Shown piece after piece: positions 1 through 64,000 of a DNA stretch of 64,000 nt (position 1 is its first letter; each line of letters opens with the position of its first letter). A model generated the notes under the pieces. The model was not told the origin of the DNA. It searched no databases and saw nothing but the letters and a program-made list of their open reading frames with translations. Made by a program: the position numbers and the translations under genes. Location of the stretch: positions 1-64,000 of the IMG/VR virus record IMGVR_UViG_3300038427_000656; one strand, written 5' to 3'. This DNA is from a virus.

Positions 1-282
1 TTATTTTCCAAGATACTTTTTGACCCAAGGTGATAGAGGAAATCTATGAGGTTTTGATACTTTTATTATTTGTTCATCTGTGGCTTCTAATGGACTGATT
101 GACCCTCTAAACATAATAAGATACTTATTTTGTCGTTTACCTACAATTATTGCTGGAAGATTATCAAACCCCAATGGAGAATTAGGTCCTGTTAATGGAC
201 CCTTCCCAGTTGTAAGAACAAAATCTCCCACTTTTAAATTTTCACCTTGAAATTCAGTTAATAATGATTTAAGTTTAATCAT
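1..282 (-). CDS. Small unknown protein with capsid-targeting-like N-terminus
   Basis: 93 aa, ATG start at 282, TAA stop at the window edge, so complete. The protein opens with MIKLKSLLTE followed by a basic, compact beta-rich looking body. The first ten residues resemble a T4-type capsid-targeting peptide ending in L-x-E, the sequence type cut by the gp21 prohead protease; similar starts occur in several other proteins of this window. The start overlaps the end of the next upstream gene by 8 bases, so the two are probably translated together. Function unknown; packaging into the head is an inference from the N-terminus and neighbours only. Confidence 0.7.
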   Translation of the reverse strand: MIKLKSLLTEFQGENLKVGDFVLTTGKGPLTGPNSPLGFDNLPAIIVGKRQNKYLIMFRGSISPLEATDEQIIKVSKPHRFPLSPWVKKYLGK

Positions 283-1603
283 AATAGGTTATATTAAATG
301 GTCCTTGTTTTGCCACATCACCGATTGCTTCAAATAAATTACTTCTTCTAGTCGCTAATATTTTTGTTTGTAAATATCTACGCAATGCTGCCAAGTGTTT
401 ACATAAGCCTTCACCATAATCATAAGCTGGTTTTGGTTTTCTATTAATACAACCGCTTAAACTGTCAGGTCCAATATCACTTGCACCTTTTTGAGTATCA
501 TTATAAGCAAATCTATACATGAAATCAGGACAACTACAATCAACTTTACACTCTAAATTCATAGCATCATCACTTCGTTCTACTCTACCTTTTAAGAATG
601 TAATATGACCTTCAAATGGTTCATCAGTTACAGTGGTTTGTGGACTGGATTTATATCTGAAATTCCATTGTTCTAATCCCTCTTCAATACTAACAGGAAT
701 AGAGCGAACTCTTACATTTGCTGCACGTTCTTTTCTTTCAGGAGTTGTTAAAGCTAAAAGTTCTTTATAAGTCATTGTTTCTTTAAGAAATATTCCTTCC
801 TGTAACAAATTTTCAATTCTTCCACTCGTATCATCTCTAATTGTGTCACAATTCTTTTCTATTGCAAAATTCTTCATTGCTTTTATTTTTTGTGGAGAAG
901 GCGGAAATCCTTTTTTATAATTATATGTCAGAATATCACCATCAAAATAACCAACTTTGACAACTCTAACAAATCCCAATTCATACATTCTATTATAAAC
1001 ACCCACATCATCATAATCACCATAAGATAATTTTTTTCCCATATTCTCTAAATAATTTCTTGCCCAATTTGCATGTCCTTCCCACGGAACTCTTTGAAAC
1101 TGTAAATTTGGTTCTAACCAATAATATTCATTCTCTTCTCTTTCGTTTAGAAGAATTTGTTGAACAATTTCTTTTAGAAGCAATTTTAATTCACTTCTTT
1201 TTATCAGTGTAGCATTCTCAAATACAATGAATTTTGGACGCCCAGCGCCAAATGTATTAATTAGTTTTTGATAAAGTAATTGTGGTATGTCATCTTCTGA
1301 TGGCCTTCTATTACCAAATTTTCTAAGTTCATGTGCAGGAAAAACCACAGATATTGTATTCTTTTTAGCATCATACCAACCTCTAAAATAATTTTCTCTA
1401 TCAATACCAAAGTTGATACCATGCGTTTGTCCTTTTTTGTAGCGCAATATGTCATTTTTATAAATCCAACACCAATTTTTCCACGAAATATCTTCACCAT
1501 CTTCATCTGACTGTCCTATTGACCAATAAGAGAGAGCCAATGCTTCTTTTTCAGCATCTGACATATTATCATGATATGATTCCTTAAAAATAAAATCGGT
1601 CAT
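275..1603 (-). CDS. Composite protein: internal targeting-like helix plus SWIM-type zinc motif
   Basis: 442 aa. Three parts are visible. Residues 1-130 form an acidic/aromatic domain of unknown fold. Around residues 134-153 lies a helix KRSELKLLLKEIVQQI, nearly the same as the N-termini of neighbouring proteins, as if a second protein had been fused here. The C-terminal part has CxC at 356/358 and CxH at 401/403 (CSCPDF and CKHLAAL), the pattern of a SWIM zinc finger with a long insertion containing another Cys at 385. SWIM domains usually bind DNA or proteins. The first ATG at 1603 is used; a TATTTATA element lies just upstream. Possible internal head protein cut at the internal L-x-E site; this is inference. 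Confidence 0.75.
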   Translation of the reverse strand: MTDFIFKESYHDNMSDAEKEALALSYWSIGQSDEDGEDISWKNWCWIYKNDILRYKKGQTHGINFGIDRENYFRGWYDAKKNTISVVFPAHELRKFGNRRPSEDDIPQLLYQKLINTFGAGRPKFIVFENATLIKRSELKLLLKEIVQQILLNEREENEYYWLEPNLQFQRVPWEGHANWARNYLENMGKKLSYGDYDDVGVYNRMYELGFVRVVKVGYFDGDILTYNYKKGFPPSPQKIKAMKNFAIEKNCDTIRDDTSGRIENLLQEGIFLKETMTYKELLALTTPERKERAANVRVRSIPVSIEEGLEQWNFRYKSSPQTTVTDEPFEGHITFLKGRVERSDDAMNLECKVDCSCPDFMYRFAYNDTQKGASDIGPDSLSGCINRKPKPAYDYGEGLCKHLAALRRYLQTKILATRRSNLFEAIGDVAKQGPFNITYYD

Positions 1604-1608
1604 ATTGA

Positions 1609-1616
1609 TATAAATA
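1609..1616 (-). promoter_or_regulatory. TATTTATA element upstream of the SWIM protein
   Basis: On the coding strand the sequence reads TATTTATA 5 to 13 bases before the ATG at 1603. It is one of a series of identical strand-oriented elements placed before gene starts in this window; candidate late promoter or leader element. Confidence 0.4.
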
Positions 1617-1624
1617 TAAAAATT

Positions 1625-2014
1625 TTAAAGGTTAGTTGGAGTAGTTTTAACTATGGAATAATATACATCATTATTTTCACCATAATCATATACATCCTTT
1701 ACTAAAATTCTTAAAATTTTCTCACCCGGTACATGCCATTTTCCATCAGGTGGACCAGCATGTTTTAACCCACCAAGACTGGTAGCTGCAAATACATTTC
1801 CCTTACTACTATGAAGTATAATCAACAACCCTTTTGATATTGGATGAAAAATTGAAAATTGAATTGAATAATCAATAGGTAAACTCTGTACTATTTTCCA
1901 TAGTTCTTCTTCATCATCAGGTATTAACTTTTGTGGAGTTGGTTCACCAAACTGTTCTTTAAAAATACAATATACAATCTCTTTAATAAGTTGTTTAAGT
2001 TGACTTTGCTTCAT
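1625..2014 (-). CDS. Unknown protein with clear capsid-targeting-like N-terminal helix
   Basis: 129 aa, ATG at 2014. It begins MKQSQLKQLIKEIVYCIFKE, the clearest N-terminal example of the recurring K-x-S-Q-L-K-x-L-I-K-E-I-V helix; the L-I-K-E tetrapeptide would suit cleavage by a T4-type prohead protease. The remainder is a small alpha/beta domain with no family I recognise. It follows the terminator of the fibre/methyltransferase cassette and starts the downstream group ending at the window edge. Possible packaged internal protein, by inference. Confidence 0.75.
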   Translation of the reverse strand: MKQSQLKQLIKEIVYCIFKEQFGEPTPQKLIPDDEEELWKIVQSLPIDYSIQFSIFHPISKGLLIILHSSKGNVFAATSLGGLKHAGPPDGKWHVPGEKILRILVKDVYDYGENNDVYYSIVKTTPTNL

Positions 2015-2021
2015 ATTCTAA

Positions 2022-2029
2022 TATAAATA
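2022..2029 (-). promoter_or_regulatory. TATTTATA element upstream of 129-aa protein
   Basis: Coding-strand TATTTATA, 7 to 15 bases before the ATG at 2014. Same orientation and similar spacing as the other copies. Confidence 0.4.
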
Positions 2030-2043
2030 TTCAATTTTTATTG

Positions 2044-2067
2044 AATAAATGCAAAAGAAAAGAGCCG
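2044..2067. repeat. 24-bp direct repeat, copy 1
   Basis: These 24 bases are identical to 3646-3669. The repeat covers the T-tract and first part of the stem of the terminators that close the fibre gene and the capsid gene. The two copies bracket the fibre plus methyltransferase segment, so they could have served as recombination points for cassette gain or loss. Confidence 0.8.
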
Positions 2068-2081
2068 AAGAAATTCGGCTC
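2051..2081 (-). terminator. Rho-independent terminator after the small fibre gene
   Basis: Perfect 8-bp stem (GAGCCGAA at 2062-2069 with TTCGGCTC at 2074-2081), 4-base loop, and on the minus strand a following TTTTCTTTT tract. It sits 20 bases past the stop of the gene ending at 2103. Confidence 0.85.
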
Positions 2082-2102
2082 CTTTGTATTCAAATATTAA
2101 AA

Positions 2103-2657
2103 TTATTCTGCATTCACTTGAATTACAAAATTATTCCATGATGATAACCCACCTATAGGATTATCACCATAAGTAGTAGCTTTCCAAAGTGCCCAACTAG
2201 CTTCATAACCAACAGTACGATTAGTAGTCCTAACAGTAACAATATTTTCATTAATATTCCAAAAGATTTGACCAGTACTGGCACCACCCACGGTTGCTGC
2301 GCCATTAATAGTGCTAATATCTAACAATGACCCTGATTGATAACCACTAGTCCCATCATTATTAATACACAAGATTCCTACTCCTGTTCTAAAAGGAATA
2401 AACGGTAACGAAATATTGTACATATATGGTCCACTTGCAAATGACGCAGTAGTTGTATATCTCAAAACAGAGGTTGGTGGTGCCCAAGATGATGACATAG
2501 ATGAACTTGCCCAAGAACATGAAATCTGTTGTTGTGTTAATAACGTCCAAGATGAGCTTATAGCATAGCTTGAACTAATTGATTGATCTGCAAATGAAGC
2601 AGATGTTAAAACTAAAGATGCTGAAGTATCACATAAATGGATAGATAGATTTGTCAT
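2103..2657 (-). CDS. Small tail-fibre/appendage protein with S-S-Y-A type repeats
   Basis: 184 aa. The N-terminal half consists of short repeats such as SSSYAISSSW and SCSWASSSM, the same Ser/Ala/aromatic pattern as the large fibre genes at 56.6-60.6 kb and 32.7-33.4 kb; such repeats suggest a trimeric fibrous shaft. The C-terminal ~90 residues look like a compact globular tip domain. It is transcribed after the methyltransferase and ends at a strong terminator. Likely an exposed head or tail decoration; the receptor is unknown. Confidence 0.75.
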   Translation of the reverse strand: MTNLSIHLCDTSASLVLTSASFADQSISSSYAISSSWTLLTQQQISCSWASSSMSSSWAPPTSVLRYTTTASFASGPYMYNISLPFIPFRTGVGILCINNDGTSGYQSGSLLDISTINGAATVGGASTGQIFWNINENIVTVRTTNRTVGYEASWALWKATTYGDNPIGGLSSWNNFVIQVNAE

Positions 2658-2691
2658 AATATTTTAACTGTTAAATATAACTTTATTGCAC

Positions 2692-2699
2692 TATAAATA
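2692..2699 (-). promoter_or_regulatory. TATTTATA element upstream of the small fibre
   Basis: Coding-strand TATTTATA, 34-42 bases before the ATG at 2657, between the methyltransferase stop and the fibre start. Confidence 0.4.
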
Positions 2700-2738
2700 T
2701 CTAAAAATAAAATATTATTTCAAATTTCTTTCTTTATT

Positions 2739-3596
2739 TTAACCTAAATTTTTTTTATTTATAGCCACAAATCTCATAGTACTTTTATGATTAAGTATAT
2801 AATCTTTTAAATCAGTAAAAATTCTTTGCCTAAAAATATAACTTGGAAGAGAATTTTGGTCATACAAAAGACCTGTAGTATAAAAAATATAATCCTTTTG
2901 AGGTATATAATCACATAATTTTTCTATATTCCAACCAAGTTCTATACATTCATTTCTATGTGTTTCAATAAATAAATCTACAGCATCGTTTGATAATGTT
3001 TCTTGAGCTTTTTCAAGTATTGGTACTTCGTATCCCTCTACATCTATTTTTATTAAATTTGGTTTTATATTATTTGATTTAACAAAATTATCTAAGGTAT
3101 CAATATTAACTTCATGTATTTTAGCATTTTCAGGATTACTATTAATCTCAGCATCAGACACTTTAAAGTTTGGGTCGTTTGTAAATCGTGCCATATTAGT
3201 ATTGTGATAATAACATTTTCCAACATAATTATTTAACCCAATTGGATGTGTACTTAAATTCCAATTATTTAATTTAGCAGTATTTTGTAATCTCTCACAA
3301 TGAGAACGAATAGGTTCTATTGAATAACATCGATGGTCTTTTACTAAAGAACAATATACCGAAGAAACTATTCCACAATATGTTCCAATATCAATAAAAA
3401 CACTCGGAGAATTTTCTATACAATATAATTTAAAAGCTGTCATTTCAGAAACTATTTCTGGGTTTGAATTCCAGATAGATTCTGGTCCCACTTCAATACA
3501 CTTATACCGTCTATGCCATTCATAAATATTATCGTCCATTTTCCATTCTACACCATGTACATTCGCTATTTTCATAATTTTTGATTTATATTCCAT
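2739..3596 (-). CDS. FkbM-family methyltransferase
   Basis: 285 aa from the ATG at 3596; the frame is open to a TTG at 3656, but that overlaps the capsid-gene terminator, so the internal ATG is preferred. Visible FkbM features: an SAM-binding motif FIDIGTYCGIVSS, then SIEP, and the characteristic IDTLDNF followed by NLIKIDVEGYEVPIL. FkbM enzymes are SAM-dependent O-methyltransferases, often acting on sugars. It lies between the major capsid gene and a fibre gene, inside a segment bracketed by a 24-bp repeat, so methylation of a virion glycan or of host surface sugar is plausible but unproven. Confidence 0.88.
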   Translation of the reverse strand: MEYKSKIMKIANVHGVEWKMDDNIYEWHRRYKCIEVGPESIWNSNPEIVSEMTAFKLYCIENSPSVFIDIGTYCGIVSSVYCSLVKDHRCYSIEPIRSHCERLQNTAKLNNWNLSTHPIGLNNYVGKCYYHNTNMARFTNDPNFKVSDAEINSNPENAKIHEVNIDTLDNFVKSNNIKPNLIKIDVEGYEVPILEKAQETLSNDAVDLFIETHRNECIELGWNIEKLCDYIPQKDYIFYTTGLLYDQNSLPSYIFRQRIFTDLKDYILNHKSTMRFVAINKKNLG

Positions 3597-3645
3597 AGAT
3601 ATCAAAATTCTACAATAAAATCTAAACAAGAATGAAATAAAATTA

Positions 3646-3669
3646 AATAAATGCAAAAGAAAAGAGCCG
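3646..3669. repeat. 24-bp direct repeat, copy 2
   Basis: Identical to 2044-2067. It overlaps the terminator after the capsid gene and the possible upstream extension of the methyltransferase frame. Confidence 0.8.
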
Positions 3670-3683
3670 TATTTCTACGGCTC
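3653..3683 (-). terminator. Strong terminator after the major capsid gene
   Basis: Perfect 8-bp stem (3664-3671 with 3676-3683), TTTC/GAAA loop, TTTTCTTTT on the minus strand and CTTTTTT on the plus strand, so it could work both ways. It lies 31 bases past the capsid stop and probably limits read-through into the methyltransferase cassette. Confidence 0.88.
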
Positions 3684-3713
3684 CTTTTTTGTTTAATTGA
3701 TTATCTGTTAAGA

Positions 3714-5561
3714 TTATACCGTGTCCAAATCGGCAATGTAAATCTTGCCATAGAATTCAGGACGAACAATCTTCTTCGCGTAACGGGTCATTACACCACG
3801 TCTTGGCGTGAAGTTCACAGGGTCATACACTAACGGTGTCTGAACCAATGGAATGTATGGAGCATATACTGCACCAGTTTCCAAGAAGTTATTACCACGG
3901 AAGCCCATTAGAATGATATTATCAGTCATATATGGGTTCTTGTAAACTTGGAACCTTGAAGCAAATGAACCAACCCTTGAAACGCCCATAGCAAACTTTG
4001 CTTGGTCGCCATCGGTATTCACTACGAATCCCGGAATAGATTCAAGAACAGTTGCCACTGTTGGGGAGATAACCATGAAGTTAGCACCACCACGAAGCGT
4101 CAATTGGTGAATCCTGTTGGATACCTTTTGAATCTTGTTACCAAGAGTTTGGTACCATGTTGCCTTGGTGTAGTAACCACCAGTACCTGCCGTTGTTGTT
4201 TGAACGAATTGGTAAGTACCAGTTCCAGTAGGAACTATTTCCGTATTAAGCCTTGCACTCCAACGTTCAATATTGATAGGTAATACTGCGTTAATCAACA
4301 TATCAAGAATTTCAAGGTCAATTTCCATTGAAACATATTCAGACAACAGAGCAGTCAATTCTGCTTCTGCGTCAATGCTATGATAAGCATTCAAGTCTTG
4401 AGCAAGTTCAGGAGTCCAGACAGCTTTCAACTTACGTGTCTTAGCTACGATTGGTTCGGAGTTAAGTTGCAAGTTTACTTCTGGAATACCGATATCCTTG
4501 TTAAGACCAGTATCAGTAGTTGACTTACCTGTTCCATAAACAAATCCCGTATCAGTACCAGTAGCATTAGCATTGTTTGGATTATCTTCGAAGTCACCAC
4601 GGTCTTGTGGGCTTGGTTGAACTGTGTAATAAATATTACCAGTGAAGGAACCAGTAGCACCAGCCGAAGCTGATAAGACAAACTGGATTTCACCAACCTG
4701 AGCACCACCAGCATCGATACCAGTACCCACTACAAATTTTGTAAATGGTGGGAAATACATAGGACCGGAGCCGGCAGCACTACCTGATTGAAATGAAGCA
4801 GTTAGCCCTGCTGTAGATCCAGTAACAATGCTATATGGCATGAATGAACGAACAGCTAATGGGTCAAACGGATTACCTTGACTAGTCGTAGTACTATAAA
4901 AATTTGAAGTTTTAAAAGTAATAAGCTGATTGTTATTAAACGATGCTGAAATACTATTCAAAATTCCTTGTACTGAACCAGATGAGGCATATTGAGTATA
5001 ATAATTAGCCAACCAGTCAATATCTTCCAATGTTGATGTAGCTGCACTAAATGTTACTGCAGTTGCAGCTTTTTGATTAATGGTGTAACCATATCGGCCT
5101 GCGCCGTATAGACCACCGCCGAATGTATCAGTAGAACCTAGTTTAGCACCAGTACCACCGAACAATGATTGATAATATGAACCTGATGTATCGGCAGGAT
5201 TACCACCGTGAGGTGAGCCATACTTGAAATCCAAGTAGAACACAAGACCAGATGGGAGGTTCATAGGCTGAACGGATACGAATTCCTTCGCAGCAAATTC
5301 AGCAAATACACGTCTGACCAACGGGAGAGCTACGCCAGCCCACTGTTCAGAGTTTGCGGAAGTACCAGTAGCAGTTGCTTCTTCAATCAGTTGTTTAGCC
5401 TGATTTTCGAGCAAGACCGACATATTGGACTTCTCAATATCACTCTTAATACCATCAAGAAGACCGGTTTTATCCCACTTGGTCACAAGACCACGGGTTT
5501 CCTGCATCAAACGAGCTTGAGGATTGAGAGTGTTTGTTAACAATGATTTAATATTTTCCAT
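3714..5561 (-). CDS. 23: Major capsid protein, T4 gp23 type
   Basis: 615 aa; T4 gp23 is about 521 aa. The N-terminal ~65 residues form a helical propeptide ending near QLIEEATATGTS, a good gp21-type L/I-x-E cleavage site. The following region AGVALPLVRRVFAEF and VSVQPMNLPSGLVFYLDFKYG matches the conserved gp23 start (VQPMN-P-G-VF). Near the C-terminus GGANFMVISPTVATVL is also gp23-like. A glycine/serine-rich stretch in the middle probably corresponds to an enlarged insertion domain. The gene follows the scaffold gene and ends in a strong terminator, as expected for the most abundant late protein. Confidence 0.95.
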   Translation of the reverse strand: MENIKSLLTNTLNPQARLMQETRGLVTKWDKTGLLDGIKSDIEKSNMSVLLENQAKQLIEEATATGTSANSEQWAGVALPLVRRVFAEFAAKEFVSVQPMNLPSGLVFYLDFKYGSPHGGNPADTSGSYYQSLFGGTGAKLGSTDTFGGGLYGAGRYGYTINQKAATAVTFSAATSTLEDIDWLANYYTQYASSGSVQGILNSISASFNNNQLITFKTSNFYSTTTSQGNPFDPLAVRSFMPYSIVTGSTAGLTASFQSGSAAGSGPMYFPPFTKFVVGTGIDAGGAQVGEIQFVLSASAGATGSFTGNIYYTVQPSPQDRGDFEDNPNNANATGTDTGFVYGTGKSTTDTGLNKDIGIPEVNLQLNSEPIVAKTRKLKAVWTPELAQDLNAYHSIDAEAELTALLSEYVSMEIDLEILDMLINAVLPINIERWSARLNTEIVPTGTGTYQFVQTTTAGTGGYYTKATWYQTLGNKIQKVSNRIHQLTLRGGANFMVISPTVATVLESIPGFVVNTDGDQAKFAMGVSRVGSFASRFQVYKNPYMTDNIILMGFRGNNFLETGAVYAPYIPLVQTPLVYDPVNFTPRRGVMTRYAKKIVRPEFYGKIYIADLDTV

Positions 5562-5603
5562 ATATTGTTTTTTCTCTATTTTTATTTTTTGCTCACTAGA
5601 TTA

Positions 5604-7196
5604 TTACTTCTTTTCAGGAGTAGTAGTCTTCGGTGTATCTTTGATTCCAGCGAGCTTCTTGAATCTAAGAGCCATCTCATTACCTTCAGTAATTAACTTG
5701 GAAGGTTTTGTTGATGACACCGGCTTTGATGCGAATCCTTCGGTAATTTGCTTAACTTGTCCCTTTTGCGAAACCGGTTTTACAACCGATTTTACAGAGT
5801 GGGTTTTTGTCATTTGCGTACCGAAATTCAAGGACTCCGCCAATAGGGCGTAGGCCAGCTTGACTTCACGAACACTTTTTGTTAGGTCAAATGATTCAAC
5901 GATTTTCATACGATATGAATCGTCCAAAACACCTGCGAATTCTTTAAACAACTTGTTCGTGTAAAGTAGTTTAGCATTCAACAGATTGACCTCATTAATT
6001 TGTCCACGGAGGAATTCAATGGTTTTATAGGCTTCTTTCAAAGCAACCCTGTATTGAGATGCTTCTGCCATTGGTTTACCTGTTTCAGACCCACTACCAA
6101 TGTTGCCTTTACCTTGAATATTATGATTTTTACCCGGTAGCTGTCTCTTACTAGCATCTGGACCGGGTGGATAACCCTTTACACCACCGGTTTTGTCCTG
6201 ACCAGCAAGTTCTTTGGTTGGAAGACCTTGATTTTGTAAGGCTTCATCCATTTCTTCATACCCTTCTTCTTCCTCTTCTTCTTCGCCTTCTTCATTAAGA
6301 GCGGCGAGTAATTCATCTAGATTGATATTTTCTTCATCTTCTGCAGCTCCAACAGGTTCTTCAACCGGTTCTTCAGCAGGTTCTCTAACTGGTCGCCTAC
6401 TTGCTCCACCAGCATCCATAGCTGTTGGGGGGACTGTATCAGCTCCCGGTTCAGCTTCTGGTTCCGGTTCAAGATTAATATCAACTTCACTACCCGGTTC
6501 TGCTTCAATATTGGCAGCAGGTTCTTCGTCACCAGTAACGGGTTCTCTTTCATCACCAGTAACAGGCGATGACACTCCACCACTATCTTCTGGTGCTGGT
6601 GTTAGTTCTGGAGCAGCAGGTTCTTCTTCCGTTCTACCTTCTTCTTCCTCTGCTACTTCATTTTCCAACTCTGCAATAATTTCATCTAAATCTTCCGAAG
6701 TTAGACCAGCTTCTTCAACCCTACCCTCATCTTCCTCCTCGCCCTCTTCTTCCCTTCTACCTTCATCTTCCTCTTCGGCAGTTTCATCCATTTTCTTCCT
6801 ACCTTCATCTTCCTCTTCTTCTTCTTCGGCAGTTTCATTAACTTTCTTACCGAGTTTAGGAACGCCTGTTGGGCCTAATCCAGCTTGAACGGCTTTAAAA
6901 TCCACATCACCGGCGCCACCTTTTGGTGTTTTGGGATTACCTTTAGAAACGGCTTTGGTTGCTGGTCCCTTAGCTTCTCCACCACTTCCATGAACCTGAT
7001 TTGGAGCTTCTACTTCCTGTAGTCCCTCTTCTTGGTCTTCTTCTTCTTCGGATTCCTCTTTTAATTTGTCGGCAAACATTGCCTCAAAACGGGGAGCGAA
7101 GGCTTCTTCAAGAGCGGCTTTAGCATTGGCGAGAGCAGTGGCTCTTACTGCCTTAGCATCAGCAATCGCTTCTTTCAATAGTTCACTATTAATCAT
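5604..7196 (-). CDS. 22: Prohead core scaffolding protein, gp22-like, with acidic expansion
   Basis: 530 aa, about twice T4 gp22 (269 aa). Residues 1-45 form an Ala-rich helix beginning MINSELLKEAIADAKA. Residues ~50-320 are extremely rich in Glu, Pro and Gly, with repeated EEEDEGR blocks. The C-terminal third contains YKTIEFLRGQINEVNLLNAK and LLYTNKLFKEF, typical of gp22-type scaffolds, and a region with LDDSYRMKIVESFD. It sits directly before the capsid gene, the usual gp22-gp23 order. The protein would fill the prohead and be destroyed by the protease; the very long acidic insert is unusual. Confidence 0.88.
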   Translation of the reverse strand: MINSELLKEAIADAKAVRATALANAKAALEEAFAPRFEAMFADKLKEESEEEEDQEEGLQEVEAPNQVHGSGGEAKGPATKAVSKGNPKTPKGGAGDVDFKAVQAGLGPTGVPKLGKKVNETAEEEEEEDEGRKKMDETAEEEDEGRREEEGEEEDEGRVEEAGLTSEDLDEIIAELENEVAEEEEGRTEEEPAAPELTPAPEDSGGVSSPVTGDEREPVTGDEEPAANIEAEPGSEVDINLEPEPEAEPGADTVPPTAMDAGGASRRPVREPAEEPVEEPVGAAEDEENINLDELLAALNEEGEEEEEEEGYEEMDEALQNQGLPTKELAGQDKTGGVKGYPPGPDASKRQLPGKNHNIQGKGNIGSGSETGKPMAEASQYRVALKEAYKTIEFLRGQINEVNLLNAKLLYTNKLFKEFAGVLDDSYRMKIVESFDLTKSVREVKLAYALLAESLNFGTQMTKTHSVKSVVKPVSQKGQVKQITEGFASKPVSSTKPSKLITEGNEMALRFKKLAGIKDTPKTTTPEKK

Positions 7197-7423
7197 AAAA
7201 TTGTTTTCTTTGTTTTCTGAAGTTATTTGAACTCCAATGAAGTTTACGTTTTTGAATACGTGGCAGCAAATAGAAATTACTGCATTTCTGTAATATAAAT
7301 AGTATTATATTTTCTAAAATACAAAAAATTTTATTAAATAATAAAATTCTATTATGAAATGAAACTATATCTTACCTTAAAGAAACTGATATTTAACTAA
7401 AATTATGTAATATTTATTTATGT
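7197..7423. promoter_or_regulatory. Divergent intergenic control region
   Basis: 227 bases without a gene between the minus-strand scaffold gene and the plus-strand island; very AT-rich. It holds a TATTTATA element on the minus strand (7294-7301) and TATTTATT on the plus strand at 7411-7418, 6 bases before the ATG at 7424. It is the only place in the window where transcription diverges. Confidence 0.6.
7294..7301 (-). promoter_or_regulatory. TATTTATA element upstream of scaffold and capsid genes
   Basis: Coding-strand TATTTATA about 100 bases before the scaffold start at 7196, in the divergent region. The most plausible late promoter site for the scaffold-capsid unit. Confidence 0.45.
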
Positions 7424-8203
7424 ATGCCCAGCAAATCATTAAACCAACAAGAATTTTTTAAAAAAGTAAGACATGCAAAACATGACCCTGATTATGGAAG
7501 TGCATATGTTAGAAAAGTAGCAAATTCAATGAGTGACTCTGATATTGATGATTTTGCTAATTCTTTAGCTGAATTAAAAACCAAAAAAGCAGTATTGTCA
7601 ATTCTTAAAGATATTCGTGAACCGATGTATCTTGATGAAGTAGGTGAAGAATCTACTTCAATTGACCCAGTATCAACCACATTTCATGTAAAAGAAGAAT
7701 GGGCAACATATATAAAACCTTACATCGGTCAACCCTTTTCACCAAGAGAATTAGCTGCATTGGACAATTTCAAAGAAAAGAAACCAACCACTACTGCTAG
7801 AACCGAAATATGGTATAAAACTACAGACCCATTTGGAACCAGTCATGTTACCGTTATTAAGAAAATGAAAGATAGTGGTCAATTTTCTTTTACAGCTTTT
7901 CAAAAACATGACAGACCAATATCTGACGAAGAAAAAAAGAAAAAAGAACAAGAGAAACAAATGGCTACTGGTCTTGGCGGTACTGAAGCTGGATTAGGTA
8001 GCGCAGGCGGTCTTGGTGGACCACCAACATTTCCTCAAGGTGCAGTTCCTCCGGGTTCTCCAATTCCACCAGCCGCTGAACCTGAACAACAAGAAAAAGA
8101 AGAAGAAAAAGAAGATATCATCGTTACCAAATCTATTTTATTTAAAGATGATATTAAAGGCGCGGCTATTCTTGTAGAATTTCTAAAAAAATTAGACCTA
8201 TAA
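7424..8203 (+). CDS. Unknown plus-strand protein with low-complexity linker
   Basis: 259 aa, ATG at 7424 preceded by TATTTATT. Residues 1-165 are mixed alpha/beta: QEFFKKVRHAKHDPDYGSAY, later a beta-rich stretch TARTEIWYKTTDPFGTSHVT. Residues 165-225 are a Lys/Glu then Gly/Pro linker, followed by a last helical segment (SILFKDDIKGAAILVEFLKK). No recognised family. First gene of a four-frame plus-strand operon; the next gene starts 1 base after its stop. Probably structural or assembly-related by position only. Confidence 0.75.
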   Translation: MPSKSLNQQEFFKKVRHAKHDPDYGSAYVRKVANSMSDSDIDDFANSLAELKTKKAVLSILKDIREPMYLDEVGEESTSIDPVSTTFHVKEEWATYIKPYIGQPFSPRELAALDNFKEKKPTTTARTEIWYKTTDPFGTSHVTVIKKMKDSGQFSFTAFQKHDRPISDEEKKKKEQEKQMATGLGGTEAGLGSAGGLGGPPTFPQGAVPPGSPIPPAAEPEQQEKEEEKEDIIVTKSILFKDDIKGAAILVEFLKKLDL

Positions 8204-8204
8204 T

Positions 8205-8507
8205 ATGATTAAACTTACAGAATTATTAAAACATATTGTTAGCGACGAACGTGATAAAGGATTAACTCCGGTTGATAATTGGAAAGCAACCGATGCTATG
8301 TATCTTGAAGATATGGGTTTTAAAAATGATGGTATGTTTTATTATGCTCTTAAAAGACCAGAAATGAGATTAAGCCATAAAAAAGGCACAGGTTTTATTA
8401 TTGAAGATAGAACAAAAAAAGAAAAACGAACATTCCTAAAATTTAAAGACCTTGAAGAATATTTTGCTAATTATAAGCAAAAATGGGAAAACCGGCCCTA
8501 TTTATAA
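8205..8507 (+). CDS. Unknown small protein
   Basis: 100 aa, ATG immediately after the preceding stop (TAATATG arrangement), overlapping the next frame by 25 bases, so clearly part of one operon. It starts MIKLTELLKHIVSDE, loosely like the targeting helices found elsewhere in the window, followed by a small charged alpha/beta domain. No family recognised. Confidence 0.72.
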   Translation: MIKLTELLKHIVSDERDKGLTPVDNWKATDAMYLEDMGFKNDGMFYYALKRPEMRLSHKKGTGFIIEDRTKKEKRTFLKFKDLEEYFANYKQKWENRPYL

Positions 8508-9295
8508 GACATATGAATGGCGATTGGAGCCCAGCTGAAAAAGATCCACAACTTGATACTGATATCAAGAGATTAACGGGCATTGACAGAAAAAAAGCTA
8601 TTATCGATAAAATTTGTCCTTTCTGTCATAAACCTGTAGATGTGAATAAATTTCGTGATGAACAAAGTAGAAAAGAATTTAGAATTAGTGGTCTTTGCCA
8701 AAACTGTCAAGATAAAATGTTTGGGAAAGAAGAAGAAACCGAAAATCTTATGAAAGAAAATTTAGAAGTACAAGAGTTTAGTCTAAAGAAAATTGTTGAA
8801 AATTTATCCAATATTCCCAGAGATGGTGGTGCTAGATTTGGTGATGAAGTTAAAAAACTTTCCCCACAACAAAAAAAAGAATTGATGGAGAAGGTTAGCA
8901 AATTCAACGAATATGGAAAAGTTTTACGATGTGAAACGGCTTTAATGGAAATGGCAAAAAATCTTTCTGAAATTGGTCAAATGGCAGAATCTTACGCTAT
9001 GACCGAATCTGGTGATTATTTTCAAGCCGAAGTTGTCAAAAGAGATTTTAATGAAGTAAAAAAGATTACCAAAGATTTTTCAAAACGAGCCAAAGAATGT
9101 TACGGTGGTCTTCAGCAATTAAATGCTCTTTACGAAGATATGGGTAGAAAAATGGAAAGATATTTTGAAATACAATCCTTGGACGAAATTGCTTCTGCAA
9201 TTCCACAACAAGAAATTTCAGCACCTGCTCCAAGAATAGGTGAAGTATCGGATGAAGAAGAAAGTCTTACCGAACAACACTTAAAAAAAAATTAA
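8483..9295 (+). CDS. Zinc-ribbon protein, probably the N-terminal part of a frameshifted gene
   Basis: 270 aa. Residues 45-80 contain CPFC, then FRDEQSRKEFRISGLC and QNCQ, giving a four-cysteine zinc site of a kind I recall from other phage proteins. The rest is helical, with a coiled-coil-like middle. The frame ends right after a run of nine A (9283-9291). In the -1 frame, reading continues without a stop as KLNEVGETTRSGRTPLDV and on into the next frame. So this is either the 5' part of a gene using slippage, or a gene broken by a homopolymer miscount. An ATG at 8513 is an alternative start. Confidence 0.75.
   Translation: MGKPALFIRHMNGDWSPAEKDPQLDTDIKRLTGIDRKKAIIDKICPFCHKPVDVNKFRDEQSRKEFRISGLCQNCQDKMFGKEEETENLMKENLEVQEFSLKKIVENLSNIPRDGGARFGDEVKKLSPQQKKELMEKVSKFNEYGKVLRCETALMEMAKNLSEIGQMAESYAMTESGDYFQAEVVKRDFNEVKKITKDFSKRAKECYGGLQQLNALYEDMGRKMERYFEIQSLDEIASAIPQQEISAPAPRIGEVSDEEESLTEQHLKKN
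9283..9291 (+). other. A9 slippery run, candidate frameshift site
   Basis: Nine consecutive A just before the stop of the zinc-ribbon frame. A -1 shift here joins 8483-9292 to the open frame ending at 9891, giving one protein of roughly 470 aa. A-runs of this length are known sites of -1 ribosomal or transcriptional slippage, and also a common place for sequencing error. Confidence 0.55.
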
Positions 9296-9357
9296 ATGAA
9301 GTTGGAGAAACGACAAGAAGCGGCAGAACTCCATTAGATGTCAATCATATTGTAGAT

Positions 9358-9891
9358 TTGTTGGAAAGTTTACCCACCCCCTCAGTTATTGTTTTCGTAG
9401 ATGGCAATAAGGAAAATTACGCAATGTATCTTGACTCAAATTTTAGACATTTAAGAGGAATTCCATTCGTATCAGTATCAAAAACAATTAGTAATGTTAG
9501 TGGTCCTCAAGGAAAATTTCTTCCATCATACTATTATAATGATTTTAGAGATAAAATGAAAGTTGTTAAATCAGTAAAAGATATCGCTGATAACATACAC
9601 GATTATACTTTTGGTGATTACTTGGAATTTAATAATGTAGATTTAAAAAGAAGGAGATTAAAATCCACAGACCCCCATAAAATAGGAGACGACCTGTTTA
9701 CAGCTCAAGAAAAACTTATATTACTTCAGCGTTATACTGAAAGTCTTACATACAGAATTTTTAACGCTTACAAATATGAATATAATGTATCTAAACTTAG
9801 CCAAGGCCCTACACCAATTGCACCTGTTCCAACAGTTCCTCTAAGCAAGATAATAAAACCTTGGGTTGTTAAAAAACCAAAAGAAGGATAA
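9358..9891 (+). CDS. Unknown protein, probably the C-terminal part of the frameshifted gene
   Basis: 177 aa if started at the TTG at 9358, but there is no ATG or ribosome site nearby and the frame is open upstream to the A9 run at 9283 with coding-like sequence. It contains PSVIVFVDGNKENYAMYLDS, a region rich in aromatic and charged residues, then a C-terminal Pro-rich tail PTPIAPVPTVPLSKI. No family recognised. Best read as the continuation of the zinc-ribbon frame. Confidence 0.65.
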   Translation: MLESLPTPSVIVFVDGNKENYAMYLDSNFRHLRGIPFVSVSKTISNVSGPQGKFLPSYYYNDFRDKMKVVKSVKDIADNIHDYTFGDYLEFNNVDLKRRRLKSTDPHKIGDDLFTAQEKLILLQRYTESLTYRIFNAYKYEYNVSKLSQGPTPIAPVPTVPLSKIIKPWVVKKPKEG

Positions 9892-9916
9892 TATCTACTT
9901 AATTTGTAGTATTATT
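9889..9916. terminator. Possible weak bidirectional terminator between convergent genes
   Basis: Imperfect stem of TAATATCTAC with GTAGTATTA and an AT-rich loop, placed exactly where the plus-strand operon and the minus-strand accessory operon meet tail to tail with only 7 bases between stops. The stem has a bulge and is AU-rich, so this is tentative. Confidence 0.3.
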
Positions 9917-10165
9917 TACATCCTCAGTTTTACACACTTCAATATAACGTTTCATCCAACGCATAAAATAGATTGCTTTATCTTCGGCAAGGAATGTAGC
10001 ACGACCTGTAGTGGCTTCTTGAAGAGAAATTGGAAATAAAAATCCATCTTGGTGTTGATACCAAAATTCATTATCCCTGAAATAAACAAATCTTACAACC
10101 TTATTATCTCTCACCAAATCAATAAGTTTTACTGTTTTGGGATCAACATATTTAACATTTTTCAT
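9899..10165 (-). CDS. Conserved phage-type small protein of unknown function
   Basis: 88 aa, ATG at 10165. It starts MKNVKYVDPKTVKLIDLV and continues RFVYFRDNEFWYQHQDGFLF then LAEDKAIYFMRWMKRYIE; this arrangement resembles a small protein widespread in phages and some bacteria, function unknown. Last gene of the accessory operon, with a 14-base overlap with the upstream gene. Confidence 0.75.
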   Translation of the reverse strand: MKNVKYVDPKTVKLIDLVRDNKVVRFVYFRDNEFWYQHQDGFLFPISLQEATTGRATFLAEDKAIYFMRWMKRYIEVCKTEDVNNTTN

Positions 10166-10649
10166 AATTGTGATTTATAGGCAATTTAGTTCCTCTAACA
10201 TGTACGGCATGTCTGTGGTAATACATTTCTGAACTTCCAAAGGTTCCTTTCCAAATAAACGGAGAATCTTCCAATGATATTCTATGAACGTAATGATATT
10301 TCTGATCTTTCATCCATTTTAAAATCATAGGTTTAAAAATATCTTTTTTACTAAAATAATCAAACACACTTTCAATACCTCTCCACCTGCCGGCATCAAG
10401 GTCATAAGTTTTTGTGTATCCTACACCACAATATCTGGCTGTTTTACAAATCATTGGTAATACATTAGGAACAGTTCCATCAATATACGATTTCATTATA
10501 GGATGGGTGGGGTCATCAAATTGATGAATAAATGTTGGATATTCTACAAAAATAAACCCCGCTTCTTCAATTTCTTCCGGTGTCCACAAATCATTCGGTA
10601 AATGATAAGCACCCGGATAATGATGACTTAATTTTAATCTATCATTCAT
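10152..10649 (-). CDS. Unknown protein, accessory operon
   Basis: 165 aa. Rich in His, Tyr and Trp (for example KLSHHYPGAYHLPNDLWTPE at the N-terminus and MYYHRHAVHV near the C-terminus). No recognised motif. Overlaps both neighbours by a few bases, typical of a translationally coupled operon. Confidence 0.7.
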   Translation of the reverse strand: MNDRLKLSHHYPGAYHLPNDLWTPEEIEEAGFIFVEYPTFIHQFDDPTHPIMKSYIDGTVPNVLPMICKTARYCGVGYTKTYDLDAGRWRGIESVFDYFSKKDIFKPMILKWMKDQKYHYVHRISLEDSPFIWKGTFGSSEMYYHRHAVHVRGTKLPINHNYEKC

Positions 10650-10944
10650 TTTTTATAAACTTTCCTATATTACTTTTTATAAAAATTTCTTCTTTACTAT
10701 TCCATGCAAATATCCAACAATTATCTTTATTATCTGATTTACAAAAAAATATAGGGGCACCTTCATCACATCCACCGCCTTCATCAAAAATCACAAGTCT
10801 CTCCTTTTTTCCCCTGTCATTAATATTACATTCACGTTCTCCCAAGCAGACAAGAAACATATCCTTTAAAGGTCGCATGGAATTATCAGATTTAAATTTG
10901 ATGGATAAATTTTCCCACTGTAATACAAGTCGCTTATTTGTCAT
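10642..10944 (-). CDS. Unknown small protein, accessory operon
   Basis: 100 aa, with several Cys (FLVCLGEREC, GGGCDEG, FFCKSD, DNCWIF) spread rather than paired. It is preferred over the long opposite-strand frame at 10580-10984 because it sits in tight register with its neighbours: 8 bases overlap downstream and 3 bases spacing upstream. Confidence 0.65.
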   Translation of the reverse strand: MTNKRLVLQWENLSIKFKSDNSMRPLKDMFLVCLGERECNINDRGKKERLVIFDEGGGCDEGAPIFFCKSDNKDNCWIFAWNSKEEIFIKSNIGKFIKNE

Positions 10945-10947
10945 AGT

Positions 10948-11172
10948 TTATCCACGTCGAATTCTTGGTGAACAAATTGGGTAGCGCTCTATAACTTCTC
11001 CCAGTTTTTCATAATAGCAATCATCACAACAAACACCCTTTGGGCATTTGTTTCTACCGGTGATAAAACCTTGTAATGGAACTTTGCAATACGCACAATA
11101 ATCCCTATGTTTTTCATAAAATTCATCCAATATGTGTGGATTTTCAATCAATTTTTTAAGTGGAATTGCCAT
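10948..11172 (-). CDS. Small cysteine-rich protein, probable zinc binder
   Basis: 74 aa. Contains CAYC, then NKCPKGVCCDDC, so two CxxC-type pairs about 20 residues apart, suggesting one zinc site; HNH-type nucleases and zinc ribbons share this look, but no catalytic His motif is clear. Part of the accessory operon. Confidence 0.7.
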   Translation of the reverse strand: MAIPLKKLIENPHILDEFYEKHRDYCAYCKVPLQGFITGRNKCPKGVCCDDCYYEKLGEVIERYPICSPRIRRG

Positions 11173-11182
11173 ACTTTAATAA

Positions 11183-11392
11183 TTACTTTGACTTAAACCC
11201 AAAAGCTAACCAAGGTTTTAGTTCTTTACCTTTTGGTGATTTTCTTTTTCTTTCCAAAGTATTCAAAACCATATTAACAATTTCATCGGCTAAAACTCTT
11301 GACGACCAAGGTTCGTTCTTAGAAGTTATATCTATAATAATTTTTTCAGCTGCTATTTGAAATGTAAATCTTTGTTTTGGTGTAATTTTCAT
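11183..11392 (-). CDS. Unknown small protein
   Basis: 69 aa from the ATG at 11392 (a GTG two codons upstream at 11398 is possible and would overlap the RlaP-like gene by 4 bases). Sequence MKITPKQRFTFQIAAEKIII then a basic C-terminus KRKSPKGKELKPW. No family recognised. Confidence 0.65.
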   Translation of the reverse strand: MKITPKQRFTFQIAAEKIIIDITSKNEPWSSRVLADEIVNMVLNTLERKRKSPKGKELKPWLAFGFKSK

Positions 11393-11394
11393 AA

Positions 11395-12621
11395 TCACAT
11401 GTAAAATTTATTTTCAAGAGGTTGTCCATCTGATATCCTGCCTACACCGATAGGTTCAGGATTACAGGAAGGTTGAACAAAAATAACATTTGAATTTTTA
11501 TTATGATACCCCTCATACAATTTATGATAAAGTTCATTAATCTTTTCATAATTCACAGTCTTTGGAAGAGTTGTAGTTTTATAAGCTTCATCTAATTTTA
11601 CTTGCATGGAATTTGCAAATTCAATAACCTGTTCATAAGACCATGAACCATTTTTAATAGCTAAGATTTCCTCACGGTCAGGACGTTTGACAATAACCTT
11701 GCGGTCATTCAAGATTTCCAAACCCATTCGCATTAACCTAACAAGATGTGAAGCATGTTTGGTATCGTAACCCGATTTAACTTCAAGTTCATGTCTTGCT
11801 GGATTACGATTCTTTCTCCAATTAAGCCAAGAATTGTAGGCTTCTATTTCCTTTTTGTAAAGTCGTTCTCTCTGTAAAATATCAATTACTTCTTCCTTCA
11901 AGTTGTATTCCTTGGACAAACGTTCAATGACACCAGCCTCATACATTTGAGGCCAATTACCTTCATTAACGTCCACTTCTGAAACATTAAGAATTAATTC
12001 CCAAATGGTTGACTTTAATTCGTCGCGTTCCATTTCACTTAATGGAAACTGTGATAGATTCCATCGTTCAACTTCGGATTTGATTAAACCAAAGATTTCA
12101 CTCATTTGTCTTGGGCGTTCTTCGGGCAAACCAAAATCTTTTCTTTTTGGTTCTGTCAATTCACCACGAACAATCCATTTGCGGTGTCGTTCAATTTTCG
12201 CTAATTGACTATATGCATATCCCGAAAATGTAAATTTAGCTTTGGATGACAAGAATAAATCTCTACTATCCATCAATTCATCCATTGGTGATTTAAAAAC
12301 AAAATGGTTACTGGGGTCGGTCCACAATAGTTCAATAATATTGGGATTTACATTAGCAGCCAAAATCATGAACTTTTTCAAAGAGTAAAGAGTGGACTCA
12401 AATTTTGGATTTTTTGGATTTTTCAAATGCTCCAAAAATGATTCAATAGATTTATCATTTTCTGCCTGCTCAAAGCGATGAAATAGATTATTTTCTATTT
12501 CTTTAGGCGGAATTACAATACCTTTTACATCAACATCGGACAATTCATTATTCAAGCCATAAGCCTGTGAACCGTGGAGAGTTATGTAAATAGTATTTGG
12601 AACAAGCCAATTCAAATTCAT
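11395..12621 (-). CDS. RlaP-type nucleotidyltransferase (PF10127-like)
   Basis: 408 aa. The N-terminus has the polymerase-beta fold signature GSQAYGLNNELSDVDVKGI, with G-S and the D-x-D (SDVDVKG) metal-binding pair, then LFHRFEQ and a third carboxylate region. The family (predicted nucleotidyltransferases, often beside RNA ligases or cyclic phosphodiesterases) is thought to modify or repair RNA ends. The middle contains KHASHLVRLMRMGLEIL, also typical. Upstream lies a possible TTGACA promoter. Substrate unknown; tRNA/RNA repair or counter-defence is inference. Confidence 0.85.
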   Translation of the reverse strand: MNLNWLVPNTIYITLHGSQAYGLNNELSDVDVKGIVIPPKEIENNLFHRFEQAENDKSIESFLEHLKNPKNPKFESTLYSLKKFMILAANVNPNIIELLWTDPSNHFVFKSPMDELMDSRDLFLSSKAKFTFSGYAYSQLAKIERHRKWIVRGELTEPKRKDFGLPEERPRQMSEIFGLIKSEVERWNLSQFPLSEMERDELKSTIWELILNVSEVDVNEGNWPQMYEAGVIERLSKEYNLKEEVIDILQRERLYKKEIEAYNSWLNWRKNRNPARHELEVKSGYDTKHASHLVRLMRMGLEILNDRKVIVKRPDREEILAIKNGSWSYEQVIEFANSMQVKLDEAYKTTTLPKTVNYEKINELYHKLYEGYHNKNSNVIFVQPSCNPEPIGVGRISDGQPLENKFYM

Positions 12622-12627
12622 ATAGAT

Positions 12628-12655
12628 AGTTTATCAGAGAAAGCATAAATGTCAA
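12628..12655 (-). promoter_or_regulatory. Possible sigma-70-type promoter upstream of the nucleotidyltransferase
   Basis: Perfect -35 TTGACA (12650-12655) and a weak -10 TAAACT (12628-12633) with 16-base spacing. The -10 lies only a few bases from the ATG at 12621, so the leader would be absent or nearly so. Confidence 0.35.
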
Positions 12656-12822
12656 GCGTTCTTAAGAATCACTTCCCTAAGATTGTCCAAGAGTTCTATG
12701 TAAAAAATTATTTTTAAATAATGACCATCATTTCCATACCAGTTTATATCCAATGGATAACACAATCCTCTATGAAAATGATATTTTAACATTCTCTTAA
12801 AAATTTTATTATATTTTTCCAT
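12652..12822 (-). CDS. 56-aa unknown protein
   Basis: Reads MEKYNKIFKRMLKYHFHRGL and ends in LDNLREVILKNA. The ATG at 12822 overlaps the stop of the preceding gene in a TAATG arrangement, a strong sign of translational coupling, and the whole interval to the next promoter is open. No family recognised. Confidence 0.65.
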   Translation of the reverse strand: MEKYNKIFKRMLKYHFHRGLCYPLDINWYGNDGHYLKIIFYIELLDNLREVILKNA

Positions 12823-13166
12823 TAGACAATATTTTCGTGTAATTCCTTTTTATGATTTTTCAATAAACGAATTTTCGCTTTCTGTTTCCATTGGTCTGCT
12901 TGTAATTGCCATAATAACTGTAATTCATAATCAGATGCATTCCAATAATCATCAAGTTCTCTAATTCGTCTTTTCAATGCATGTAATACAAGTTTTTCAT
13001 GAACATATTTACCATTGATAAACCGACAATATTCACAATCACATTCCTTCCGCCAGCATTGGTGTGTATGGCGATTTCGTAAAATTAAAAACAAACGCTC
13101 GATGGTATCACCCAATCGAGCGTCTGCTTCTTTTTGAATTCTATTAATTATTTGTTGAGGCGTCAT
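12822..13166 (-). CDS. Unknown protein with Cys/His cluster
   Basis: 114 aa, ATG at 13166, inside the end of the upstream gene (overlap 23 bases). Residues 35-50 hold HQCWRKECDCEYCRF, a dense Cys cluster that may bind zinc. The remainder is helical and basic. A 9-bp inverted repeat (13095-13103 with 13115-13123) falls in the codons for residues 15-24; it may be chance or an internal RNA hairpin. No family recognised. Confidence 0.7.
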   Translation of the reverse strand: MTPQQIINRIQKEADARLGDTIERLFLILRNRHTHQCWRKECDCEYCRFINGKYVHEKLVLHALKRRIRELDDYWNASDYELQLLWQLQADQWKQKAKIRLLKNHKKELHENIV

Positions 13167-13548
13167 CAGGTTTGGTTTCTGCTGTTGGCTGAGCGCCGCC
13201 CTTTACCAATTCATACAATTTACCCCATTCACCTTTTTCAGTAGCATTTACTACTGTGTTTTCAATCTTGGTTAGTTTTTCATCCAATTTCTTCTTGGCT
13301 TCAAATGCTTTTGGAGAAAATGTTTCATTTCTACTACCATCAGCGTTTATAGCTACTTGGTCTGGTTTAGAAGCCTTGCGAGCTTCACGGAGAGTTTCTT
13401 CCGATAACTTAATGGCTGCAGCAAGAGCATCAGCTCGTTTAATTACTTCAGCATTAACTAATTTCTCCACAACTGTATTAACTACTTTATCAGAACCGAA
13501 TTTTTCAATTTGTTCTGCCACTGCTATGTTTATTGATTTTGGTGTCAT
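13144..13548 (-). CDS. Unknown helical protein
   Basis: 134 aa from the ATG at 13548 (MTPKSINIAVAEQIEKFG); a longer reading to 13587 would begin with non-ATG and overlap the promoter, so it is rejected. Mostly alpha-helical and charged, with a Thr/Ala/Pro C-terminal tail. Preceded by a good sigma-70-type promoter, so probably expressed early. No family recognised. Confidence 0.7.
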   Translation of the reverse strand: MTPKSINIAVAEQIEKFGSDKVVNTVVEKLVNAEVIKRADALAAAIKLSEETLREARKASKPDQVAINADGSRNETFSPKAFEAKKKLDEKLTKIENTVVNATEKGEWGKLYELVKGGAQPTAETKPDDASTNN

Positions 13549-13558
13549 AATTATAAAG

Positions 13559-13587
13559 AAAATATCACACTTTATTACAAAAGTCAA
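13559..13587 (-). promoter_or_regulatory. Sigma-70-type promoter
   Basis: TTGACT (13582-13587), 17-base spacer, TATTTT (13559-13564), starting transcription just before the gene at 13548. Matches the host-type consensus in spacing. Confidence 0.6.
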
Positions 13588-14109
13588 TTATTTAATTTCT
13601 TTAAACGGCGGCGGACACAACATATCAACAAATTTCATTACCTTTTTATAAACTTCATCCTCTTTAGTAAAGCAATATTTTTTGGTTGCAACTTCATCAA
13701 TCCAATTTCGTAAGTCGGTTCCAAATTCCTCACTTCTTGCTTTAATATCACAGCAAAATTCTGCCAAATATACATCAGGCATTTCTTTAATGCCACCCGG
13801 CCAAGCTTCGGGGTGATGTTTATTTGTAGAATTATGATGATGAATTGCCAATTTCATTTTCAATTTAGCAACATCTTCTACAGGATTTCCAAGAGAAAGA
13901 TATTCCCACTCTATACCAAAAAATTTAGATGCATCGTGTACCATTCCATTAGCAACCAAATTTCTAGCTAATTCCACTTCACCCAAAGCCAATAATTTTT
14001 CTGCTAATATTACGCAATTATCTTCCACATTGCGAATATGTCTCGCAATTAGGCGAATTTTTTCCATCGTTTTTTCAGCTTCCTTGCGGAGCCGTTCGGT
14101 TCTTTTCAT
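13588..14109 (-). CDS. DUF5662-like protein with HD-type histidine motif
   Basis: 173 aa. The region MVHDASKFFGIEWEYLS and then AIHHHNSTNKHHPEAWPGG matches the HD-SK...HH-N-HHPE-W pattern of DUF5662 proteins common in phages; the His/Asp set could bind a metal like an HD hydrolase. Activity unknown. It overlaps the NADAR gene by 35 bases and is transcribed with it. Confidence 0.8.
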   Translation of the reverse strand: MKRTERLRKEAEKTMEKIRLIARHIRNVEDNCVILAEKLLALGEVELARNLVANGMVHDASKFFGIEWEYLSLGNPVEDVAKLKMKLAIHHHNSTNKHHPEAWPGGIKEMPDVYLAEFCCDIKARSEEFGTDLRNWIDEVATKKYCFTKEDEVYKKVMKFVDMLCPPPFKEIK

Positions 14110-14539
14110 CTTGTAACTCTTTTCTTATTTCCATCCAAAGAATACCCAATCTGTTTTTTCCAGAACCATCACCACCATCAGCCCAATATCTATCCTTGAA
14201 ACTATGTTCAACAATTTCTGCATCTCCAGTAGAAAGTAAAAGCTCCTTAATTTTAGGATATTGTGCAATTTTAGCTAATAAAGCATCTTTCATAATGCTT
14301 TCTTTGACTTGTTCCCAATCAACTCTTAAAGGACGATTCCTGTCACGTCCTATTTCAGCAGCCGCTCGCGGGCCTTTGGCAAGCCTTACATCTTCTTCGT
14401 GTTCAGTTCCAGCGAATTTCTGTGATTGGAAATAATGCTCTGTAGTAGGCCACACTTTACCTTTCAAAACAATTGGATGTCTTGAAAAATTGGAAAAATC
14501 TCCATAAGGTTCTGCTATTCTATAGAATTCAATTTTCAT
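14075..14539 (-). CDS. NADAR (YbiA/RibX-like) N-glycosidase
   Basis: 154 aa from ATG 14539; the longer frame to 14599 crosses a strong promoter, so the internal ATG is used. Conserved NADAR features are present in order: YGDFSNFSRHPIV, WPTTEHYFQSQKF, LAKGPRAAAEIGR, RVDWE, YWADGGDGSGKNRLG and a final LWMEIR. NADAR enzymes cleave N-glycosidic bonds; members remove ADP-ribose from guanine or act on NAD-derived or riboflavin-precursor substrates. In a phage, reversal of host ADP-ribosylation defence is a reasonable hypothesis. First gene of the accessory operon. Confidence 0.9.
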   Translation of the reverse strand: MKIEFYRIAEPYGDFSNFSRHPIVLKGKVWPTTEHYFQSQKFAGTEHEEDVRLAKGPRAAAEIGRDRNRPLRVDWEQVKESIMKDALLAKIAQYPKIKELLLSTGDAEIVEHSFKDRYWADGGDGSGKNRLGILWMEIRKELQDEKNRTAPQGS

Positions 14540-14548
14540 AATAAAAAT

Positions 14549-14577
14549 ATAATACCACAAAATTCGCGGATTGTCAA
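14549..14577 (-). promoter_or_regulatory. Strong sigma-70-type promoter for the accessory operon
   Basis: Perfect TTGACA (14572-14577), exactly 17 bases, then TATTAT (14549-14554), with the NADAR ATG 10 bases beyond the -10. The best host-type promoter seen in the window; suggests early expression by unmodified host RNA polymerase. Confidence 0.75.
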
Positions 14578-14638
14578 TGAAAAGATAAATCTTATCCATT
14601 TAACGGCAATTAATGTTAAACTGAATATTTTGAATATA

Positions 14639-15904
14639 TTAAGAAGGATTCTTTGAACTAACAGGAGGTAGATAACGTTTAACAAACGGTTGTAATTTTT
14701 GAGTAAGGTCCACATTTCTTGCAGTATATTTACCAGCTAAATCCCAAGGACTCATACCTTTTTCTGATGGTAATGGTTCGTTTGGATTGGGCATATCAAT
14801 ATGACCCGGTTTTATTATTTGACCCCATATTTGTTTAGCCTTTTCTGCTGTTCGTTGAGCTGGTGGTACTTGATTCCACATTTGTCTAGCCGTCATTACA
14901 ATTTGTTGTCCAGCAGGTGTTTGACTCCAATGTTGAGCGGTTTTTGTTCCAAAAGGAGTATGCAATCCAGCATATCCAACCAAAGCGGCGCTTGCTAATG
15001 CTTTCCATTTATTACTAATTTCATCTTGTCGAAATTGTTCAGAATAAATTTCTCTGACAATTTCTTTAATAATAAATTTTAATTCTGACCTATTTACTTT
15101 CTCTTGTAACATTGAACTAGTTGGTTCGTATTTCCACACTGCTGTATTCCAATGCCCTAATAATTTGCGAAAATCATTTTCATTATAACAACATATTTGT
15201 CTTGGAAATTTTTTCTTTGTAGGAACATGTTCTTCTGTGTAGGGGAAAATTTTCATACCCGGAGGACACTTTTCTTTTTTTAGGTCAATATGACAATATG
15301 TTACACCATATTCTTTATAATATTTTGGTTCCTTTTTTGTTATAGGGTGTGAAATCCATCTATCATCTGCACCTGCCCATCCTTGAGCTTCTTGTAATTT
15401 TCTGTATTCTTCCCATATTCCTGCCCCACCTTCATCCTCTATCATTTCCCTAGCAGTTTCTATAGCTTGACGAATAGCAGCTTCATAATTATTCTCCTTT
15501 AACACTTCTTCTATTGCATCCAATCCATTTGCAAATATAGCAGTATCAGCTAAATCTGCTGATAATAATCCAAGTCTTCTTTCTAAAACGGTATCTATTA
15601 ATTTTACACCAGTTTGTCTATCTCCGACTTCTTTTCGCCATTTTTCAATTGTAGCAACACTTTTTGGAGATATTGCTTCATTCAAATCATTTTCAAAAAA
15701 TTTTGGTTTTTCTAATGGATTTTGTTTTTTATGTTTAATATCCCAAGAATGTTCAGCCCATGCACCACAATTTAAACATTGATATCCTTTTTTTCCTTTC
15801 CATGTAATATCATTAGCAGTACAATTACGAGATAACCCATTTTCAAGTAATTTTGCCTGCTTTATAATTTCTGAAATTATCAATTTTAATTGTGATTTCT
15901 TCAT
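14639..15904 (-). CDS. Two-part protein with N-terminal and internal targeting-like helices
   Basis: 421 aa. Starts MKKSQLKLIISEIIKQAKLL and repeats the same kind of helix at residues 270-289 (NRSELKFIIKEIVREIYSE), so the protein looks like two targeted units in one chain. Unit one has a CLNCGAW-type Cys pair (C43, C46) and further Cys/His later (YCHIDLKKEKCPPG, ICCYN). Unit two is helical then Pro/Gln-rich, with repeated TPAGQQI and PAQRTAEKAKQIWGQ. No enzyme family recognised. Candidate internal head protein that the prohead protease would split in two. Confidence 0.75.
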   Translation of the reverse strand: MKKSQLKLIISEIIKQAKLLENGLSRNCTANDITWKGKKGYQCLNCGAWAEHSWDIKHKKQNPLEKPKFFENDLNEAISPKSVATIEKWRKEVGDRQTGVKLIDTVLERRLGLLSADLADTAIFANGLDAIEEVLKENNYEAAIRQAIETAREMIEDEGGAGIWEEYRKLQEAQGWAGADDRWISHPITKKEPKYYKEYGVTYCHIDLKKEKCPPGMKIFPYTEEHVPTKKKFPRQICCYNENDFRKLLGHWNTAVWKYEPTSSMLQEKVNRSELKFIIKEIVREIYSEQFRQDEISNKWKALASAALVGYAGLHTPFGTKTAQHWSQTPAGQQIVMTARQMWNQVPPAQRTAEKAKQIWGQIIKPGHIDMPNPNEPLPSEKGMSPWDLAGKYTARNVDLTQKLQPFVKRYLPPVSSKNPS

Positions 15905-15910
15905 CTATTA

Positions 15911-16201
15911 TTACTTTAATTTGAAAGTATTTCCACTAACATTTTCAAATATAGGATATTTTGATTCTTCTTCAACGTTTTTTGTAGTTATAAGGTCTTG
16001 TAAAATAACTTTAATCTTTTCAAGCAACCGTATAGCATCTTGATGTGACAATGTTCGTGGATTATAGCCAATGTTATCCAAAATAGTTTGAATAGTTTCT
16101 TTAGCTCTCCCCGGTACTGAAACAGTGGATTTAAATCCTAATGGCGCTGAAGTACTAGACTTAGTTGGTTTTGCTATTATTTCATGTATTTTATTTTTCA
16201 T
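15911..16201 (-). CDS. Unknown protein next to the prohead protease
   Basis: 96 aa from the ATG at 16201 (MKNKIHEIIAKP); a TTG at 16213 would overlap the protease stop. A disordered Ser/Thr/Pro start is followed by a helical hairpin region (RAKETIQTILDN, LLEKIKVILQDLI). Position suggests a small prohead core or head protein; no family recognised. Confidence 0.68.
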   Translation of the reverse strand: MKNKIHEIIAKPTKSSTSAPLGFKSTVSVPGRAKETIQTILDNIGYNPRTLSHQDAIRLLEKIKVILQDLITTKNVEEESKYPIFENVSGNTFKLK

Positions 16202-16205
16202 ATAA

Positions 16206-16835
16206 TTATTCAATTTCAGTTAAAATATCTCTTACAATATTCTCAACCCTTTCCCATTTTTGGGTAATTGGATTTTGAATAGTGGTTTTAACACCTTCCT
16301 GAAGAGTACCCGATGGAAACATGAAGGCGCCCCTTGTACTAGGATTTGATACAAAATCAAACGCTATAAGTTCAAAATCATCTTGAACCACATCTGCATC
16401 TTCATTTATACTTTTATTGACTGTTCCCAATCCACGACTGGAAATTCCAAGTCGAATATTGGCTTTAAATAATTCCTTTAAAATATTTCCATTTGGAGTA
16501 GGTAAAACTTCAACAGTTCCCATAAGGTCATCACCTTCCCAATGTAATTCTACAACATTATGAGACACATTTTGTAAGTTTACAACTGAGCTTTCTGGAT
16601 GGTCAAGTTCTCCCAATGCTCTTCTTTCTTTTACAAAGTTTTCCTCATATTTTTTTGATTCACGAAAAAGTACATCTTTCTTATATAGCCTACCGTTTTG
16701 ATTTTTTATATTTGCTCGTTGTAAAATACCCTTGACAACCAATCGTCTTCCATCAGTACGAATAGCTTCTTCAAAGAGATTATCTTTGATAAATTCAAAG
16801 GTTATACAATCAACTAATAATTGTTTAGTATTCAT
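16206..16835 (-). CDS. 21: Prohead protease, T4 gp21 type (peptidase S77)
   Basis: 209 aa, similar to T4 gp21 (212 aa). Visible catalytic surroundings: GELDHPESS with His79, and LGISSRGLG with Ser132/Ser133, the expected His/Ser pair of this herpesvirus-like serine protease family. The enzyme matures the capsid by cutting scaffold, capsid and core proteins after L/I-x-E and then destroys itself. Located between portal-linked genes and candidate targeted cargo genes, which fits its role. Confidence 0.94.
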   Translation of the reverse strand: MNTKQLLVDCITFEFIKDNLFEEAIRTDGRRLVVKGILQRANIKNQNGRLYKKDVLFRESKKYEENFVKERRALGELDHPESSVVNLQNVSHNVVELHWEGDDLMGTVEVLPTPNGNILKELFKANIRLGISSRGLGTVNKSINEDADVVQDDFELIAFDFVSNPSTRGAFMFPSGTLQEGVKTTIQNPITQKWERVENIVRDILTEIE

Positions 16836-16836
16836 A

Positions 16837-17967
16837 TTAAACGTTCCATCCTATCTCTTTAACATATTCCAAGAGATAATATCTACCATTTTTAACTATA
16901 TCAACCGAACCTTTCGAATATTGGCCATAATACGTTTGTCGTCTCATAGCATCAATTGCAGCCAATTTTATATCTCTGTTATCTATATTATTTATCATAT
17001 GATTTTCAGGAATCAATAACTGGTACTTGATTTTGGTAGTATTTACATTTTCAGCTAATATTTTTGATGTTTTCTTTATATAAGGAAGAAAATTAACTTT
17101 TCCATTTTCATCTTTTATACTATCAGACATAAATTCTACAAGAAATATATTTAAATCTTTTTGAATCCATTCAGCTACAGGTGGAAGTTTCTTTTTCTTT
17201 TTACGATGTGGAATCTCCGGTTCTGGTTCTGCCAGCGATGGCTCTGCTGGAGCTGGTGCTTGTTTTGGCACCGTTTGTTGTGGAGCCATTGGTGCTGGCT
17301 CTTGAGTAGGAACCATTGGAACAGCCTGTGGTGGTTGTTCTTCTGGTGAGGGTGCTGATGGAGATGCTACATTTGGTTCTTCTTCATCACCAGCTTTTGG
17401 TGGTTGTTCCGCTGGTTGTTCTTGTGGTGGAACTTCTGGACCTGCTATTGGTTTTTCTTCTGCACCCGGAGCAGGTTGAGAACCTTCACTTTCAATTTTA
17501 ATATTTATACCCGGAGTTAAAAAGTATTTCTTATCATTTTGGTCGGTTGCTATCACCACATAATCCTTATACCAAAATTCTACACTAATTTTCTTAATAT
17601 TTTCTATAGTGTAATCGGTTTTTGGTTGTCCATAACCGCGTGAAGCATTAGCAACAACAGTTTTGTTCAAAAGTCTTTTGTTCATTTTATCCAAAAGAAC
17701 CTTCTTAGCATCAGATTCAGCCTTGTTCTTTTTATCCTCAAATGCCCTAAAATCACGAGTGAAATCATATTCCGATGGGTCTTCCGGTTCAGGTGATGTT
17801 TCTGCAGGTGGAGGGGTTGGTGGTACCTCTTCTGCCGCAGCACCGCCTGCGCTCATACCTGCGGGAAGAACAGGAGCAGGCACAGGAGTAGCCGGGCTTG
17901 CCATTGGTGGCTGTGGAGCCTGTTCAGTTAAATTCAACAAATTTCTTAATTTAATTTTCTTACTCAT
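16837..17967 (-). CDS. Pro-rich candidate prohead core protein with targeting-like N-terminus
   Basis: 376 aa. Starts MSKKIKLRNLLNLTEQAP, ending in L-T-E like a protease-cut leader. Residues ~15-60 and 165-255 are very rich in Pro, Ala and Glu (for example EEQPPQAVPMVPTQEPAP). A small domain at ~75-165 contains SEYDFTRDFRAFEDKK and VVIATDQNDKKYFLTPG; a C-terminal domain at ~260-376 includes PVAEWIQKDLNIFLVEF. The gene directly precedes the protease. Probably a head or core component. Confidence 0.75.
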   Translation of the reverse strand: MSKKIKLRNLLNLTEQAPQPPMASPATPVPAPVLPAGMSAGGAAAEEVPPTPPPAETSPEPEDPSEYDFTRDFRAFEDKKNKAESDAKKVLLDKMNKRLLNKTVVANASRGYGQPKTDYTIENIKKISVEFWYKDYVVIATDQNDKKYFLTPGINIKIESEGSQPAPGAEEKPIAGPEVPPQEQPAEQPPKAGDEEEPNVASPSAPSPEEQPPQAVPMVPTQEPAPMAPQQTVPKQAPAPAEPSLAEPEPEIPHRKKKKKLPPVAEWIQKDLNIFLVEFMSDSIKDENGKVNFLPYIKKTSKILAENVNTTKIKYQLLIPENHMINNIDNRDIKLAAIDAMRRQTYYGQYSKGSVDIVKNGRYYLLEYVKEIGWNV

Positions 17968-17968
17968 A

Positions 17969-20020
17969 TTACTTCACCTTCTCTAAAATACTTTCTACTA
18001 CTTTAAATCCTAACTTTTTAGTTACATCTAATGCTCTTTGACTACCACTTTTCTTTTTAGAAAATGCAAATGGTGTAGCATATCCAGCTATAGCACCCGT
18101 TGCTGTCATTTCCTGAATATTTTCTTCTTCCTCTGGAGGAAAATTTCTAACTGTTTTAAGAGTTGGTACAAATTTCTCTTGCTCTTCATCCCATACTTCA
18201 AAAGGATTATTTATACCATGAAATCTTATAAATTTTCTTTCCCATCTTGGTGGCCCCAAAATAATTTCAAACACAATATCAGTAGGAGTAATTTTATATA
18301 ATACTTTAATATTTTCAATATTTCCTACAGGGACCTTAAAAAATCTAGAAGCTGCATTTCTTACTTTTTTAATTATAGAATAATCCATTCCTAACCTATG
18401 GAGTCCTGACCTATGTATTTCTTCTAATTTTTTTCTCGATTCCAATTCTCTTGCTTTTAAATATTTTTTTAAATCTCCCACGGTTTTTACTGTACCACCC
18501 TTTATTTCATTCATAATTTGATTTTTAACAAATTCAATATCTGCATCTTTTAGTCTTGGATTATGTGCTTTTATCAAATCAAGCATCATATTTATGTTAT
18601 CTTGTGTTATCTCTATTTTCTCCCACTCACCACCACCAGCGTAAATGTTAGAACCACGGTTAATTATACGGTTTAATAACATATAAATAAAAGCAATACC
18701 CCCTACTGCGGCAGCCGTAGTCAAACCTACACCAATTTCAGAAAGACCAGAAATTCTTTTTGACCTAACACCACTTTCCATATCATCTTGATACTTTCCA
18801 TCAGGACCGATTTTTTCTCTTATTTTCTTTTTAAACACATATGGAGTAGCATATCCACCAACTGCACCCATTTGTTCCTCATAATCTTCTGGTTCAATCG
18901 GTTCATCCACATCTGCTTGAGTATATGGTCTAAGAATTTCTGGACGATATTTTGATAGTTTCTGCTTTCTACATTTATCACACGCTCTTACCAAAGGAAT
19001 ACCCTGACCATCACGTTCCCATTTACTAGGTAATCCACTACCACAGTCGCATGTTCTTTCCTCATTTTCTTCTGCAACGTTCACAGCTTTCATTGTGCCA
19101 CCAAGACCCACATCAGCTGCTAAGTCGGCTCTCGTAGTCATTTTTTCATGAATAATAGGAGTAGCAGATACTTTTCCATTTACAGAACCATCTGGTCCAA
19201 TTATTACTTCATCACTGGCAAATCTACCACCCGATTTAGTCATAATAACATTTATAGTTCTGTCACTTATAGGCGACGTAGATTTTATATGATACCCTCT
19301 CCTTTCAAAATGATTAACTGCTCTTGTTTGTGATGATGTTTGTTTACTCAATTCATGTAAAGAAACTCCACGTTCAGAACCTCCAGCGCCACCACCAACA
19401 AAACTAAGATATTTACTAAGATTTATATGTGGCTCATTAATACTTCCATCTGGTTTTATATTTGCAACTCTTGTTACTGGACTACCAAGCTTCCCTTTAT
19501 GTCTTATGAGAATTATACCTACGCCATCTGATGTTGGATAAGTATTTCTAAGAATAAATCCTATTTTTTTCAATGTGTTAATAGCTCGTTTCTGAGTTAT
19601 TGTAGCTTGATGAATATCTGGACCAACACCAAGTATCTCATTCAATATAGCTTTTTCTACCATATTTTTAATCCGAAATTTAAGATGTAATTTTTTTTCA
19701 ACAATAGAAAAATCTAAACCTCCACCCGTAAGGCTCATAGGAATATCAGATGCAGCCTTTCCAGTCACAGAACCATTAGGATTTACTAATGCTTCTTCAT
19801 GGCCATATTTTCCACCCGATTTATCCATAATAACTATTACAGTTTTACCTGTTGTATCTGCAGGCATTGTGGATGTAACACGATAATTAAGTTTTTCCAA
19901 ATATTGCACAACTCCCTTCTGTTGTGGTGTTTGTTTATTTAACTCACTAGGAGAAACCCATCGTCCTAATTGTTCTTCAACCACATTTTTAATCAATGAT
20001 TGGAATTGAGATTTTTTCAC
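17969..20020 (-). CDS. Large repeat protein with zinc site and one membrane-like segment
   Basis: 683 aa, GTG start at 20020 giving MKKSQFQSLIKNVVEEQLG. Three copies of a ~60-residue domain at about 32-90, 138-198 and 228-288: each has Q-K/R-A/G-V-N, a strand such as VIVIMDKSGGKYG, and NPNGSVTG or a close variant. At 324-350 CDCGSG and CDKC form a four-Cys site followed by LSKYRPEIL and DVDEPIEPED, a module I recall as a separate small phage protein. Residues ~429-452 are hydrophobic. The motif GYATPxxF occurs twice (389-396, 646-653). Candidate head-packaged or core protein; function unknown. Confidence 0.78.
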   Translation of the reverse strand: MKKSQFQSLIKNVVEEQLGRWVSPSELNKQTPQQKGVVQYLEKLNYRVTSTMPADTTGKTVIVIMDKSGGKYGHEEALVNPNGSVTGKAASDIPMSLTGGGLDFSIVEKKLHLKFRIKNMVEKAILNEILGVGPDIHQATITQKRAINTLKKIGFILRNTYPTSDGVGIILIRHKGKLGSPVTRVANIKPDGSINEPHINLSKYLSFVGGGAGGSERGVSLHELSKQTSSQTRAVNHFERRGYHIKSTSPISDRTINVIMTKSGGRFASDEVIIGPDGSVNGKVSATPIIHEKMTTRADLAADVGLGGTMKAVNVAEENEERTCDCGSGLPSKWERDGQGIPLVRACDKCRKQKLSKYRPEILRPYTQADVDEPIEPEDYEEQMGAVGGYATPYVFKKKIREKIGPDGKYQDDMESGVRSKRISGLSEIGVGLTTAAAVGGIAFIYMLLNRIINRGSNIYAGGGEWEKIEITQDNINMMLDLIKAHNPRLKDADIEFVKNQIMNEIKGGTVKTVGDLKKYLKARELESRKKLEEIHRSGLHRLGMDYSIIKKVRNAASRFFKVPVGNIENIKVLYKITPTDIVFEIILGPPRWERKFIRFHGINNPFEVWDEEQEKFVPTLKTVRNFPPEEEENIQEMTATGAIAGYATPFAFSKKKSGSQRALDVTKKLGFKVVESILEKVK

Positions 20021-20025
20021 TTTTT

Positions 20026-20898
20026 TTAAAGTTGATTTTTAATTTCTTTCAAAAGTTCATAAGAAAGTAAAACAACCATAACTTGATTATCCTTTACTAT
20101 TTTATTTGGTAATGGTTTTACTTTATTCAGTTGACGAACAACTTCGTTGATTTTTATTCTTATTACATCATTATCCTTAATTTTTGATGATAATTCACAC
20201 AATTGTTTCTTTACATTATCCACTTCTTTTACAATATATTCACCAAGCGAATTAGTATTGGAAATATTGTTAATATATTCACGAAGAACATTCTTTTGAT
20301 TTTCATCTAAATCTTTATATTTCTTATTCATACCTTCGACCAATATACGATAAGATAAAAGACGAACATCTTCATTTTGTTGTGCATAAAACTTAAGAAT
20401 ATCCTCTTCACCAGATTTCTTCGGTCTATCAACAATGTTTTCAATAATACACGTTTTTGCTTGATAAACTTCTTTTGCATCAAATTTCAAATCTTTGGAA
20501 GAATCATCTTCAAATAGTTTGAATATGGAAGCTAAAGTCCTATAATTTTTAATATTTGCTTTTAAAAAATCGTTAATTGGATAAAGTTCCTTAATTTCCT
20601 TAATTAATTCGTATTTTTCCCTCGCTAATTTAGCGTTACTAAGTTTTTTTCGTTGTTCTACAATAACCGACAAAAATCTATCCGCATGGTGCTCATCCTT
20701 GATTTTTTCAGACAAAAGAAAATTATAAAGACGCCATTCTCGGCCCAATTCGGTGTTTTCTTTAAAGTATTTAAAAAGTAAATCTTTAGCTTCCGACTCA
20801 TCTTTACCAGCAATAATATCTGCTGTCACTTGTCGTGTCAACAATTCAAACAAAATACCTGTATTTCTAAACTTTGAGTGGCGCATTTTCTTAGGCAT
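20026..20898 (-). CDS. Conserved helical protein between portal and protease genes
   Basis: 290 aa; ATG at 20898 with AAAGG 9 bases upstream. Starts MPKKMRHSKFRNTGILFELL, then TRQVTADIIAGKDESEA; almost entirely alpha-helical. I believe similar proteins with the RNTGILFELL start occur in other environmental T4-like phages near the portal gene, but no function is known to me. Position suggests a prohead core or portal-associated protein, comparable to where T4 has gp67/gp68. Confidence 0.78.
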   Translation of the reverse strand: MPKKMRHSKFRNTGILFELLTRQVTADIIAGKDESEAKDLLFKYFKENTELGREWRLYNFLLSEKIKDEHHADRFLSVIVEQRKKLSNAKLAREKYELIKEIKELYPINDFLKANIKNYRTLASIFKLFEDDSSKDLKFDAKEVYQAKTCIIENIVDRPKKSGEEDILKFYAQQNEDVRLLSYRILVEGMNKKYKDLDENQKNVLREYINNISNTNSLGEYIVKEVDNVKKQLCELSSKIKDNDVIRIKINEVVRQLNKVKPLPNKIVKDNQVMVVLLSYELLKEIKNQL

Positions 20899-20917
20899 AT
20901 ATTCAACCTTTACACTT

Positions 20918-20928
20918 ATTTATAAATA
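20918..20928 (-). promoter_or_regulatory. TATTTATAAATA element upstream of the 290-aa protein
   Basis: Partly palindromic, giving TATTTATA on both strands, 20-30 bases before the ATG at 20898. Lies between the portal stop and the next gene. Confidence 0.4.
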
Positions 20929-20959
20929 TGATGTGAACATATGAAAATGTATTATTTCA

Positions 20960-23041
20960 TTATTCATCAATTATGTTATCTTCATCAAGCATTGACTTGC
21001 TTCCTGTTGTCGTTGCTTCCTTAATTAATTCCTTTTTTTCTCTTTTTGATTTATCCAAATAAGAGTTAAGATTCTTAATCAAACTACTTCTTTGAAGTGT
21101 TTCAAGACTGAATGGAGAATTCTTTGCCCATTTTGGTGTCAGAGAATTACTACTTTTTCTCGGTTTTCTTTTATTTTCCAAATCACCGAGGGGGTCTTCT
21201 CCAAAACGGTGTTGTTTGCGAGCATCATGTTCCCCTTCTTGCGACGGCCTTTCATAATCTTCAGCATGTTCACCATGTTCCTCTTCTATACTTCCAGTAT
21301 TATTGATAGCCATTTGATTCCATTTAGCATAATTAGTATCTCCTTTAATCTTTGCTTCTTGTAACGGTGGTAATACGCCAGCTCCACCGCCTCCTACTGG
21401 AGGTCCCAGTTCAGGTAATCCACCGACACCAGCTCCGCCTAGTTCAGGTAATCCGCCGCCGCCCAATTCAGGCAATCCTCCACCACCCGGTGGAAGACCT
21501 TCAGCTTTTGGATTAATTTTCTGAAATGGTTTAGCAGGGTCATTACCCTCTTCTTCAATGGATTTAAATCTCCACACCTGTTTGGAATCCTCAACAATCT
21601 GGTCAAGTAATTCTTCTGAATCATCTTTGGACAAATTAAAGACGTTTTTGTAAATCCATTGCTTAGAAAATAATTTAGCTTCCATCATATTTTTAGCCAA
21701 TTCCGTTTTATTTCCCCAAACTTCAATCTTTTCCTTCTCAAAAATCGTTGATGGATTAGTAAGTTCAAGTTTAAAATTTACCAAACTTTCATCACGATAT
21801 CCTTGTGAATACAAATGAACAATAGCAATTTTTTCAAGTTCTGATATAAGAACTCTTTGAATACGTTGAATAGTTCTAGCAAATCTTACATCTTCTGATG
21901 CTAATGTAGCTTTACCTGAAAGTTCTTCTTCATAACCTAAGAAAGCTTTAGGAATCTTTAATGCTGCCATTAATTTGTTACGTAAATATTGAATATCATC
22001 AATACCCGTCCATTCTATACCACTCAAAGTTTCAATAGAAGTTCCACTATCACTACCACGAACAGGCAAAATATAGTCTTCCGTCATATTTTGAAGATTA
22101 AATCTGAGATTATAATCTCCTGTTTGAGGGTCAACATATGGAACTCTCTTTAACTTAGTTACCTGCTTTTCTATAAAAGAATCAATATCTTGTGGAGGAA
22201 TGTTACCTACATCCAACTTGAAAATACGTCTTTCTGGAGCACGCATAATACGATTAATCAACATAGCGTCTTCCATTAAAGATAATTGCTTCCAAACACG
22301 GCGTGCTCCTTCAATCATAGCTTTACCATAAGGAAGGAAGTTTGAATCAGAAAGTAATCTAAAATGAGCACACTCAAAAAATTCCAATGTTTCAACTTGT
22401 GACGTATCGGTTGGTCTTATTTGAAACTTTACATAATTTTTATTAAGTGGGTCTGTATTTTCAAGCCGTTCAACATTATAGGAAGAAATTGGTTCAATCT
22501 GATAAACACCATATTCAGGCGAAATATATAAGCGCATGTAAAAATCACCATATTTAGCCATATTCCTTGTCCAAGACCAAAGATTATGTTCAATATTTAG
22601 AACATCATAAAAAAGATTAGTAAGAATACCCTTTATATTTTCATCTTCAGCATGAACAACTAAAATTTTTCCCAATTCATTAACAGTTAACGATTCATCT
22701 GCGTAAATATCCAAAGCTGATGCGATAATAGGGTCCATATCCATCGTATCATAATCTCTAAAAAGGTCAATACGAGCTGCTTGGTAAGCTAGAGAAAAAT
22801 CTCTAGTGTAAGCATTATAAGCTGTAGAACGAACACGATTAAAACGGTCACGCAAACTGTTTCTATCAGTTGCGTACATCAAATCGCTGGTATCCTTTAC
22901 TTTAAGTTTTTTACCACCAACGTTACGAACTACAACGCCTGAAGAAAACAACTTCTTTAAACGCGCAAATAAAGACTTTTGCTTTATGTCAACTTCGTCA
23001 TTATCTACTCTTACTTCTGGTCTTAGAGGTGAATCAGGCAT
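20960..23041 (-). CDS. 20: Portal protein, T4 gp20 type
   Basis: 693 aa (T4 gp20 is 524). The conserved core is clear: DPIIASALDIYADESL near residue 100, WSWTRNMAKYGDFYMRLYI, then RVWKQLSLMEDAMLINRIMR and RAPERRIFKLDVGNIPP, and AFLGYEEELSGKATLASEDV, all gp20 signatures. The C-terminal ~170 residues are an added Gly/Pro/Leu-rich linker (GGGGLPELGG repeats) plus a charged helical tail. Forms the dodecameric ring for DNA entry and head-tail joining. Start supported by AAAAGGA before the ATG. Confidence 0.96.
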   Translation of the reverse strand: MPDSPLRPEVRVDNDEVDIKQKSLFARLKKLFSSGVVVRNVGGKKLKVKDTSDLMYATDRNSLRDRFNRVRSTAYNAYTRDFSLAYQAARIDLFRDYDTMDMDPIIASALDIYADESLTVNELGKILVVHAEDENIKGILTNLFYDVLNIEHNLWSWTRNMAKYGDFYMRLYISPEYGVYQIEPISSYNVERLENTDPLNKNYVKFQIRPTDTSQVETLEFFECAHFRLLSDSNFLPYGKAMIEGARRVWKQLSLMEDAMLINRIMRAPERRIFKLDVGNIPPQDIDSFIEKQVTKLKRVPYVDPQTGDYNLRFNLQNMTEDYILPVRGSDSGTSIETLSGIEWTGIDDIQYLRNKLMAALKIPKAFLGYEEELSGKATLASEDVRFARTIQRIQRVLISELEKIAIVHLYSQGYRDESLVNFKLELTNPSTIFEKEKIEVWGNKTELAKNMMEAKLFSKQWIYKNVFNLSKDDSEELLDQIVEDSKQVWRFKSIEEEGNDPAKPFQKINPKAEGLPPGGGGLPELGGGGLPELGGAGVGGLPELGPPVGGGGAGVLPPLQEAKIKGDTNYAKWNQMAINNTGSIEEEHGEHAEDYERPSQEGEHDARKQHRFGEDPLGDLENKRKPRKSSNSLTPKWAKNSPFSLETLQRSSLIKNLNSYLDKSKREKKELIKEATTTGSKSMLDEDNIIDE

Positions 23042-23053
23042 ATTATCCTTTTA

Positions 23054-23257
23054 TTATTTCAATGTAATTTTTAATTCTTTTTTAACTTCTAAAGTCATCC
23101 CAAATTTTTCAGGATTTATCACAGATTGATATAATTCATATAAAGAATCTTTTAATGCATCTTTACCGTGAAATTTCTCAATATCTTCCAAACATTCTAA
23201 AGTGATTTTAGATTTAGAATATGGGCTTATCAATACTAACGTGTTATCTTTTGTCAT
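23054..23257 (-). CDS. 67-aa unknown protein between terminase and portal
   Basis: Starts MTKDNTLVLISPYSKSKITL and is mainly helical afterwards. Short spacing on both sides (12 and 20 bases) shows it belongs to the packaging operon. A TATTTATG variant element precedes the start. No family recognised. Confidence 0.68.
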   Translation of the reverse strand: MTKDNTLVLISPYSKSKITLECLEDIEKFHGKDALKDSLYELYQSVINPEKFGMTLEVKKELKITLK

Positions 23258-23277
23258 AATACATAAATATGTTCAAT

Positions 23278-24891
23278 TTATCGTAATAACCAAGTTAAGG
23301 ATTCAACATCACCCGGTCTTTTACCAAATTTCATTTGCCATTGGTCACGACCTGTTGATTGGACTTTAGCAGTATAAATGGGAGTTCTATCTTCATTTTT
23401 ATTGATGTGTATTTTATCTAACATATTTTTTGTTAAAACCATTTTTTCATTTCTAAGTCTTAAAGCTGTATCTCTTACCCACAATCCCATACCCAATGCC
23501 AAAACTAAATCATCATTATAATTTTGAGCTGCTTGTGCCTTTCCATTTTCCCAAATAAAAGTTTTTAATTCATTAATCAATCTGATAGAATGAATAATAA
23601 CCAACTTTTCTCTAAAATATTCCTCTATCTTTGAAACTAATAATGGTCTTGTTTTAATTGTTGTAGAAAATCCCGGAAGTAATTTAGCTTCATCACGATT
23701 ATATCTATTTGACATATTATGATAGACATCTGCTATCTTCGGGTCATTAGTATTAGAATAAAATGTATTTTTATATTGGCGGTCAATAATTTGTTGAAGA
23801 ACGGCCCAACCAATATTTTCACGTTCAACAATCAGAAGTGCATCATTATATTCGGTAGCTAGATACACTAACATATTGCCAAATTCTCTTGTACCTATTT
23901 GGTCTTGAAATTCTACAACTTGTTCCAAGGTTTCTATATCAAACACATGAGCTGCAGAAAAATCAGACCCATCACCACGAGCTACGTCAGCACATACAAG
24001 ATAATCTTTGCCTTGCATTGGTTCTTCAAATATCCATAAAGCTTCTCCACTTCTTGCTTCTTTCCTATCTCTTACCATTTCTGGATTTTCTTCGTACCAT
24101 TTAAGTGTTATTAAATCTACAACGTTTGCTCCTGATGATAGAAAATCTCCATCACATTCCTGACTAGCAAGTTTAGCACCAAGTTGTTTGGTTTGCTCAT
24201 CTCTCCATTTTTGGTCACGTTCTGGGTGAAGATTCCACGAAAGTCTCAATGTTTTAAAATCGTTTTTCTTCCTTTCGGCATCCACCCACATTTTATGAAA
24301 CCAATTACCAACACCATTCGGGGTTGAAAGAACAATAGCTTTACCACCGGTTGATAAGGTATTATAAGATGATGCCCATATAGTTTCACTCTCTTCAATA
24401 AAAGCTGCTTCATCAATAATCAAAAGAGACAATGCTTTTGAACGACCAGCATCCTTAGCTGATGACGTAGCTGCAACCTGAGAACCATTTGCAAATCTAA
24501 GAGACATATAATTATTTGTGGTTTCCTTTACTTTTAACCACGATGGCAAATGCTCATTAGCAAAACGAACTTTGGTGATAATTTCCTTTGAAACTTCCTG
24601 TTTTATTGAAATAATTAAAATATTTTTATCACTATTAAAAATGGACATCCATAAAGAATATGCTGCAATTAAAGTGGTGATACCCAATTGTCTTGATTTA
24701 AGTATAAGAATATATCGGTGTAAATCAAACTCCTTAAGTGTGTCTTCTTGAAATGGATATAAATCAAAAAGTATAGTTCCTCTCGTTGGATGCTGTATTT
24801 TTACATATTTTCGCATGAAATATGCAGGGTCTTCCATGCACTTCTTTGTCTCTTCTTTTATTATATCTCTTAATGTAGGTTGATTTACCAT
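23278..24891 (-). CDS. 17: Terminase large subunit, T4 gp17 type
   Basis: 537 aa. ATPase part: LILKSRQLGITTL at 62-74, where the usual P-loop Lys before T is Ile and a Lys stands just before SRQLG, a deviant Walker A of the kind seen in terminases; Walker B LSLLIIDEAAF; coupling motif VLSTPNGVGN. Nuclease part: LVCADVARGDGSDFSA (first Asp), then LLIVERENIGW and the final NDDLVLALGMG, the RNase-H-like acidic residues. It pumps and cuts DNA at the portal. Encoded directly upstream of the portal gene. Confidence 0.96.
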   Translation of the reverse strand: MVNQPTLRDIIKEETKKCMEDPAYFMRKYVKIQHPTRGTILFDLYPFQEDTLKEFDLHRYILILKSRQLGITTLIAAYSLWMSIFNSDKNILIISIKQEVSKEIITKVRFANEHLPSWLKVKETTNNYMSLRFANGSQVAATSSAKDAGRSKALSLLIIDEAAFIEESETIWASSYNTLSTGGKAIVLSTPNGVGNWFHKMWVDAERKKNDFKTLRLSWNLHPERDQKWRDEQTKQLGAKLASQECDGDFLSSGANVVDLITLKWYEENPEMVRDRKEARSGEALWIFEEPMQGKDYLVCADVARGDGSDFSAAHVFDIETLEQVVEFQDQIGTREFGNMLVYLATEYNDALLIVERENIGWAVLQQIIDRQYKNTFYSNTNDPKIADVYHNMSNRYNRDEAKLLPGFSTTIKTRPLLVSKIEEYFREKLVIIHSIRLINELKTFIWENGKAQAAQNYNDDLVLALGMGLWVRDTALRLRNEKMVLTKNMLDKIHINKNEDRTPIYTAKVQSTGRDQWQMKFGKRPGDVESLTWLLR

Positions 24892-24892
24892 A

Positions 24893-25507
24893 TTATTTTT
24901 TCAATTCAGATTCAAGTGTAGTTATTTCTTTTTCCATTTTTTCTAATTCTCCGTTGACTTTTATCAAGTCTTCCTCTGCGGCTTTCAACCATTGTGGATT
25001 ACATTTACCTGTCCAAGTCATTATTTCACCATTAGATAAAACATCACCCATTTTACCTGAATCATTTTTAAGAAAGTTGATTGAGTCTATAACTTTTTCT
25101 TTAAAATCTTCTAACACACCTTGTTTATTCTTAAGCAATTTCATCTTTTCATAATTTTTCCACTGTCCATTGATACGATAATCCATTTCTTCTATTTGAA
25201 GACAATCATAACATTTGCCTGTTCTTGGAAATACTTTCTGGTCTAGCCTATCTCCATATGCTCTAACATTTGTGCCACAAATAGAACATCGAGATAATTC
25301 GTTAAGTTTGTCAAGTATTGGGGTGTCAGTTGAACTTAATTGAACTTTATATCCATTCTTTTTTTGCCATTTATTTCCTCTGGAGTCTTTCCATATCTCG
25401 CCTTCTTTTCTTTGAGAAATATTTGGTTCATAACCAACCTGAATAAATGGATTTTCACCATCTAATACTTGCTGTATAGTTTCATAATTCCATTTTCGTC
25501 TAGCCAT
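24893..25507 (-). CDS. Zinc-ribbon coiled-coil protein next to terminase
   Basis: 204 aa, stop 1 base from the terminase start. N-terminal basic domain (MARRKWNYETIQQVLDGENP, with KWQKKNGYKV), a zinc ribbon CSIC plus CYDC at about residues 73-100, and a C-terminal coiled coil (DLIKVNGELEKMEKEITTLE). T4 has the small terminase gene in this place; the coiled coil and location make a small-terminase role possible, but there is no sequence match I can point to. Start has AAAAGGA. Confidence 0.72.
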   Translation of the reverse strand: MARRKWNYETIQQVLDGENPFIQVGYEPNISQRKEGEIWKDSRGNKWQKKNGYKVQLSSTDTPILDKLNELSRCSICGTNVRAYGDRLDQKVFPRTGKCYDCLQIEEMDYRINGQWKNYEKMKLLKNKQGVLEDFKEKVIDSINFLKNDSGKMGDVLSNGEIMTWTGKCNPQWLKAAEEDLIKVNGELEKMEKEITTLESELKK

Positions 25508-25556
25508 AATATATTCCTTTTATATTACATAGTTTACAAAAAATTTTCATAATATT

Positions 25557-25564
25557 TATAAATA
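25557..25564 (-). promoter_or_regulatory. TATTTATA element upstream of the packaging operon
   Basis: Coding-strand TATTTATA about 50 bases before the ATG at 25507, in the 63-base gap after the preceding gene. Possible late promoter for the terminase-portal operon. Confidence 0.4.
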
Positions 25565-25570
25565 AAGTCT

Positions 25571-27787
25571 TTATGGACTGGTTTCAATTATTTTAGTACT
25601 ACCTGACCAATAAATTTTTCTCCCTGCTAATGAATCATATTCAGAAACCAATGACCTTTTTGTAGAAATGTGTAATGTATCCAGTCTATTAGATGAATTA
25701 TCTAAAGTTAAATACAAATATGTATTATCATAAGTAATATCAACAATCGGGTCAAAAACAATAGCACCATCAGCTCTAACCGATAACACTCTACTTTGGC
25801 TTATAGCAGAACCACCGGGTCTTGCTGGTAAGTTTGGTACAAACAAACTTCCTGTAACAACTAAATTTTGATAACCCCCTCCCCCCGGTATATATGGTAT
25901 CAATGTGCTACCTGATGGGTCAAAACTTTGCAATGTCTCCAAATCTGAATAAACTAAACTATTATTGATATCAAATAGTTCAGCTTTAATATCAAAGCAT
26001 TCATTAGCTACAGAAATAGGCCAAGGAATCTGTGTAACAAACACATCAGGTGAAAATCCATCATCACCATAAACCCTAAATGAAATATTTTTAATATATG
26101 ATTGGCAAAGTCTTGGTACAATCACCAATGTCCCAAATAAATCATTTTGAGGTGTATAAAAAGCAATTACATTGTCAAAATTGACTTGTGAAGAAGTAAT
26201 ATTAGCCACTAAATTGGCAATATTGATACCAAAAGTATTATTATAAGTAGGTTCTTGTTGAGCTGTAGGAATTGAACTGGTAAAATAAAATGATAATCCA
26301 GCCGTTGTTTCTGATGGGTTTTTTATTACAACTGCAGAAACTTCTATAATATATTGAACATTAGCTTTTAGAGCTATAAAATTTGAATCATAAGAAGACC
26401 CCGATTCCTCCAAAAACTGATTCATATCAAAGGGAACATAAATAGCATTTTTATCCGTTGTTACAGAATCACTTTTAACCATGAAATAATCGCTCCCTGA
26501 CAAACTGGTATATGATGGAGAAGATATAAACATAGAATCAATAGCAAAACTTGGAGAATGAATCAATGATATATTATTGGAACTCGTAAACCAATAACGA
26601 GCTATATGTTCATCATTATAAAATTTACCCAATAAATCATAAAACGCATTTTGAGTTATATCATCTTCTAGTAATTCATTTGCAATAATAGGTTCATCTG
26701 CAACTATTGAAAAGTCCGCAGTAGATAATAAACTTTTTCTATACACTTTATGACGAGCCACATAACCTGAAAATGTCCTAATATTTCTATAAGTTATATC
26801 AGCATATGATTGCTGAACAATGTATGGAATTCCACCTATAATTGTTGTTTGATAACTGGATGTAGCATTATTATATGCTATAAATGGATATTGAATTGAA
26901 AAGTTTGCATTTACTATATTAGTTATCGTACTATTACCATATTGGTCACTATAATAATAAGGTGTAGAAATTTGGATGGTGCTATTGTTTATAACACTGG
27001 TAATAGTGTAAGATGCTGTAGCAGAAACGGGAATATTAGTTTGAGATAACGGTGATTGTATAGTATTGATATTGAGATTGATGGTAGCACCCACCATTTG
27101 CGAATTAAAAGCATTCGGGTCAGGAGTAGTATCCGTAACAATAGGAGATAACAATGTCAATCTATAATCTATATTCGTATTGCGTTTATTAATTGTAGAT
27201 AAATTAGTATCTTTTGGAGGACTTATTGCTAAACCCTGAACTGTTCCTGTAAACAGTTCATTACTCACCAACCCCGTAGATATACTAGAATTTAAAACAG
27301 GAACTTCAGCAGACGCAACTTCTAACACAGGTGTTCGATAAAATCTTACTCTTGAAATATTTTTTAAAGTTTTATTGATGGTAATATTTTGTATCCATTT
27401 TACCGTTCTTCCATCAATTAATGTTCCATATAAAATTATTTTACCAACACCATCTGATGTATCACCGAAAACATATATAGAAAAAATATAGGATGTTCCT
27501 TCCTTATAAGCATAAGTTATAGAAGAAACATTAGAAGATTGTGCCAATTCAATATGAAGGGCATTGCCTTGAGAATCCAAACATTCTATAAGAATTTGAC
27601 TACCGGATTTAAGATAAGTAGATCCATTAAAAGAAAAAGAATTTTTACCAGCGGTAAATTGTGGATTAAATTCAGAAATAACAAAAAACTGTGAAAGATA
27701 TTGTGTATCAATCACATCTGCCTGCATTGTATATAGACCATAATCCGTTCCCCCAACCCCAAAACTATTTAACAAATTTAATGCCAT
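25571..27787 (-). CDS. Virion structural protein, unknown position
   Basis: 738 aa from ATG 27787; an in-frame ATG at 27805 exactly abuts the previous stop and is also possible. Beta-rich throughout with many Ser/Thr/Asn/Tyr residues, e.g. KNSFSFNGSTYLKSGSQIL, then YIFSIYVFGDTSDGVGKIIL near the N-terminus and ARPGGSAISQSRVLSVRADG near the C-terminus, ending in a short beta segment RKIYWSGSTKIIETSP. Composition matches the baseplate/fibre proteins of the window. Likely a tail or neck component; no family named. Confidence 0.75.
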   Translation of the reverse strand: MALNLLNSFGVGGTDYGLYTMQADVIDTQYLSQFFVISEFNPQFTAGKNSFSFNGSTYLKSGSQILIECLDSQGNALHIELAQSSNVSSITYAYKEGTSYIFSIYVFGDTSDGVGKIILYGTLIDGRTVKWIQNITINKTLKNISRVRFYRTPVLEVASAEVPVLNSSISTGLVSNELFTGTVQGLAISPPKDTNLSTINKRNTNIDYRLTLLSPIVTDTTPDPNAFNSQMVGATINLNINTIQSPLSQTNIPVSATASYTITSVINNSTIQISTPYYYSDQYGNSTITNIVNANFSIQYPFIAYNNATSSYQTTIIGGIPYIVQQSYADITYRNIRTFSGYVARHKVYRKSLLSTADFSIVADEPIIANELLEDDITQNAFYDLLGKFYNDEHIARYWFTSSNNISLIHSPSFAIDSMFISSPSYTSLSGSDYFMVKSDSVTTDKNAIYVPFDMNQFLEESGSSYDSNFIALKANVQYIIEVSAVVIKNPSETTAGLSFYFTSSIPTAQQEPTYNNTFGINIANLVANITSSQVNFDNVIAFYTPQNDLFGTLVIVPRLCQSYIKNISFRVYGDDGFSPDVFVTQIPWPISVANECFDIKAELFDINNSLVYSDLETLQSFDPSGSTLIPYIPGGGGYQNLVVTGSLFVPNLPARPGGSAISQSRVLSVRADGAIVFDPIVDITYDNTYLYLTLDNSSNRLDTLHISTKRSLVSEYDSLAGRKIYWSGSTKIIETSP

Positions 27788-27790
27788 GCC

Positions 27791-27798
27791 TATAAATA
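27791..27798 (-). promoter_or_regulatory. CTATTTATAG element before structural gene
   Basis: Coding-strand TATTTATA 3-11 bases before the ATG at 27787, inside a 10-bp near-palindrome CTATTTATAG seen also at 54033 and 60584. Confidence 0.4.
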
Positions 27799-27804
27799 GG
27801 CTCA

Positions 27805-30800
27805 TTAAATGAAATTGACTTTAGAAAACCCCTTATCTTTAATTATTTCAATGTGTTTATCCACTATATCACGAAGAGATTCTAAATGCGAAACTATTAT
27901 GATAAAATCAAAATTAGTCTTCAAATAAGAAAATAACGTTTGCATTGAGGCCAAATTCTCTGCATCCAATACCCCAAAACCTTCATCTATAATAAGAAAA
28001 TTGGGTCTTGGTAAATTTGAAATATTTATCAAAGCTATGCGGATGGCTAAAGATAAAGCAAATTTTTCAAACCCACTAGTTAAACTCATCAACCATTTTT
28101 TGTCATTATAAACAATATAGGGAACTACATTTTTGCCATCAGTTTCAAATATCGATGTAAAATCAGTAACTTGACTCAAAATATTATTAACTTCATTTTG
28201 AATTTCTGGAACGGTGGCTGTGATTACACCGAACGGAATTCCATCTCTACTGACAGCTTGACAATACACTTCATAAAGTTTATATTTTTGTTCTACAATT
28301 TTAATTTGGTCAATTTTACGATTGATTTCTGAAATTTGATTCTTACATACAGAAATTTTACTATTGATATCCATGACACTTTTATTTTTTTCTTTGTAAG
28401 AATATTCTGTTTCTTCTAAAACTCGTTTGTAATCATTGATTTGTTTGTTAATTTTTTCATTAATCAATATTGATTCACTACTTTTATTGTATAATTCTAT
28501 ATTTTTTTCATGAAGCTTAACTTCTTCTTCAATTTTTGCCAAAGATTGATGTAATAAATTAAGTTGATTAGTAAATTGTAACTTTGTATCTTTTAAGTCA
28601 TTTCGTTTTTTGAGAAGGCCCATATGTTTTAGATTAGCTCCATGAGCCCATGAAGATTCACCAATTTGTACATCAATAAGTTCATTTTCCTTTTTTAAAT
28701 TGGTTGCATCTTCTTTAAGTTTAACAATTCGTTTTTTAGCTTCTTCAGCTTCGGTTGCTACTTTACCTGCATTTTTAACACAGTATGAGCAAGCAGAGTC
28801 ATATTCAAGCATTTCAGCATTTTTACAAATTTGAATGTCATGTTCATAATTCAATTTTATTCTTGCTCGTGCGTTCTCAACGTCTTGTCTTCTAGCTACA
28901 AGTTTTTGATAAGTTACATACACGATATCTATCTTTTTTAATTCCAATATCTTTATTTCATTTTCAACTGTTATCAGTTGTCCCGACAACTTTTCCACTT
29001 TCTTTTCAACACCGACAATGTCCGATTTTTTAATGGTTATATTCAATTTAGCTTTATCCAAATGGGACTGACTTGCTGACAAAAGAGGTATTTCATAATC
29101 AATTTTAATCAATTTTCGGGTTTCGTCTAAAATATTCTGTTGAATTCTTTCCTTAATCTTTCCAAGTTCAGCCAATACTTCAGTTTCATCATGATATAAA
29201 CCTTCAGCCTGTCCAAGAAGATTGGTATAATTCACCAATTTTTGCGTATAATCATCATTTCTATAGGCTTTGAGAGTTACAATTTGTTCTTTTAGCTTTT
29301 GATTAGCTTCTGTGTAAAGTCTATCAAATATTGTTAATCCCATAAACTGAGCAAACAAATCTTTGCGGTCTGTATCACCCATATCAATAATGGAAGCATT
29401 GTTTTTACCACTCTGAACACTCAAGGAAGTTAATACAAAATCATCATAAGACCCCAAATATTCTCTAATAATTTCATTTGTATCTTTTCTTTGTTCACCA
29501 TTCAAATCCACTTCTTGGCCATTTTTAATTTTCCAAAAACGAACATCAACTTTGACTTTATCTTTTTTATCAGTTTTACCTTCTCGTTTAATGAAGTATC
29601 TTTTACCGTCAATTTCAAATTCAAATTTACAATTAAAACTGGTTTTATGAACATTCATTATGTTGGCTGCTTTAAATTCTCTTTCACATTTATCAAATAA
29701 ACAAAATGTCATTGCAGAAAATATACTGGACTTTCCAGAAGTATTTGCTGCAAATAAACCTACAAGGTCCCTCATTTTTGTAAAATCAATAATATTCTTT
29801 TCACCGTAAGAAAACATGTTTTCCCATTCAAATTTGATTGGAATCCAACGAATATTTCTGGCAAAATCATCTTTCTTTACCAAATCATTCATTTCATCAT
29901 TTATCTTGATGATTCCATCAATAAAGGATTGGTCGATAATTTTAAGTTTAGTTTTCAGAAATTCTTTTAGAAGGTCAACTTGATAGTTTTTATCGTTAAT
30001 ATTACCCAAAATCACATTGCCATTAGCTGTTGAAATCTTCGCTAAAGAAATTCCTGAATCCAACTTTTGATAACATGATTCAACAACTTCCGTCAGTTGC
30101 CTAACGTGAGTCAGAGCTTCCTTGACTTCGGTAGGCATTGTATTTTTTAGCTGAAAACGAACTCTAGCCTTCTTAGGAAGGTTATTCAAAGAGGTAGAAA
30201 TGACGCCATTATTAAGAAGAACACTTAAAAACCCATAATCATTTGGAATGTCTGAATGAATATAATCTCTTTGCCCTAAATTCCAAAACGAATAACCGTG
30301 GCCCTTTATGGGTTCATCGTGTTTTTGTTGAATAAGTGACCCCACATATCTTATAGCAGGTTTGGATTCTTCTTCGTCATATATTTGAAGAGTTTGTTCT
30401 TTGTGAATATCACCCAATAAAACGATATCATGACCATCAAATGTATGAGTAGTAATTAAAGGATTGGTTAGAGTGAACCCAAGGTCTGTTTTAGCTCCAT
30501 CAACTTGTCCGTGATATGTAACAATGAAATATTCATATTGGTTTTTATAAATATCAGGTATATACCGTTTCTCCATGTATTTGTCAGGTGAATCGAATAC
30601 ACTATAGTTATTTATACAAATATTACCTAATCCATAAAGACCTGATTTCTTGAGATAGAAAAGAGATGGATGATTTAATGCATCCACAATAGGAGTTAAA
30701 CTATCCATTCTATTGCGATTTGTCAGATTTGTATCATGATTACCTGCAACAAGAACAGTAGGTCGTAGTGAGGCCAACTCAAACAAAAAATCAGCAGCTA

Positions 30801-31014
30801 AATCCACACATTCAGGACTCAAATCAATTTTACTATTAACTACATCACCAATAACAAAGATTGCAGTTGTTAATGGCGTTTTTAATATTTTATCAAACAG
30901 TCTTGAAAATACTTCTTTATATTCTTCATGTCTTTTTGTGAGCCGAATATGAATGTCCGATAAATGAACTATATGGCTGAATTTTTTATTTGTTATTAAG
31001 TGCTTGATTGCCAT
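27805..31014 (-). CDS. Fused Mre11-Rad50 (SbcD-SbcC, T4 gp47-gp46) recombination nuclease
   Basis: 1069 aa in one frame. Residues 1-~330 are a calcineurin-type phosphoesterase: HLSDIHI, IGDVVNS, AGNHDTN and LLGDIHKEQ give the metal-binding motifs of Mre11/gp47. From ~390 a Rad50/gp46 ATPase follows: P-loop AANTSGKSS near 425, long coiled coils, a zinc hook CSYC near 740, then signature TSGFEKFALSLAIR, Walker B FLIIDEGFG near 1008 and VSHLE. The two halves are separate genes in T4, E. coli and most phages. Processes DNA ends for recombination-dependent replication. Overlaps the HExxH gene by 29 bases. Confidence 0.95.
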   Translation of the reverse strand: MAIKHLITNKKFSHIVHLSDIHIRLTKRHEEYKEVFSRLFDKILKTPLTTAIFVIGDVVNSKIDLSPECVDLAADFLFELASLRPTVLVAGNHDTNLTNRNRMDSLTPIVDALNHPSLFYLKKSGLYGLGNICINNYSVFDSPDKYMEKRYIPDIYKNQYEYFIVTYHGQVDGAKTDLGFTLTNPLITTHTFDGHDIVLLGDIHKEQTLQIYDEEESKPAIRYVGSLIQQKHDEPIKGHGYSFWNLGQRDYIHSDIPNDYGFLSVLLNNGVISTSLNNLPKKARVRFQLKNTMPTEVKEALTHVRQLTEVVESCYQKLDSGISLAKISTANGNVILGNINDKNYQVDLLKEFLKTKLKIIDQSFIDGIIKINDEMNDLVKKDDFARNIRWIPIKFEWENMFSYGEKNIIDFTKMRDLVGLFAANTSGKSSIFSAMTFCLFDKCEREFKAANIMNVHKTSFNCKFEFEIDGKRYFIKREGKTDKKDKVKVDVRFWKIKNGQEVDLNGEQRKDTNEIIREYLGSYDDFVLTSLSVQSGKNNASIIDMGDTDRKDLFAQFMGLTIFDRLYTEANQKLKEQIVTLKAYRNDDYTQKLVNYTNLLGQAEGLYHDETEVLAELGKIKERIQQNILDETRKLIKIDYEIPLLSASQSHLDKAKLNITIKKSDIVGVEKKVEKLSGQLITVENEIKILELKKIDIVYVTYQKLVARRQDVENARARIKLNYEHDIQICKNAEMLEYDSACSYCVKNAGKVATEAEEAKKRIVKLKEDATNLKKENELIDVQIGESSWAHGANLKHMGLLKKRNDLKDTKLQFTNQLNLLHQSLAKIEEEVKLHEKNIELYNKSSESILINEKINKQINDYKRVLEETEYSYKEKNKSVMDINSKISVCKNQISEINRKIDQIKIVEQKYKLYEVYCQAVSRDGIPFGVITATVPEIQNEVNNILSQVTDFTSIFETDGKNVVPYIVYNDKKWLMSLTSGFEKFALSLAIRIALINISNLPRPNFLIIDEGFGVLDAENLASMQTLFSYLKTNFDFIIIVSHLESLRDIVDKHIEIIKDKGFSKVNFI

Positions 31015-31489
31015 AAGTTATAATAGGTTTTACTCTTAAATCCTTTATTAAATCGTAAAATAATTCTTCCCAAGGTTCATAGTTGCTAAGAAACCCTGCA
31101 TGAATATATGAGAATCGAAGAGCATCTAATTCAGTTTTTGATGTGGTAAAATACAATCTTGCTATATCATTATAATTTTCTTTTGTTATTTGGGTAGCTT
31201 TACATTTTGGCGTTTCTTTTTCTATACCTTTGAAGTATTGCCAATGGTGACGCCATTCATGTGCAATAATATTTTTCTGTACTTTATTGTCATATTTACT
31301 GCTAACAACAATTGCACCATATTTTAGAGAATGGGGCTTTCCATCAATATCATATATTTCATTCTTCGGGGATGGATTGTAATAACTACCAGCTCTACCA
31401 CTAGTAAATGGAAAAAACAACACTTCTGGGAAAGGGATGGTTTTATCTACCTTTCTACGAATCCAATTTAGTTCTAAACTTTTCATCAT
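30986..31489 (-). CDS. HExxH zinc metallopeptidase-like protein
   Basis: 167 aa. Residues 74-84 read IIAHEWRHHWQ, an HExxH zinc motif (His77, Glu78, His81). The surroundings (GAIVVSSKYDN before it, an acidic helix after it) fit a small zincin fold. A third zinc ligand could be Glu in KTELDALRF. The start ATG overlaps the stop of the small gene upstream (ATGA). Target unknown; it lies among replication genes. Confidence 0.78.
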   Translation of the reverse strand: MMKSLELNWIRRKVDKTIPFPEVLFFPFTSGRAGSYYNPSPKNEIYDIDGKPHSLKYGAIVVSSKYDNKVQKNIIAHEWRHHWQYFKGIEKETPKCKATQITKENYNDIARLYFTTSKTELDALRFSYIHAGFLSNYEPWEELFYDLIKDLRVKPIITYGNQALNNK

Positions 31490-31692
31490 TTCAATGATTT
31501 TATTGTAAGAAGAGCAATTCTAAGCATAAATAAAAGTTGTAATGTTTCTTGTTCTTTTACACTAAATTTATTCATAGCAGACATAATATATTCACTAAAT
31601 TCTTTACACGATTTCCCATTCATTCTCATTTCAATATACGGTTTAACCAAATTGTTATCAATAAATTTTATAACATTTTCTATAATCTTTAT
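31486..31692 (-). CDS. 68-aa protein with apparent ATA start
   Basis: A coding-like frame between primase and the HExxH gene reads KIIENVIKFIDNNLVKPYIE and ends ALLTIKSLK, with its TGA overlapping the next ATG (ATGA). At its 5' end the codon in the expected place is ATA (31692-31690), overlapping the primase TAA stop; a G there would restore a classic ATGA overlap. ATT at 31686 or TTG/ATG further inside are other possible starts. Either a non-standard start, a start-loss mutation or a sequence error. Helical, no family recognised. Confidence 0.6.
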   Translation of the reverse strand: MKIIENVIKFIDNNLVKPYIEMRMNGKSCKEFSEYIMSAMNKFSVKEQETLQLLFMLRIALLTIKSLK

Positions 31693-32621
31693 CTATCAAG
31701 TCTTGCTTTAATTATGTCCGAAAAATCAAAAGCTTTTGACTTCTCAATCAATTCATTTACTGCTTCAAATCCAAGAATAGATGGGTCTTTTTCTCCCAAT
31801 CTGATTAAATGAATATCAATTTGATTAACTTGTAAATCCTCAATTCTGTCAAAAATATCCACTGCTTGTTTTAATGCATCATTATCCAAAACAATATTAA
31901 CCCTCTTAACTTTATTAGATACAACTGCCAGTTTTAAGGAAAATGGTAATGTAGTTCCGAACAGAGGTATTGCATTATTTCTAACTGACATTGCATCAAA
32001 CGTGCCTTCCACTAATGTTATGGGTTCATGCCAATTCACAAATAACTCAAATCCAATAATATCTTTGGACCAAGGTGGTAACATATATTTATACCAATTT
32101 CCTTCATGGTAAGCTCTAGCTGCAAAAAAGTTTACATTACCATCTTTATCATAGGATGGAACTAGAATTCTTTGTTTATAGATACCCTCTTCACAATAAC
32201 CAATATTATAACGAAGAATATCATCCATTGTAACTCTTCTATCTCCAAGATATTCTATAGCATGTCCATAATCAAACGATTTTGATGGTTTCCAAAGAGG
32301 TATAAATTCGTTTGGTAAAGATAAATTTTTTGGTCGCTCTACTTCTGTTATAATTCGCTTCCACGATTTCCCTACAATTTTATACAATTCATCAAAATAA
32401 GCTTCTTTGACTTTAAGTTTATAAAAAAGCGAACTAATGGACCTGCCACAAGAGTTACAAACCCAACAATGCCATTCTTGAGTTCTAACATTGACTTCCA
32501 ATTTTCTTTTATAGTGTGAACAAAATGGACAGAAATAAACTGCTTCTTCACCCTTCCGGATATAAGAAATTTGGTTCAATACCTTATCAAGAAGAGAAAA
32601 TAATTGTGATTCCTTTAGCAT
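31689..32621 (-). CDS. DnaG-type DNA primase
   Basis: 310 aa, similar to T4 gp61 (342 aa). N-terminal zinc finger: CPFC at 31-34 and CWVCNSCG at 52-59. TOPRIM part: PITLVEGTFDAMSV near residue 200 (catalytic Glu) and NIVLDNDALKQ near 245 (the acidic D-x-D). Makes RNA primers on the lagging strand. No helicase domain is attached, so a separate helicase is expected elsewhere in the genome. Confidence 0.9.
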   Translation of the reverse strand: MLKESQLFSLLDKVLNQISYIRKGEEAVYFCPFCSHYKRKLEVNVRTQEWHCWVCNSCGRSISSLFYKLKVKEAYFDELYKIVGKSWKRIITEVERPKNLSLPNEFIPLWKPSKSFDYGHAIEYLGDRRVTMDDILRYNIGYCEEGIYKQRILVPSYDKDGNVNFFAARAYHEGNWYKYMLPPWSKDIIGFELFVNWHEPITLVEGTFDAMSVRNNAIPLFGTTLPFSLKLAVVSNKVKRVNIVLDNDALKQAVDIFDRIEDLQVNQIDIHLIRLGEKDPSILGFEAVNELIEKSKAFDFSDIIKARLDR

Positions 32622-32663
32622 CTAAGAAATGCTAAATTATAAAAAGTTGAGAGTCAAATATTT

Positions 32664-33410
32664 TTAATAACTAAACACTACTAAACTTCCAGAAACAAAA
32701 TCAGCTATAGCATTTGAAGCGGTAAGTAAAACTGTTGACATTGTAAATCCTTCCGGATTCATATTAAAAGGAACTCCAAACGAAGCAGTTACAGATGAAG
32801 AACTACTACCACTCCATCCATTAAAGATTGCTGCATAATAAATACTTGCTGCTGGATTGTTAAAACCAATACAATACATTCCAGTACTTGAACGAGAAAG
32901 ATAGCAATTATATGATTTGCTTATCGCAGATGAAGTTAAAGAAGTTACCATACTTGCCCAAGCAAAAGCACCTTGAGATGCTGTGATTGCATTATTTGCC
33001 CAACTAGAAGTCCCAACGCATGAACCTGTAAATGACCCCATAAATGAGCCTGTTGATGAACCACTCAAATAACTTGAAGAAATAGCATTAATTACCCACG
33101 AAGCAGTTCCATAAAATGAACCAGTATATGACCCTGTAAATGAACCAGTAGCAGAACCACTTAAATAACTTGCGCTAATAGACTGAGTAGCAAATGAAGA
33201 AGTAATTGACATTACTGATATAAAATCAAATGAAGAAGTAATGGTATAACTAGAACTAATTGCATTACTTGCAGTTAAATTTATACTTTGAGTCAATACA
33301 TTTCCCGAACCATCCGTAAAAGACGAAGATTCTGTAACATACTCAACGAGTTGGGTCCATGTTTGCCAAGGTTGTTTGCCTGCTAAAGTGTATTTGTCGT
33401 AATTTGGCAT
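32664..33410 (-). CDS. Tail-fibre-like protein with S-S-Y-L/S-G-S repeats
   Basis: 248 aa from ATG 33410. N-terminus MPNYDKYTLAGKQPWQTWTQ is probably the attachment part; residues 45-160 consist of repeats such as ASNAISSSYTITSS and SYLSGSATGSFTGSYTGSF, a beta-fibre pattern. A globular end of ~90 residues follows (YCIGFNNPAASIYYAA). Surprisingly placed between the primase and RuvC-like genes. Likely an adhesin or decoration. Confidence 0.75.
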   Translation of the reverse strand: MPNYDKYTLAGKQPWQTWTQLVEYVTESSSFTDGSGNVLTQSINLTASNAISSSYTITSSFDFISVMSITSSFATQSISASYLSGSATGSFTGSYTGSFYGTASWVINAISSSYLSGSSTGSFMGSFTGSCVGTSSWANNAITASQGAFAWASMVTSLTSSAISKSYNCYLSRSSTGMYCIGFNNPAASIYYAAIFNGWSGSSSSSVTASFGVPFNMNPEGFTMSTVLLTASNAIADFVSGSLVVFSY

Positions 33411-33416
33411 ATAGTT

Positions 33417-33424
33417 TATAAATA
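33417..33424 (-). promoter_or_regulatory. TATTTATA element before fibre gene
   Basis: Coding-strand TATTTATA 6-14 bases before the ATG at 33410; overlaps the stop-proximal region of the RuvC-like gene boundary. Confidence 0.4.
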
Positions 33425-33430
33425 TATTGA

Positions 33431-33943
33431 TTAGCCAAATAAAGCACAAACTATAGCATCATACATATCACTATTATGCGCATCCCACTTACCCCGTTTA
33501 TTTAATTTCTCAAACTTGGATATATTAGGTACTATCAAAGGGATTTGTTGTTTAACATAATCTTTGGGTTTGATTCCTTTTATCCTTGCTTTACCAAATA
33601 CTTTTTTTCTCATAGTATTAACATTACAAAGAGCAATTGGAAATTTGAAATATTCAGACAACATATATTCAAACACAGAATTCCATCTTGAAAGAGTAAT
33701 AATAGTTTGTTGAGAAGTAAGGCCACCACCAAATCCTGACAATGCAGCTTCGAGATTAATATGGTCAACTGAAGTGATTAAAGAATGTTTTAACAAAAAA
33801 TCTATAACAAATTTTCCTTTTTCCTTGTTAGTTTCAAATTTTGAAACATTAAGGAAACCAGCATCCATTACTGAACCACTTTGTGCAAATCCCCACCCAA
33901 CTATGGATGTTGATGCATCAAGACCTAAAACAATATTGGACAT
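33431..33943 (-). CDS. RuvC-like Holliday-junction nuclease
   Basis: 170 aa, the size of RuvC. VLGLDASTSIVGWGF gives the first catalytic Asp (D9), INLEAALSG the Glu (E65), and the C-terminal WDAHNSDMYDAIVCAL the last acidic pair, an RNase-H/RuvC arrangement. In phages such enzymes resolve recombination junctions and trim branched DNA before packaging; T4 uses the unrelated gp49 for this. The start has TAGGA upstream. Confidence 0.85.
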   Translation of the reverse strand: MSNIVLGLDASTSIVGWGFAQSGSVMDAGFLNVSKFETNKEKGKFVIDFLLKHSLITSVDHINLEAALSGFGGGLTSQQTIITLSRWNSVFEYMLSEYFKFPIALCNVNTMRKKVFGKARIKGIKPKDYVKQQIPLIVPNISKFEKLNKRGKWDAHNSDMYDAIVCALFG

Positions 33944-33998
33944 AATAAAATCCTATATAACAATAATATATAGGATTTTATAAAACTTTTAATTAAAT

Positions 33999-34271
33999 TT
34001 AACCAATAGCTGAATCGTATTTTTTAGTATCCAATCCCTGAACATATATGGATAATCCATTTCCATCATTTATAAAATCAGAAACTTCCAATTGTTCTTT
34101 GGTTAAAAATCCATTTTTTACTTGAAATTCTGCACCCTGCATACTTGCAAATAATGCATCTACTCCGCTTTCAATAATATCTCTAGCATCAAATGCTCCA
34201 CCAACAGGTTGAGTTTCATATCTCTCTGCTAGGGTTGTTGTTAATGATGGTCTTGTAATTGGTGTTGGCAT
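33999..34271 (-). CDS. 90-aa unknown protein, probably structural
   Basis: Starts MPTPITRPSLTTTLAERYET. A clear GGAG ribosome site lies 13 bases before the ATG. Sequence is mixed and slightly acidic, with no known motif. It follows the large appendage genes directly, so may be a minor baseplate or fibre component. Confidence 0.68.
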   Translation of the reverse strand: MPTPITRPSLTTTLAERYETQPVGGAFDARDIIESGVDALFASMQGAEFQVKNGFLTKEQLEVSDFINDGNGLSIYVQGLDTKKYDSAIG

Positions 34272-34290
34272 ATAATATGTCTCCGTTGTT

Positions 34291-34298
34291 TATAAATA
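34291..34298 (-). promoter_or_regulatory. TATTTATA element before the 90-aa gene
   Basis: Coding-strand TATTTATA 19-27 bases before the ATG at 34271, with a separate GGAG in between; here spacing would fit a short normal leader. Confidence 0.42.
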
Positions 34299-34301
34299 TA
34301 G

Positions 34302-37001
34302 TTAGAAATCTATTTTCACCACAAAATTAATAGGAAAATCTGGGGTAATTTTGATTGGCGAACCCAATTTTGCTATGGCTACTAAATCACATCCATCATA
34401 TAATCCAATTGAAGTTACTGTAGGTGCCAAATATGAACCCGTTGGGTCCTGCTTGACTAAACTTTCATATTCTAAAAAGGTAGGATTAATCATCGGTGGT
34501 TGACCACGAAGAGTTTTACTATTCATATAATCAAGAATATTAGCCAAAAATTTGTTCTGTGAATTTGGAGTAATATAAAGATTATAATTTTTCTGTGTTA
34601 ATCTGTAAATAAAGTATTTCCACAAAATATACATGTCATTATTATCAATTTTATTATCATTGTTAAAATCCAAATCTCCATACATAGTATTATTTATGGT
34701 GGAATAACTTGAGGCAAATAAATTATCTGTTCCAACCCAAAAAGATGAATACATCTTAAACACAGCTGGTTCTTCATTTGTAGTAGTATCAACAATTGAA
34801 GAACTCCAATCAGTATTTGGTTGTCCTGTTACTTCAGTATTCTTGTAGGCCATATACCTAAGTAATACATCTGCATCTTGAAAATCAAATTTGCCATTTT
34901 GATTTATATCAAATTCGGCATTTGGAAATATAATTGCTGTTGGATTGGTACTAACGTTAAATTCTCCTATATCAACAGGACAAACAACTTGTTTTTCAAA
35001 TATGGTCTGAGAAGATGTGAATTCTATATCATAATCATATTCATTAACAGTATTACTGAGTTGTAATCCCTCAAAATTTGAACCAGAAGTCATAATAACC
35101 ATTTTACCGTTTCTATAAAAAACATTACCAACATAAAAATTTGGGCGAAGATTTTTAAGATTATAAATGTAAGATTTTCCACTAAGGTCGCCAATAACAT
35201 CCACACTACCAGTAAAGCTTCCCGTAAAAGGACTCAAATCCATGATAGTGTTTGACCCTGATATCAACATAGGAGAACCTATTATGATGAATTGATTACT
35301 AATATTTGCATCCCACCCATACACACGATATGGTGACAAAAACTGTTTTTTAACTTGATAAATATTGGATATATCCCAATCAATATTAGTTGTGTCGGGT
35401 ATAGAACCTGTGTTTTTGTTATATAAAATAAATTGCCCATTTAAAAGAGCATCAGGACTATCTCCACAAAACCATTTTTGGAATAAAGAACCTCGAAGAT
35501 AACAAATTGAAGAAGATAAAGCATTTATTTTTGGAACTCCTGCTACAGCATATTGATCATAAACACTCACCGACCAACCTAACATATTATTGTTGATAAT
35601 CTTTTCATTACCATATGATTTTCTAGCCAAATAATATCCATAGTTTGCATTAGCACATCTTTCAAAGAAATAAACAGAACCTTGTGTATATGATAAACTG
35701 TCATTTTCATATTCTTGTATAGTTCTGTCAGTTGGTGCTCCTACCATTACTGTATTACCATACATCGAAACAGAATGACCAAAAGAATCATTAACATTCG
35801 GATAATTTAAAACTATAGGAAAAGTAGGATAAAATGGAAGTGGATAAATAGAACCACTATCAGGATACAAAGTAAACGTATTATTCCATTCAGTTCCATC
35901 AAATTCATAAATATAAGCTCTAGATTCACTTGATTTCAAACTTCCAACAACCATACTCCAACTAAAAGAGGATGATGCTTTATTCATTCCAATACTAGCA
36001 CCAAAATCATCATCTACATCAATATCGGAAGGTAGTGGTAACGTTTGAAAAAACGACCAACTCAGATTATTTTCATCCAATTTTCTAAACATGAATACTG
36101 CTCCCATACTTCCTGATTCAAGAGGTGAACCTACAGCCAACCATTCATCATTTAATGAAACAGAATACCCAAAGGAAGATGTTATGACAGGATTTGGATT
36201 ATATATTGTCGTTAAGTATGGATTTGTTCCAACTATTCCAACTGTTCTTAGACTTAAATTTACAAGGTCTGTATTTGTATAAAATGTTTGTATGTTTACA
36301 TTACCACCACTATTTGATGTTGATGCTATTGACACGTTTATCCAATTAGCTCCCGGAGTCAATAAATCCAATGATTGAAGTAATACAAATGAATAATTTT
36401 GTACTGATGGAACATTTGCTTGAACAGTCACAGGCCCATTTAGTGATGAAGAGAAATAACTGGTAATTGTAGGTGGTATTCTCTTAGCATAAGGGTCTAT
36501 ATCTAATACTGAAACATCAAAAAGGTCAACATATCCCGACCCTGTAAAAACAAAAGACTCCGTTATAAATGTAAATGTACTTGTAAAGTATGGATTTCCT
36601 ATTGCTAATAAAGTATTACGTAAATCTAATGATAATCCATATCCATCTTCCGAAGCTGTATAATATAATCCCGTATCAACAGACAAATCCAAGTCTGCAG
36701 TATAAGGGATGGAACCTGTATATTCTGTTTGTATATAATCGGTTGGACCTGTTGGAAAAGGATTATTATATTCTGTTGTTAACAAAATCAATTCGGATGG
36801 AGTTAAAGGGCGAAAAAGAGTTGTTTTATAATCATGAATATCTGAATTTATATTATATTTATAAACTTCTACGGAACCTGTTCTGGTAAGGCTACTTGTC
36901 ATTGGGTCATAACGAAATAAACTAGGATTTCCCACTGCTGCCCAATATCCATCGCATGCTACAGACCATCCAAAATTTTGGTTATAAATATTTGCAATCA
37001 T
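34302..37001 (-). CDS. FG-GAP-like propeller protein with dockerin-like calcium repeats
   Basis: 899 aa. Repeats NFGWSVACDGYWAAVGNP, SFGYSVSLNDEWLAVGSP, SFGHSVSMYGNTVMVGAP and MLGWSVSVYDQYAVAGVP at intervals match FG-GAP (integrin-alpha-like) propeller blades. Near residues 695-720 and 765-790 are DINQNGKFDFQDADVLLRY and DFNNDNKIDNNDMYILWKY, the paired calcium loops of dockerin type I. The C-terminus (IGLYDGCDLVAIAKLGSPI) resembles the end of the protein at 39181-40365. Likely a surface appendage; both domain types usually bind other proteins or sugars. Confidence 0.82.
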   Translation of the reverse strand: MIANIYNQNFGWSVACDGYWAAVGNPSLFRYDPMTSSLTRTGSVEVYKYNINSDIHDYKTTLFRPLTPSELILLTTEYNNPFPTGPTDYIQTEYTGSIPYTADLDLSVDTGLYYTASEDGYGLSLDLRNTLLAIGNPYFTSTFTFITESFVFTGSGYVDLFDVSVLDIDPYAKRIPPTITSYFSSSLNGPVTVQANVPSVQNYSFVLLQSLDLLTPGANWINVSIASTSNSGGNVNIQTFYTNTDLVNLSLRTVGIVGTNPYLTTIYNPNPVITSSFGYSVSLNDEWLAVGSPLESGSMGAVFMFRKLDENNLSWSFFQTLPLPSDIDVDDDFGASIGMNKASSSFSWSMVVGSLKSSESRAYIYEFDGTEWNNTFTLYPDSGSIYPLPFYPTFPIVLNYPNVNDSFGHSVSMYGNTVMVGAPTDRTIQEYENDSLSYTQGSVYFFERCANANYGYYLARKSYGNEKIINNNMLGWSVSVYDQYAVAGVPKINALSSSICYLRGSLFQKWFCGDSPDALLNGQFILYNKNTGSIPDTTNIDWDISNIYQVKKQFLSPYRVYGWDANISNQFIIIGSPMLISGSNTIMDLSPFTGSFTGSVDVIGDLSGKSYIYNLKNLRPNFYVGNVFYRNGKMVIMTSGSNFEGLQLSNTVNEYDYDIEFTSSQTIFEKQVVCPVDIGEFNVSTNPTAIIFPNAEFDINQNGKFDFQDADVLLRYMAYKNTEVTGQPNTDWSSSIVDTTTNEEPAVFKMYSSFWVGTDNLFASSYSTINNTMYGDLDFNNDNKIDNNDMYILWKYFIYRLTQKNYNLYITPNSQNKFLANILDYMNSKTLRGQPPMINPTFLEYESLVKQDPTGSYLAPTVTSIGLYDGCDLVAIAKLGSPIKITPDFPINFVVKIDF

Positions 37002-37036
37002 AACTATAACTATCCATATAAAAAATAATTTTCAAA

Positions 37037-37696
37037 TTATACTCCCCAATACCAATTACATCCAGATGAACTGGCATTTGCATTAAATGTATTTGAAAAA
37101 TAACCTATTTCCTGTTGGTGAGAAAATAAATTAGTTCCAGCAAACAAATTTCCATTACCGTCATCCATTACAGTGTATGGATTATCATAAGTATCAATAT
37201 ACATCGTAATTGTATTCGGTAAGATTTTATCTCCATATAAATATCTTGGAATATCAATCAGCCAAAATCCATTTGATAAAAATCGTTTGGTTTTAGAAAG
37301 TTCAAAATCAATATTTTCAATACCCCACATTTTACTTGGGTCATAGTAAGTATTATAAAACGCTGTTTTAACTTGATAATAAATGGACCTCTGATATGTT
37401 CCATCCAAATTCACAGGGTCAGAATCAGGATAAAATGAACCTGTAACATTTAAACCTTGTTCTATTGTAGCTAAATCATATGGTGCCGGATTTAATGCTA
37501 AACTACACGAAATATTTAAAACTGGAGAAGAACTTCCATTACCATAATCAAGAAATTGTAATGCAAGAGTAACAACTGATTGCGTACCCATAGGCAGTAA
37601 AAGCAAGTCGGAATTATCAGTGTTGTTAACTGACCATGCTTTTATTGCACTAAAAGGTGTAGATTGAACTTGATACTTTTTAAGTGATTTTATCAT
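37037..37696 (-). CDS. Structural protein, short paralogue
   Basis: 219 aa. Clearly homologous to residues 1-220 of the adjacent upstream protein: both share FYPDSDPVNLDGTYQR or its variant, a WG-ENIDFE-SKTKRF stretch, and the ending DDGNGNLFAGTNLFS...QQE followed by C-WYW. The short version stops after the shared domain. Baseplate- or appendage-associated by location. Pair arose by tandem duplication. Confidence 0.78.
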   Translation of the reverse strand: MIKSLKKYQVQSTPFSAIKAWSVNNTDNSDLLLLPMGTQSVVTLALQFLDYGNGSSSPVLNISCSLALNPAPYDLATIEQGLNVTGSFYPDSDPVNLDGTYQRSIYYQVKTAFYNTYYDPSKMWGIENIDFELSKTKRFLSNGFWLIDIPRYLYGDKILPNTITMYIDTYDNPYTVMDDGNGNLFAGTNLFSHQQEIGYFSNTFNANASSSGCNWYWGV

Positions 37697-37698
37697 AT

Positions 37699-39171
37699 TT
37701 AATCAGTAGTATATTGTCTTCCAATTATAATGGAACTTCCATAGGCCAGAAGTCCCCGTACTTCCGGTGAAAAATGTTCATGGACAACTGGCGTCCATAC
37801 AATAGTATCGGTTGACTGGTAAAAAGTATTATTTAAACCTGCTACGTAATACACACCATTATCAAATAGAACAGTATATAAGTCATTTGTGATATCGCTG
37901 CTTCGAATATTCCATAGAGTTCCATTCGATGATACTATAATAGTACCCCCAAAACCTGCAGCAACAAAGTTATTGCCGTCATAAATAACTTGGTGAAGTT
38001 CACTGCTTACTCCAGAAATTTGGACTGACCACAAAGTAGCGTTTGTTGACGTGATAACAATTCCACCACGTCCAACTGCGACATACTGTCCTTGAGCGTA
38101 AATTACGCTATACAGGTCGTTTCCTACGGGAGAATCATGTTTTGTCCATAAAGTTCCATTCAATGAAAGAATTGTAGTACCGCCGGTTCCTACAGCAACG
38201 TATTGTCCATTTGCATAAATTATTGATTGTAAATTGGATAGTGTGGGCGATACTTGTTGATACCAGACAATGGCATCTGAGGATGTATATATTACACCAT
38301 CATTCCCTACACCAACAAACAAAGAATTTACATAAATAAAACTAACAATTGTATCATTGACATCACCTATAAAAGTCCAATAGTATCCATCAGGCGAAGA
38401 AAAGAAATTGCTACCATCGGTACCATAGAGTGTACCATTTACATCTATTATACAGCGAAACCCATATGCTCCTATACAATCTTGGGGAACAAATATAAAA
38501 GAAAGGGAAGGCTTCGGTGTTAATGATTCCCAATACCAATCACAACCTCTATCACTAGCAGTTACAAAATTATTTGGATATGTACCAAGTTCTTGCTGAC
38601 GGGAAAATAAATTAGTTCCAGCAAACAAATTTCCATTACCATCATCTACAATAGTATAATTATTATCTGTTGTAGTATCATACATCACAATAGTATTAGG
38701 TAACATTTTTTCTCCAAAAACTGCTTGAGGAATTTCAAACATTTTGAATTTATCAGTTATAAATCTTTTTGTTTTGGAATTTTCAAAATCAATGTTTTCC
38801 AATCCCCAAATTTTTGTAGGGTCACGATAATTGTTATAAAACATACCAGCAATTTGTGTATAAACACACCGTTGATAAGTTCCATCTGGATTTTGAGGGT
38901 CGGAGTTAGGATAAAAAATTCCCGTAACTTTTAGTCCATCTTTAAACAAAGCTAAGTCAAGTTCTTGTTGTTCCAATGCAATATTACAAGCACTAGCAGT
39001 TATAGGACCAGAAAGTTCATTATCAATATACTCCAGAGCAACAGGTAGACCAGCACTTCCACTATGTTCCATGAGAATTAAATCCTCATTTATTACATTG
39101 GATACTTCCCAATTTTGTGTAGCAACAAAAGGTGTGGTTTGCGTATCATCTTTATAAAGTGATTTAAGCAT
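37699..39171 (-). CDS. Structural protein with added beta-propeller domain
   Basis: 490 aa. Residues 1-220 are shared with the downstream 219-aa paralogue. Residues ~235-485 consist of ~45-residue repeats, e.g. YVAVGTGGTTILSLNGTLW, YVAVGRGGIVITSTNATLW and FVAAGFGGTIIVSSNGTLW, a six- or seven-bladed BNR/photosystem-stability-factor-like propeller. Such propellers in phage tails often bind host surface sugars. Start ATG at 39171, within 10 bases of the previous stop. Confidence 0.82.
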   Translation of the reverse strand: MLKSLYKDDTQTTPFVATQNWEVSNVINEDLILMEHSGSAGLPVALEYIDNELSGPITASACNIALEQQELDLALFKDGLKVTGIFYPNSDPQNPDGTYQRCVYTQIAGMFYNNYRDPTKIWGLENIDFENSKTKRFITDKFKMFEIPQAVFGEKMLPNTIVMYDTTTDNNYTIVDDGNGNLFAGTNLFSRQQELGTYPNNFVTASDRGCDWYWESLTPKPSLSFIFVPQDCIGAYGFRCIIDVNGTLYGTDGSNFFSSPDGYYWTFIGDVNDTIVSFIYVNSLFVGVGNDGVIYTSSDAIVWYQQVSPTLSNLQSIIYANGQYVAVGTGGTTILSLNGTLWTKHDSPVGNDLYSVIYAQGQYVAVGRGGIVITSTNATLWSVQISGVSSELHQVIYDGNNFVAAGFGGTIIVSSNGTLWNIRSSDITNDLYTVLFDNGVYYVAGLNNTFYQSTDTIVWTPVVHEHFSPEVRGLLAYGSSIIIGRQYTTD

Positions 39172-39180
39172 TTCATTATT

Positions 39181-40365
39181 TTAAAAATCCAATCTGACCT
39201 TAATTAAAAGCTCATTGTCAAAGGTTTTTATAGCAGGTCTACTTAATTTACCAACTGCTACCAGTTCATTGCTAGCATCATACAAACCAATCGTAGTAAT
39301 ATATGTTGTTGGATTTGTAATAAAATCAGAATTGTATATAGTTCCGGCAGCATGAATACCGTCTGTACCATCATAAACATATGTCGGATTATTAGAATAA
39401 TTAAAATCAAGATTTTTAACTCTCACAAAATAATGCTGAGATGGAACATATTCAGTTTTACGAACTTTCATTGTATTATTTGCATTCTGAATTGCCCAAA
39501 AGAATACTTTATGATTTACAGTAGTTGGGACTAATGATAATTGGCCGAGAATAGGTATACCAGAAATACTTCCAGTACTATAATTTGACATACATACTGT
39601 TCCAGCACCACTAGGACTAGGCGGCCCAACTGTTCCTGAAAGATTACTCAATCCTATGAGTTGATCAATAATTTTAGCATTAAATACAACTACACCATCT
39701 TCTGGATAGAATAATCCAATACCCTGATATGAAGGCAAAGTGGTCGTTGAACCATTAATAGACCCTATTATCAAATTATAAACTGATGAAGCTTGAGAAA
39801 AGAATGGTGAATCATCTCGTAAAGTTATAGAACCATTAGACCCCGTTAATGTAATTTCAAAAAGACCCTCATCAACTTTGTCTTTCATTTTATAAGAGGA
39901 AAAATTTATAACAAATATATCATATCCAGTAATCATTTGAGGATTAGCAGAACTTCCAGATAAAAATTGAAACAATCCAGTTTCTCCTTCTCCCAACAAT
40001 AAATTTTGATATTGCGTATAAATAGCTTTGGGTGCAAACGCTAAAATACTTCCAGTATCTAAATCAAAAGAACCACTTCCAAATTCACCATAATAATTAC
40101 CATAAGCTACTGAAAAATATGGGTCATTATTACCATAAGTTGTGGTATCTGGAAATATATTAATATAATACATGGTTCTACGAATATCATAAATTGATGC
40201 TCCGAACGAAGGTGATGGTGTAGTTGCTGATTGGGTTAGTGCAAAAAAGTCATCAAGAAAAGAACTTTGAGTTAGGAAGGTAACTCCTTCGGGCCAAAAT
40301 CCACTTGTAACGGTACTCGTTCTACCAGCTACTATATCAGTGGGGTCAAATTGATTGAATATCAT
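39181..40365 (-). CDS. Baseplate or appendage structural protein
   Basis: 394 aa. Begins MIFNQFDPTDIVAGRTSTVT; the C-terminus has TIGLYDASNELVAVGKLSRP and ends in KVRLDF, a tail shared with the 899-aa protein at 34302. I recall such IGLYD...LVAVGKLS endings in T4-like baseplate-associated structural proteins. Otherwise beta-rich and Ser/Thr/Gly-rich. Exact place in the virion not determinable. Confidence 0.75.
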   Translation of the reverse strand: MIFNQFDPTDIVAGRTSTVTSGFWPEGVTFLTQSSFLDDFFALTQSATTPSPSFGASIYDIRRTMYYINIFPDTTTYGNNDPYFSVAYGNYYGEFGSGSFDLDTGSILAFAPKAIYTQYQNLLLGEGETGLFQFLSGSSANPQMITGYDIFVINFSSYKMKDKVDEGLFEITLTGSNGSITLRDDSPFFSQASSVYNLIIGSINGSTTTLPSYQGIGLFYPEDGVVVFNAKIIDQLIGLSNLSGTVGPPSPSGAGTVCMSNYSTGSISGIPILGQLSLVPTTVNHKVFFWAIQNANNTMKVRKTEYVPSQHYFVRVKNLDFNYSNNPTYVYDGTDGIHAAGTIYNSDFITNPTTYITTIGLYDASNELVAVGKLSRPAIKTFDNELLIKVRLDF

Positions 40366-40375
40366 ATAATTATAT

Positions 40376-41032
40376 TTATGTTGTTATATTAGTAGTCGTC
40401 AGTGGGACTGTTACTGTAACTTCAATACTCAAACTACCTCCAGATTCATTACCAATAATTGTCAATGTCGTAGAAGTTGTTTGACCTAAACTACTATTCG
40501 GAAGAAAGATAAAAGTTTGTCCTACAACAACCTGTGAACTGGATGTATTGATATCACCAGCAAATGCTGGTATTGTACTAGAAACAGAATTAATTGAATT
40601 AGCTTGAGAAACAATCAAAACACCAACATTCTTATTTCCAAGAATTGCTGTATAACCAAGAGTAAGATTATAAGGTGGATTGGTTGAAGGAGCAATGGTA
40701 ATCTGACCAGTATAATTACTAGCAACCGAAATTTTATCCTGTGCAATACTGATAACAGGAATAGAAGTAACGCCTTGATTAAGACTTACCAATTTATATT
40801 TCATGACCTGAGTTTCATCGGAAACAGGTTCAAAAACAGGTGTATTTCTTATAGCAATATCATAAAAAGCACTACCATTTGGATGATTTGGTTGATAAAG
40901 TGTATAGTCAATTTCATCGTCTGCCAAAGCAAATGATGTAATATTCAGATTTCCATTCTGCGCCAGAAGCTGGCGTCCTTTTTTAGTAAGAATAGCATCT
41001 ACAGTTATTGTTTGATTGTCAATATATCCCAT
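40376..41032 (-). CDS. Conserved structural protein (TKKGR family)
   Basis: 218 aa. The N-terminus MGYIDNQTITVDAILTKKGR, then NITSFALADDEIDYTLY, is a pattern I recall from structural proteins of other environmental T4-like phages. C-terminal half is beta-rich with a Ser/Thr-rich end. Probably a baseplate or fibre-linked component. Confidence 0.75.
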   Translation of the reverse strand: MGYIDNQTITVDAILTKKGRQLLAQNGNLNITSFALADDEIDYTLYQPNHPNGSAFYDIAIRNTPVFEPVSDETQVMKYKLVSLNQGVTSIPVISIAQDKISVASNYTGQITIAPSTNPPYNLTLGYTAILGNKNVGVLIVSQANSINSVSSTIPAFAGDINTSSSQVVVGQTFIFLPNSSLGQTTSTTLTIIGNESGGSLSIEVTVTVPLTTTNITT

Positions 41033-41095
41033 ATGAATTTCTCTTTTCTCTTATAAGTATTCTCTTAAATGTGTTTTTTTCCATCTTTCCATATT

Positions 41096-44000
41096 TTAAC
41101 TGGAGCCGCCCCTACTACCGGGAGGACCGCCCCTACTGGGAGGACCCTTACTAGGTCGTCTGGTTGGCCCAGCCGAACCTCCACCAGATAAAACTATTTG
41201 ACCAGTAGTTGAAGAAGGAACAGTTTGAATAACATTACTAGCATTTATTACAGTAACATTACTGACGTTAGTTGATTGAACAGGAGAACTTCCATCGTTA
41301 ATACCATTACTATTAATCGTTGAATCTGATGTTTCTTGTCCTTTAATAAAAATTCTATTACCATAGGTTCCATATTTTATTTTTGAGAATTGTTGTAATT
41401 TATGAGAATAATGATTTCTTGGATAACCAGAAACCAATTCAAAATATTGTGATAAAGGACTTATATTTAAATTAAAGTTGGTTTTGGTAATAGGTGTAAA
41501 TATATTTGCAGAAGCACTTATATTACTTACTTTTTGATCTGGTGTTCCAAGAAACGTGTTAGTTCTATGAAGATATGCATTTGCAACAAAATCATATGTA
41601 TAAGAATAGCTTGATGAGTCATATACAGGCAATGATACTAAATCCGTAAAATATATTAGATTTCTCATATAATGTTCATCAAGCATAACGTATCTATAAA
41701 GATATAGCGACGAGGATGAATATGTGTTATCTAATGGATTATCAGAACGAATATATTCCCCTGTTTTGGCATAATAATAATATTTATCCCACACTTTTAC
41801 CATATAGTATAGAATTGGATGATTTCCTTGATTAGAACCTGAAAAGAATTTATTTGGATAATTAACACCGTGGTCAGGTCCAATTATAAATCTACCACCT
41901 TCATCTTGAGAAGTTACCGAACCATAAATAGGAATGGTGTAATTAGATGATAATGGTCCTGATGAAGATGTTTCCCACAATCTAGGCAATAATTCAAAAT
42001 CAGGATAGAAGGAATGTTGAATTTTATCCATGAAATCAGTATAATATCCACTTCCAATATTAGAAGGCTTTACTTCTGTAGGGTCATCTATGTATGTTAA
42101 GTCTATTATATCACTATAACTTGGAGGCATAGAGTTTGCCATAGACTGTTGTAATTGTGGAAAACCACCGTTTACCAATGTCCAGTCAGTATTAAAATCT
42201 GTCCAAAAAAGACATTCATCAAAATTATAAATATTTTTTATTACAGTTGGAGTTTTATATGAAATGTCAAGACTAGCTGTTATTGGCCTATTTTGATATT
42301 TTGGTCTTTCAAGAAGTGTTGGCTCAATTACCACACCTGTATAAGAATTAGCTCTAGCTGGTATAATATTTCGTATAGCTTGAAAAATAGATTTATCAAA
42401 ATAAAATTTATATACTGTCAATAATTCATTAAAATATGTTCTTTTATTACCATTTGTATTATATTCATAATTTTTATTAACTAAATTTGCATATTTGTCA
42501 TTGTAAAGGTCAGATGTATTACCAATAAGCCCCATAATGCCGCTTTTACCAACATATCTCAAAATATCTTTATTTTTAGAATCCTGTGGGTCAATAAAAA
42601 ATCCAAGTTGATTAGACTCACCTGAAACTGTTATATCAGGATTAATGGTTGACCTGTCAAATGGGTCAAGTCTAGTATCGAGATTATAAGATAATGTTCG
42701 GATTTTAACATTTTTATATTTATTAGGTCCAAATTTAGATGCATCAATATTCTGTTGGTATGTCAATTCTTGAAATTGATATGGATAAACTGATTGAGAA
42801 AACCATTGACATGTAGGATAACCAACCCAAGAAGCAGAAAAAGCATTTCCAATTGCTTCTGGAAAGTTATGAGCAATAATTTCAACTGAACCTGTCGGAT
42901 AATAAGATTGCCAATTTTGTTCAATAATACTCAAAGATGCAGAATATAAAGTAGGATTAACAGTAGTAAGAGTTTGGTCTGTGTAATAGTTTGGAATAGC
43001 ATAGTATGGAGATTCATTATCAACCCACACAGAACCACTATAATAATACATGTTTTGTGGATAATCCCAATTTAATCTTACCCATAAATGTTGATAAGGA
43101 ACAGAACCACTAAAACCATATGAATTTAAATCATCAACGTGTTCTTCAAAATCGTTATCATCAATAGGAACATCCCAAATTAATAATTTATCCAATGCCC
43201 CTTTAAATGTTCCATCACTTAATCTAAATTTACCAAATTGAGAAAATACATCATTGTCATTATTATAAAAAATTGCATCGGATGTAGAATAAAAAATTTT
43301 TCTTCCATTTTCATTCCTTTGAACGGTTAAATCATATTCAGTAGGAATATCATTTAAATCTGTAGATGGGTCAAATAAAGAATTTGGATAATTTCTTCTC
43401 AACATCACACTAAAAATATCACCATTGAAAATAGGCAATACACTACTTGTTATATTAATACCTGAAGAACCAGAACCCATTTGAAACACAACTTTTCCAG
43501 TATATTGACCCGGAACTCTATAGAATCCTAAAGCCCAATTAAAATTATAAGAACTTGAATATGGATATGGAATACTTGTAAATAATGGGAAAAATTTAAA
43601 ATTTGGGTAATAAGTATTGTTAGGGTCAGAACCAATGGAAAATTTGAATTCTGTTGTCATAACTGAATATGGTATTGGTCCTTCAATGTAATCACTCACG
43701 CCTGAGAATTGGAGCATATACATTTTTTCATCTAGTTCATATGTAGGAGATATATCGCTAGCATAATCTGTCCCACCATATTCTCTTATCGTAAGCATCG
43801 ATGAAGGTAAACCATAACATGACAACAAATAATCCACACATTGTTCTGTACCCTTGGTCTTATAGATGCCCGGTAAACTAATGAGAATGCGATTCCATAT
43901 AATTTGAAGTCTCTGTTGGGAAGATAAAGCATTATAAGATGCTGAATTCATACTGTTCAGATATACTTCGTCAAGGTCTAGCGACCCAATAATATCATCG

Positions 44001-45958
44001 ACATCCCATCCAAAAGAATACAACATTTCTTTTAATGTATTGGTTGGAAGGCTAGAAGTAAATTCATTTTTTACCTGCCTTTCAATAGGCATAGCAGAAA
44101 TATATGTGTAAATATCATCAAAATGATGACCTATCATATTCAAAAAGGTCAAATACTCTGAATAGTTGTCGTCATCAATAATATATTGGGGTACATTTGA
44201 TGAAAGACTATCTCTATTATTTGTGTCATATAGACTTGCACTAAAGTCTGCATCACTTATATAACTCGCACTATAAAATGAACCAGACTGCAAATTATAT
44301 TGGTAGAAACCAGAATTAAATAAATAGGACTCAAATCCATCGAATGAATCAACTATTTGGTTACTTTGTGTACTAAAACTAGATAATTCATTAAAATAAT
44401 ATTGATAAGGTATTGAAGATGATAATGAACTATTATATCTATTATTAAGTTCCACTATCGAAGCACTCAAAACTGTCCATTGAATCATCTTATTCTTAAA
44501 AATATTAAGCCTGTTTTGTGCAGACGAGAATACCACAAAATTATTATAATCAGTATAATCCGTATTCAATTTAGCAATATTTTTGTTAATTCTAATACTA
44601 TTTTCTATAGTAGATGGATAAGAAAGGTCATCTGCTGAATATAAAATGTTAGAATTCCCTACATTAATAAGATTTTGCGGTGGTCCAAAATTTGGGGAAG
44701 AAATTGTTATAGTTTGATATTGTACCGGTGCTTGTAAAATAGCAGTAAACACATAAGGCACCATACCAAAATTAGATACCCAGCACGTATCCTTTATTGA
44801 AATATCAGAAGAAAGTGCCGATGATAATTTTACAATAAGAGTCAGAGGGTCTGTAGGAATTGTCCTTTCATCAAGATATCCTATATCTAATATTGAGAAA
44901 TATTTATTATTTCCAAAATTTAGTACGTTTTTTAAATATCCAAAATATTTGTCTTCGTAACTGGATTGTAATGGACTAACAGCATTGTCATAAAAATATG
45001 TCACAAAGAAATCATAACAAAACTGTCTAGCATCTTTATATCCTTGGTCTTGTGAATTTAAAAGTTGGCTGAATTTTTCATCTAATCGAGCATTTACAAA
45101 ATTGATATACTGTTGTCTAATATCATTAAAATCAGCAATATGTCTATAACTTTGTAATAAATAATTACTATAATATGTTCTTATACCCTGAATTCTCTTT
45201 ATAGTTACAGGTTGTTGTAAAGTATTTGTTGTTGGAGTTACAAAAGTATATTTTATGTAATCTTCGTATAAATTTTTTAACAAATTTATAACAGAACCGT
45301 CATCAGTAAGAAAAAAAACAAATTTCAAAAAAGAAATACCATCTTGATATTGACTTAAAGAACTCATTTCCTCATAAATTGTATCATAAGGAAAATTTTT
45401 AATAATTGACAACAAAACAGGAGCCACATCTCTAATTGGAAACTTTTTAATACAGAAAGAACTATATTCAATATCAAATGTATTGGATGGTATAAGTTTT
45501 ATTTCAGTTCTTGATGGAGAAATATCCTTGATTGTAAGAGATGATGATAAATTACCTGCCACTTCTCTTACAAAATTATAAGACACAGTATAACTTCCAC
45601 TAGTAATTCCTATTCCATTTAAATCAAATGGTGGTTGAAATAATATTGAATTATTTTTATAAAGTGTAAATGGATTAATAAGTTGGCTGTATGAATAACT
45701 TACAGGCATGTTAAGATTATTCAAATATGTTAATGTAATTGTTTGAAATGTCTTATCTTGACCAATAGTTCCCCATGCTATAAGAGTTTGATCGTCTGTA
45801 GAATATGCACCTATTTCAATTGCATCATTAGTAGAAAGACCGAACCAAATATCTGAGCTTTGAGAAACATAAAGTAATGATGTATCTTGTACACTCAAAA
45901 CCGAAGCAGATTCAATACTGCCTGTGAATTCACCTAAAATTGTATATGGTAATGACAT
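41096..45958 (-). CDS. Giant baseplate/tail structural protein with LamG-like domain
   Basis: 1620 aa, the largest protein here. Early part is helical and mixed (LLSIIKNFPYDTIYEEMSSL; long segments of N/Y/S). Residues ~755-945 resemble a LamG/concanavalin-type domain: MLQFSGVSDYIEG at the start and FKGALDKLLIWDVPIDDNDF at the end. The last ~35 residues are Gly/Pro/Arg/Ser repeats (RPSKGPPSRGGPPG). It lies in the baseplate operon after gp6 and two appendage proteins, where a large wedge protein such as a gp7 counterpart would be expected; this equivalence is by position only. Confidence 0.78.
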   Translation of the reverse strand: MSLPYTILGEFTGSIESASVLSVQDTSLLYVSQSSDIWFGLSTNDAIEIGAYSTDDQTLIAWGTIGQDKTFQTITLTYLNNLNMPVSYSYSQLINPFTLYKNNSILFQPPFDLNGIGITSGSYTVSYNFVREVAGNLSSSLTIKDISPSRTEIKLIPSNTFDIEYSSFCIKKFPIRDVAPVLLSIIKNFPYDTIYEEMSSLSQYQDGISFLKFVFFLTDDGSVINLLKNLYEDYIKYTFVTPTTNTLQQPVTIKRIQGIRTYYSNYLLQSYRHIADFNDIRQQYINFVNARLDEKFSQLLNSQDQGYKDARQFCYDFFVTYFYDNAVSPLQSSYEDKYFGYLKNVLNFGNNKYFSILDIGYLDERTIPTDPLTLIVKLSSALSSDISIKDTCWVSNFGMVPYVFTAILQAPVQYQTITISSPNFGPPQNLINVGNSNILYSADDLSYPSTIENSIRINKNIAKLNTDYTDYNNFVVFSSAQNRLNIFKNKMIQWTVLSASIVELNNRYNSSLSSSIPYQYYFNELSSFSTQSNQIVDSFDGFESYLFNSGFYQYNLQSGSFYSASYISDADFSASLYDTNNRDSLSSNVPQYIIDDDNYSEYLTFLNMIGHHFDDIYTYISAMPIERQVKNEFTSSLPTNTLKEMLYSFGWDVDDIIGSLDLDEVYLNSMNSASYNALSSQQRLQIIWNRILISLPGIYKTKGTEQCVDYLLSCYGLPSSMLTIREYGGTDYASDISPTYELDEKMYMLQFSGVSDYIEGPIPYSVMTTEFKFSIGSDPNNTYYPNFKFFPLFTSIPYPYSSSYNFNWALGFYRVPGQYTGKVVFQMGSGSSGINITSSVLPIFNGDIFSVMLRRNYPNSLFDPSTDLNDIPTEYDLTVQRNENGRKIFYSTSDAIFYNNDNDVFSQFGKFRLSDGTFKGALDKLLIWDVPIDDNDFEEHVDDLNSYGFSGSVPYQHLWVRLNWDYPQNMYYYSGSVWVDNESPYYAIPNYYTDQTLTTVNPTLYSASLSIIEQNWQSYYPTGSVEIIAHNFPEAIGNAFSASWVGYPTCQWFSQSVYPYQFQELTYQQNIDASKFGPNKYKNVKIRTLSYNLDTRLDPFDRSTINPDITVSGESNQLGFFIDPQDSKNKDILRYVGKSGIMGLIGNTSDLYNDKYANLVNKNYEYNTNGNKRTYFNELLTVYKFYFDKSIFQAIRNIIPARANSYTGVVIEPTLLERPKYQNRPITASLDISYKTPTVIKNIYNFDECLFWTDFNTDWTLVNGGFPQLQQSMANSMPPSYSDIIDLTYIDDPTEVKPSNIGSGYYTDFMDKIQHSFYPDFELLPRLWETSSSGPLSSNYTIPIYGSVTSQDEGGRFIIGPDHGVNYPNKFFSGSNQGNHPILYYMVKVWDKYYYYAKTGEYIRSDNPLDNTYSSSSLYLYRYVMLDEHYMRNLIYFTDLVSLPVYDSSSYSYTYDFVANAYLHRTNTFLGTPDQKVSNISASANIFTPITKTNFNLNISPLSQYFELVSGYPRNHYSHKLQQFSKIKYGTYGNRIFIKGQETSDSTINSNGINDGSSPVQSTNVSNVTVINASNVIQTVPSSTTGQIVLSGGGSAGPTRRPSKGPPSRGGPPGSRGGSS

Positions 45959-45960
45959 AT

Positions 45961-46452
45961 TTATTGTGATGGTGGATTTTTTTGTTCTGGTGGAATCGGA
46001 AGATATGGATATATATCTTGGAAATCATTTGGAACAGAACCTTGCCCTAATTGAATTCTAAGATTAATAATCGTATTTTCTATAGATTGTATATCAGCAG
46101 AACTTGTATTTATTGAGCTACTAGCAACCACAGAATTTAATTGGCTTTGTAATTGAGTATTTTGATATGTAATTGCATTAATTTGGTCAATAGCAGCTTG
46201 TGGAAATGATGATGACAATGATGCAGATGTTGAACTTGTTGGCGAAGCTGGAACAAATTCCGTAAATGTTGGATTATAAAAAGATAATACTTTAGAATTG
46301 TTATAAACAAAATTTCCCAGAGGAAGATTAAAATAAACTTGTTGAAAAATAGACGAAGACTGATTTAAAATTTCGTTACCTATACTATCAAATCGATAAT
46401 TATATGTCCCGTAATTTATGAAACTTGCTATTTGTTGACTGAAATCCGTCAT
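45961..46452 (-). CDS. Unknown structural protein
   Basis: 163 aa from ATG 46452 (MTDFSQQIASFINYG), 1 base after the previous stop; the longer frame reaches into the upstream gene. Middle contains FYNPTFTEFVPASPTSSTSA and a helical region INAITYQNTQLQSQLNSVVA, then a Pro-rich end. No family recognised; baseplate operon. Confidence 0.7.
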   Translation of the reverse strand: MTDFSQQIASFINYGTYNYRFDSIGNEILNQSSSIFQQVYFNLPLGNFVYNNSKVLSFYNPTFTEFVPASPTSSTSASLSSSFPQAAIDQINAITYQNTQLQSQLNSVVASSSINTSSADIQSIENTIINLRIQLGQGSVPNDFQDIYPYLPIPPEQKNPPSQ

Positions 46453-46453
46453 A

Positions 46454-49018
46454 TTATCTAACAATTTTAAAAATATTATTATGGTCAAGAGTATAAACAC
46501 TTCCACTTTGTTCTACTCTTACTAAGATTTTGAAATATCTTTCCTGTGGAAAACTTGTGGTATCTAGCATAAAATAATTACCATTAAGATTACAACTTAA
46601 TTGTGTATATTGGTCAAAATCAAGTATCATTTCTTCGGTTTCATTATCTTTAATTGCATAATATGATGACGTAGGCAAATATTGTGGAATAAGAAATTGA
46701 GTAAATTGGGTTTGTCTGTCAAAATTTTTAAGTGGAAACTCTGGTCTAGCAAAAACATTTACCTTAATTATATCACCAGCAGTTACAGATGATGGAACAT
46801 TCTGAATTACTGTAGCAAATGAACTTTTAACATTAACAGGATTGATAACCGATGAAGTTGTATTGAGGCTACTTGTGTAACTGTAACTAGAGCTCATTAT
46901 ACTTCCAGAAAACGGCGCATAAATCTTATAGCCGGCAAGAAGACCATTAATAAATACACCACTAAATATACCATAACTAGAAGTGGAATAACTATTAGTC
47001 AATGGAAGTTCCGTTACAGACCCAAATGCTGACCCACTGAAATAATTACCATCAAAAGTTACTACAATTCCAGAAGGAAATGATGATGGATATGATGAAC
47101 TTATGATAGTACCATCTATCATTGATTCATTCCAATTACCAATCAAAAACCCTCTACCCAAAAGATATCCATCACAGAAACTTGAAGTAAAAACACTTCC
47201 ACTAAAAATTCCATCTGTAAAAGTTCCCATAATTAATGATATTGTAATAGATAAAGAAGGATTACATGGACCAAGACATGTTGTATTATCAATTGCAGAT
47301 TGAATACATGGATCGCCAGTTGCACAGTTATATAGACTACTAGAATAGGAATATGCTATCGCTCCTTGTTGAGTAGGATTGCAATTACATCCTTTATTTA
47401 CAAAAAACGGTATGGAACCCGGTCCAAATTCCTCCTGAAAAACGTGGTCACTCGTCCAGTCATATTGGTTAAATTCATTAAACTTATCACCCCAACCATA
47501 TATGTCATGACCTTCGTATTGTGATTGATTTTGACCTTGATTAAGATATGCTAGACCTTCCTGTACAAACCCCGGCACATTAGGATATGGAGAATACATT
47601 GACGGAAATTGACCATCAATAACCCAACTATCACCAGTTCTGGAATAAAAGTTTGGTATGCATGAACTACAAGTAGAAATTAAACAAACTGTAGAACTAC
47701 TAACCATACCAACAAAATCCCCATTGATAGACATACTTGTTATCAACCCAGAAAGTCCAGTTGCTTGAATTATCCCACTCGCATAAGAATTTGTGATAAA
47801 AGAACCACTAGAGCCACTAATAGGGTCAATACTAGAAGAAAAGGACATATTACCAAATCCTGTGAAACAACCAAATAGGAAACCACTTATAGAACCACTA
47901 TCACTAACACTTCCAGAAATACCTGCAGGAATTGTAGAAATATTCGCACTAGAAGTGATTATACTACCCGTTGACCAAGAAAAATCACTCCATCCAACAT
48001 CCAAAATAGGTTCATAAATAGTGTTAGTATCCTTACTAAAGAAATACAAACTCATACCTGAACTTGTTGGTGCAAATTCATCACCGCTGATTAAAACAAT
48101 TCCATTATTAGGAACTGTTCCACTTACCCATGCATTGACAATGGGTGTAACATCCACATTGATGTCACCAACCTGATAATTAAAAGACTGAGTAACAGAT
48201 AAAGATGAAATATAAGATGAACCTGTAGTAGCCCAAGGTGTGCCTCCATCATAATCTCTATATATCCAGTTAGCCCCCTGTGATGAACCGTTATCAGATA
48301 CATATCCATTACCCATTACCCAACTTTCAGAAATTGGAAAAGCATAAATATGATATTGTATAGGTAATTCAAATTCCCTTGCTACCTTTAATTTTAGTCT
48401 AAATTCTGGATTAACAATATCCCTACTAGCAATGGACTGAGAAATAGCAGTTATGTCAAATTGAACTAATGCTCTATTATCATAAATTATATCAGAAATG
48501 GTTGTATTTTGTTGTGGTAAAATGTCAGCTCCATTAACACTTCCTGAAATAATTTGACCAGTAAACCCAATCACATTACCGTTAAAGTACTGTAAATAAT
48601 CAGTCCAAAGATAACCAGAAACACTTCCACTAAAAATACCTGTAAAACTACCACTGAAATTTGTCAATGAACCTGTAAAAGCTGAACCACTCAATAAAGA
48701 AGATGAAAGATAACTACCTGTCAATATTCCATTAAAATTAGAAGCAGTTACATTTGCATCAATACTACTTGTAATCACTCCCGATGCAAATGATGCTGTC
48801 CCATAAATGGAAGAATTAACAATAGAACCTGAAAATCCTGACACACATAAATTTAATACCGTTCCAAAGATAGGAATAGTTGTAGTTGGTGATGTGCTTT
48901 TAACAGTAATCGTTTCAGTACCTACACGCAAAATTTCATCCAATCCAAAATTTAGGTCTTCAAGTCCTACAGTGTTGGTTATGAATGTGTCTTGTGATGG
49001 ATAAATGAAATGATGCAT
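46454..49018 (-). CDS. Structural protein with split CBM96/DNRLRE-like domain
   Basis: 854 aa. Starts PSQDTFITNTVGL then LNFGLDEILRVG, and only after residue ~180 RALVQFDITAIS and YHIYAFPISESW: together these look like one DNRLRE/CBM96 carbohydrate-binding-type domain interrupted by ~140 residues of S-G-S/F-T-G repeats. Residues ~440-600 include a Cys-rich stretch (STCSSC, GCNCNP, CATGDPC, CLGPC). More SGS repeats follow, then a compact C-terminal domain. Likely a tail-side adhesin or collar. Confidence 0.75.
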   Translation of the reverse strand: MHHFIYPSQDTFITNTVGLEDLNFGLDEILRVGTETITVKSTSPTTTIPIFGTVLNLCVSGFSGSIVNSSIYGTASFASGVITSSIDANVTASNFNGILTGSYLSSSLLSGSAFTGSLTNFSGSFTGIFSGSVSGYLWTDYLQYFNGNVIGFTGQIISGSVNGADILPQQNTTISDIIYDNRALVQFDITAISQSIASRDIVNPEFRLKLKVAREFELPIQYHIYAFPISESWVMGNGYVSDNGSSQGANWIYRDYDGGTPWATTGSSYISSLSVTQSFNYQVGDINVDVTPIVNAWVSGTVPNNGIVLISGDEFAPTSSGMSLYFFSKDTNTIYEPILDVGWSDFSWSTGSIITSSANISTIPAGISGSVSDSGSISGFLFGCFTGFGNMSFSSSIDPISGSSGSFITNSYASGIIQATGLSGLITSMSINGDFVGMVSSSTVCLISTCSSCIPNFYSRTGDSWVIDGQFPSMYSPYPNVPGFVQEGLAYLNQGQNQSQYEGHDIYGWGDKFNEFNQYDWTSDHVFQEEFGPGSIPFFVNKGCNCNPTQQGAIAYSYSSSLYNCATGDPCIQSAIDNTTCLGPCNPSLSITISLIMGTFTDGIFSGSVFTSSFCDGYLLGRGFLIGNWNESMIDGTIISSSYPSSFPSGIVVTFDGNYFSGSAFGSVTELPLTNSYSTSSYGIFSGVFINGLLAGYKIYAPFSGSIMSSSYSYTSSLNTTSSVINPVNVKSSFATVIQNVPSSVTAGDIIKVNVFARPEFPLKNFDRQTQFTQFLIPQYLPTSSYYAIKDNETEEMILDFDQYTQLSCNLNGNYFMLDTTSFPQERYFKILVRVEQSGSVYTLDHNNIFKIVR

Positions 49019-49038
49019 ATTGTTTAATCTTACCTAAT

Positions 49039-51027
49039 TTACATTGTGGTTCCTTGTATATCACTGTTTGGATATTTTACTTCAAAAATGGATGGGTCCA
49101 AAGAAGGATAAATTATGTCATTTTTAGTAGCAGCTGAAATATCGTATGCTACGGGAGAATAATTTCCACCATTGGTTGTTAATGGTGTAAGATTGATAAT
49201 ATTTAACGATACAACCGTCTGAACACCTTCAACTTTAGCAATTTCCAATCTTAAGCTACTTAAATTAATAGGTTGTGAGAATTCCCATTTATCTATATCA
49301 AAAAAAGCTTGAACAGCAGCAATAGCATTTGTTAATACATCTTTCTTATTATAACCTTTGAAAACACTGATTGTAAATTGGACTCCTATATTGATTATAT
49401 AACCATCAATAACATTAATGCCATCAGTCAACATTCTATAACGTCTCAAATAAGTCAACAAATTAGTTACCAACGCTTCATTTGATTGAGTAAGATTTCC
49501 ATTTTCATCAAATGACAAAATATAAAGGTTAACAGCAAAAGGATTGCTTCTATCAAAAGCAACATTCCTAAAATAAGTTTGGGTATTGGCATTATTAACA
49601 ATAGCAATATTGTCTTGACTAACTGTTCCTGTTAAAATTTGATTTTGATATACATCCAAACTATTATAAGTTATAACCTGCGCTTTAGCAATTGAACCAT
49701 ATTTTGGGGGTAATGCATATACTCTTGCCAAATAATCATTTTGTGTAACTACTCTATTCTGAGCTGCAAAAGCAGCAATAGCATTTTGCCGAATATTGTC
49801 ATTACTTTCAGGTCCAGCACCGCCCACGGTAGCATCTGGGTTGTTAACTTTTAAAGAACTTTGAACGGTATTGAGAAGTGACGTTTGTTCAGGTGTAAGT
49901 CCATCTGTTGAATTGTTTATAGTAACTGAATCGACATTGATAATGGAATTTGATGGTGAATTTGACTCAAAACCACCACCAATTGTATATGTTACAGTCA
50001 ATGTAGTATTTTGTGGTGCTAATCCGTAAGTGTCATTATTAAGAAAATTAGAAGGGTCTATTGGTAAATTAAGATTACTTATGTTAGATAATCCAACTCC
50101 AATTTGTTGTGAACTTAAATTAATAATTTCATCAGCAAATCCACTCGTTCCAGCTCCAAATTGCAAATATGTTTTATTATTTTCATCTACATTAACTGTA
50201 AATCTTCGTGATGTTTTCAAGTAATCAAGAATATAAGGAACAGTACCTTGATAAGTGGAAAGCGTTCCTTCAAATGCTTCATTATTTGGAACATCAGTAA
50301 GAACCATTTCTTGAGCTAAGAAATCAACTTGATGCCATTGATTATTATCAGAATCAACCACGCTTATGATTTCCAAAACATTATCCTCATCAAGATAAAG
50401 ATTTATAAATGGTTGCATTGCACTAATTGTAAAAGTTTTAGTTACAATTTGTCCTGAACGAATATTAGAAGTTTTTTGCAATAAGAAAAATGTGGGAACT
50501 CCTGTATTATCTCTTTGATAAACTGATGAAGTCAACGGAGATAAGTTGGTATTAACTGTGAAATCTATGGTTTCAGAAGTCAAAAAATATGCACCAGCAT
50601 TATTAGACACTTGCATATTTTCCTGAATACTTAATGCATAATTATTATCAGGAACATAATTTCCATTCTCATCAACTGTAGTAGGACAAATTTGAGATAC
50701 ATTTATCTGTCCGGTGGCACCTTTTGCCGGCGAAGTTGTATAACCAAGATATTTTGCTAGAGCGATAATATTTTTTCTCTCTGTTGTATTATAAAGAAGA
50801 CCCTCTTTGAAAGCATAGTCAGTATAATAAGATAAAACATCTCCAACATAAGATGCCATTTCAATAAACATCATACCCGGAGCTGCATCATTAAAATCAG
50901 CATAAGTGTTTGGAAAATAATACTTGGCAAAATTAATAAGATTTTGGCGAAATTGAGAAAAATCCTTATTGAGATATCTTACTTCTTTACTATTTGGCTG
51001 AAAGCTTTTTTGTGTTGTTGTTGCCAT
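49039..51027 (-). CDS. 6: Baseplate wedge protein, T4 gp6 type
   Basis: 662 aa, close to T4 gp6 (660). The N-terminal YLNKDFSQFRQNLINFAKYY and GMMFIEMASYVGDVLSYY match gp6/gpJ-like wedge proteins; the middle has RRFTVNVDENNKTYLQFGAG, and AFAAQNRVVTQNDYLARVYA lies before the C-terminal part. Forms the inner baseplate iris with gp25 and gp53. Encoded directly after gp25, with a 3-base gap. Confidence 0.93.
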   Translation of the reverse strand: MATTTQKSFQPNSKEVRYLNKDFSQFRQNLINFAKYYFPNTYADFNDAAPGMMFIEMASYVGDVLSYYTDYAFKEGLLYNTTERKNIIALAKYLGYTTSPAKGATGQINVSQICPTTVDENGNYVPDNNYALSIQENMQVSNNAGAYFLTSETIDFTVNTNLSPLTSSVYQRDNTGVPTFFLLQKTSNIRSGQIVTKTFTISAMQPFINLYLDEDNVLEIISVVDSDNNQWHQVDFLAQEMVLTDVPNNEAFEGTLSTYQGTVPYILDYLKTSRRFTVNVDENNKTYLQFGAGTSGFADEIINLSSQQIGVGLSNISNLNLPIDPSNFLNNDTYGLAPQNTTLTVTYTIGGGFESNSPSNSIINVDSVTINNSTDGLTPEQTSLLNTVQSSLKVNNPDATVGGAGPESNDNIRQNAIAAFAAQNRVVTQNDYLARVYALPPKYGSIAKAQVITYNSLDVYQNQILTGTVSQDNIAIVNNANTQTYFRNVAFDRSNPFAVNLYILSFDENGNLTQSNEALVTNLLTYLRRYRMLTDGINVIDGYIINIGVQFTISVFKGYNKKDVLTNAIAAVQAFFDIDKWEFSQPINLSSLRLEIAKVEGVQTVVSLNIINLTPLTTNGGNYSPVAYDISAATKNDIIYPSLDPSIFEVKYPNSDIQGTTM

Positions 51028-51030
51028 AAA

Positions 51031-51465
51031 TTACTGTAAGGCATTATTAATTGTTACTATTACCGTGTCAATTTGTTTTGTTAAATTTACCATGAAAGTC
51101 ACAGCAATTTCCAACATATAAATATCTGTTTCTGCTATTATTTGATTACTTGTTAATAAATTAGCAGTTACATTAGTAACCGTCACATTTGGTATCCATG
51201 ATGATATATCTTCACTCACTATATTAATTGCTTGGTCTTTCAACGTATCTACGTTTTGTTCAAAAACCAAATTCCATAATCTTGTTCCAAATGTTGGTTG
51301 AAATCTTTTTTCTCCCTGACGAGTATTTAAAAGATTAGTAATATTGGTTTTAACTTGTGTTAAAGTATCAAACGATTGTGCAAAATATCCACTATTACCA
51401 TCTTGAATTGGTAAAGTTAATCCAATTGGAACTGCTGATATAGGATTTGTGACTATAGTTGCCAT
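51031..51465 (-). CDS. 25: Baseplate wedge protein, T4 gp25 type
   Basis: 144 aa, the size of gp25 (132). NITNLLNTRQGEKRFQPTFG followed by LWNLVFEQN is the gp25/GpW-lysozyme-like signature (the conserved E/R loop). It initiates sheath assembly on the baseplate. Directly upstream of gp6, as in many contractile phages and type VI secretion systems. Confidence 0.93.
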   Translation of the reverse strand: MATIVTNPISAVPIGLTLPIQDGNSGYFAQSFDTLTQVKTNITNLLNTRQGEKRFQPTFGTRLWNLVFEQNVDTLKDQAINIVSEDISSWIPNVTVTNVTANLLTSNQIIAETDIYMLEIAVTFMVNLTKQIDTVIVTINNALQ

Positions 51466-51467
51466 AA

Positions 51468-52022
51468 TTATCCAGATAAAAGTTTTGTAGTATCAATATA
51501 TCCTCCACTAGCTGTTCCCTTTTTCTGTTCATCTATCCTTTTCATAATAGCTCTAAAGTCCTTTTTGAAAACCTTCTTTAAAGCAGCAGGAACTTCAGCT
51601 CCGCCATCTAAAGCAGATGGTTGACTTACTTCTGATGGCTGTCCTACTATTTGTTTCAGGAAATCTATTTTAGTAGCAGGTTGTTCTGATTCCATATTTT
51701 CCTCTTGACCTATTTTTGCCATTCCGCCACCAATCAATTCTATCAAAGATGCATCAGTTGTTTTCTGTAATGGTTTGAAATTACGAGCAGTTTCAGCCAA
51801 AACAGAATTAAGTTTTGGATTTTTTGTTTGTATGATAGCAGCAGTAGATTCTGGCACTTCTTCAACATCTTCAATTATCTTAGAAGGATTATTGGATTTA
51901 ATTTCCTTTACCATTTCCACCAACACCTTACCCATAGCTTTACTGACCTCTTCTGCTACCGTTTTTTTAACTTCTTGTCTTACCAAGTGTCGAATAGCTT
52001 TTCTTAATTCATCTATTTTCAT
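51468..52022 (-). CDS. Unknown protein between gp5-like and gp25 genes
   Basis: 184 aa. N-terminal amphipathic helix MKIDELRKAIRHLVRQEVKK, reminiscent of the targeting helices but without a clear L-x-E site; then a helical region and a disordered Ser/Pro/Glu part, then a basic helix KVFKKDFRAIMKRIDEQKKG. No family recognised. Placed with the baseplate hub genes, so maybe a hub or chaperone protein. Confidence 0.7.
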   Translation of the reverse strand: MKIDELRKAIRHLVRQEVKKTVAEEVSKAMGKVLVEMVKEIKSNNPSKIIEDVEEVPESTAAIIQTKNPKLNSVLAETARNFKPLQKTTDASLIELIGGGMAKIGQEENMESEQPATKIDFLKQIVGQPSEVSQPSALDGGAEVPAALKKVFKKDFRAIMKRIDEQKKGTASGGYIDTTKLLSG

Positions 52023-52030
52023 ATTATGTA

Positions 52031-53647
52031 TTATGTTTTATAATTAGACCCGCCCCATCCGCCCGGAACTCCAGTCCCAGAAGGTGTGGTTATTGTTACA
52101 GGTGATGCACCGTTTGGAATAGTCCCACCATTCACACCCGGTGCTAGCCCGCCACCCACTACAAATACTCTTCTACTCATTAATAAATTTAAAGTATCTC
52201 TTAATACAATCAAAGATGCTATCTGAACCGATGCTTGTGTTTGAACCGGATTTGGGCCACCCACTGTTCCACCCTGTGCATCCGGATGATTGTGTTTATA
52301 CCAATGGGTATGTTCCAATAACCAATTACACAAATTATACAGCCAATTGACCGATGTTTGCCCAAGCAAAACAGGTTCATTAGTCTGATTATATTCTCCT
52401 AAATAAATAGCCGGGGAATTTAATACCGTTTTATTGTTTGTGTTAATAACTATTTGATTTTGAGCATCAACTGTAAATTCATCATCCGTAACAAATGCCA
52501 TTCGTTTTTTTGAATATTGAAACATTTCGTTTCTTTTAGCTGAAATAACAATTCTATCACTGTTTATTACTATCTGGTCACCTAATAATTTAGGAAATAC
52601 AAATAAAGTATTACCGTTAAATTTAGATTGTTCTTCTCCCATTCCCCACATTTTCTTTAAGCATGTTGTTTGAAATGCACTTAAAGTAACACCTGATGTA
52701 AGATGTATAGAAGAACCATCATTATTAATATCTTCTAGCATGTAACCACCAACATTTTTCTCATCATCACTTGTTGAATTTAATGGTCGTTGACGATTGC
52801 GAATAAGAAGCATAGGATTGCCGCCACCTGCTTCTGTTTTAGAATATGGATTGGTTATACCACTACCTTTATAATCAGCATATCCACTGAAATCAGAATT
52901 ATAACCTTTATCATTATTTCTGTTGTCATCATAAGAAGCAAATCGAATAGACTGCCCAAAACGACTTTCAAAAATCAAATCTCCTTCTCTTCTCTTAAGG
53001 CATCGTATTCTATTATTATAAAAAAAATATCTTCCTAATGCACCTACATATCCAACACTACCTAAAGAGTTTAACTTAGAGGGTGGTCCAATATACGGAA
53101 TTTTTGGGTCTGTAGAATTAACCAATAATTCTCTATTTCCTTGAATTATAGATTGAGGATTATCTCTAAATCCACCATACGCTAATTCCATATTAAAATT
53201 AGCATCAGCGTTAGGAGTATTAAAGATGTTAATTTTTCTTGTATAATAATATTGACCCAAATAAAATACTACACCAACAATTTCATTTAATACAGGATAT
53301 TCTGATATATTGGATTCCAAAGGTATTGCCCATATCAAATCTTCTTTAGCTACATTACGTTGACTATAAAGAAGCCTGACTTGCGCTCTACCTACCCAAG
53401 TATAATCTTGGTCGGTATTTAGAGGCGGTTTTCCATTTATACAGACAGGCCATTGGTCAGGAATCAATTTATAATTTTTTTCTTTAAAATAAGGATGATT
53501 TATGTCTAATATTATATCTAAGACTATAGCAGGTTCTATTTCATAAAATTCATCAGCAGTAGTCTTACCCTTTCGCATACCAGCAGAAAGAGATACTGTA
53601 TCTAACGAAGGAGCAAAGTTACTAAAAGGTCTATTCCAATATGACAT
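52031..53647 (-). CDS. 5: Baseplate hub/spike protein, gp5-like without lysozyme domain
   Basis: 538 aa. N-terminal half contains an OB-like beta region (PAIVLDIILDINHPYF, WVGRAQVRLLYSQRN, YYYTRKINIFNTPN); later SDRIVISAKRNEMFQYSKKR, AQNQIVINTNNKTVLNSPAI is a beta-helix spike pattern like gp5 C-terminus. HTHWYKHNHPDA may bind a metal at the tip, as in other spikes. I see no T4-lysozyme domain, which in T4 gp5 lies in between. Gly/Pro-rich end. Start has AAAGGA. Confidence 0.82.
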   Translation of the reverse strand: MSYWNRPFSNFAPSLDTVSLSAGMRKGKTTADEFYEIEPAIVLDIILDINHPYFKEKNYKLIPDQWPVCINGKPPLNTDQDYTWVGRAQVRLLYSQRNVAKEDLIWAIPLESNISEYPVLNEIVGVVFYLGQYYYTRKINIFNTPNADANFNMELAYGGFRDNPQSIIQGNRELLVNSTDPKIPYIGPPSKLNSLGSVGYVGALGRYFFYNNRIRCLKRREGDLIFESRFGQSIRFASYDDNRNNDKGYNSDFSGYADYKGSGITNPYSKTEAGGGNPMLLIRNRQRPLNSTSDDEKNVGGYMLEDINNDGSSIHLTSGVTLSAFQTTCLKKMWGMGEEQSKFNGNTLFVFPKLLGDQIVINSDRIVISAKRNEMFQYSKKRMAFVTDDEFTVDAQNQIVINTNNKTVLNSPAIYLGEYNQTNEPVLLGQTSVNWLYNLCNWLLEHTHWYKHNHPDAQGGTVGGPNPVQTQASVQIASLIVLRDTLNLLMSRRVFVVGGGLAPGVNGGTIPNGASPVTITTPSGTGVPGGWGGSNYKT

Positions 53648-53650
53648 AAC

Positions 53651-54028
53651 TTATTCCTTTTGAGAAATAGTTTTAACAATAACCGAATCTGATTTCTTAA
53701 TCTCATCAATAGTAGTCATCAATTCTTTTTTTTCTTCTTCACTAAGACCAAAAGAACCACCACCGGCTTCAACATTAGCTTGAATAGCCATAATTCTTTG
53801 GCAAATTTGAGCCAATTTTACAAGATGTTCGTCATTAGAAATGCCTGCATCAATATATTGTTTTATAAGAGGAACAACTTGCATAGCATCGTTAACCGTT
53901 TTAATCATTGGACGCAAATCTCCAATAAAAATTTCGATTTGTTCTTTGCGATGAGTTTGATTAGTAACAATATCTCTACATAAATCCCTGAAGGATTTTC
54001 CTTCAAATAATTCAAAATCAGTTTCCAT
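53651..54028 (-). CDS. Conserved small protein between late sigma factor and hub genes
   Basis: 125 aa. Starts METDFELFEGKSFRDLCRDI, then RKEQIEIFIGDLRPMIKTVN and QVVPLIKQYIDAGISNDEHL; helical, acidic. I recall similar proteins in other environmental T4-like phages near the hub genes, function unknown. Preceded by the CTATTTATAG element and the sequence TAGGG close to the ATG. Confidence 0.75.
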   Translation of the reverse strand: METDFELFEGKSFRDLCRDIVTNQTHRKEQIEIFIGDLRPMIKTVNDAMQVVPLIKQYIDAGISNDEHLVKLAQICQRIMAIQANVEAGGGSFGLSEEEKKELMTTIDEIKKSDSVIVKTISQKE

Positions 54029-54032
54029 ACCC

Positions 54033-54040
54033 TATAAATA
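54033..54040 (-). promoter_or_regulatory. CTATTTATAG element after the late sigma gene
   Basis: Coding-strand TATTTATA 4-12 bases before the ATG at 54028, followed by GGG. Same near-palindrome as at 27791 and 60584. Could drive the baseplate operon. Confidence 0.42.
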
Positions 54041-54058
54041 GAGGCGTATGGTATTTTA

Positions 54059-54988
54059 TTAAACCTTTATGTAATTTTCGGTATTTATAGAACCTTGGTT
54101 AAGATAAGAACGGGATATGTTATTTTGATATTGTTTCATCTTGTTGATTACTTTAGTAATTTGCTGGGTTTTACAAGACGAAATTTCTCGGATATAGAGA
54201 TATAAAGCTTTTTTATTGAATGCATCTATTCGGTCAGAACTTCTAAACAATTCAATAACCGCATTAGCTATATCTAAATCCCTTTGTTTGGTAAAAATTT
54301 TTCCTACATTATTTTCCCAAAATTTTATCATCAACTCCATGAATTCATGCATTTCTGCATCTTTATAATGTTTATCTTCGGTTTGAAGCTGAACTGTATT
54401 TTCATCATGCTCTTCACTTATTTCGACATGTTGGTTACGTCTTTTATAAGTTGAGTTATTTAACGCAATTAAATAATGTTTTGCTATAATTGAAAAATAA
54501 GAAAAAGCTTTACCCTTTCCAGCTTCAAATTTATGTATGTTTGATACTAAATGAGCGACAGTTTCTTTTTGAACATCCAAAGGACCAATTTCAAAATAAC
54601 TAAATTTAAATGTATTAAAAATATTCTCAACTAATTTTTCAAACGGATGTTTAATTTTAGTATTGTAAATATCTTCTCTAATTTGAGAATCAGTTGTGTT
54701 ATTATATTTAATAATAGAATCCTCAGTATCTTTAGTAAAATACATCTTACTAATGGAGGTGTTACTACTTCTTTTACCTCGTTTTGGTGGTGTAATTACT
54801 ACAATGGGAGATACAGATGATATTATAGGATTTTTTATAACTCTTTTCTTATGATATCGGCGCATCACCTTTCTTCTATAATGACGAACAACTCTTTTTT
54901 TTCGATGAATAGTTTTTTTTCTTAGTTTTCTATTCTTCTTATTGAATTTATGGACATGACTATGCTTCAGGGTTTTTTTCTTCTTCAT
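54059..54988 (-). CDS. 55: Late-transcription sigma factor, gp55 type, with basic N-terminal tail
   Basis: 309 aa; T4 gp55 is 185. Residues ~80-309 resemble gp55: HPFEKLVENIFNTFKFSYFE, EAGKGKAFSYFSIIAKHYLI matches the sigma region-2-like core (GKGKAFSYFS). Residues 1-~70 are an unusual Lys/Arg/His-rich extension (HRKKRVVRHYRRKVMRRYHK) which may bind DNA or RNA polymerase. gp55 directs host polymerase to late promoters with sliding-clamp help. Encoded just before the baseplate genes. Confidence 0.88.
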   Translation of the reverse strand: MKKKKTLKHSHVHKFNKKNRKLRKKTIHRKKRVVRHYRRKVMRRYHKKRVIKNPIISSVSPIVVITPPKRGKRSSNTSISKMYFTKDTEDSIIKYNNTTDSQIREDIYNTKIKHPFEKLVENIFNTFKFSYFEIGPLDVQKETVAHLVSNIHKFEAGKGKAFSYFSIIAKHYLIALNNSTYKRRNQHVEISEEHDENTVQLQTEDKHYKDAEMHEFMELMIKFWENNVGKIFTKQRDLDIANAVIELFRSSDRIDAFNKKALYLYIREISSCKTQQITKVINKMKQYQNNISRSYLNQGSINTENYIKV

Positions 54989-54996
54989 AGAAAATT

Positions 54997-55290
54997 TTAT
55001 TCTCCTTCTTCTTCTATGGTTTCTTCAGTTCTATTATTAAGATTCTGTATAAGGTCTTTCATATCTTGAAATACAATGCCAACTTCATCGTCTTTTTCAA
55101 ACATTTGCTTATCATCAAGCATTTTCATATGTGCCCAAGTCTTTAGAACTTGTATTCTCCATTCAGATATCCAGCTTATATACAATTCATTTATTACAAG
55201 TTGTCGTTCACCTGCTTTTAAAAGGAGAAAGTTGAAAACAACAGATACTATTAATAATATTAACAACAATATAACTAAAGAAATTAACAT
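54997..55290 (-). CDS. Small membrane protein
   Basis: 97 aa with one strong N-terminal membrane helix (MLISLVILLLILLIVSVVFN) and an acidic, helical C-terminal part of ~70 residues (EKDDEVGIVFQDMKDLIQNL). Probably membrane-anchored with a cytoplasmic or periplasmic tail. Adjacent to another membrane protein gene; function unknown. Confidence 0.75.
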   Translation of the reverse strand: MLISLVILLLILLIVSVVFNFLLLKAGERQLVINELYISWISEWRIQVLKTWAHMKMLDDKQMFEKDDEVGIVFQDMKDLIQNLNNRTEETIEEEGE

Positions 55291-55293
55291 ATG

Positions 55294-55431
55294 TTATTCT
55301 TCTTCATATTGGGGGTCATCTTGAAATTCTTGAATATATTCAAGAGCTTCTGCCACGGCATCCCAATCATTTTGTTTTATGGCTTTACTTAATAGTTCTA
55401 CTATACAATTTATATCAGATTGATTCATCAT
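55294..55431 (-). CDS. 45-aa acidic protein
   Basis: Reads MMNQSDINCIVELLSKAIKQ, then NDWDAVAEALEYIQEF and ends in Asp/Glu. The stop lies 3 bases before the start of the small membrane protein, so it fits the operon. Helical hairpin pattern like small phage proteins with WDAVEEALE-type sequences. No known function. Confidence 0.72.
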   Translation of the reverse strand: MMNQSDINCIVELLSKAIKQNDWDAVAEALEYIQEFQDDPQYEEE

Positions 55432-55536
55432 TAATTACATAAGGATTATCAGCGTCATATATAGTTGAATAACTAATTAAATATCAAAATTTTTAATATA
55501 ATTGAGTTTAATATATGTTATTCATTTTGGCAAGTA

Positions 55537-56538
55537 TTAAAGTTTAAACATTTGTTTATACCACAATGGCATATTATATTTAGGTTTCTTTTCTTCTATT
55601 TTCTCTACTTTTGGTTCCTCTTTGACAGTAGGCAAAGGTTCTGAATCAATTTTTGGTTGAGATATGGGTGGTGGCAAAGGTTCTGGTTCGCTTTTCAACA
55701 ATACTGGAATATTATTTGTATTTCTATCATATACGGATTCATCTTCTTTTCTATAAACAGCTACATTGTATGCTAAAACTAAAGAAATTGCCAATGGGTC
55801 AAATACAAAAATTAAACATAAAATAAACCATCTAGCTACAGTATCCAATGGTAATTTTAATGCATCGGCAACAAATTTAAAAGTCTGAATATCTTTTCTT
55901 GCTACTATTGTTGATTTTAACTGATTAATTTGATTGTCAATACCACGAATAGTATCAATAGATTCTTGTATTTTTTGATTTTCTTCTTTTATACTCTTAT
56001 CAGTATCAGAGATTAAATCCACCGTTTGTTGTTGTGATGATTGATTCCACTTTGAAGAAAAAAGACCTTTCTTTTCTATCACGTTATTTATTGTAGTTTC
56101 TTGAGAAGCCCGAAGTTTAGTAAGGTCATCAATACGCTTTTTAGCCACATCTATTTTATCTTTGTAATAGGTTTTTTGGTCCTGTACATTTGATATCTTT
56201 TCTTGTGCCACATTAAATTCTGAGGAAGATTTTTGATAAGCAGCCGATAAATAACCAAAAATACCTAATGACGTTATAAGCATTAATACCAAAATAGCAC
56301 TTATTAAATATGCTTTTAAAAATCCCCTACATTTTGTCCAATAACGATATAGAAATGTAACTCCAACCAATTTACCTATTTCAAGAGATGACGCCATAAT
56401 TACAGCGGAAATAAATGCTCCTGCAAAAAGGGTTGAAATACCATAAACACTAAAAAATGCTGCACACAATGCTATAAAAAGTGCTGAACATCCTAATATC
56501 CATGAAAATTTAGACTTTAGTAAGTTTTTGTCTTTCAT
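55537..56538 (-). CDS. Membrane protein with long coiled-coil domain
   Basis: 333 aa. Membrane segments at ~11-33, 35-52, 74-98 and 236-258; coiled coil of ~115 residues between the third and fourth (KTYYKDKIDVAKKRIDDLTK etc.). The second segment contains AVIMASSLEIGKLVGVTFLY, which I recall in membrane proteins of other T4-like environmental phages. Pro/Glu/Lys-rich tail. The coiled coil probably lies in the periplasm or extends from the virion; role unknown (adsorption, exclusion or lysis control all possible). Confidence 0.78.
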   Translation of the reverse strand: MKDKNLLKSKFSWILGCSALFIALCAAFFSVYGISTLFAGAFISAVIMASSLEIGKLVGVTFLYRYWTKCRGFLKAYLISAILVLMLITSLGIFGYLSAAYQKSSSEFNVAQEKISNVQDQKTYYKDKIDVAKKRIDDLTKLRASQETTINNVIEKKGLFSSKWNQSSQQQTVDLISDTDKSIKEENQKIQESIDTIRGIDNQINQLKSTIVARKDIQTFKFVADALKLPLDTVARWFILCLIFVFDPLAISLVLAYNVAVYRKEDESVYDRNTNNIPVLLKSEPEPLPPPISQPKIDSEPLPTVKEEPKVEKIEEKKPKYNMPLWYKQMFKL

Positions 56539-56573
56539 TATGAATTCATCAGTAGTAATATATTATAACTATT

Positions 56574-57521
56574 TTACGGATGTAAAACCATGAAATTAGT
56601 TAAGAATTTTCCTTCAGTACTACTATTATCACCACCAGAAAATGACATAGTATATCCATTAATAGTTTGACCTACTGGACTGATATATGTATTAATACCC
56701 TCATACCCATAAGGTTCGTATCCATTATAGGTATTTACAACCGTATAATATTTTGTTGGCATAGGATTATTAAACGTAATACAAATGGCATTTCCGGGTA
56801 AATGAGTGTGTAATGTATTTACACCTAATGGTGAAGACCAATTATTATCTGGTAGAATATTACTTGCATTATTATTACCTAAATATACAGCAGATTTTAT
56901 GTTATATGAAGCTGATGAAATAAGTATAGTATCATATTTGTTTGCTTGCGCCATTAATATCGTACCAAAAGCACGTATCATATTAGCAGATGGTGGTGTA
57001 TAACTTGCTGTTGCTGAATAACTTGAACTCAATGAGTTAAAAGCATATGAGGCACTAACTGATGGAATAAATGGACTCCACGATGAACTTATTGACTGTG
57101 AAGCCCACGATGATGATAACGACCAAATAGACCGAGAAGCAAACGATGATGATAACGACCAAATAGACCGAGAAGCCCACGAAGAACTAGCAGGCGATGA
57201 TGCCCACGAAGCACTTATTGTATAACTTGAACTTATTGCATAACTTGAACTTATTGCATATGAAGCAGTAGATAAATTAGGATAAATTAAATAACTGGAG
57301 CTAATACTCATAAAAGCCCAACTGCCTGAGTAGGCATATGATGCTGATACAGATGAAAATGAAGAACTAGCATCAACAGACGAAGATATCCAATTCGCTA
57401 ACACTGACAATGGTACTCTAAAAGTTGTTAAAGAAGAACTTTGAACTATTGGTATAAAATCACTTGATACAACTACACTATCCGGATTTAAACCACTGAT
57501 TGGTATGCTTTGTAATGACAT
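56574..57521 (-). CDS. Tail-fibre-like protein with S-S-Y-A repeats
   Basis: 315 aa. N-terminal ~50 residues (IPISGLNPDSVVVSSDFIPI) correspond to the start domain of the two other fibre proteins upstream. Residues 55-180 are repeats such as SASYAYSGSW, SSSYAISSSY and SWASRSIWSLSS. The C-terminal ~130 residues form a tip domain (NAICITFNNPMPTKYYTVVN). Probably one of several fibres or alternative tips. DNA in the repeat part is itself tandemly duplicated. Confidence 0.78.
   Translation of the reverse strand: MSLQSIPISGLNPDSVVVSSDFIPIVQSSSLTTFRVPLSVLANWISSSVDASSSFSSVSASYAYSGSWAFMSISSSYLIYPNLSTASYAISSSYAISSSYTISASWASSPASSSWASRSIWSLSSSFASRSIWSLSSSWASQSISSSWSPFIPSVSASYAFNSLSSSYSATASYTPPSANMIRAFGTILMAQANKYDTILISSASYNIKSAVYLGNNNASNILPDNNWSSPLGVNTLHTHLPGNAICITFNNPMPTKYYTVVNTYNGYEPYGYEGINTYISPVGQTINGYTMSFSGGDNSSTEGKFLTNFMVLHP
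57100..57182 (-). repeat. 36-bp tandem repeat inside the fibre gene
   Basis: Two 36-bp units (57100-57135, 57136-57171) differing at a few bases, plus a partial third, coding for 12-residue units S-W/F-A-S-R-S-I-W-S-L-S-S. A second array of ~18-bp units follows at 57214-57265. Recent slippage or recombination can change fibre length. Confidence 0.8.
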
Positions 57522-57549
57522 ATTTTTATATTCCTTTTAAGTATAAGTA

Positions 57550-59568
57550 TTACATATCGTATAATGCCACCCATCCATTATTTATTAACGTCTGTAAATT
57601 GTTTAATGCTGTACTATCGGGTGCGCCATTTCCTCTTATATCAACTGTTCCGCTAATCATACTAGCAGATAAGCTACTAGATGCTAAATTAGCTGTAATA
57701 TTCTCCAAAACTGTCGAATTAAGACTACAACTTTGTAAAGATAAATATAAAACTCCTGTCGGTATGCTCGGTAAACTACCTATATTTGGACAATTATTGA
57801 AAGAAAGATAACCCAATTGAGCAGGTAAAGGTGTTAGTGAAAAGTTTAATAATGAAGTATTATTATTCATTGACATAGTAACTATGGTATCTGGAAGGGC
57901 AGATGGTAAAACTTGTATCTGATTATTATCAGCCAAAAATGTATATGACCCTGATGGAAGAACACTTGGTAGTGAAGTCAGTTGATTTAAAGAACAATTC
58001 AAATATGATAATGTTAATGGTAAATTTAAAGATGTCAAATTGTTATTTGAGCAATTTATATACGACATGGATGTTGGAAAATTTGGTAATGATGTTAAGA
58101 AATTACCATCACAACTTAGAGTACTTAACGATGAAGATTGGAATGTGTAAAACGATGCCAAAGAGCAATTTGAACATGATAGAGAAGTTAAAGAATTAGG
58201 TACACCACTCAATATTGATAATGGATTATTTGAAAAATTTGATTCTGTGACGCTATTCAATGTCCAATAATAATACATTGATGTCAAACCTTGGTTAATG
58301 GCATCTAATGTAAATATTTGTTTATTAAAAGACATTGTGTAAAATAAACCTGTAATATAATCCGTAAAAGGACCACCATCTGTGGATGTAAATGTGAATA
58401 CAACAGAACTAGATGGAAACACACTTAAACTTAATGGAACATTTACATAAGAATTTACCGTGTCACTTTGACTGGAAATTTTAAATCGAACAGTTCTCGT
58501 TGGTTCAATTTTAATATTATTTGATGAACTCACAAATAACATATAAGAACCATAAAAACTTGATTGCCCCATTAAGGAAAACGGAGTTTCTATAGTTCCA
58601 CTAGCATATTGATTATCCCAAGTATATATAATAGGGACATTCACTGATATTGGAGTTGAATCCAACAAAGTCTGGAATCCTGTATTTCTATCCATTGCGG
58701 AAAGATATACAATTCCATTTGTAGGAACTGATGATGTAAAAGGAACAATTACAGTTCCCATAGCTTCAATGGGTGTTATGGCCTCTGCTGCTGTGGACCA
58801 CAATATATCTACATCATCAAGTTGTGCCATATTAACTGATTGAGTATATGCTAAAAAGATACCATAATTAGCCATTATATTAGCTATGACTTGTGCAGCC
58901 ATAGCATAAGATGATGTTCCATTAGTTGAAGAAAATATCAAATAACTAGACGACCCCGGAGCCGATTGTTGAGCATAAAGAGCATATGAAGCTGTAGCTG
59001 TTGGTCCTCCAGCAACATAAGACGCAGTATCAGATGTAGTCGAATGCTGTACATTTTGAGTGGTTATAGCATACGATGCCGTTCCATTATTACTTCCACT
59101 ATTATAAAGTAAAAAGATAGCATTTTGAGCAGTATTTGATGTGAAAGAAGTTATAGCATATGATGCCGTTCCATTGGGCACACCTGAATAAAGTAAATAC
59201 GAAGCAGTAATGGAAGTTGCTCCTCCTGACCCACTCATAGCAAATGAAGCAGTCAAAGCATATGAAGAACTATTTGCAAGCAGAGCAAAAGAAGCGGTAT
59301 CTGATAATGAAGATTTATTTGAATAACTTGATGAAATTACCGTTCCATGTACTTCACTCCCCAAAATATATGAAGCTGTATCAGCATTTACTGCATAAAT
59401 TGCATAAAGACTTCCACTTGCATTCAACCACAATGCCAAATCATATGCTTGAATTTTTTTTGATTCATTAGCACTTATATCTACAATAAGAAATATATCA
59501 TTTGGTTGAACTTCAGGTGCTGTAAGTTCCACTAACTGTGTTAATAATTGATTTCCTATATTTGGCAT
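57550..59568 (-). CDS. Tail-fibre-like protein with leucine-rich-repeat tip
   Basis: 672 aa. Starts with a fibre-start domain (QLVELTAPEVQPNDIFLIVD) also present in the neighbour at 59582; then TASYA/SSYA repeats to ~residue 235; a beta-rich middle; and at ~440-610 leucine-rich repeats: SLTSLSCSNCSLASF, MSYINCSNNNLTSLNLPLTL, YLNCSLNQLTSLPSVLPSG and more. LRR domains bind proteins or sugars; in a fibre tip they suggest a receptor-binding part. The C-terminus ends ALNNLQTLINNGWVALYDM. Confidence 0.83.
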   Translation of the reverse strand: MPNIGNQLLTQLVELTAPEVQPNDIFLIVDISANESKKIQAYDLALWLNASGSLYAIYAVNADTASYILGSEVHGTVISSSYSNKSSLSDTASFALLANSSSYALTASFAMSGSGGATSITASYLLYSGVPNGTASYAITSFTSNTAQNAIFLLYNSGSNNGTASYAITTQNVQHSTTSDTASYVAGGPTATASYALYAQQSAPGSSSYLIFSSTNGTSSYAMAAQVIANIMANYGIFLAYTQSVNMAQLDDVDILWSTAAEAITPIEAMGTVIVPFTSSVPTNGIVYLSAMDRNTGFQTLLDSTPISVNVPIIYTWDNQYASGTIETPFSLMGQSSFYGSYMLFVSSSNNIKIEPTRTVRFKISSQSDTVNSYVNVPLSLSVFPSSSVVFTFTSTDGGPFTDYITGLFYTMSFNKQIFTLDAINQGLTSMYYYWTLNSVTESNFSNNPLSILSGVPNSLTSLSCSNCSLASFYTFQSSSLSTLSCDGNFLTSLPNFPTSMSYINCSNNNLTSLNLPLTLSYLNCSLNQLTSLPSVLPSGSYTFLADNNQIQVLPSALPDTIVTMSMNNNTSLLNFSLTPLPAQLGYLSFNNCPNIGSLPSIPTGVLYLSLQSCSLNSTVLENITANLASSSLSASMISGTVDIRGNGAPDSTALNNLQTLINNGWVALYDM

Positions 59569-59581
59569 AAAATTGTTATTA

Positions 59582-60574
59582 TTAGTAATATCCTATTAAA
59601 CGAATCGTTGTTCCACCATCTGCTGTTTGTGTCACACTGAATTGAAATGTTAAAGGACTAATTGAAGAAAGAGGAAAACTTCCTTGTGCACCAACTGCTA
59701 CATTATCACCACTGCCTGCTGAACGAAATGCTATCAATACATAATTTGAAGCAGTAAAAAAGGAATCTGGTCTTATATAAACAAATCCGGTAGTATTTGT
59801 ATTACCATTTACAGACCATGCATCTAAAATAACCACGCTGGTTCCAACCGGAATATAAGGACTACAATCAAATGTTGTAAATGCAGATTGTCCTGTACCA
59901 GAAAAAATAGTAACGGGTGCTATAAAAGTAGGAGCAAATCTTGGGCCATTGTAAAAACTTGCTGTCTGTGCGGTATTACATGATATTGCTATACTTGAAG
60001 TATCAGAATATAATGACGTATTGGAATATGATGATGTATTGGAATACGATGCTGAAATAGTAGTGAGCGACGTTACAGAATACGATGATGTTCCATTATT
60101 ACTTCCACTGGAATAAATTAAAAACGCGGCATTTTGAGCAGTATTTGATGTAAGGGAAGTTATAGCATACGAAGCTGTACCATTAGGTGTTCCAGTATAT
60201 GACAAAAATGAAGCAGTATTAGCAATATCTGATGTAATTGAACAAAATGCAGAATATGAAGAAGATGATGCTGTAATAGCATAAGAACTTGTATCAGCAA
60301 GACTCGCCCAACTTGATGATATAGATTGTGACGCATTAGTAGCAAGAGGTATAATACCATCAATACCACTAGCCAAAATATAAGAGGCCGTATCTGCATG
60401 AGCAGAATCATAAGCCAAAAAACTTCCACTACTTTCAATAAATAGTAATAATTGTCCTACTGGAAGTTGTTTAGACTCCCGTTGACTCATATCTGTGACT
60501 AGAAAAACATCATTTGGTTGTATTTCTGGTGCATCTAATTCCAGTAAGGAAGATACTTTTTCATTATCAGACAT
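59582..60574 (-). CDS. Tail-fibre-like protein
   Basis: 330 aa from ATG 60574; the longer frame to 60643 is the shadow of the PhoH end. Start domain (LLELDAPEIQPNDVFLVTDM then RESKQLPVGQLLLFIE) similar to the next fibre. Residues ~60-190 hold ADTASYILAS, TSSYAITASSSSYSAF and similar repeats. C-terminal ~110 residues form a tip (FTTFDCSPYIPVGTSVVILD). First of three related fibre genes. CTATTTATAG element precedes it. Confidence 0.8.
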   Translation of the reverse strand: MSDNEKVSSLLELDAPEIQPNDVFLVTDMSQRESKQLPVGQLLLFIESSGSFLAYDSAHADTASYILASGIDGIIPLATNASQSISSSWASLADTSSYAITASSSSYSAFCSITSDIANTASFLSYTGTPNGTASYAITSLTSNTAQNAAFLIYSSGSNNGTSSYSVTSLTTISASYSNTSSYSNTSLYSDTSSIAISCNTAQTASFYNGPRFAPTFIAPVTIFSGTGQSAFTTFDCSPYIPVGTSVVILDAWSVNGNTNTTGFVYIRPDSFFTASNYVLIAFRSAGSGDNVAVGAQGSFPLSSISPLTFQFSVTQTADGGTTIRLIGYY

Positions 60575-60583
60575 AATATAACC

Positions 60584-60591
60584 TATAAATA
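60584..60591 (-). promoter_or_regulatory. CTATTTATAG element before the fibre cluster
   Basis: Coding-strand TATTTATA 9-17 bases before the ATG at 60574, within CTATTTATAGG. Confidence 0.42.
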
Positions 60592-60596
60592 GACTC

Positions 60597-61328
60597 TCAA
60601 ATCGTTTTTTTAACTTTTTTGACAATGAATTGAACCAATCCACTTCTTACAATATCATTATCGGTAAATCTAAACACTTGAATTCCATTAGCTCTCGATT
60701 CTTCATCATCAAAATAAGATATCATTTTAAGAAATCCGGTTTTACCGTTGAGGTCCGATTGTTCAGGGTCACCCAAAATAAACATTTTACTAAATTCTCC
60801 TACCCTAGTAATCAATGTAAATAATTCTTTAAAAGTCATGTTCTGCGCTTCATCAGAAATTATTACTCTAGCATTCCAATTTAACCCTCTAAGAAATCCA
60901 ACTGGGATAGATGAAATTCTATTTTCTTTTTTTAAAATATCTATATCATTTTTTGGTAATAATTCTACTAATTTATCCGTTAAAGGAGCTAAATATGGTG
61001 CCATTTTTTCGTCAGCTTCTCCGGGTAAGAATCCAAGTTTAGCTTCTGATGATTCTACTGCTGAACGAATGTAGATTAAATCACTTACTTTTCTTTGATT
61101 GACCAGTGTAAGTGCAGCATATATTGCCATATACGTTTTGGACGTGCCAGCAGGCCCATATACGAATACAATTTTTGTATTCTTGTCCATGGCAATTTCC
61201 AAAAAATTTTTTTGCTTTTCATTAAGATTTCTTTGATAAATTGATAGAAGATTTTTAATCTTATTTCGTTGTGGGATAATAGGGCTTATGTCCTTAACTT
61301 CATTAGTGTCGATTCGTTTGGTTTTCAT
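60597..61328 (-). CDS. phoH: PhoH-like ATPase
   Basis: 243 aa. P-loop FVYGPAGTSKTYMAI near residues 55-69, SDLIYIRSAVESSEAKLGFL and LPGEADEKMAPYLAP, then VIISDEAQNMTFKE (Walker B) and FILGDPEQSDLNGK, all PhoH signatures. PhoH proteins are common in marine and environmental phages and are predicted RNA helicase/ATPases; exact phage role unclear. The stop lies 22 bases before the fibre gene start. Confidence 0.93.
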   Translation of the reverse strand: MKTKRIDTNEVKDISPIIPQRNKIKNLLSIYQRNLNEKQKNFLEIAMDKNTKIVFVYGPAGTSKTYMAIYAALTLVNQRKVSDLIYIRSAVESSEAKLGFLPGEADEKMAPYLAPLTDKLVELLPKNDIDILKKENRISSIPVGFLRGLNWNARVIISDEAQNMTFKELFTLITRVGEFSKMFILGDPEQSDLNGKTGFLKMISYFDDEESRANGIQVFRFTDNDIVRSGLVQFIVKKVKKTI

Positions 61329-61656
61329 CAGTATTTATTACGGACTTTTCCTTTAGAATTTTCTGTAACTTGACTACCTTTGGACAATATTCGTAAGCTT
61401 CTTTTTCTACATAGTAAGAATAAATATTGTTAAGGTTAGTCAAATAATCTCTCTCTGATAATGTTATAACAAAGTCAGAATTTTTAAACTGAAATACTTC
61501 AACAAGAGGTAAATTATGTTCAATAGCAAACGCAATCATGTTTATGACTTGCTCCATCATGTCAAACTTAAACTTTTTGGAAAAAAATTGCAATTCCTTA
61601 TTATCAGATGGTATAACATATAGAGTTGGTATATTTTTATTATTTTTTTCTACCAT
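61303..61656 (-). CDS. Unknown protein upstream of PhoH
   Basis: 117 aa from ATG 61656; a longer frame to 61722 would read through the terminator at 61691-61724 and is rejected. LYVIPSDNKELQFFSKKFKF, then FVITLSERDYLTNLNNIYSY and YEYCPKVVKLQKIL form a pattern I recall in proteins near PhoH in other T4-like phages. Overlaps PhoH by 26 bases. Function unknown. Confidence 0.75.
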   Translation of the reverse strand: MVEKNNKNIPTLYVIPSDNKELQFFSKKFKFDMMEQVINMIAFAIEHNLPLVEVFQFKNSDFVITLSERDYLTNLNNIYSYYVEKEAYEYCPKVVKLQKILKEKSVINTDENQTNRH

Positions 61657-61666
61657 ATCTTCATTG

Positions 61667-61674
61667 AATAAATA
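61667..61674 (-). promoter_or_regulatory. TATTTATT variant element
   Basis: Coding-strand TATTTATT, one base off the common element, 10-18 bases before the ATG at 61656 and just after a terminator, a position suited to a new transcript start. Confidence 0.35.
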
Positions 61675-61690
61675 TCGGCAAAGACGTACA

Positions 61691-61724
61691 AAAAGAAAAA
61701 ACGTGGTAGATTTCTCTACCACGT
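61691..61724 (-). terminator. Rho-independent terminator after small accessory genes
   Basis: Perfect 10-bp stem (61701-61710 with 61715-61724), 4-base GAAA loop on the minus strand, then TTTTTCTTTTTG. It ends the unit whose last gene stops at 61758. Confidence 0.9.
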
Positions 61725-61757
61725 TACGTATAAATTTAGATAAATATTTTTATTTTT

Positions 61758-62051
61758 TTACCAAATGCGATGCTTCTTTTTATCATATTGAACGATTTCA
61801 ATTTTCGTTCCATCAGGCCAACGACTGATTACTCTGTTCCAAAAATTCATTTCAGAAATTGCCCTTGGGTCATCCCGTTCTGGATAATCTTTGTCAGATA
61901 CTCTTAATCCACCACGAACAATAACATAACGTGGCGCTGTATCTCCCGGCGACCAAATAATTTCCTCTTGTTTCATTATTTCGGCTATGGGTACTTCTAA
62001 AGTAAGGATTTCATCTGATTGCATTTCCTTTGTTCTTTTTTTGTTTGACAT
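61758..62051 (-). CDS. Unknown small protein
   Basis: 97 aa. Reads MSNKKRTKEMQSDEILTLEV, contains SPGDTAPRYVIVRGGLRVSD and a C-terminal WNRVISRWPDGTKIEIVQYD. Overlaps the upstream gene by 41 bases. No family recognised. Confidence 0.7.
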   Translation of the reverse strand: MSNKKRTKEMQSDEILTLEVPIAEIMKQEEIIWSPGDTAPRYVIVRGGLRVSDKDYPERDDPRAISEMNFWNRVISRWPDGTKIEIVQYDKKKHRIW

Positions 62052-62334
62052 AATTTGCTCTTATTTGTTTGTTTAAGAAATTTACAATCGATTGTGCATC
62101 TGCTTTTTCTATTATTACATCATCACCACTAAGGTCTTTTCCACGAATTAAGTCCCAAACAAGTTTAAGGCGGTAAGAAAAAGAAAGTGGACATGGAGAT
62201 TGATTCCATACGGAAACATAAAAATCAGGTTCTACACCTTCTTCAATCCAATAATCATCGTAAGTAATTTCCAGAATATGCCCATGGCATTTACAACGAA
62301 TCAGCAATATTTTATCATCCTTTATTACAGGCAT
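62011..62334 (-). CDS. Unknown small protein with CxCxH
   Basis: 107 aa. Starts MPVIKDDKILLIRCKCHGHI; KCHGHILEITYDDYWIEEG resembles small phage proteins related to metal binding, but no family is certain. C-terminus is basic. Preceded by a sigma-70-type promoter. Confidence 0.68.
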   Translation of the reverse strand: MPVIKDDKILLIRCKCHGHILEITYDDYWIEEGVEPDFYVSVWNQSPCPLSFSYRLKLVWDLIRGKDLSGDDVIIEKADAQSIVNFLNKQIRANYVKQKKNKGNAIR

Positions 62335-62340
62335 AATTAT

Positions 62341-62368
62341 ATCATATCACAGGTCTGTTAAAAGTCAA
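62341..62368 (-). promoter_or_regulatory. Sigma-70-type promoter
   Basis: TTGACT (62363-62368), 16-base spacer, TATGAT (62341-62346), a few bases before the ATG at 62334. Confidence 0.55.
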
Positions 62369-62489
62369 CACTATTTCATTTGTAGCAATGATACTTATAA
62401 TAGTGAAAAATAATAGTGGATATACTTGTTTCGACAATATGAAATTTCATGTCGGATGTTTAATCCGCGTTAGCAGTCTTCTATTGCAC

Positions 62490-62523
62490 AAAAAAATTCT
62501 CCCATCTGAATATTTCAGACGGG
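62490..62523 (-). terminator. Terminator after the HD hydrolase gene
   Basis: 10-bp stem (62501-62510 with 62514-62523, one G-U pair on the minus-strand RNA), 3-base loop, then a run of seven T on the minus strand. It lies 25 bases past the stop at 62548. The 213-base interval 62335-62547 otherwise holds the promoter above and no convincing gene. Confidence 0.75.
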
Positions 62524-62547
62524 GAATGTTTTTTATTCATGGAATTA

Positions 62548-63231
62548 TTAGAGCTTTTCTTCAGCTTTAACATAATGCCACCTGTCATATTCTGACCTAC
62601 ATGCTGTATAATCAGCAGTATGAATTATGCGTGGTAAATTAGTTGATAAATACATTTCAGGATTATATTGTTTTAGATATTTTTCATTGGAATCATTGAA
62701 CAAACCATCTGATAATTTAATACCAAGGTATTCCTTCCAATCATAAACTACACCATACTTTTGAAGTAGAAATATAGCTCTATCAGTAACTTCCATGTAA
62801 GGAAGATTAGGATTCATTTTGTAAAATTCACCCTTCTTATACTTCCAATCTTGGTCTTGTGGAGCATAATATTCACCAAATTCAGGGTCACCAAGTTTTC
62901 CTAAATCGTGATGCATAGCTGCAAATACCATTTGTTCATCTGTAAAATCAATATTTGCTCCAGCAATTTCAAATAATTTCTTTCCTGCAAAAGATAATCT
63001 GATTACATGCATAACATGTTGCAAATATCCACCCGGATAACACAGATGAAAATGTTCACACATTGATGCAGGTGCAGTTGCTAAAGGTAATCCCAACGAA
63101 TCTTCTTCATCAGAATACATTTTTAGAAGTTTATCTTTTCTTTTACCAATGAAAGTATCACCAACAAATTTCAAAAATTCTTGGTAATTTTCTTGAATTT
63201 CAGCATCAGTCAAATTAGTTTTGTCAATCAT
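62548..63231 (-). CDS. HD-domain hydrolase
   Basis: 227 aa. HFHLCYPGGYLQHVMHVIRL gives the first His, FAAMHHDLGKLGDPEFG the HD pair, and RIIHTADYTA the last Asp of an HD phosphohydrolase. Such proteins may act on nucleotides or cyclic nucleotides; here substrate unknown. AGAAGGA precedes the ATG and a weak TTGATT promoter lies upstream. Could affect the nucleotide pool or counter nucleotide-based defence (inference). Confidence 0.82.
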   Translation of the reverse strand: MIDKTNLTDAEIQENYQEFLKFVGDTFIGKRKDKLLKMYSDEEDSLGLPLATAPASMCEHFHLCYPGGYLQHVMHVIRLSFAGKKLFEIAGANIDFTDEQMVFAAMHHDLGKLGDPEFGEYYAPQDQDWKYKKGEFYKMNPNLPYMEVTDRAIFLLQKYGVVYDWKEYLGIKLSDGLFNDSNEKYLKQYNPEMYLSTNLPRIIHTADYTACRSEYDRWHYVKAEEKL

Positions 63232-63252
63232 ATATTTTTCCTTCTGTGAAGC

Positions 63253-63280
63253 ATACTAACACAGATTAAGAGAAAATCAA
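63253..63280 (-). promoter_or_regulatory. Possible sigma-70-type promoter before the HD gene
   Basis: TTGATT (63275-63280), 16 bases, TAGTAT (63253-63258). Moderate match only. Confidence 0.35.
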
Positions 63281-63284
63281 TTTA

Positions 63285-63605
63285 TTATATTGACAATAAA
63301 ATTATAGCAATAAAACCAAATATTATACCTATAATTTGAAGTATGGTAAGAGTTTCATGAAATATTAAAATACCTATTCCCAATGTAATTATCATATAGC
63401 CTACATTCCAAATAGTTCCTAAAATAGAAAGTGAATTAAGCTTTTTTAAGGCTGGTAAAAAACAGATAGAAGTTAAAATATAGAAAAGAAGAGCTAGAAG
63501 AGCAAATTTTGAACCACCTATATTAGCAAATAATTTTGAAAAATATTCACCAAATCCATAAAATGTCATTGCTATAACAACTAAAATAAAAACACCCATT
63601 GTCAT
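63285..63605 (-). CDS. Small multi-pass membrane protein, SMR/EamA-like
   Basis: 106 aa from ATG 63605 (or 104 from 63599). Four hydrophobic segments, with MTFYGFGEYFSKLFANIGGS after the first and a final IIGIIFGFIAIILLSI; the length and the four-helix layout fit small multidrug-resistance or half-EamA transporters. The pattern FHETLTILQIIGIIFGFIAI resembles the E-x-L-T-x-x-Q-x-x-G of EamA proteins. Function in a phage unknown. Confidence 0.72.
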   Translation of the reverse strand: MTMGVFILVVIAMTFYGFGEYFSKLFANIGGSKFALLALLFYILTSICFLPALKKLNSLSILGTIWNVGYMIITLGIGILIFHETLTILQIIGIIFGFIAIILLSI

Positions 63606-63662
63606 ATCTAAATGATACAACAATGGGTTTTTATAATCAACTTATTTTATTTAATGGTTTTA

Positions 63663-64000
63663 TTAAAAATATGGATTTGCCATAATACTTTCAATAGTTC
63701 CTTTCGGCATATCATCAAGAGTTTTTACAAACTCTCGCATCATACGAAAACTATGAGGAATCAATTCATCAGGAACATCTTTAACTCTGTCAACAAATAC
63801 CTTTAATTGTTTAGCTGCCATAACGGCAGCTACATGGGTTTTAGCCATAAGCTGGTCATGCGATTCAGGTGTAAACTTTTTACCCTCTTGATCAGTATCT
63901 ATTATTTTAGAAACTTTTCCAAATATTTTTATGAATTCAAATTGACAATCTAATCCTGAATCCCATGTATCATTGTTTGTTCCTATATATGTCAAAATTG
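63663..64000 (-). CDS. Unknown protein, 5' end cut by the window edge
   Basis: At least 110 aa, open to the end of the window, so the start is probably outside. Contains FTPESHDQLMAKTHVAAVMA and DELIPHSFRMMREFVKTLDD, mainly helical. No family recognised. It is the first gene of the minus-strand series visible here. Confidence 0.65.
   Translation of the reverse strand, partial: ILTYIGTNNDTWDSGLDCQFEFIKIFGKVSKIIDTDQEGKKFTPESHDQLMAKTHVAAVMAAKQLKVFVDRVKDVPDELIPHSFRMMREFVKTLDDMPKGTIESIMANPYF

Follow-up and report, generated by a model that had tools for sequence, protein, structure and literature searches.

Proteins of an uncultured giant phage carry short, recurring N-terminal leaders which, as judged from sequence comparison, most probably target them to the prohead and would be removed there by the gp21 protease, while internal copies would act as extra gp21 sites, some of the cargo being made as polyprotein. 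A 365-kb phage record (G026) contains the window analysed here (64,000 nucleotides) as an identical 64-kb stretch. We found two leader classes, A with the form MKKSxLKx(L/I)IxE(I/V) and B with the form MIKLKx(L/I)(L/I)xE, both of which preserve the φ-x-x-φ-φ-x-E spacing (φ, hydrophobic residue) of the T4 capsid targeting sequence (CTS) MKTYQEFIAE. Hydrophobic residues at T4 positions 4, 7 and 8 and E at position 10 are matched in the same register by class B and with an offset of two by class A.

The strong N-terminal copies reported in the initial annotation were located at 2014 (MKQSQLKQLIKEI) and 15904 (MKKSQLKLIISEI), together with the two internal ones that it had placed in 275-1603 (IKRSELKLLLKE) and 14639-15904 (VNRSELKFIIKE), and all four contain L/I-x-E, as it had claimed. 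We could also confirm its looser starts at 282 (MIKLKSLLTE), 17967 (MSKKIKLRNLLNLTE), 20020 (MKKSQFQSLIKNVVEE, GTG start) and 8205 (MIKLTELLKHIVSDE); those at 282 and 8205 belong to class B, which is widespread too. The proteins at 8205 and 17967 lack the strict spacing form, and the missing E at the key place of the 8205 leader counts against the proposal. In addition, a third and weaker internal copy lies at residues 109-128 of 17969-20020 (KKLHLKFRIKNMVEKAILNE). After rechecking letters and coordinates, all copies are on the minus strand except that of 8205-8507. Written as a degenerate DNA pattern, the strong form gave 2 matches in the window versus 0.00 in 100 shuffles. Since the leaders at 2014 and 15904 show many synonymous differences, their likeness is at the protein level, and copying at the DNA level was rejected. 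The helix is thus real and larger than initially reported, and gp21 is encoded where the annotation had it (Table 1).

Table 1. Leader copies, modular proteins and head genes in the window (↓, aligned or putative cleavage place).
Feature	Position	Strand	Remarks
Class B leader MIKLKSLLTE of the 93-aa protein 1-282	253..282	-	
p442, 442-aa modular protein	275..1603	-	N module, internal leader, WW-like module, second junction, SWIM-like C-terminal module (SWIM match below the Pfam cut-off)
Second φ-x-x-φ-φ-x-E junction IENLLQE, p442 residues 263-269	797..817	-	directly before the SWIM-like module
Internal class A leader IKRSELKLLLKE, p442 residues 134-145	1169..1204	-	
129-aa predicted head cargo protein	1625..2014	-	class A leader MKQSQLKQLIKE at 1979-2014
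Major capsid protein (Gp23)	3714..5561	-	Pfam Gp23, E 9.3e-72
gp22-like scaffold	5604..7196	-	starts MINSELLKE↓A; assigned solely from its place in the gene order, Pfam giving no match
100-aa protein	8205..8507	+	class B-like leader MIKLTELLKHIVSD without E at the cleavage place
270-aa protein	8483..9295	+	residues ~124-235 share homology with the bodies behind class B leaders; at 8750-8803, a leader-like stretch (MKENLEVQEFSLKKIVEN) matches the N-terminus of the G005 homologue
p421, 421-aa predicted modular cargo protein	14639..15904	-	class A leader MKKSQLKLIISE at 15869-15904
Internal class A leader VNRSELKFIIKE, p421 residues 270-281	15062..15097	-	
gp21 prohead protease, Peptidase_S77	16206..16835	-	Pfam E 8.7e-27
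p376, 376-aa protein, T4 gp67/gp68 position	16837..17967	-	leader MSKKIKLRNLLNLTE at 17923-17967; L-x-E present
p683, 683-aa modular core protein, gp67/gp68 position	17969..20020	-	leader MKKSQFQSLIKNVVEE at 19973-20020
p683 C-terminal TGAIAGYATPFAF module	17972..18109	-	after NIQE↓M
Internal leader of p683, residues 109-128	19637..19696	-	aligns with the leader at the N-terminus of the homologue in G005

By comparison with T4, the prohead targeting proposed in the initial annotation is well supported through the shared spacing, the co-occurrence with gp21, a matching putative capsid cleavage site and near-exclusive N-terminal use on unrelated proteins. The T4 IPI, IPII, IPIII and Alt CTSs cut by gp21 are, like the leaders here, short and N-terminal, IPII and IPIII have the same φ4-x-x-φ7-φ8-x-E10, and in both systems a common leader precedes otherwise unrelated bodies with gp21 (S77) in the same phage. 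In the excerpted text of PMC9026906, residues 4 and 7 of the T4 CTS target and residues 8 and 10 direct processing, and the IPIII leader is sufficient for packaging a foreign protein; according to a passage of PMC3012670, the T-even internal proteins form a highly diverse defence set in which only the CTS is conserved. In the capsid protein, LIEE↓A (residue 61) lines up with FLTE↓A, at which the T4 protein is matured, and the aligned sites read LIEE↓A, LISE↓A or IVSE↓A. We infer that the amphipathic stretch of 10-16 residues with φ-x-x-φ-φ-x-E would bring a protein to the prohead's scaffold core and dock it there, and that gp21 would cut after E and free the cargo, which may stay with the DNA and enter the next host.

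Several features set the leaders here apart from known systems. They read MKKSxLK or MIKLK where T4 has MKTYQEF, and one genome holds two leader classes, internal copies in modular proteins and roughly 20-30 candidate cargo genes. In SPN3US (phiKZ-type), inner head proteins lose N-terminal propeptides through cleavage after E by a diverged gp21 relative (excerpts of PMC5694885 and PMC9026906), but several of the propeptides described there exceed 100 residues, with one of 20, and the cleavage motif is A-x-E instead of L/I-x-E. The core proteins of T4 are each cleaved more than once to give several fragments, as a part of PMC9026906 states; p683 differs from gp22, gp67 and gp68 in consisting of repeated and swapped modules in a row and in having two leaders.

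Within G026, 35 of 565 genes fit the spacing pattern, compared with a mean of 5.3 and a maximum of 13 in 500 shuffles. In the first 40 kb, the strict pattern, which was chosen after the motif had been seen and applied to greedy ORFs, fits 16/43 genes versus 0.54 expected from shuffling. The initial annotation had asked whether the motif is equally common in non-virion proteins; at 20-64 kb of the window a single gene out of 40 fits the strict pattern, namely TerL, which is not known to be a virion protein. A strict leader is found in only 4 of the 12 G026 genes related to leader bodies from IMG/VR. Because no terminal repeat of at least 25 bases was found in G026, the adjacency of 0-40 kb to 335-365 kb by circularity is putative.

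Beyond this genome, leader A was found in at least 118 IMG/VR stretches versus 1 for a permuted pattern, and it begins at the first in-frame ATG in 110/122 among the matches listed. Across 84,980 genomes of bacteria and archaea, leader A had a single match, an internal one. The permuted class B control was also numerous (at least 100 matches), so that the number of class B matches is no evidence by itself; many of the control matches are a single internal stretch, MLKIxELKxIMGFP, of one conserved protein that we take to be DNA-methyltransferase-like. We therefore used this control only for position (first ATG in 26/100 among the matches listed) and gp21 association (3/50), and the evidence for class B is of these two kinds. 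gp21 is encoded on 25/50 class A and 27/47 class B contigs (52/97 together, fragments included), compared with 4/24 random and 3/50 permuted-pattern contigs (7/74 together), and 9 leader contigs of at least 60 kb are without gp21, phrog_207 and Gp23. Single linkage at E 1e-3 sorts the 218 class A and B leader proteins among the matches listed into 113 body families, and in two of these families both classes occur; A and B are interchangeable N-terminal leaders. In named phages, tblastn with a 21-aa consensus leader gave no match, perhaps owing to the shortness and low complexity of the query. The leader strings did not occur in the literature text searched, a statement confined to that text.

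The cytidylyltransferase T4-GC190, detected by MS in S-SM1 virions according to an excerpt of PMC3037559, has a leader-like start (MKKFSAFLNE↓A), which could be chance since the pattern is not enriched in S-SM1 (2/221 genes versus a null of 1.8), and a leader looked for in T4-GC15, the other newly found core protein, was not found. There is no enrichment either in the part of HTVC008M that was read (1/75 versus 0.7). The pattern also fits TerL, a false positive, and the UvsX of HTVC008M, and 5 of the 10 T4 matches are not known head proteins and likewise count as false positives.

The internal copies are placed where modules were added or swapped, and the domains of p442 and p683 are shuffled at putative cleavage sites; such copies would be leaders buried once modules were added in front. 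All relatives of p421 and p683 found in IMG/VR are 100% identical and hence the same phage. A relative, G005, served for the more distant comparison; its homologue has an N-terminal leader that aligns to the internal one of p683. The earlier polyprotein idea stands in part: shuffled modules meet at the internal copies, whose cutting is a prediction. Alternatively, they may go unprocessed, as fusion scars or as internal starts giving a second protein, a reading that is possible but the less likely one. An in-frame ATG a few codons upstream of the p421 copy and the internal starts annotated for T4 genes 17 and 21 fit internal initiation, but the first codon of the copy is not ATG, GTG or TTG in p442 or p421, and the only two φ-x-x-φ-φ-x-E sites of p442 both fall at module junctions. 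AlphaFold gave no confident model of the SWIM-like module of p442 (mean pLDDT 40.3).

Other explanations concern the leaders as a whole. They could be assembly or docking helices kept on the protein, for instance as coiled-coil contacts in late complexes, with no targeting or cleavage; this is improbable. The motif is amphipathic, E is missing at 8205 and at the first p683 site, and few leader bodies have a known function (21 Pfam families matched over 113 members). Against it, starts with MIKL[KR] (10/13 from G026) have E10 in 10/13 though it was not selected for, and L/I/M7 with I/L/V8 in 13/13, the capsid protein has the same φ-φ-x-E at its aligned cleavage site, and leaders are associated with gp21 contigs. 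The enzymes able to act early in the cell among the predicted cargo would also suit an address tag for another compartment, such as a phage nucleus, or for host complexes. We consider this very unlikely given the T4 spacing, the leader genes between those for portal and capsid (p376 and p683 lie between portal and protease, the place of T4 gp67 and gp68) and the similar N-termini of head core proteins, namely the gp22-like scaffold (T4 gp22 has MLKEQLIAE↓A) and gp21 of Flavobacterium phage immuto (FKGLLTE). Finally, K-, I-, L- and E-rich starts are common in AT-rich genomes, but a chance origin is scarcely credible and was rejected on the shuffles, the permuted leader A pattern and the absence of MIKL[KR] starts from random loci (0/3528 frames).

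Prohead targeting thus being the preferred reading, the same short head tag is probably carried by dozens of unrelated proteins in this giant phage and many relatives, which would pack them with their DNA and deliver them into the next bacterium. Among the predicted cargo are an Acb1-like 2H phosphoesterase encoded at 4438-5310 of G026, GNATs, Mom, a CCA/poly(A) polymerase, a lysozyme and a serine hydrolase. The case is evenly balanced for a general T4-like addressing system, in which interchangeable tags of 10-16 residues serve more than 100 unrelated families and the repeated addition of tagged modules has given some prohead polyproteins, from which gp21 would release several proteins for injection. 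If so, a 10-residue pattern would predict which hypothetical proteins of T4-like phages are carried in the head and are first into the host. Metagenomic sequence would yield a catalogue of early-acting effectors, with the Acb1-like, Mom, GNAT and nucleotidyltransferase proteins as candidates, and packaging tags beyond the T4 CTS would become available. T4-like injected cargo would also be testable in cultured relatives such as immuto, in which a relative of the p683 TGAIAGYATPFAF module comes straight after an N-terminal leader.

The helices that recur in the window's proteins are best read, and in our judgement very probably so, as head-targeting leaders of the T4 capsid targeting sequence (CTS) type. 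All four strong copies, like the looser variants, were recovered where the initial annotation had placed them, and the strong-form pattern matches twice in the window (0.00 expected). When leaders A (MKKSxLKx(L/I)IxE(I/V)) and B (MIKLKx(L/I)(L/I)xE) are aligned with T4 IPII and IPIII, which start MKTYQEFIAE in the T4 record, both share phi-x-x-phi-phi-x-E (phi, hydrophobic). Class B (MIKLKxLLxE) has the T4 register; in class A (MKKSxLKxLIxE) the T4 spacing is displaced, two residues later. In the T4 CTS, residues 4 and 7 are described as directing targeting and 8 and 10 processing, with gp21 cutting after L/I-x-E (PMC9026906).

The window is positions 1-64000 of a 72,375-base virus record and has a 100% identical counterpart, over its full 64,000 bases, at 359626-295627 in G026. 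This IMG/VR record of 365,299 bases comes from the same phage, and we read it whole. The phage is T4-like: its gp21 is a Peptidase_S77 (see table), Pfam places the terminase (Terminase_6N, E 4e-16), the portal (Portal_T4, E 1.8e-67) and the capsid protein (Gp23, E 9.3e-72) in T4 families, and the T4 order terminase, portal, gp21, gp22-like protein, gp23 is kept. Leader genes 17969-20020 and 16837-17967 occupy the position of T4 genes 67/68, and leader gene 14639-15904 sits between gp21 and the gp22-like gene.

We then counted proteins whose N-terminal residues carry this spacing in a strict form, chosen after the motif had been seen. Among 565 greedy ORFs of G026, 35 carried it; when the N-terminal residues were shuffled 500 times, the count averaged 5.3 and never exceeded 13. 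They concentrate at 0-40 kb (16/43, 0.54 expected), and the 340-360 kb bin, which contains the window's first 20 kb, holds 3/27 (0.34 expected); in a region picked post hoc (>335 kb and <31 kb) there were 18/70 versus 17/495 elsewhere (Fisher P 5e-9). At 20-64 kb of the window only 1/40 genes has it, namely TerL, likely a false positive; terminase is not known to be a virion protein. In T4, 10/275 genes have the strict form (null mean 3.2, maximum 9): five are IPII, IPIII, gp24 (which is annotated as gp21-cut), gp2 and 61.1 (MKTFKEFIKE), and five, named by position, are mrh, mobB, a-gt.5, I-TevIII and rnh, which are not known to be head proteins; IPI and Alt are missed. T4 gp61.1 (L532 18966-19130), with this CTS-like start, is annotated as hypothetical. 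Two stretches of Flavobacterium phage immuto gave 7/52 (null 0.4) and 5/71 (null 0.9), and parts of the genomes of Microcystis phage Mel-JY01 and RM378 gave 2/41 and 3/37 (null 0.4 each). Part of HTVC008M gave 1/75 (null 0.7; the sole match is UvsX), and S-SM1 showed no enrichment (2/221, null 1.8). By these counts, certain T4-like groups have a strong leader system, and in other groups none can be seen.

Leader A occurs in at least 118 IMG/VR stretches; with its residues permuted, the pattern gives 1. Among the matches listed, 110/122 start at the first in-frame ATG. Leader B occurs in at least 120 stretches and its permuted control has many matches too, but among the matches listed the first ATG is used in 132/142 non-edge leader B matches (129 distinct bodies) and in only 26/100 control matches. 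The contigs behind both counts are partly redundant. Conditioning on MIKL[KR] only, in leader A loci and G026, 13 starts (10 from G026) had hydrophobic residues at positions 7 and 8 in 13/13 and E at position 10 in 10/13; random loci gave 0/3528 frames with such starts. Leader A has a single match in 84,980 genomes of bacteria and archaea, an internal one lying 72 codons into its open frame. Among the matches listed, 218 complete first-ATG leader proteins of at least 60 aa formed 113 body families (single linkage, E 1e-3), two of which contain both classes: a family sharing the CWKGYKAYGTKNKGGKEVPNCV stretch (L087 has leader A, L289 leader B) and a DUF5661 family related to L270 (L270 and L287 have leader B, 11 members leader A).

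Leaders also travel with gp21. Among distinct contigs of at least 21 kb from 80 listed loci per scan, PF03420 was found in 25/50 leader A and 27/47 leader B contigs, versus 4/24 random and 3/50 permuted-pattern contigs (the first 50 of 59 qualifying, in list order); the pooled odds ratio is 11 (P 6e-10; P 2.5e-9 once five contigs belonging to the phage of the window are left out). In nine gp21-negative leader contigs of at least 60 kb, phrog_207 and Gp23, both found in the positive control G026, were also not found. One has a T4-type TerL near its end, and another shares an identical serine hydrolase with the window's phage; the other seven would most simply be fragments without head genes. 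In-frame TGA codons within the gp21 matches of the contigs of L021 (G013), L043 (G027), L080 (G049) and control L417 (G148) suggest recoded phages. When six capsid proteins are aligned, the T4 cleavage site FLTE|A is matched by LIEE|A in the window's phage and its relative G005, by LISE|A in Mel-JY01 and by IVSE|A in immuto; RM378 has no such site at this place. Given this placement, the predicted gp21 site of the window's phage is likely phi-phi-x-E, as in the leaders.

Internal copies lie between modules. In p442 (275-1603) the spacing occurs only twice, at residues 139 and 263, each at a module border. In relatives, its SWIM-like C-terminal module comes after a leader-like start (L514, a 207-aa gene), belongs to a 288-aa protein starting MKRQELKLLLKE (L513), or is preceded by other modules (L509-L512); L512 retains an internal leader, KEEFKLFLKE, between modules that at E 1e-3 match none in p442. 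In G005, whose capsid protein is 87% identical, the homologue of p421 (14639-15904) is a leader plus a single core module. In p683 (17969-20020) it is the internal leader that aligns with the N-terminal leader of the G005 homologue, so a leader-bearing front module was either gained by p683 or lost by G005. The last module of p683 comes after NIQE|M; in immuto, a 73-aa protein opens with MKKSQIVKAVQEVLEE|M followed by a related module (49% identity over 45 residues). On these comparisons the internal copies are former leaders or equivalents of leaders.

Predicted features of the window and of G026
Feature	Record	Position	Strand	Remarks
FkbM methyltransferase	window	2739-3656	-	Pfam E 5.1e-14
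RlaP-type nucleotidyltransferase	window	11395-12621	-	head region; Pfam E 5.1e-12
NADAR domain protein	window	14075-14599	-	Pfam E 1e-34
gp21	window	16206-16835		Pfam Peptidase_S77, E 8.7e-27
TerL	window	23278-24891	-	starts MVNQPTLRDIIKEE, fits leader spacing
2'-5' RNA ligase/Acb1	G026	4438-5310		E 6.9e-6 and 1.4e-5, both just below Pfam cut-off; HVT and HLT motifs
GNAT	G026	5322-7064		above Pfam cut-off
GNAT	G026	7066-7668		below Pfam cut-off
GNAT	G026	7665-7994		above cut-off, one GNAT model
Poly(A) polymerase/CCA with HD domain	G026	7991-9478		
Phage lysozyme	G026	9482-10033		
GNAT	G026	12807-13199		above Pfam cut-off
110-aa protein	G026	23640-23972 (L246 3640-3972)		MIKLKDMIPKKYFYHITPRKN..; leader-like, K replaces E10; no match in Pfam search
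Mom	G026	86532-87077		
DUF3846	G026	274168-274488		
Serine hydrolase	G026	284162-285112		

The G026 entries of the table, apart from the 110-aa protein, are matches of leader proteins; most remaining leader proteins scanned there were matchless. Pfam hits to members of the 113 families further include RNase_T, AAA_33/zeta-toxin-like and SprT, and PHROGs hits a 5'-3' deoxyribonucleotidase and a DNA polymerase exonuclease subunit, functions that are not usually expected in a virion. Out of 103 records, the single Mom homologue compared, from Enterococcus phage PMBT2, has no such leader and aligns only from residue 14, so in the case of Mom the leader looks like an addition. Among 12 G026 genes with bodies like IMG/VR leader proteins, 4 have a strict leader (background 35/565), which speaks against a tight body-leader rule; three more (7066, 103555, 339607) have near-miss starts, whereas no leader is seen on another Mom-like gene (56423) or on a HAD-like gene (25632). 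The body of the leader protein at G026 23969-24880 (L246 3969-4880) opens with short W/N/S/D-rich repeats; L336 has a similar one after the leader MIKLKHLIVE.

A single tie to published proteomics emerged: mass spectrometry of purified S-SM1 virions is reported to include the cytidylyltransferase T4-GC190 among 41 proteins (PMC3037559). In GU071094 this enzyme begins MKKFSAFLNEAERS; T4-GC15, reported alongside, has no leader at its start. As S-SM1 lacks overall leader enrichment, this case is suggestive only. On the head-targeting reading, gp21 likely cuts the leaders and injection of the predicted cargo is plausible, while for polyprotein processing at internal copies we see the chances as evenly balanced. 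Head-targeting leaders as a kind are already known; what is new here is the leader classes, how much cargo there is, and the modular internal copies. In the set of papers searched, none has the leader strings looked for.

Close to p421, the NADAR domain protein has no leader; NADAR enzymes remove ADP-ribose and could serve in anti-defence. The FkbM methyltransferase gene is flanked by the capsid gene on one side and leader gene 1625-2014 on the other.
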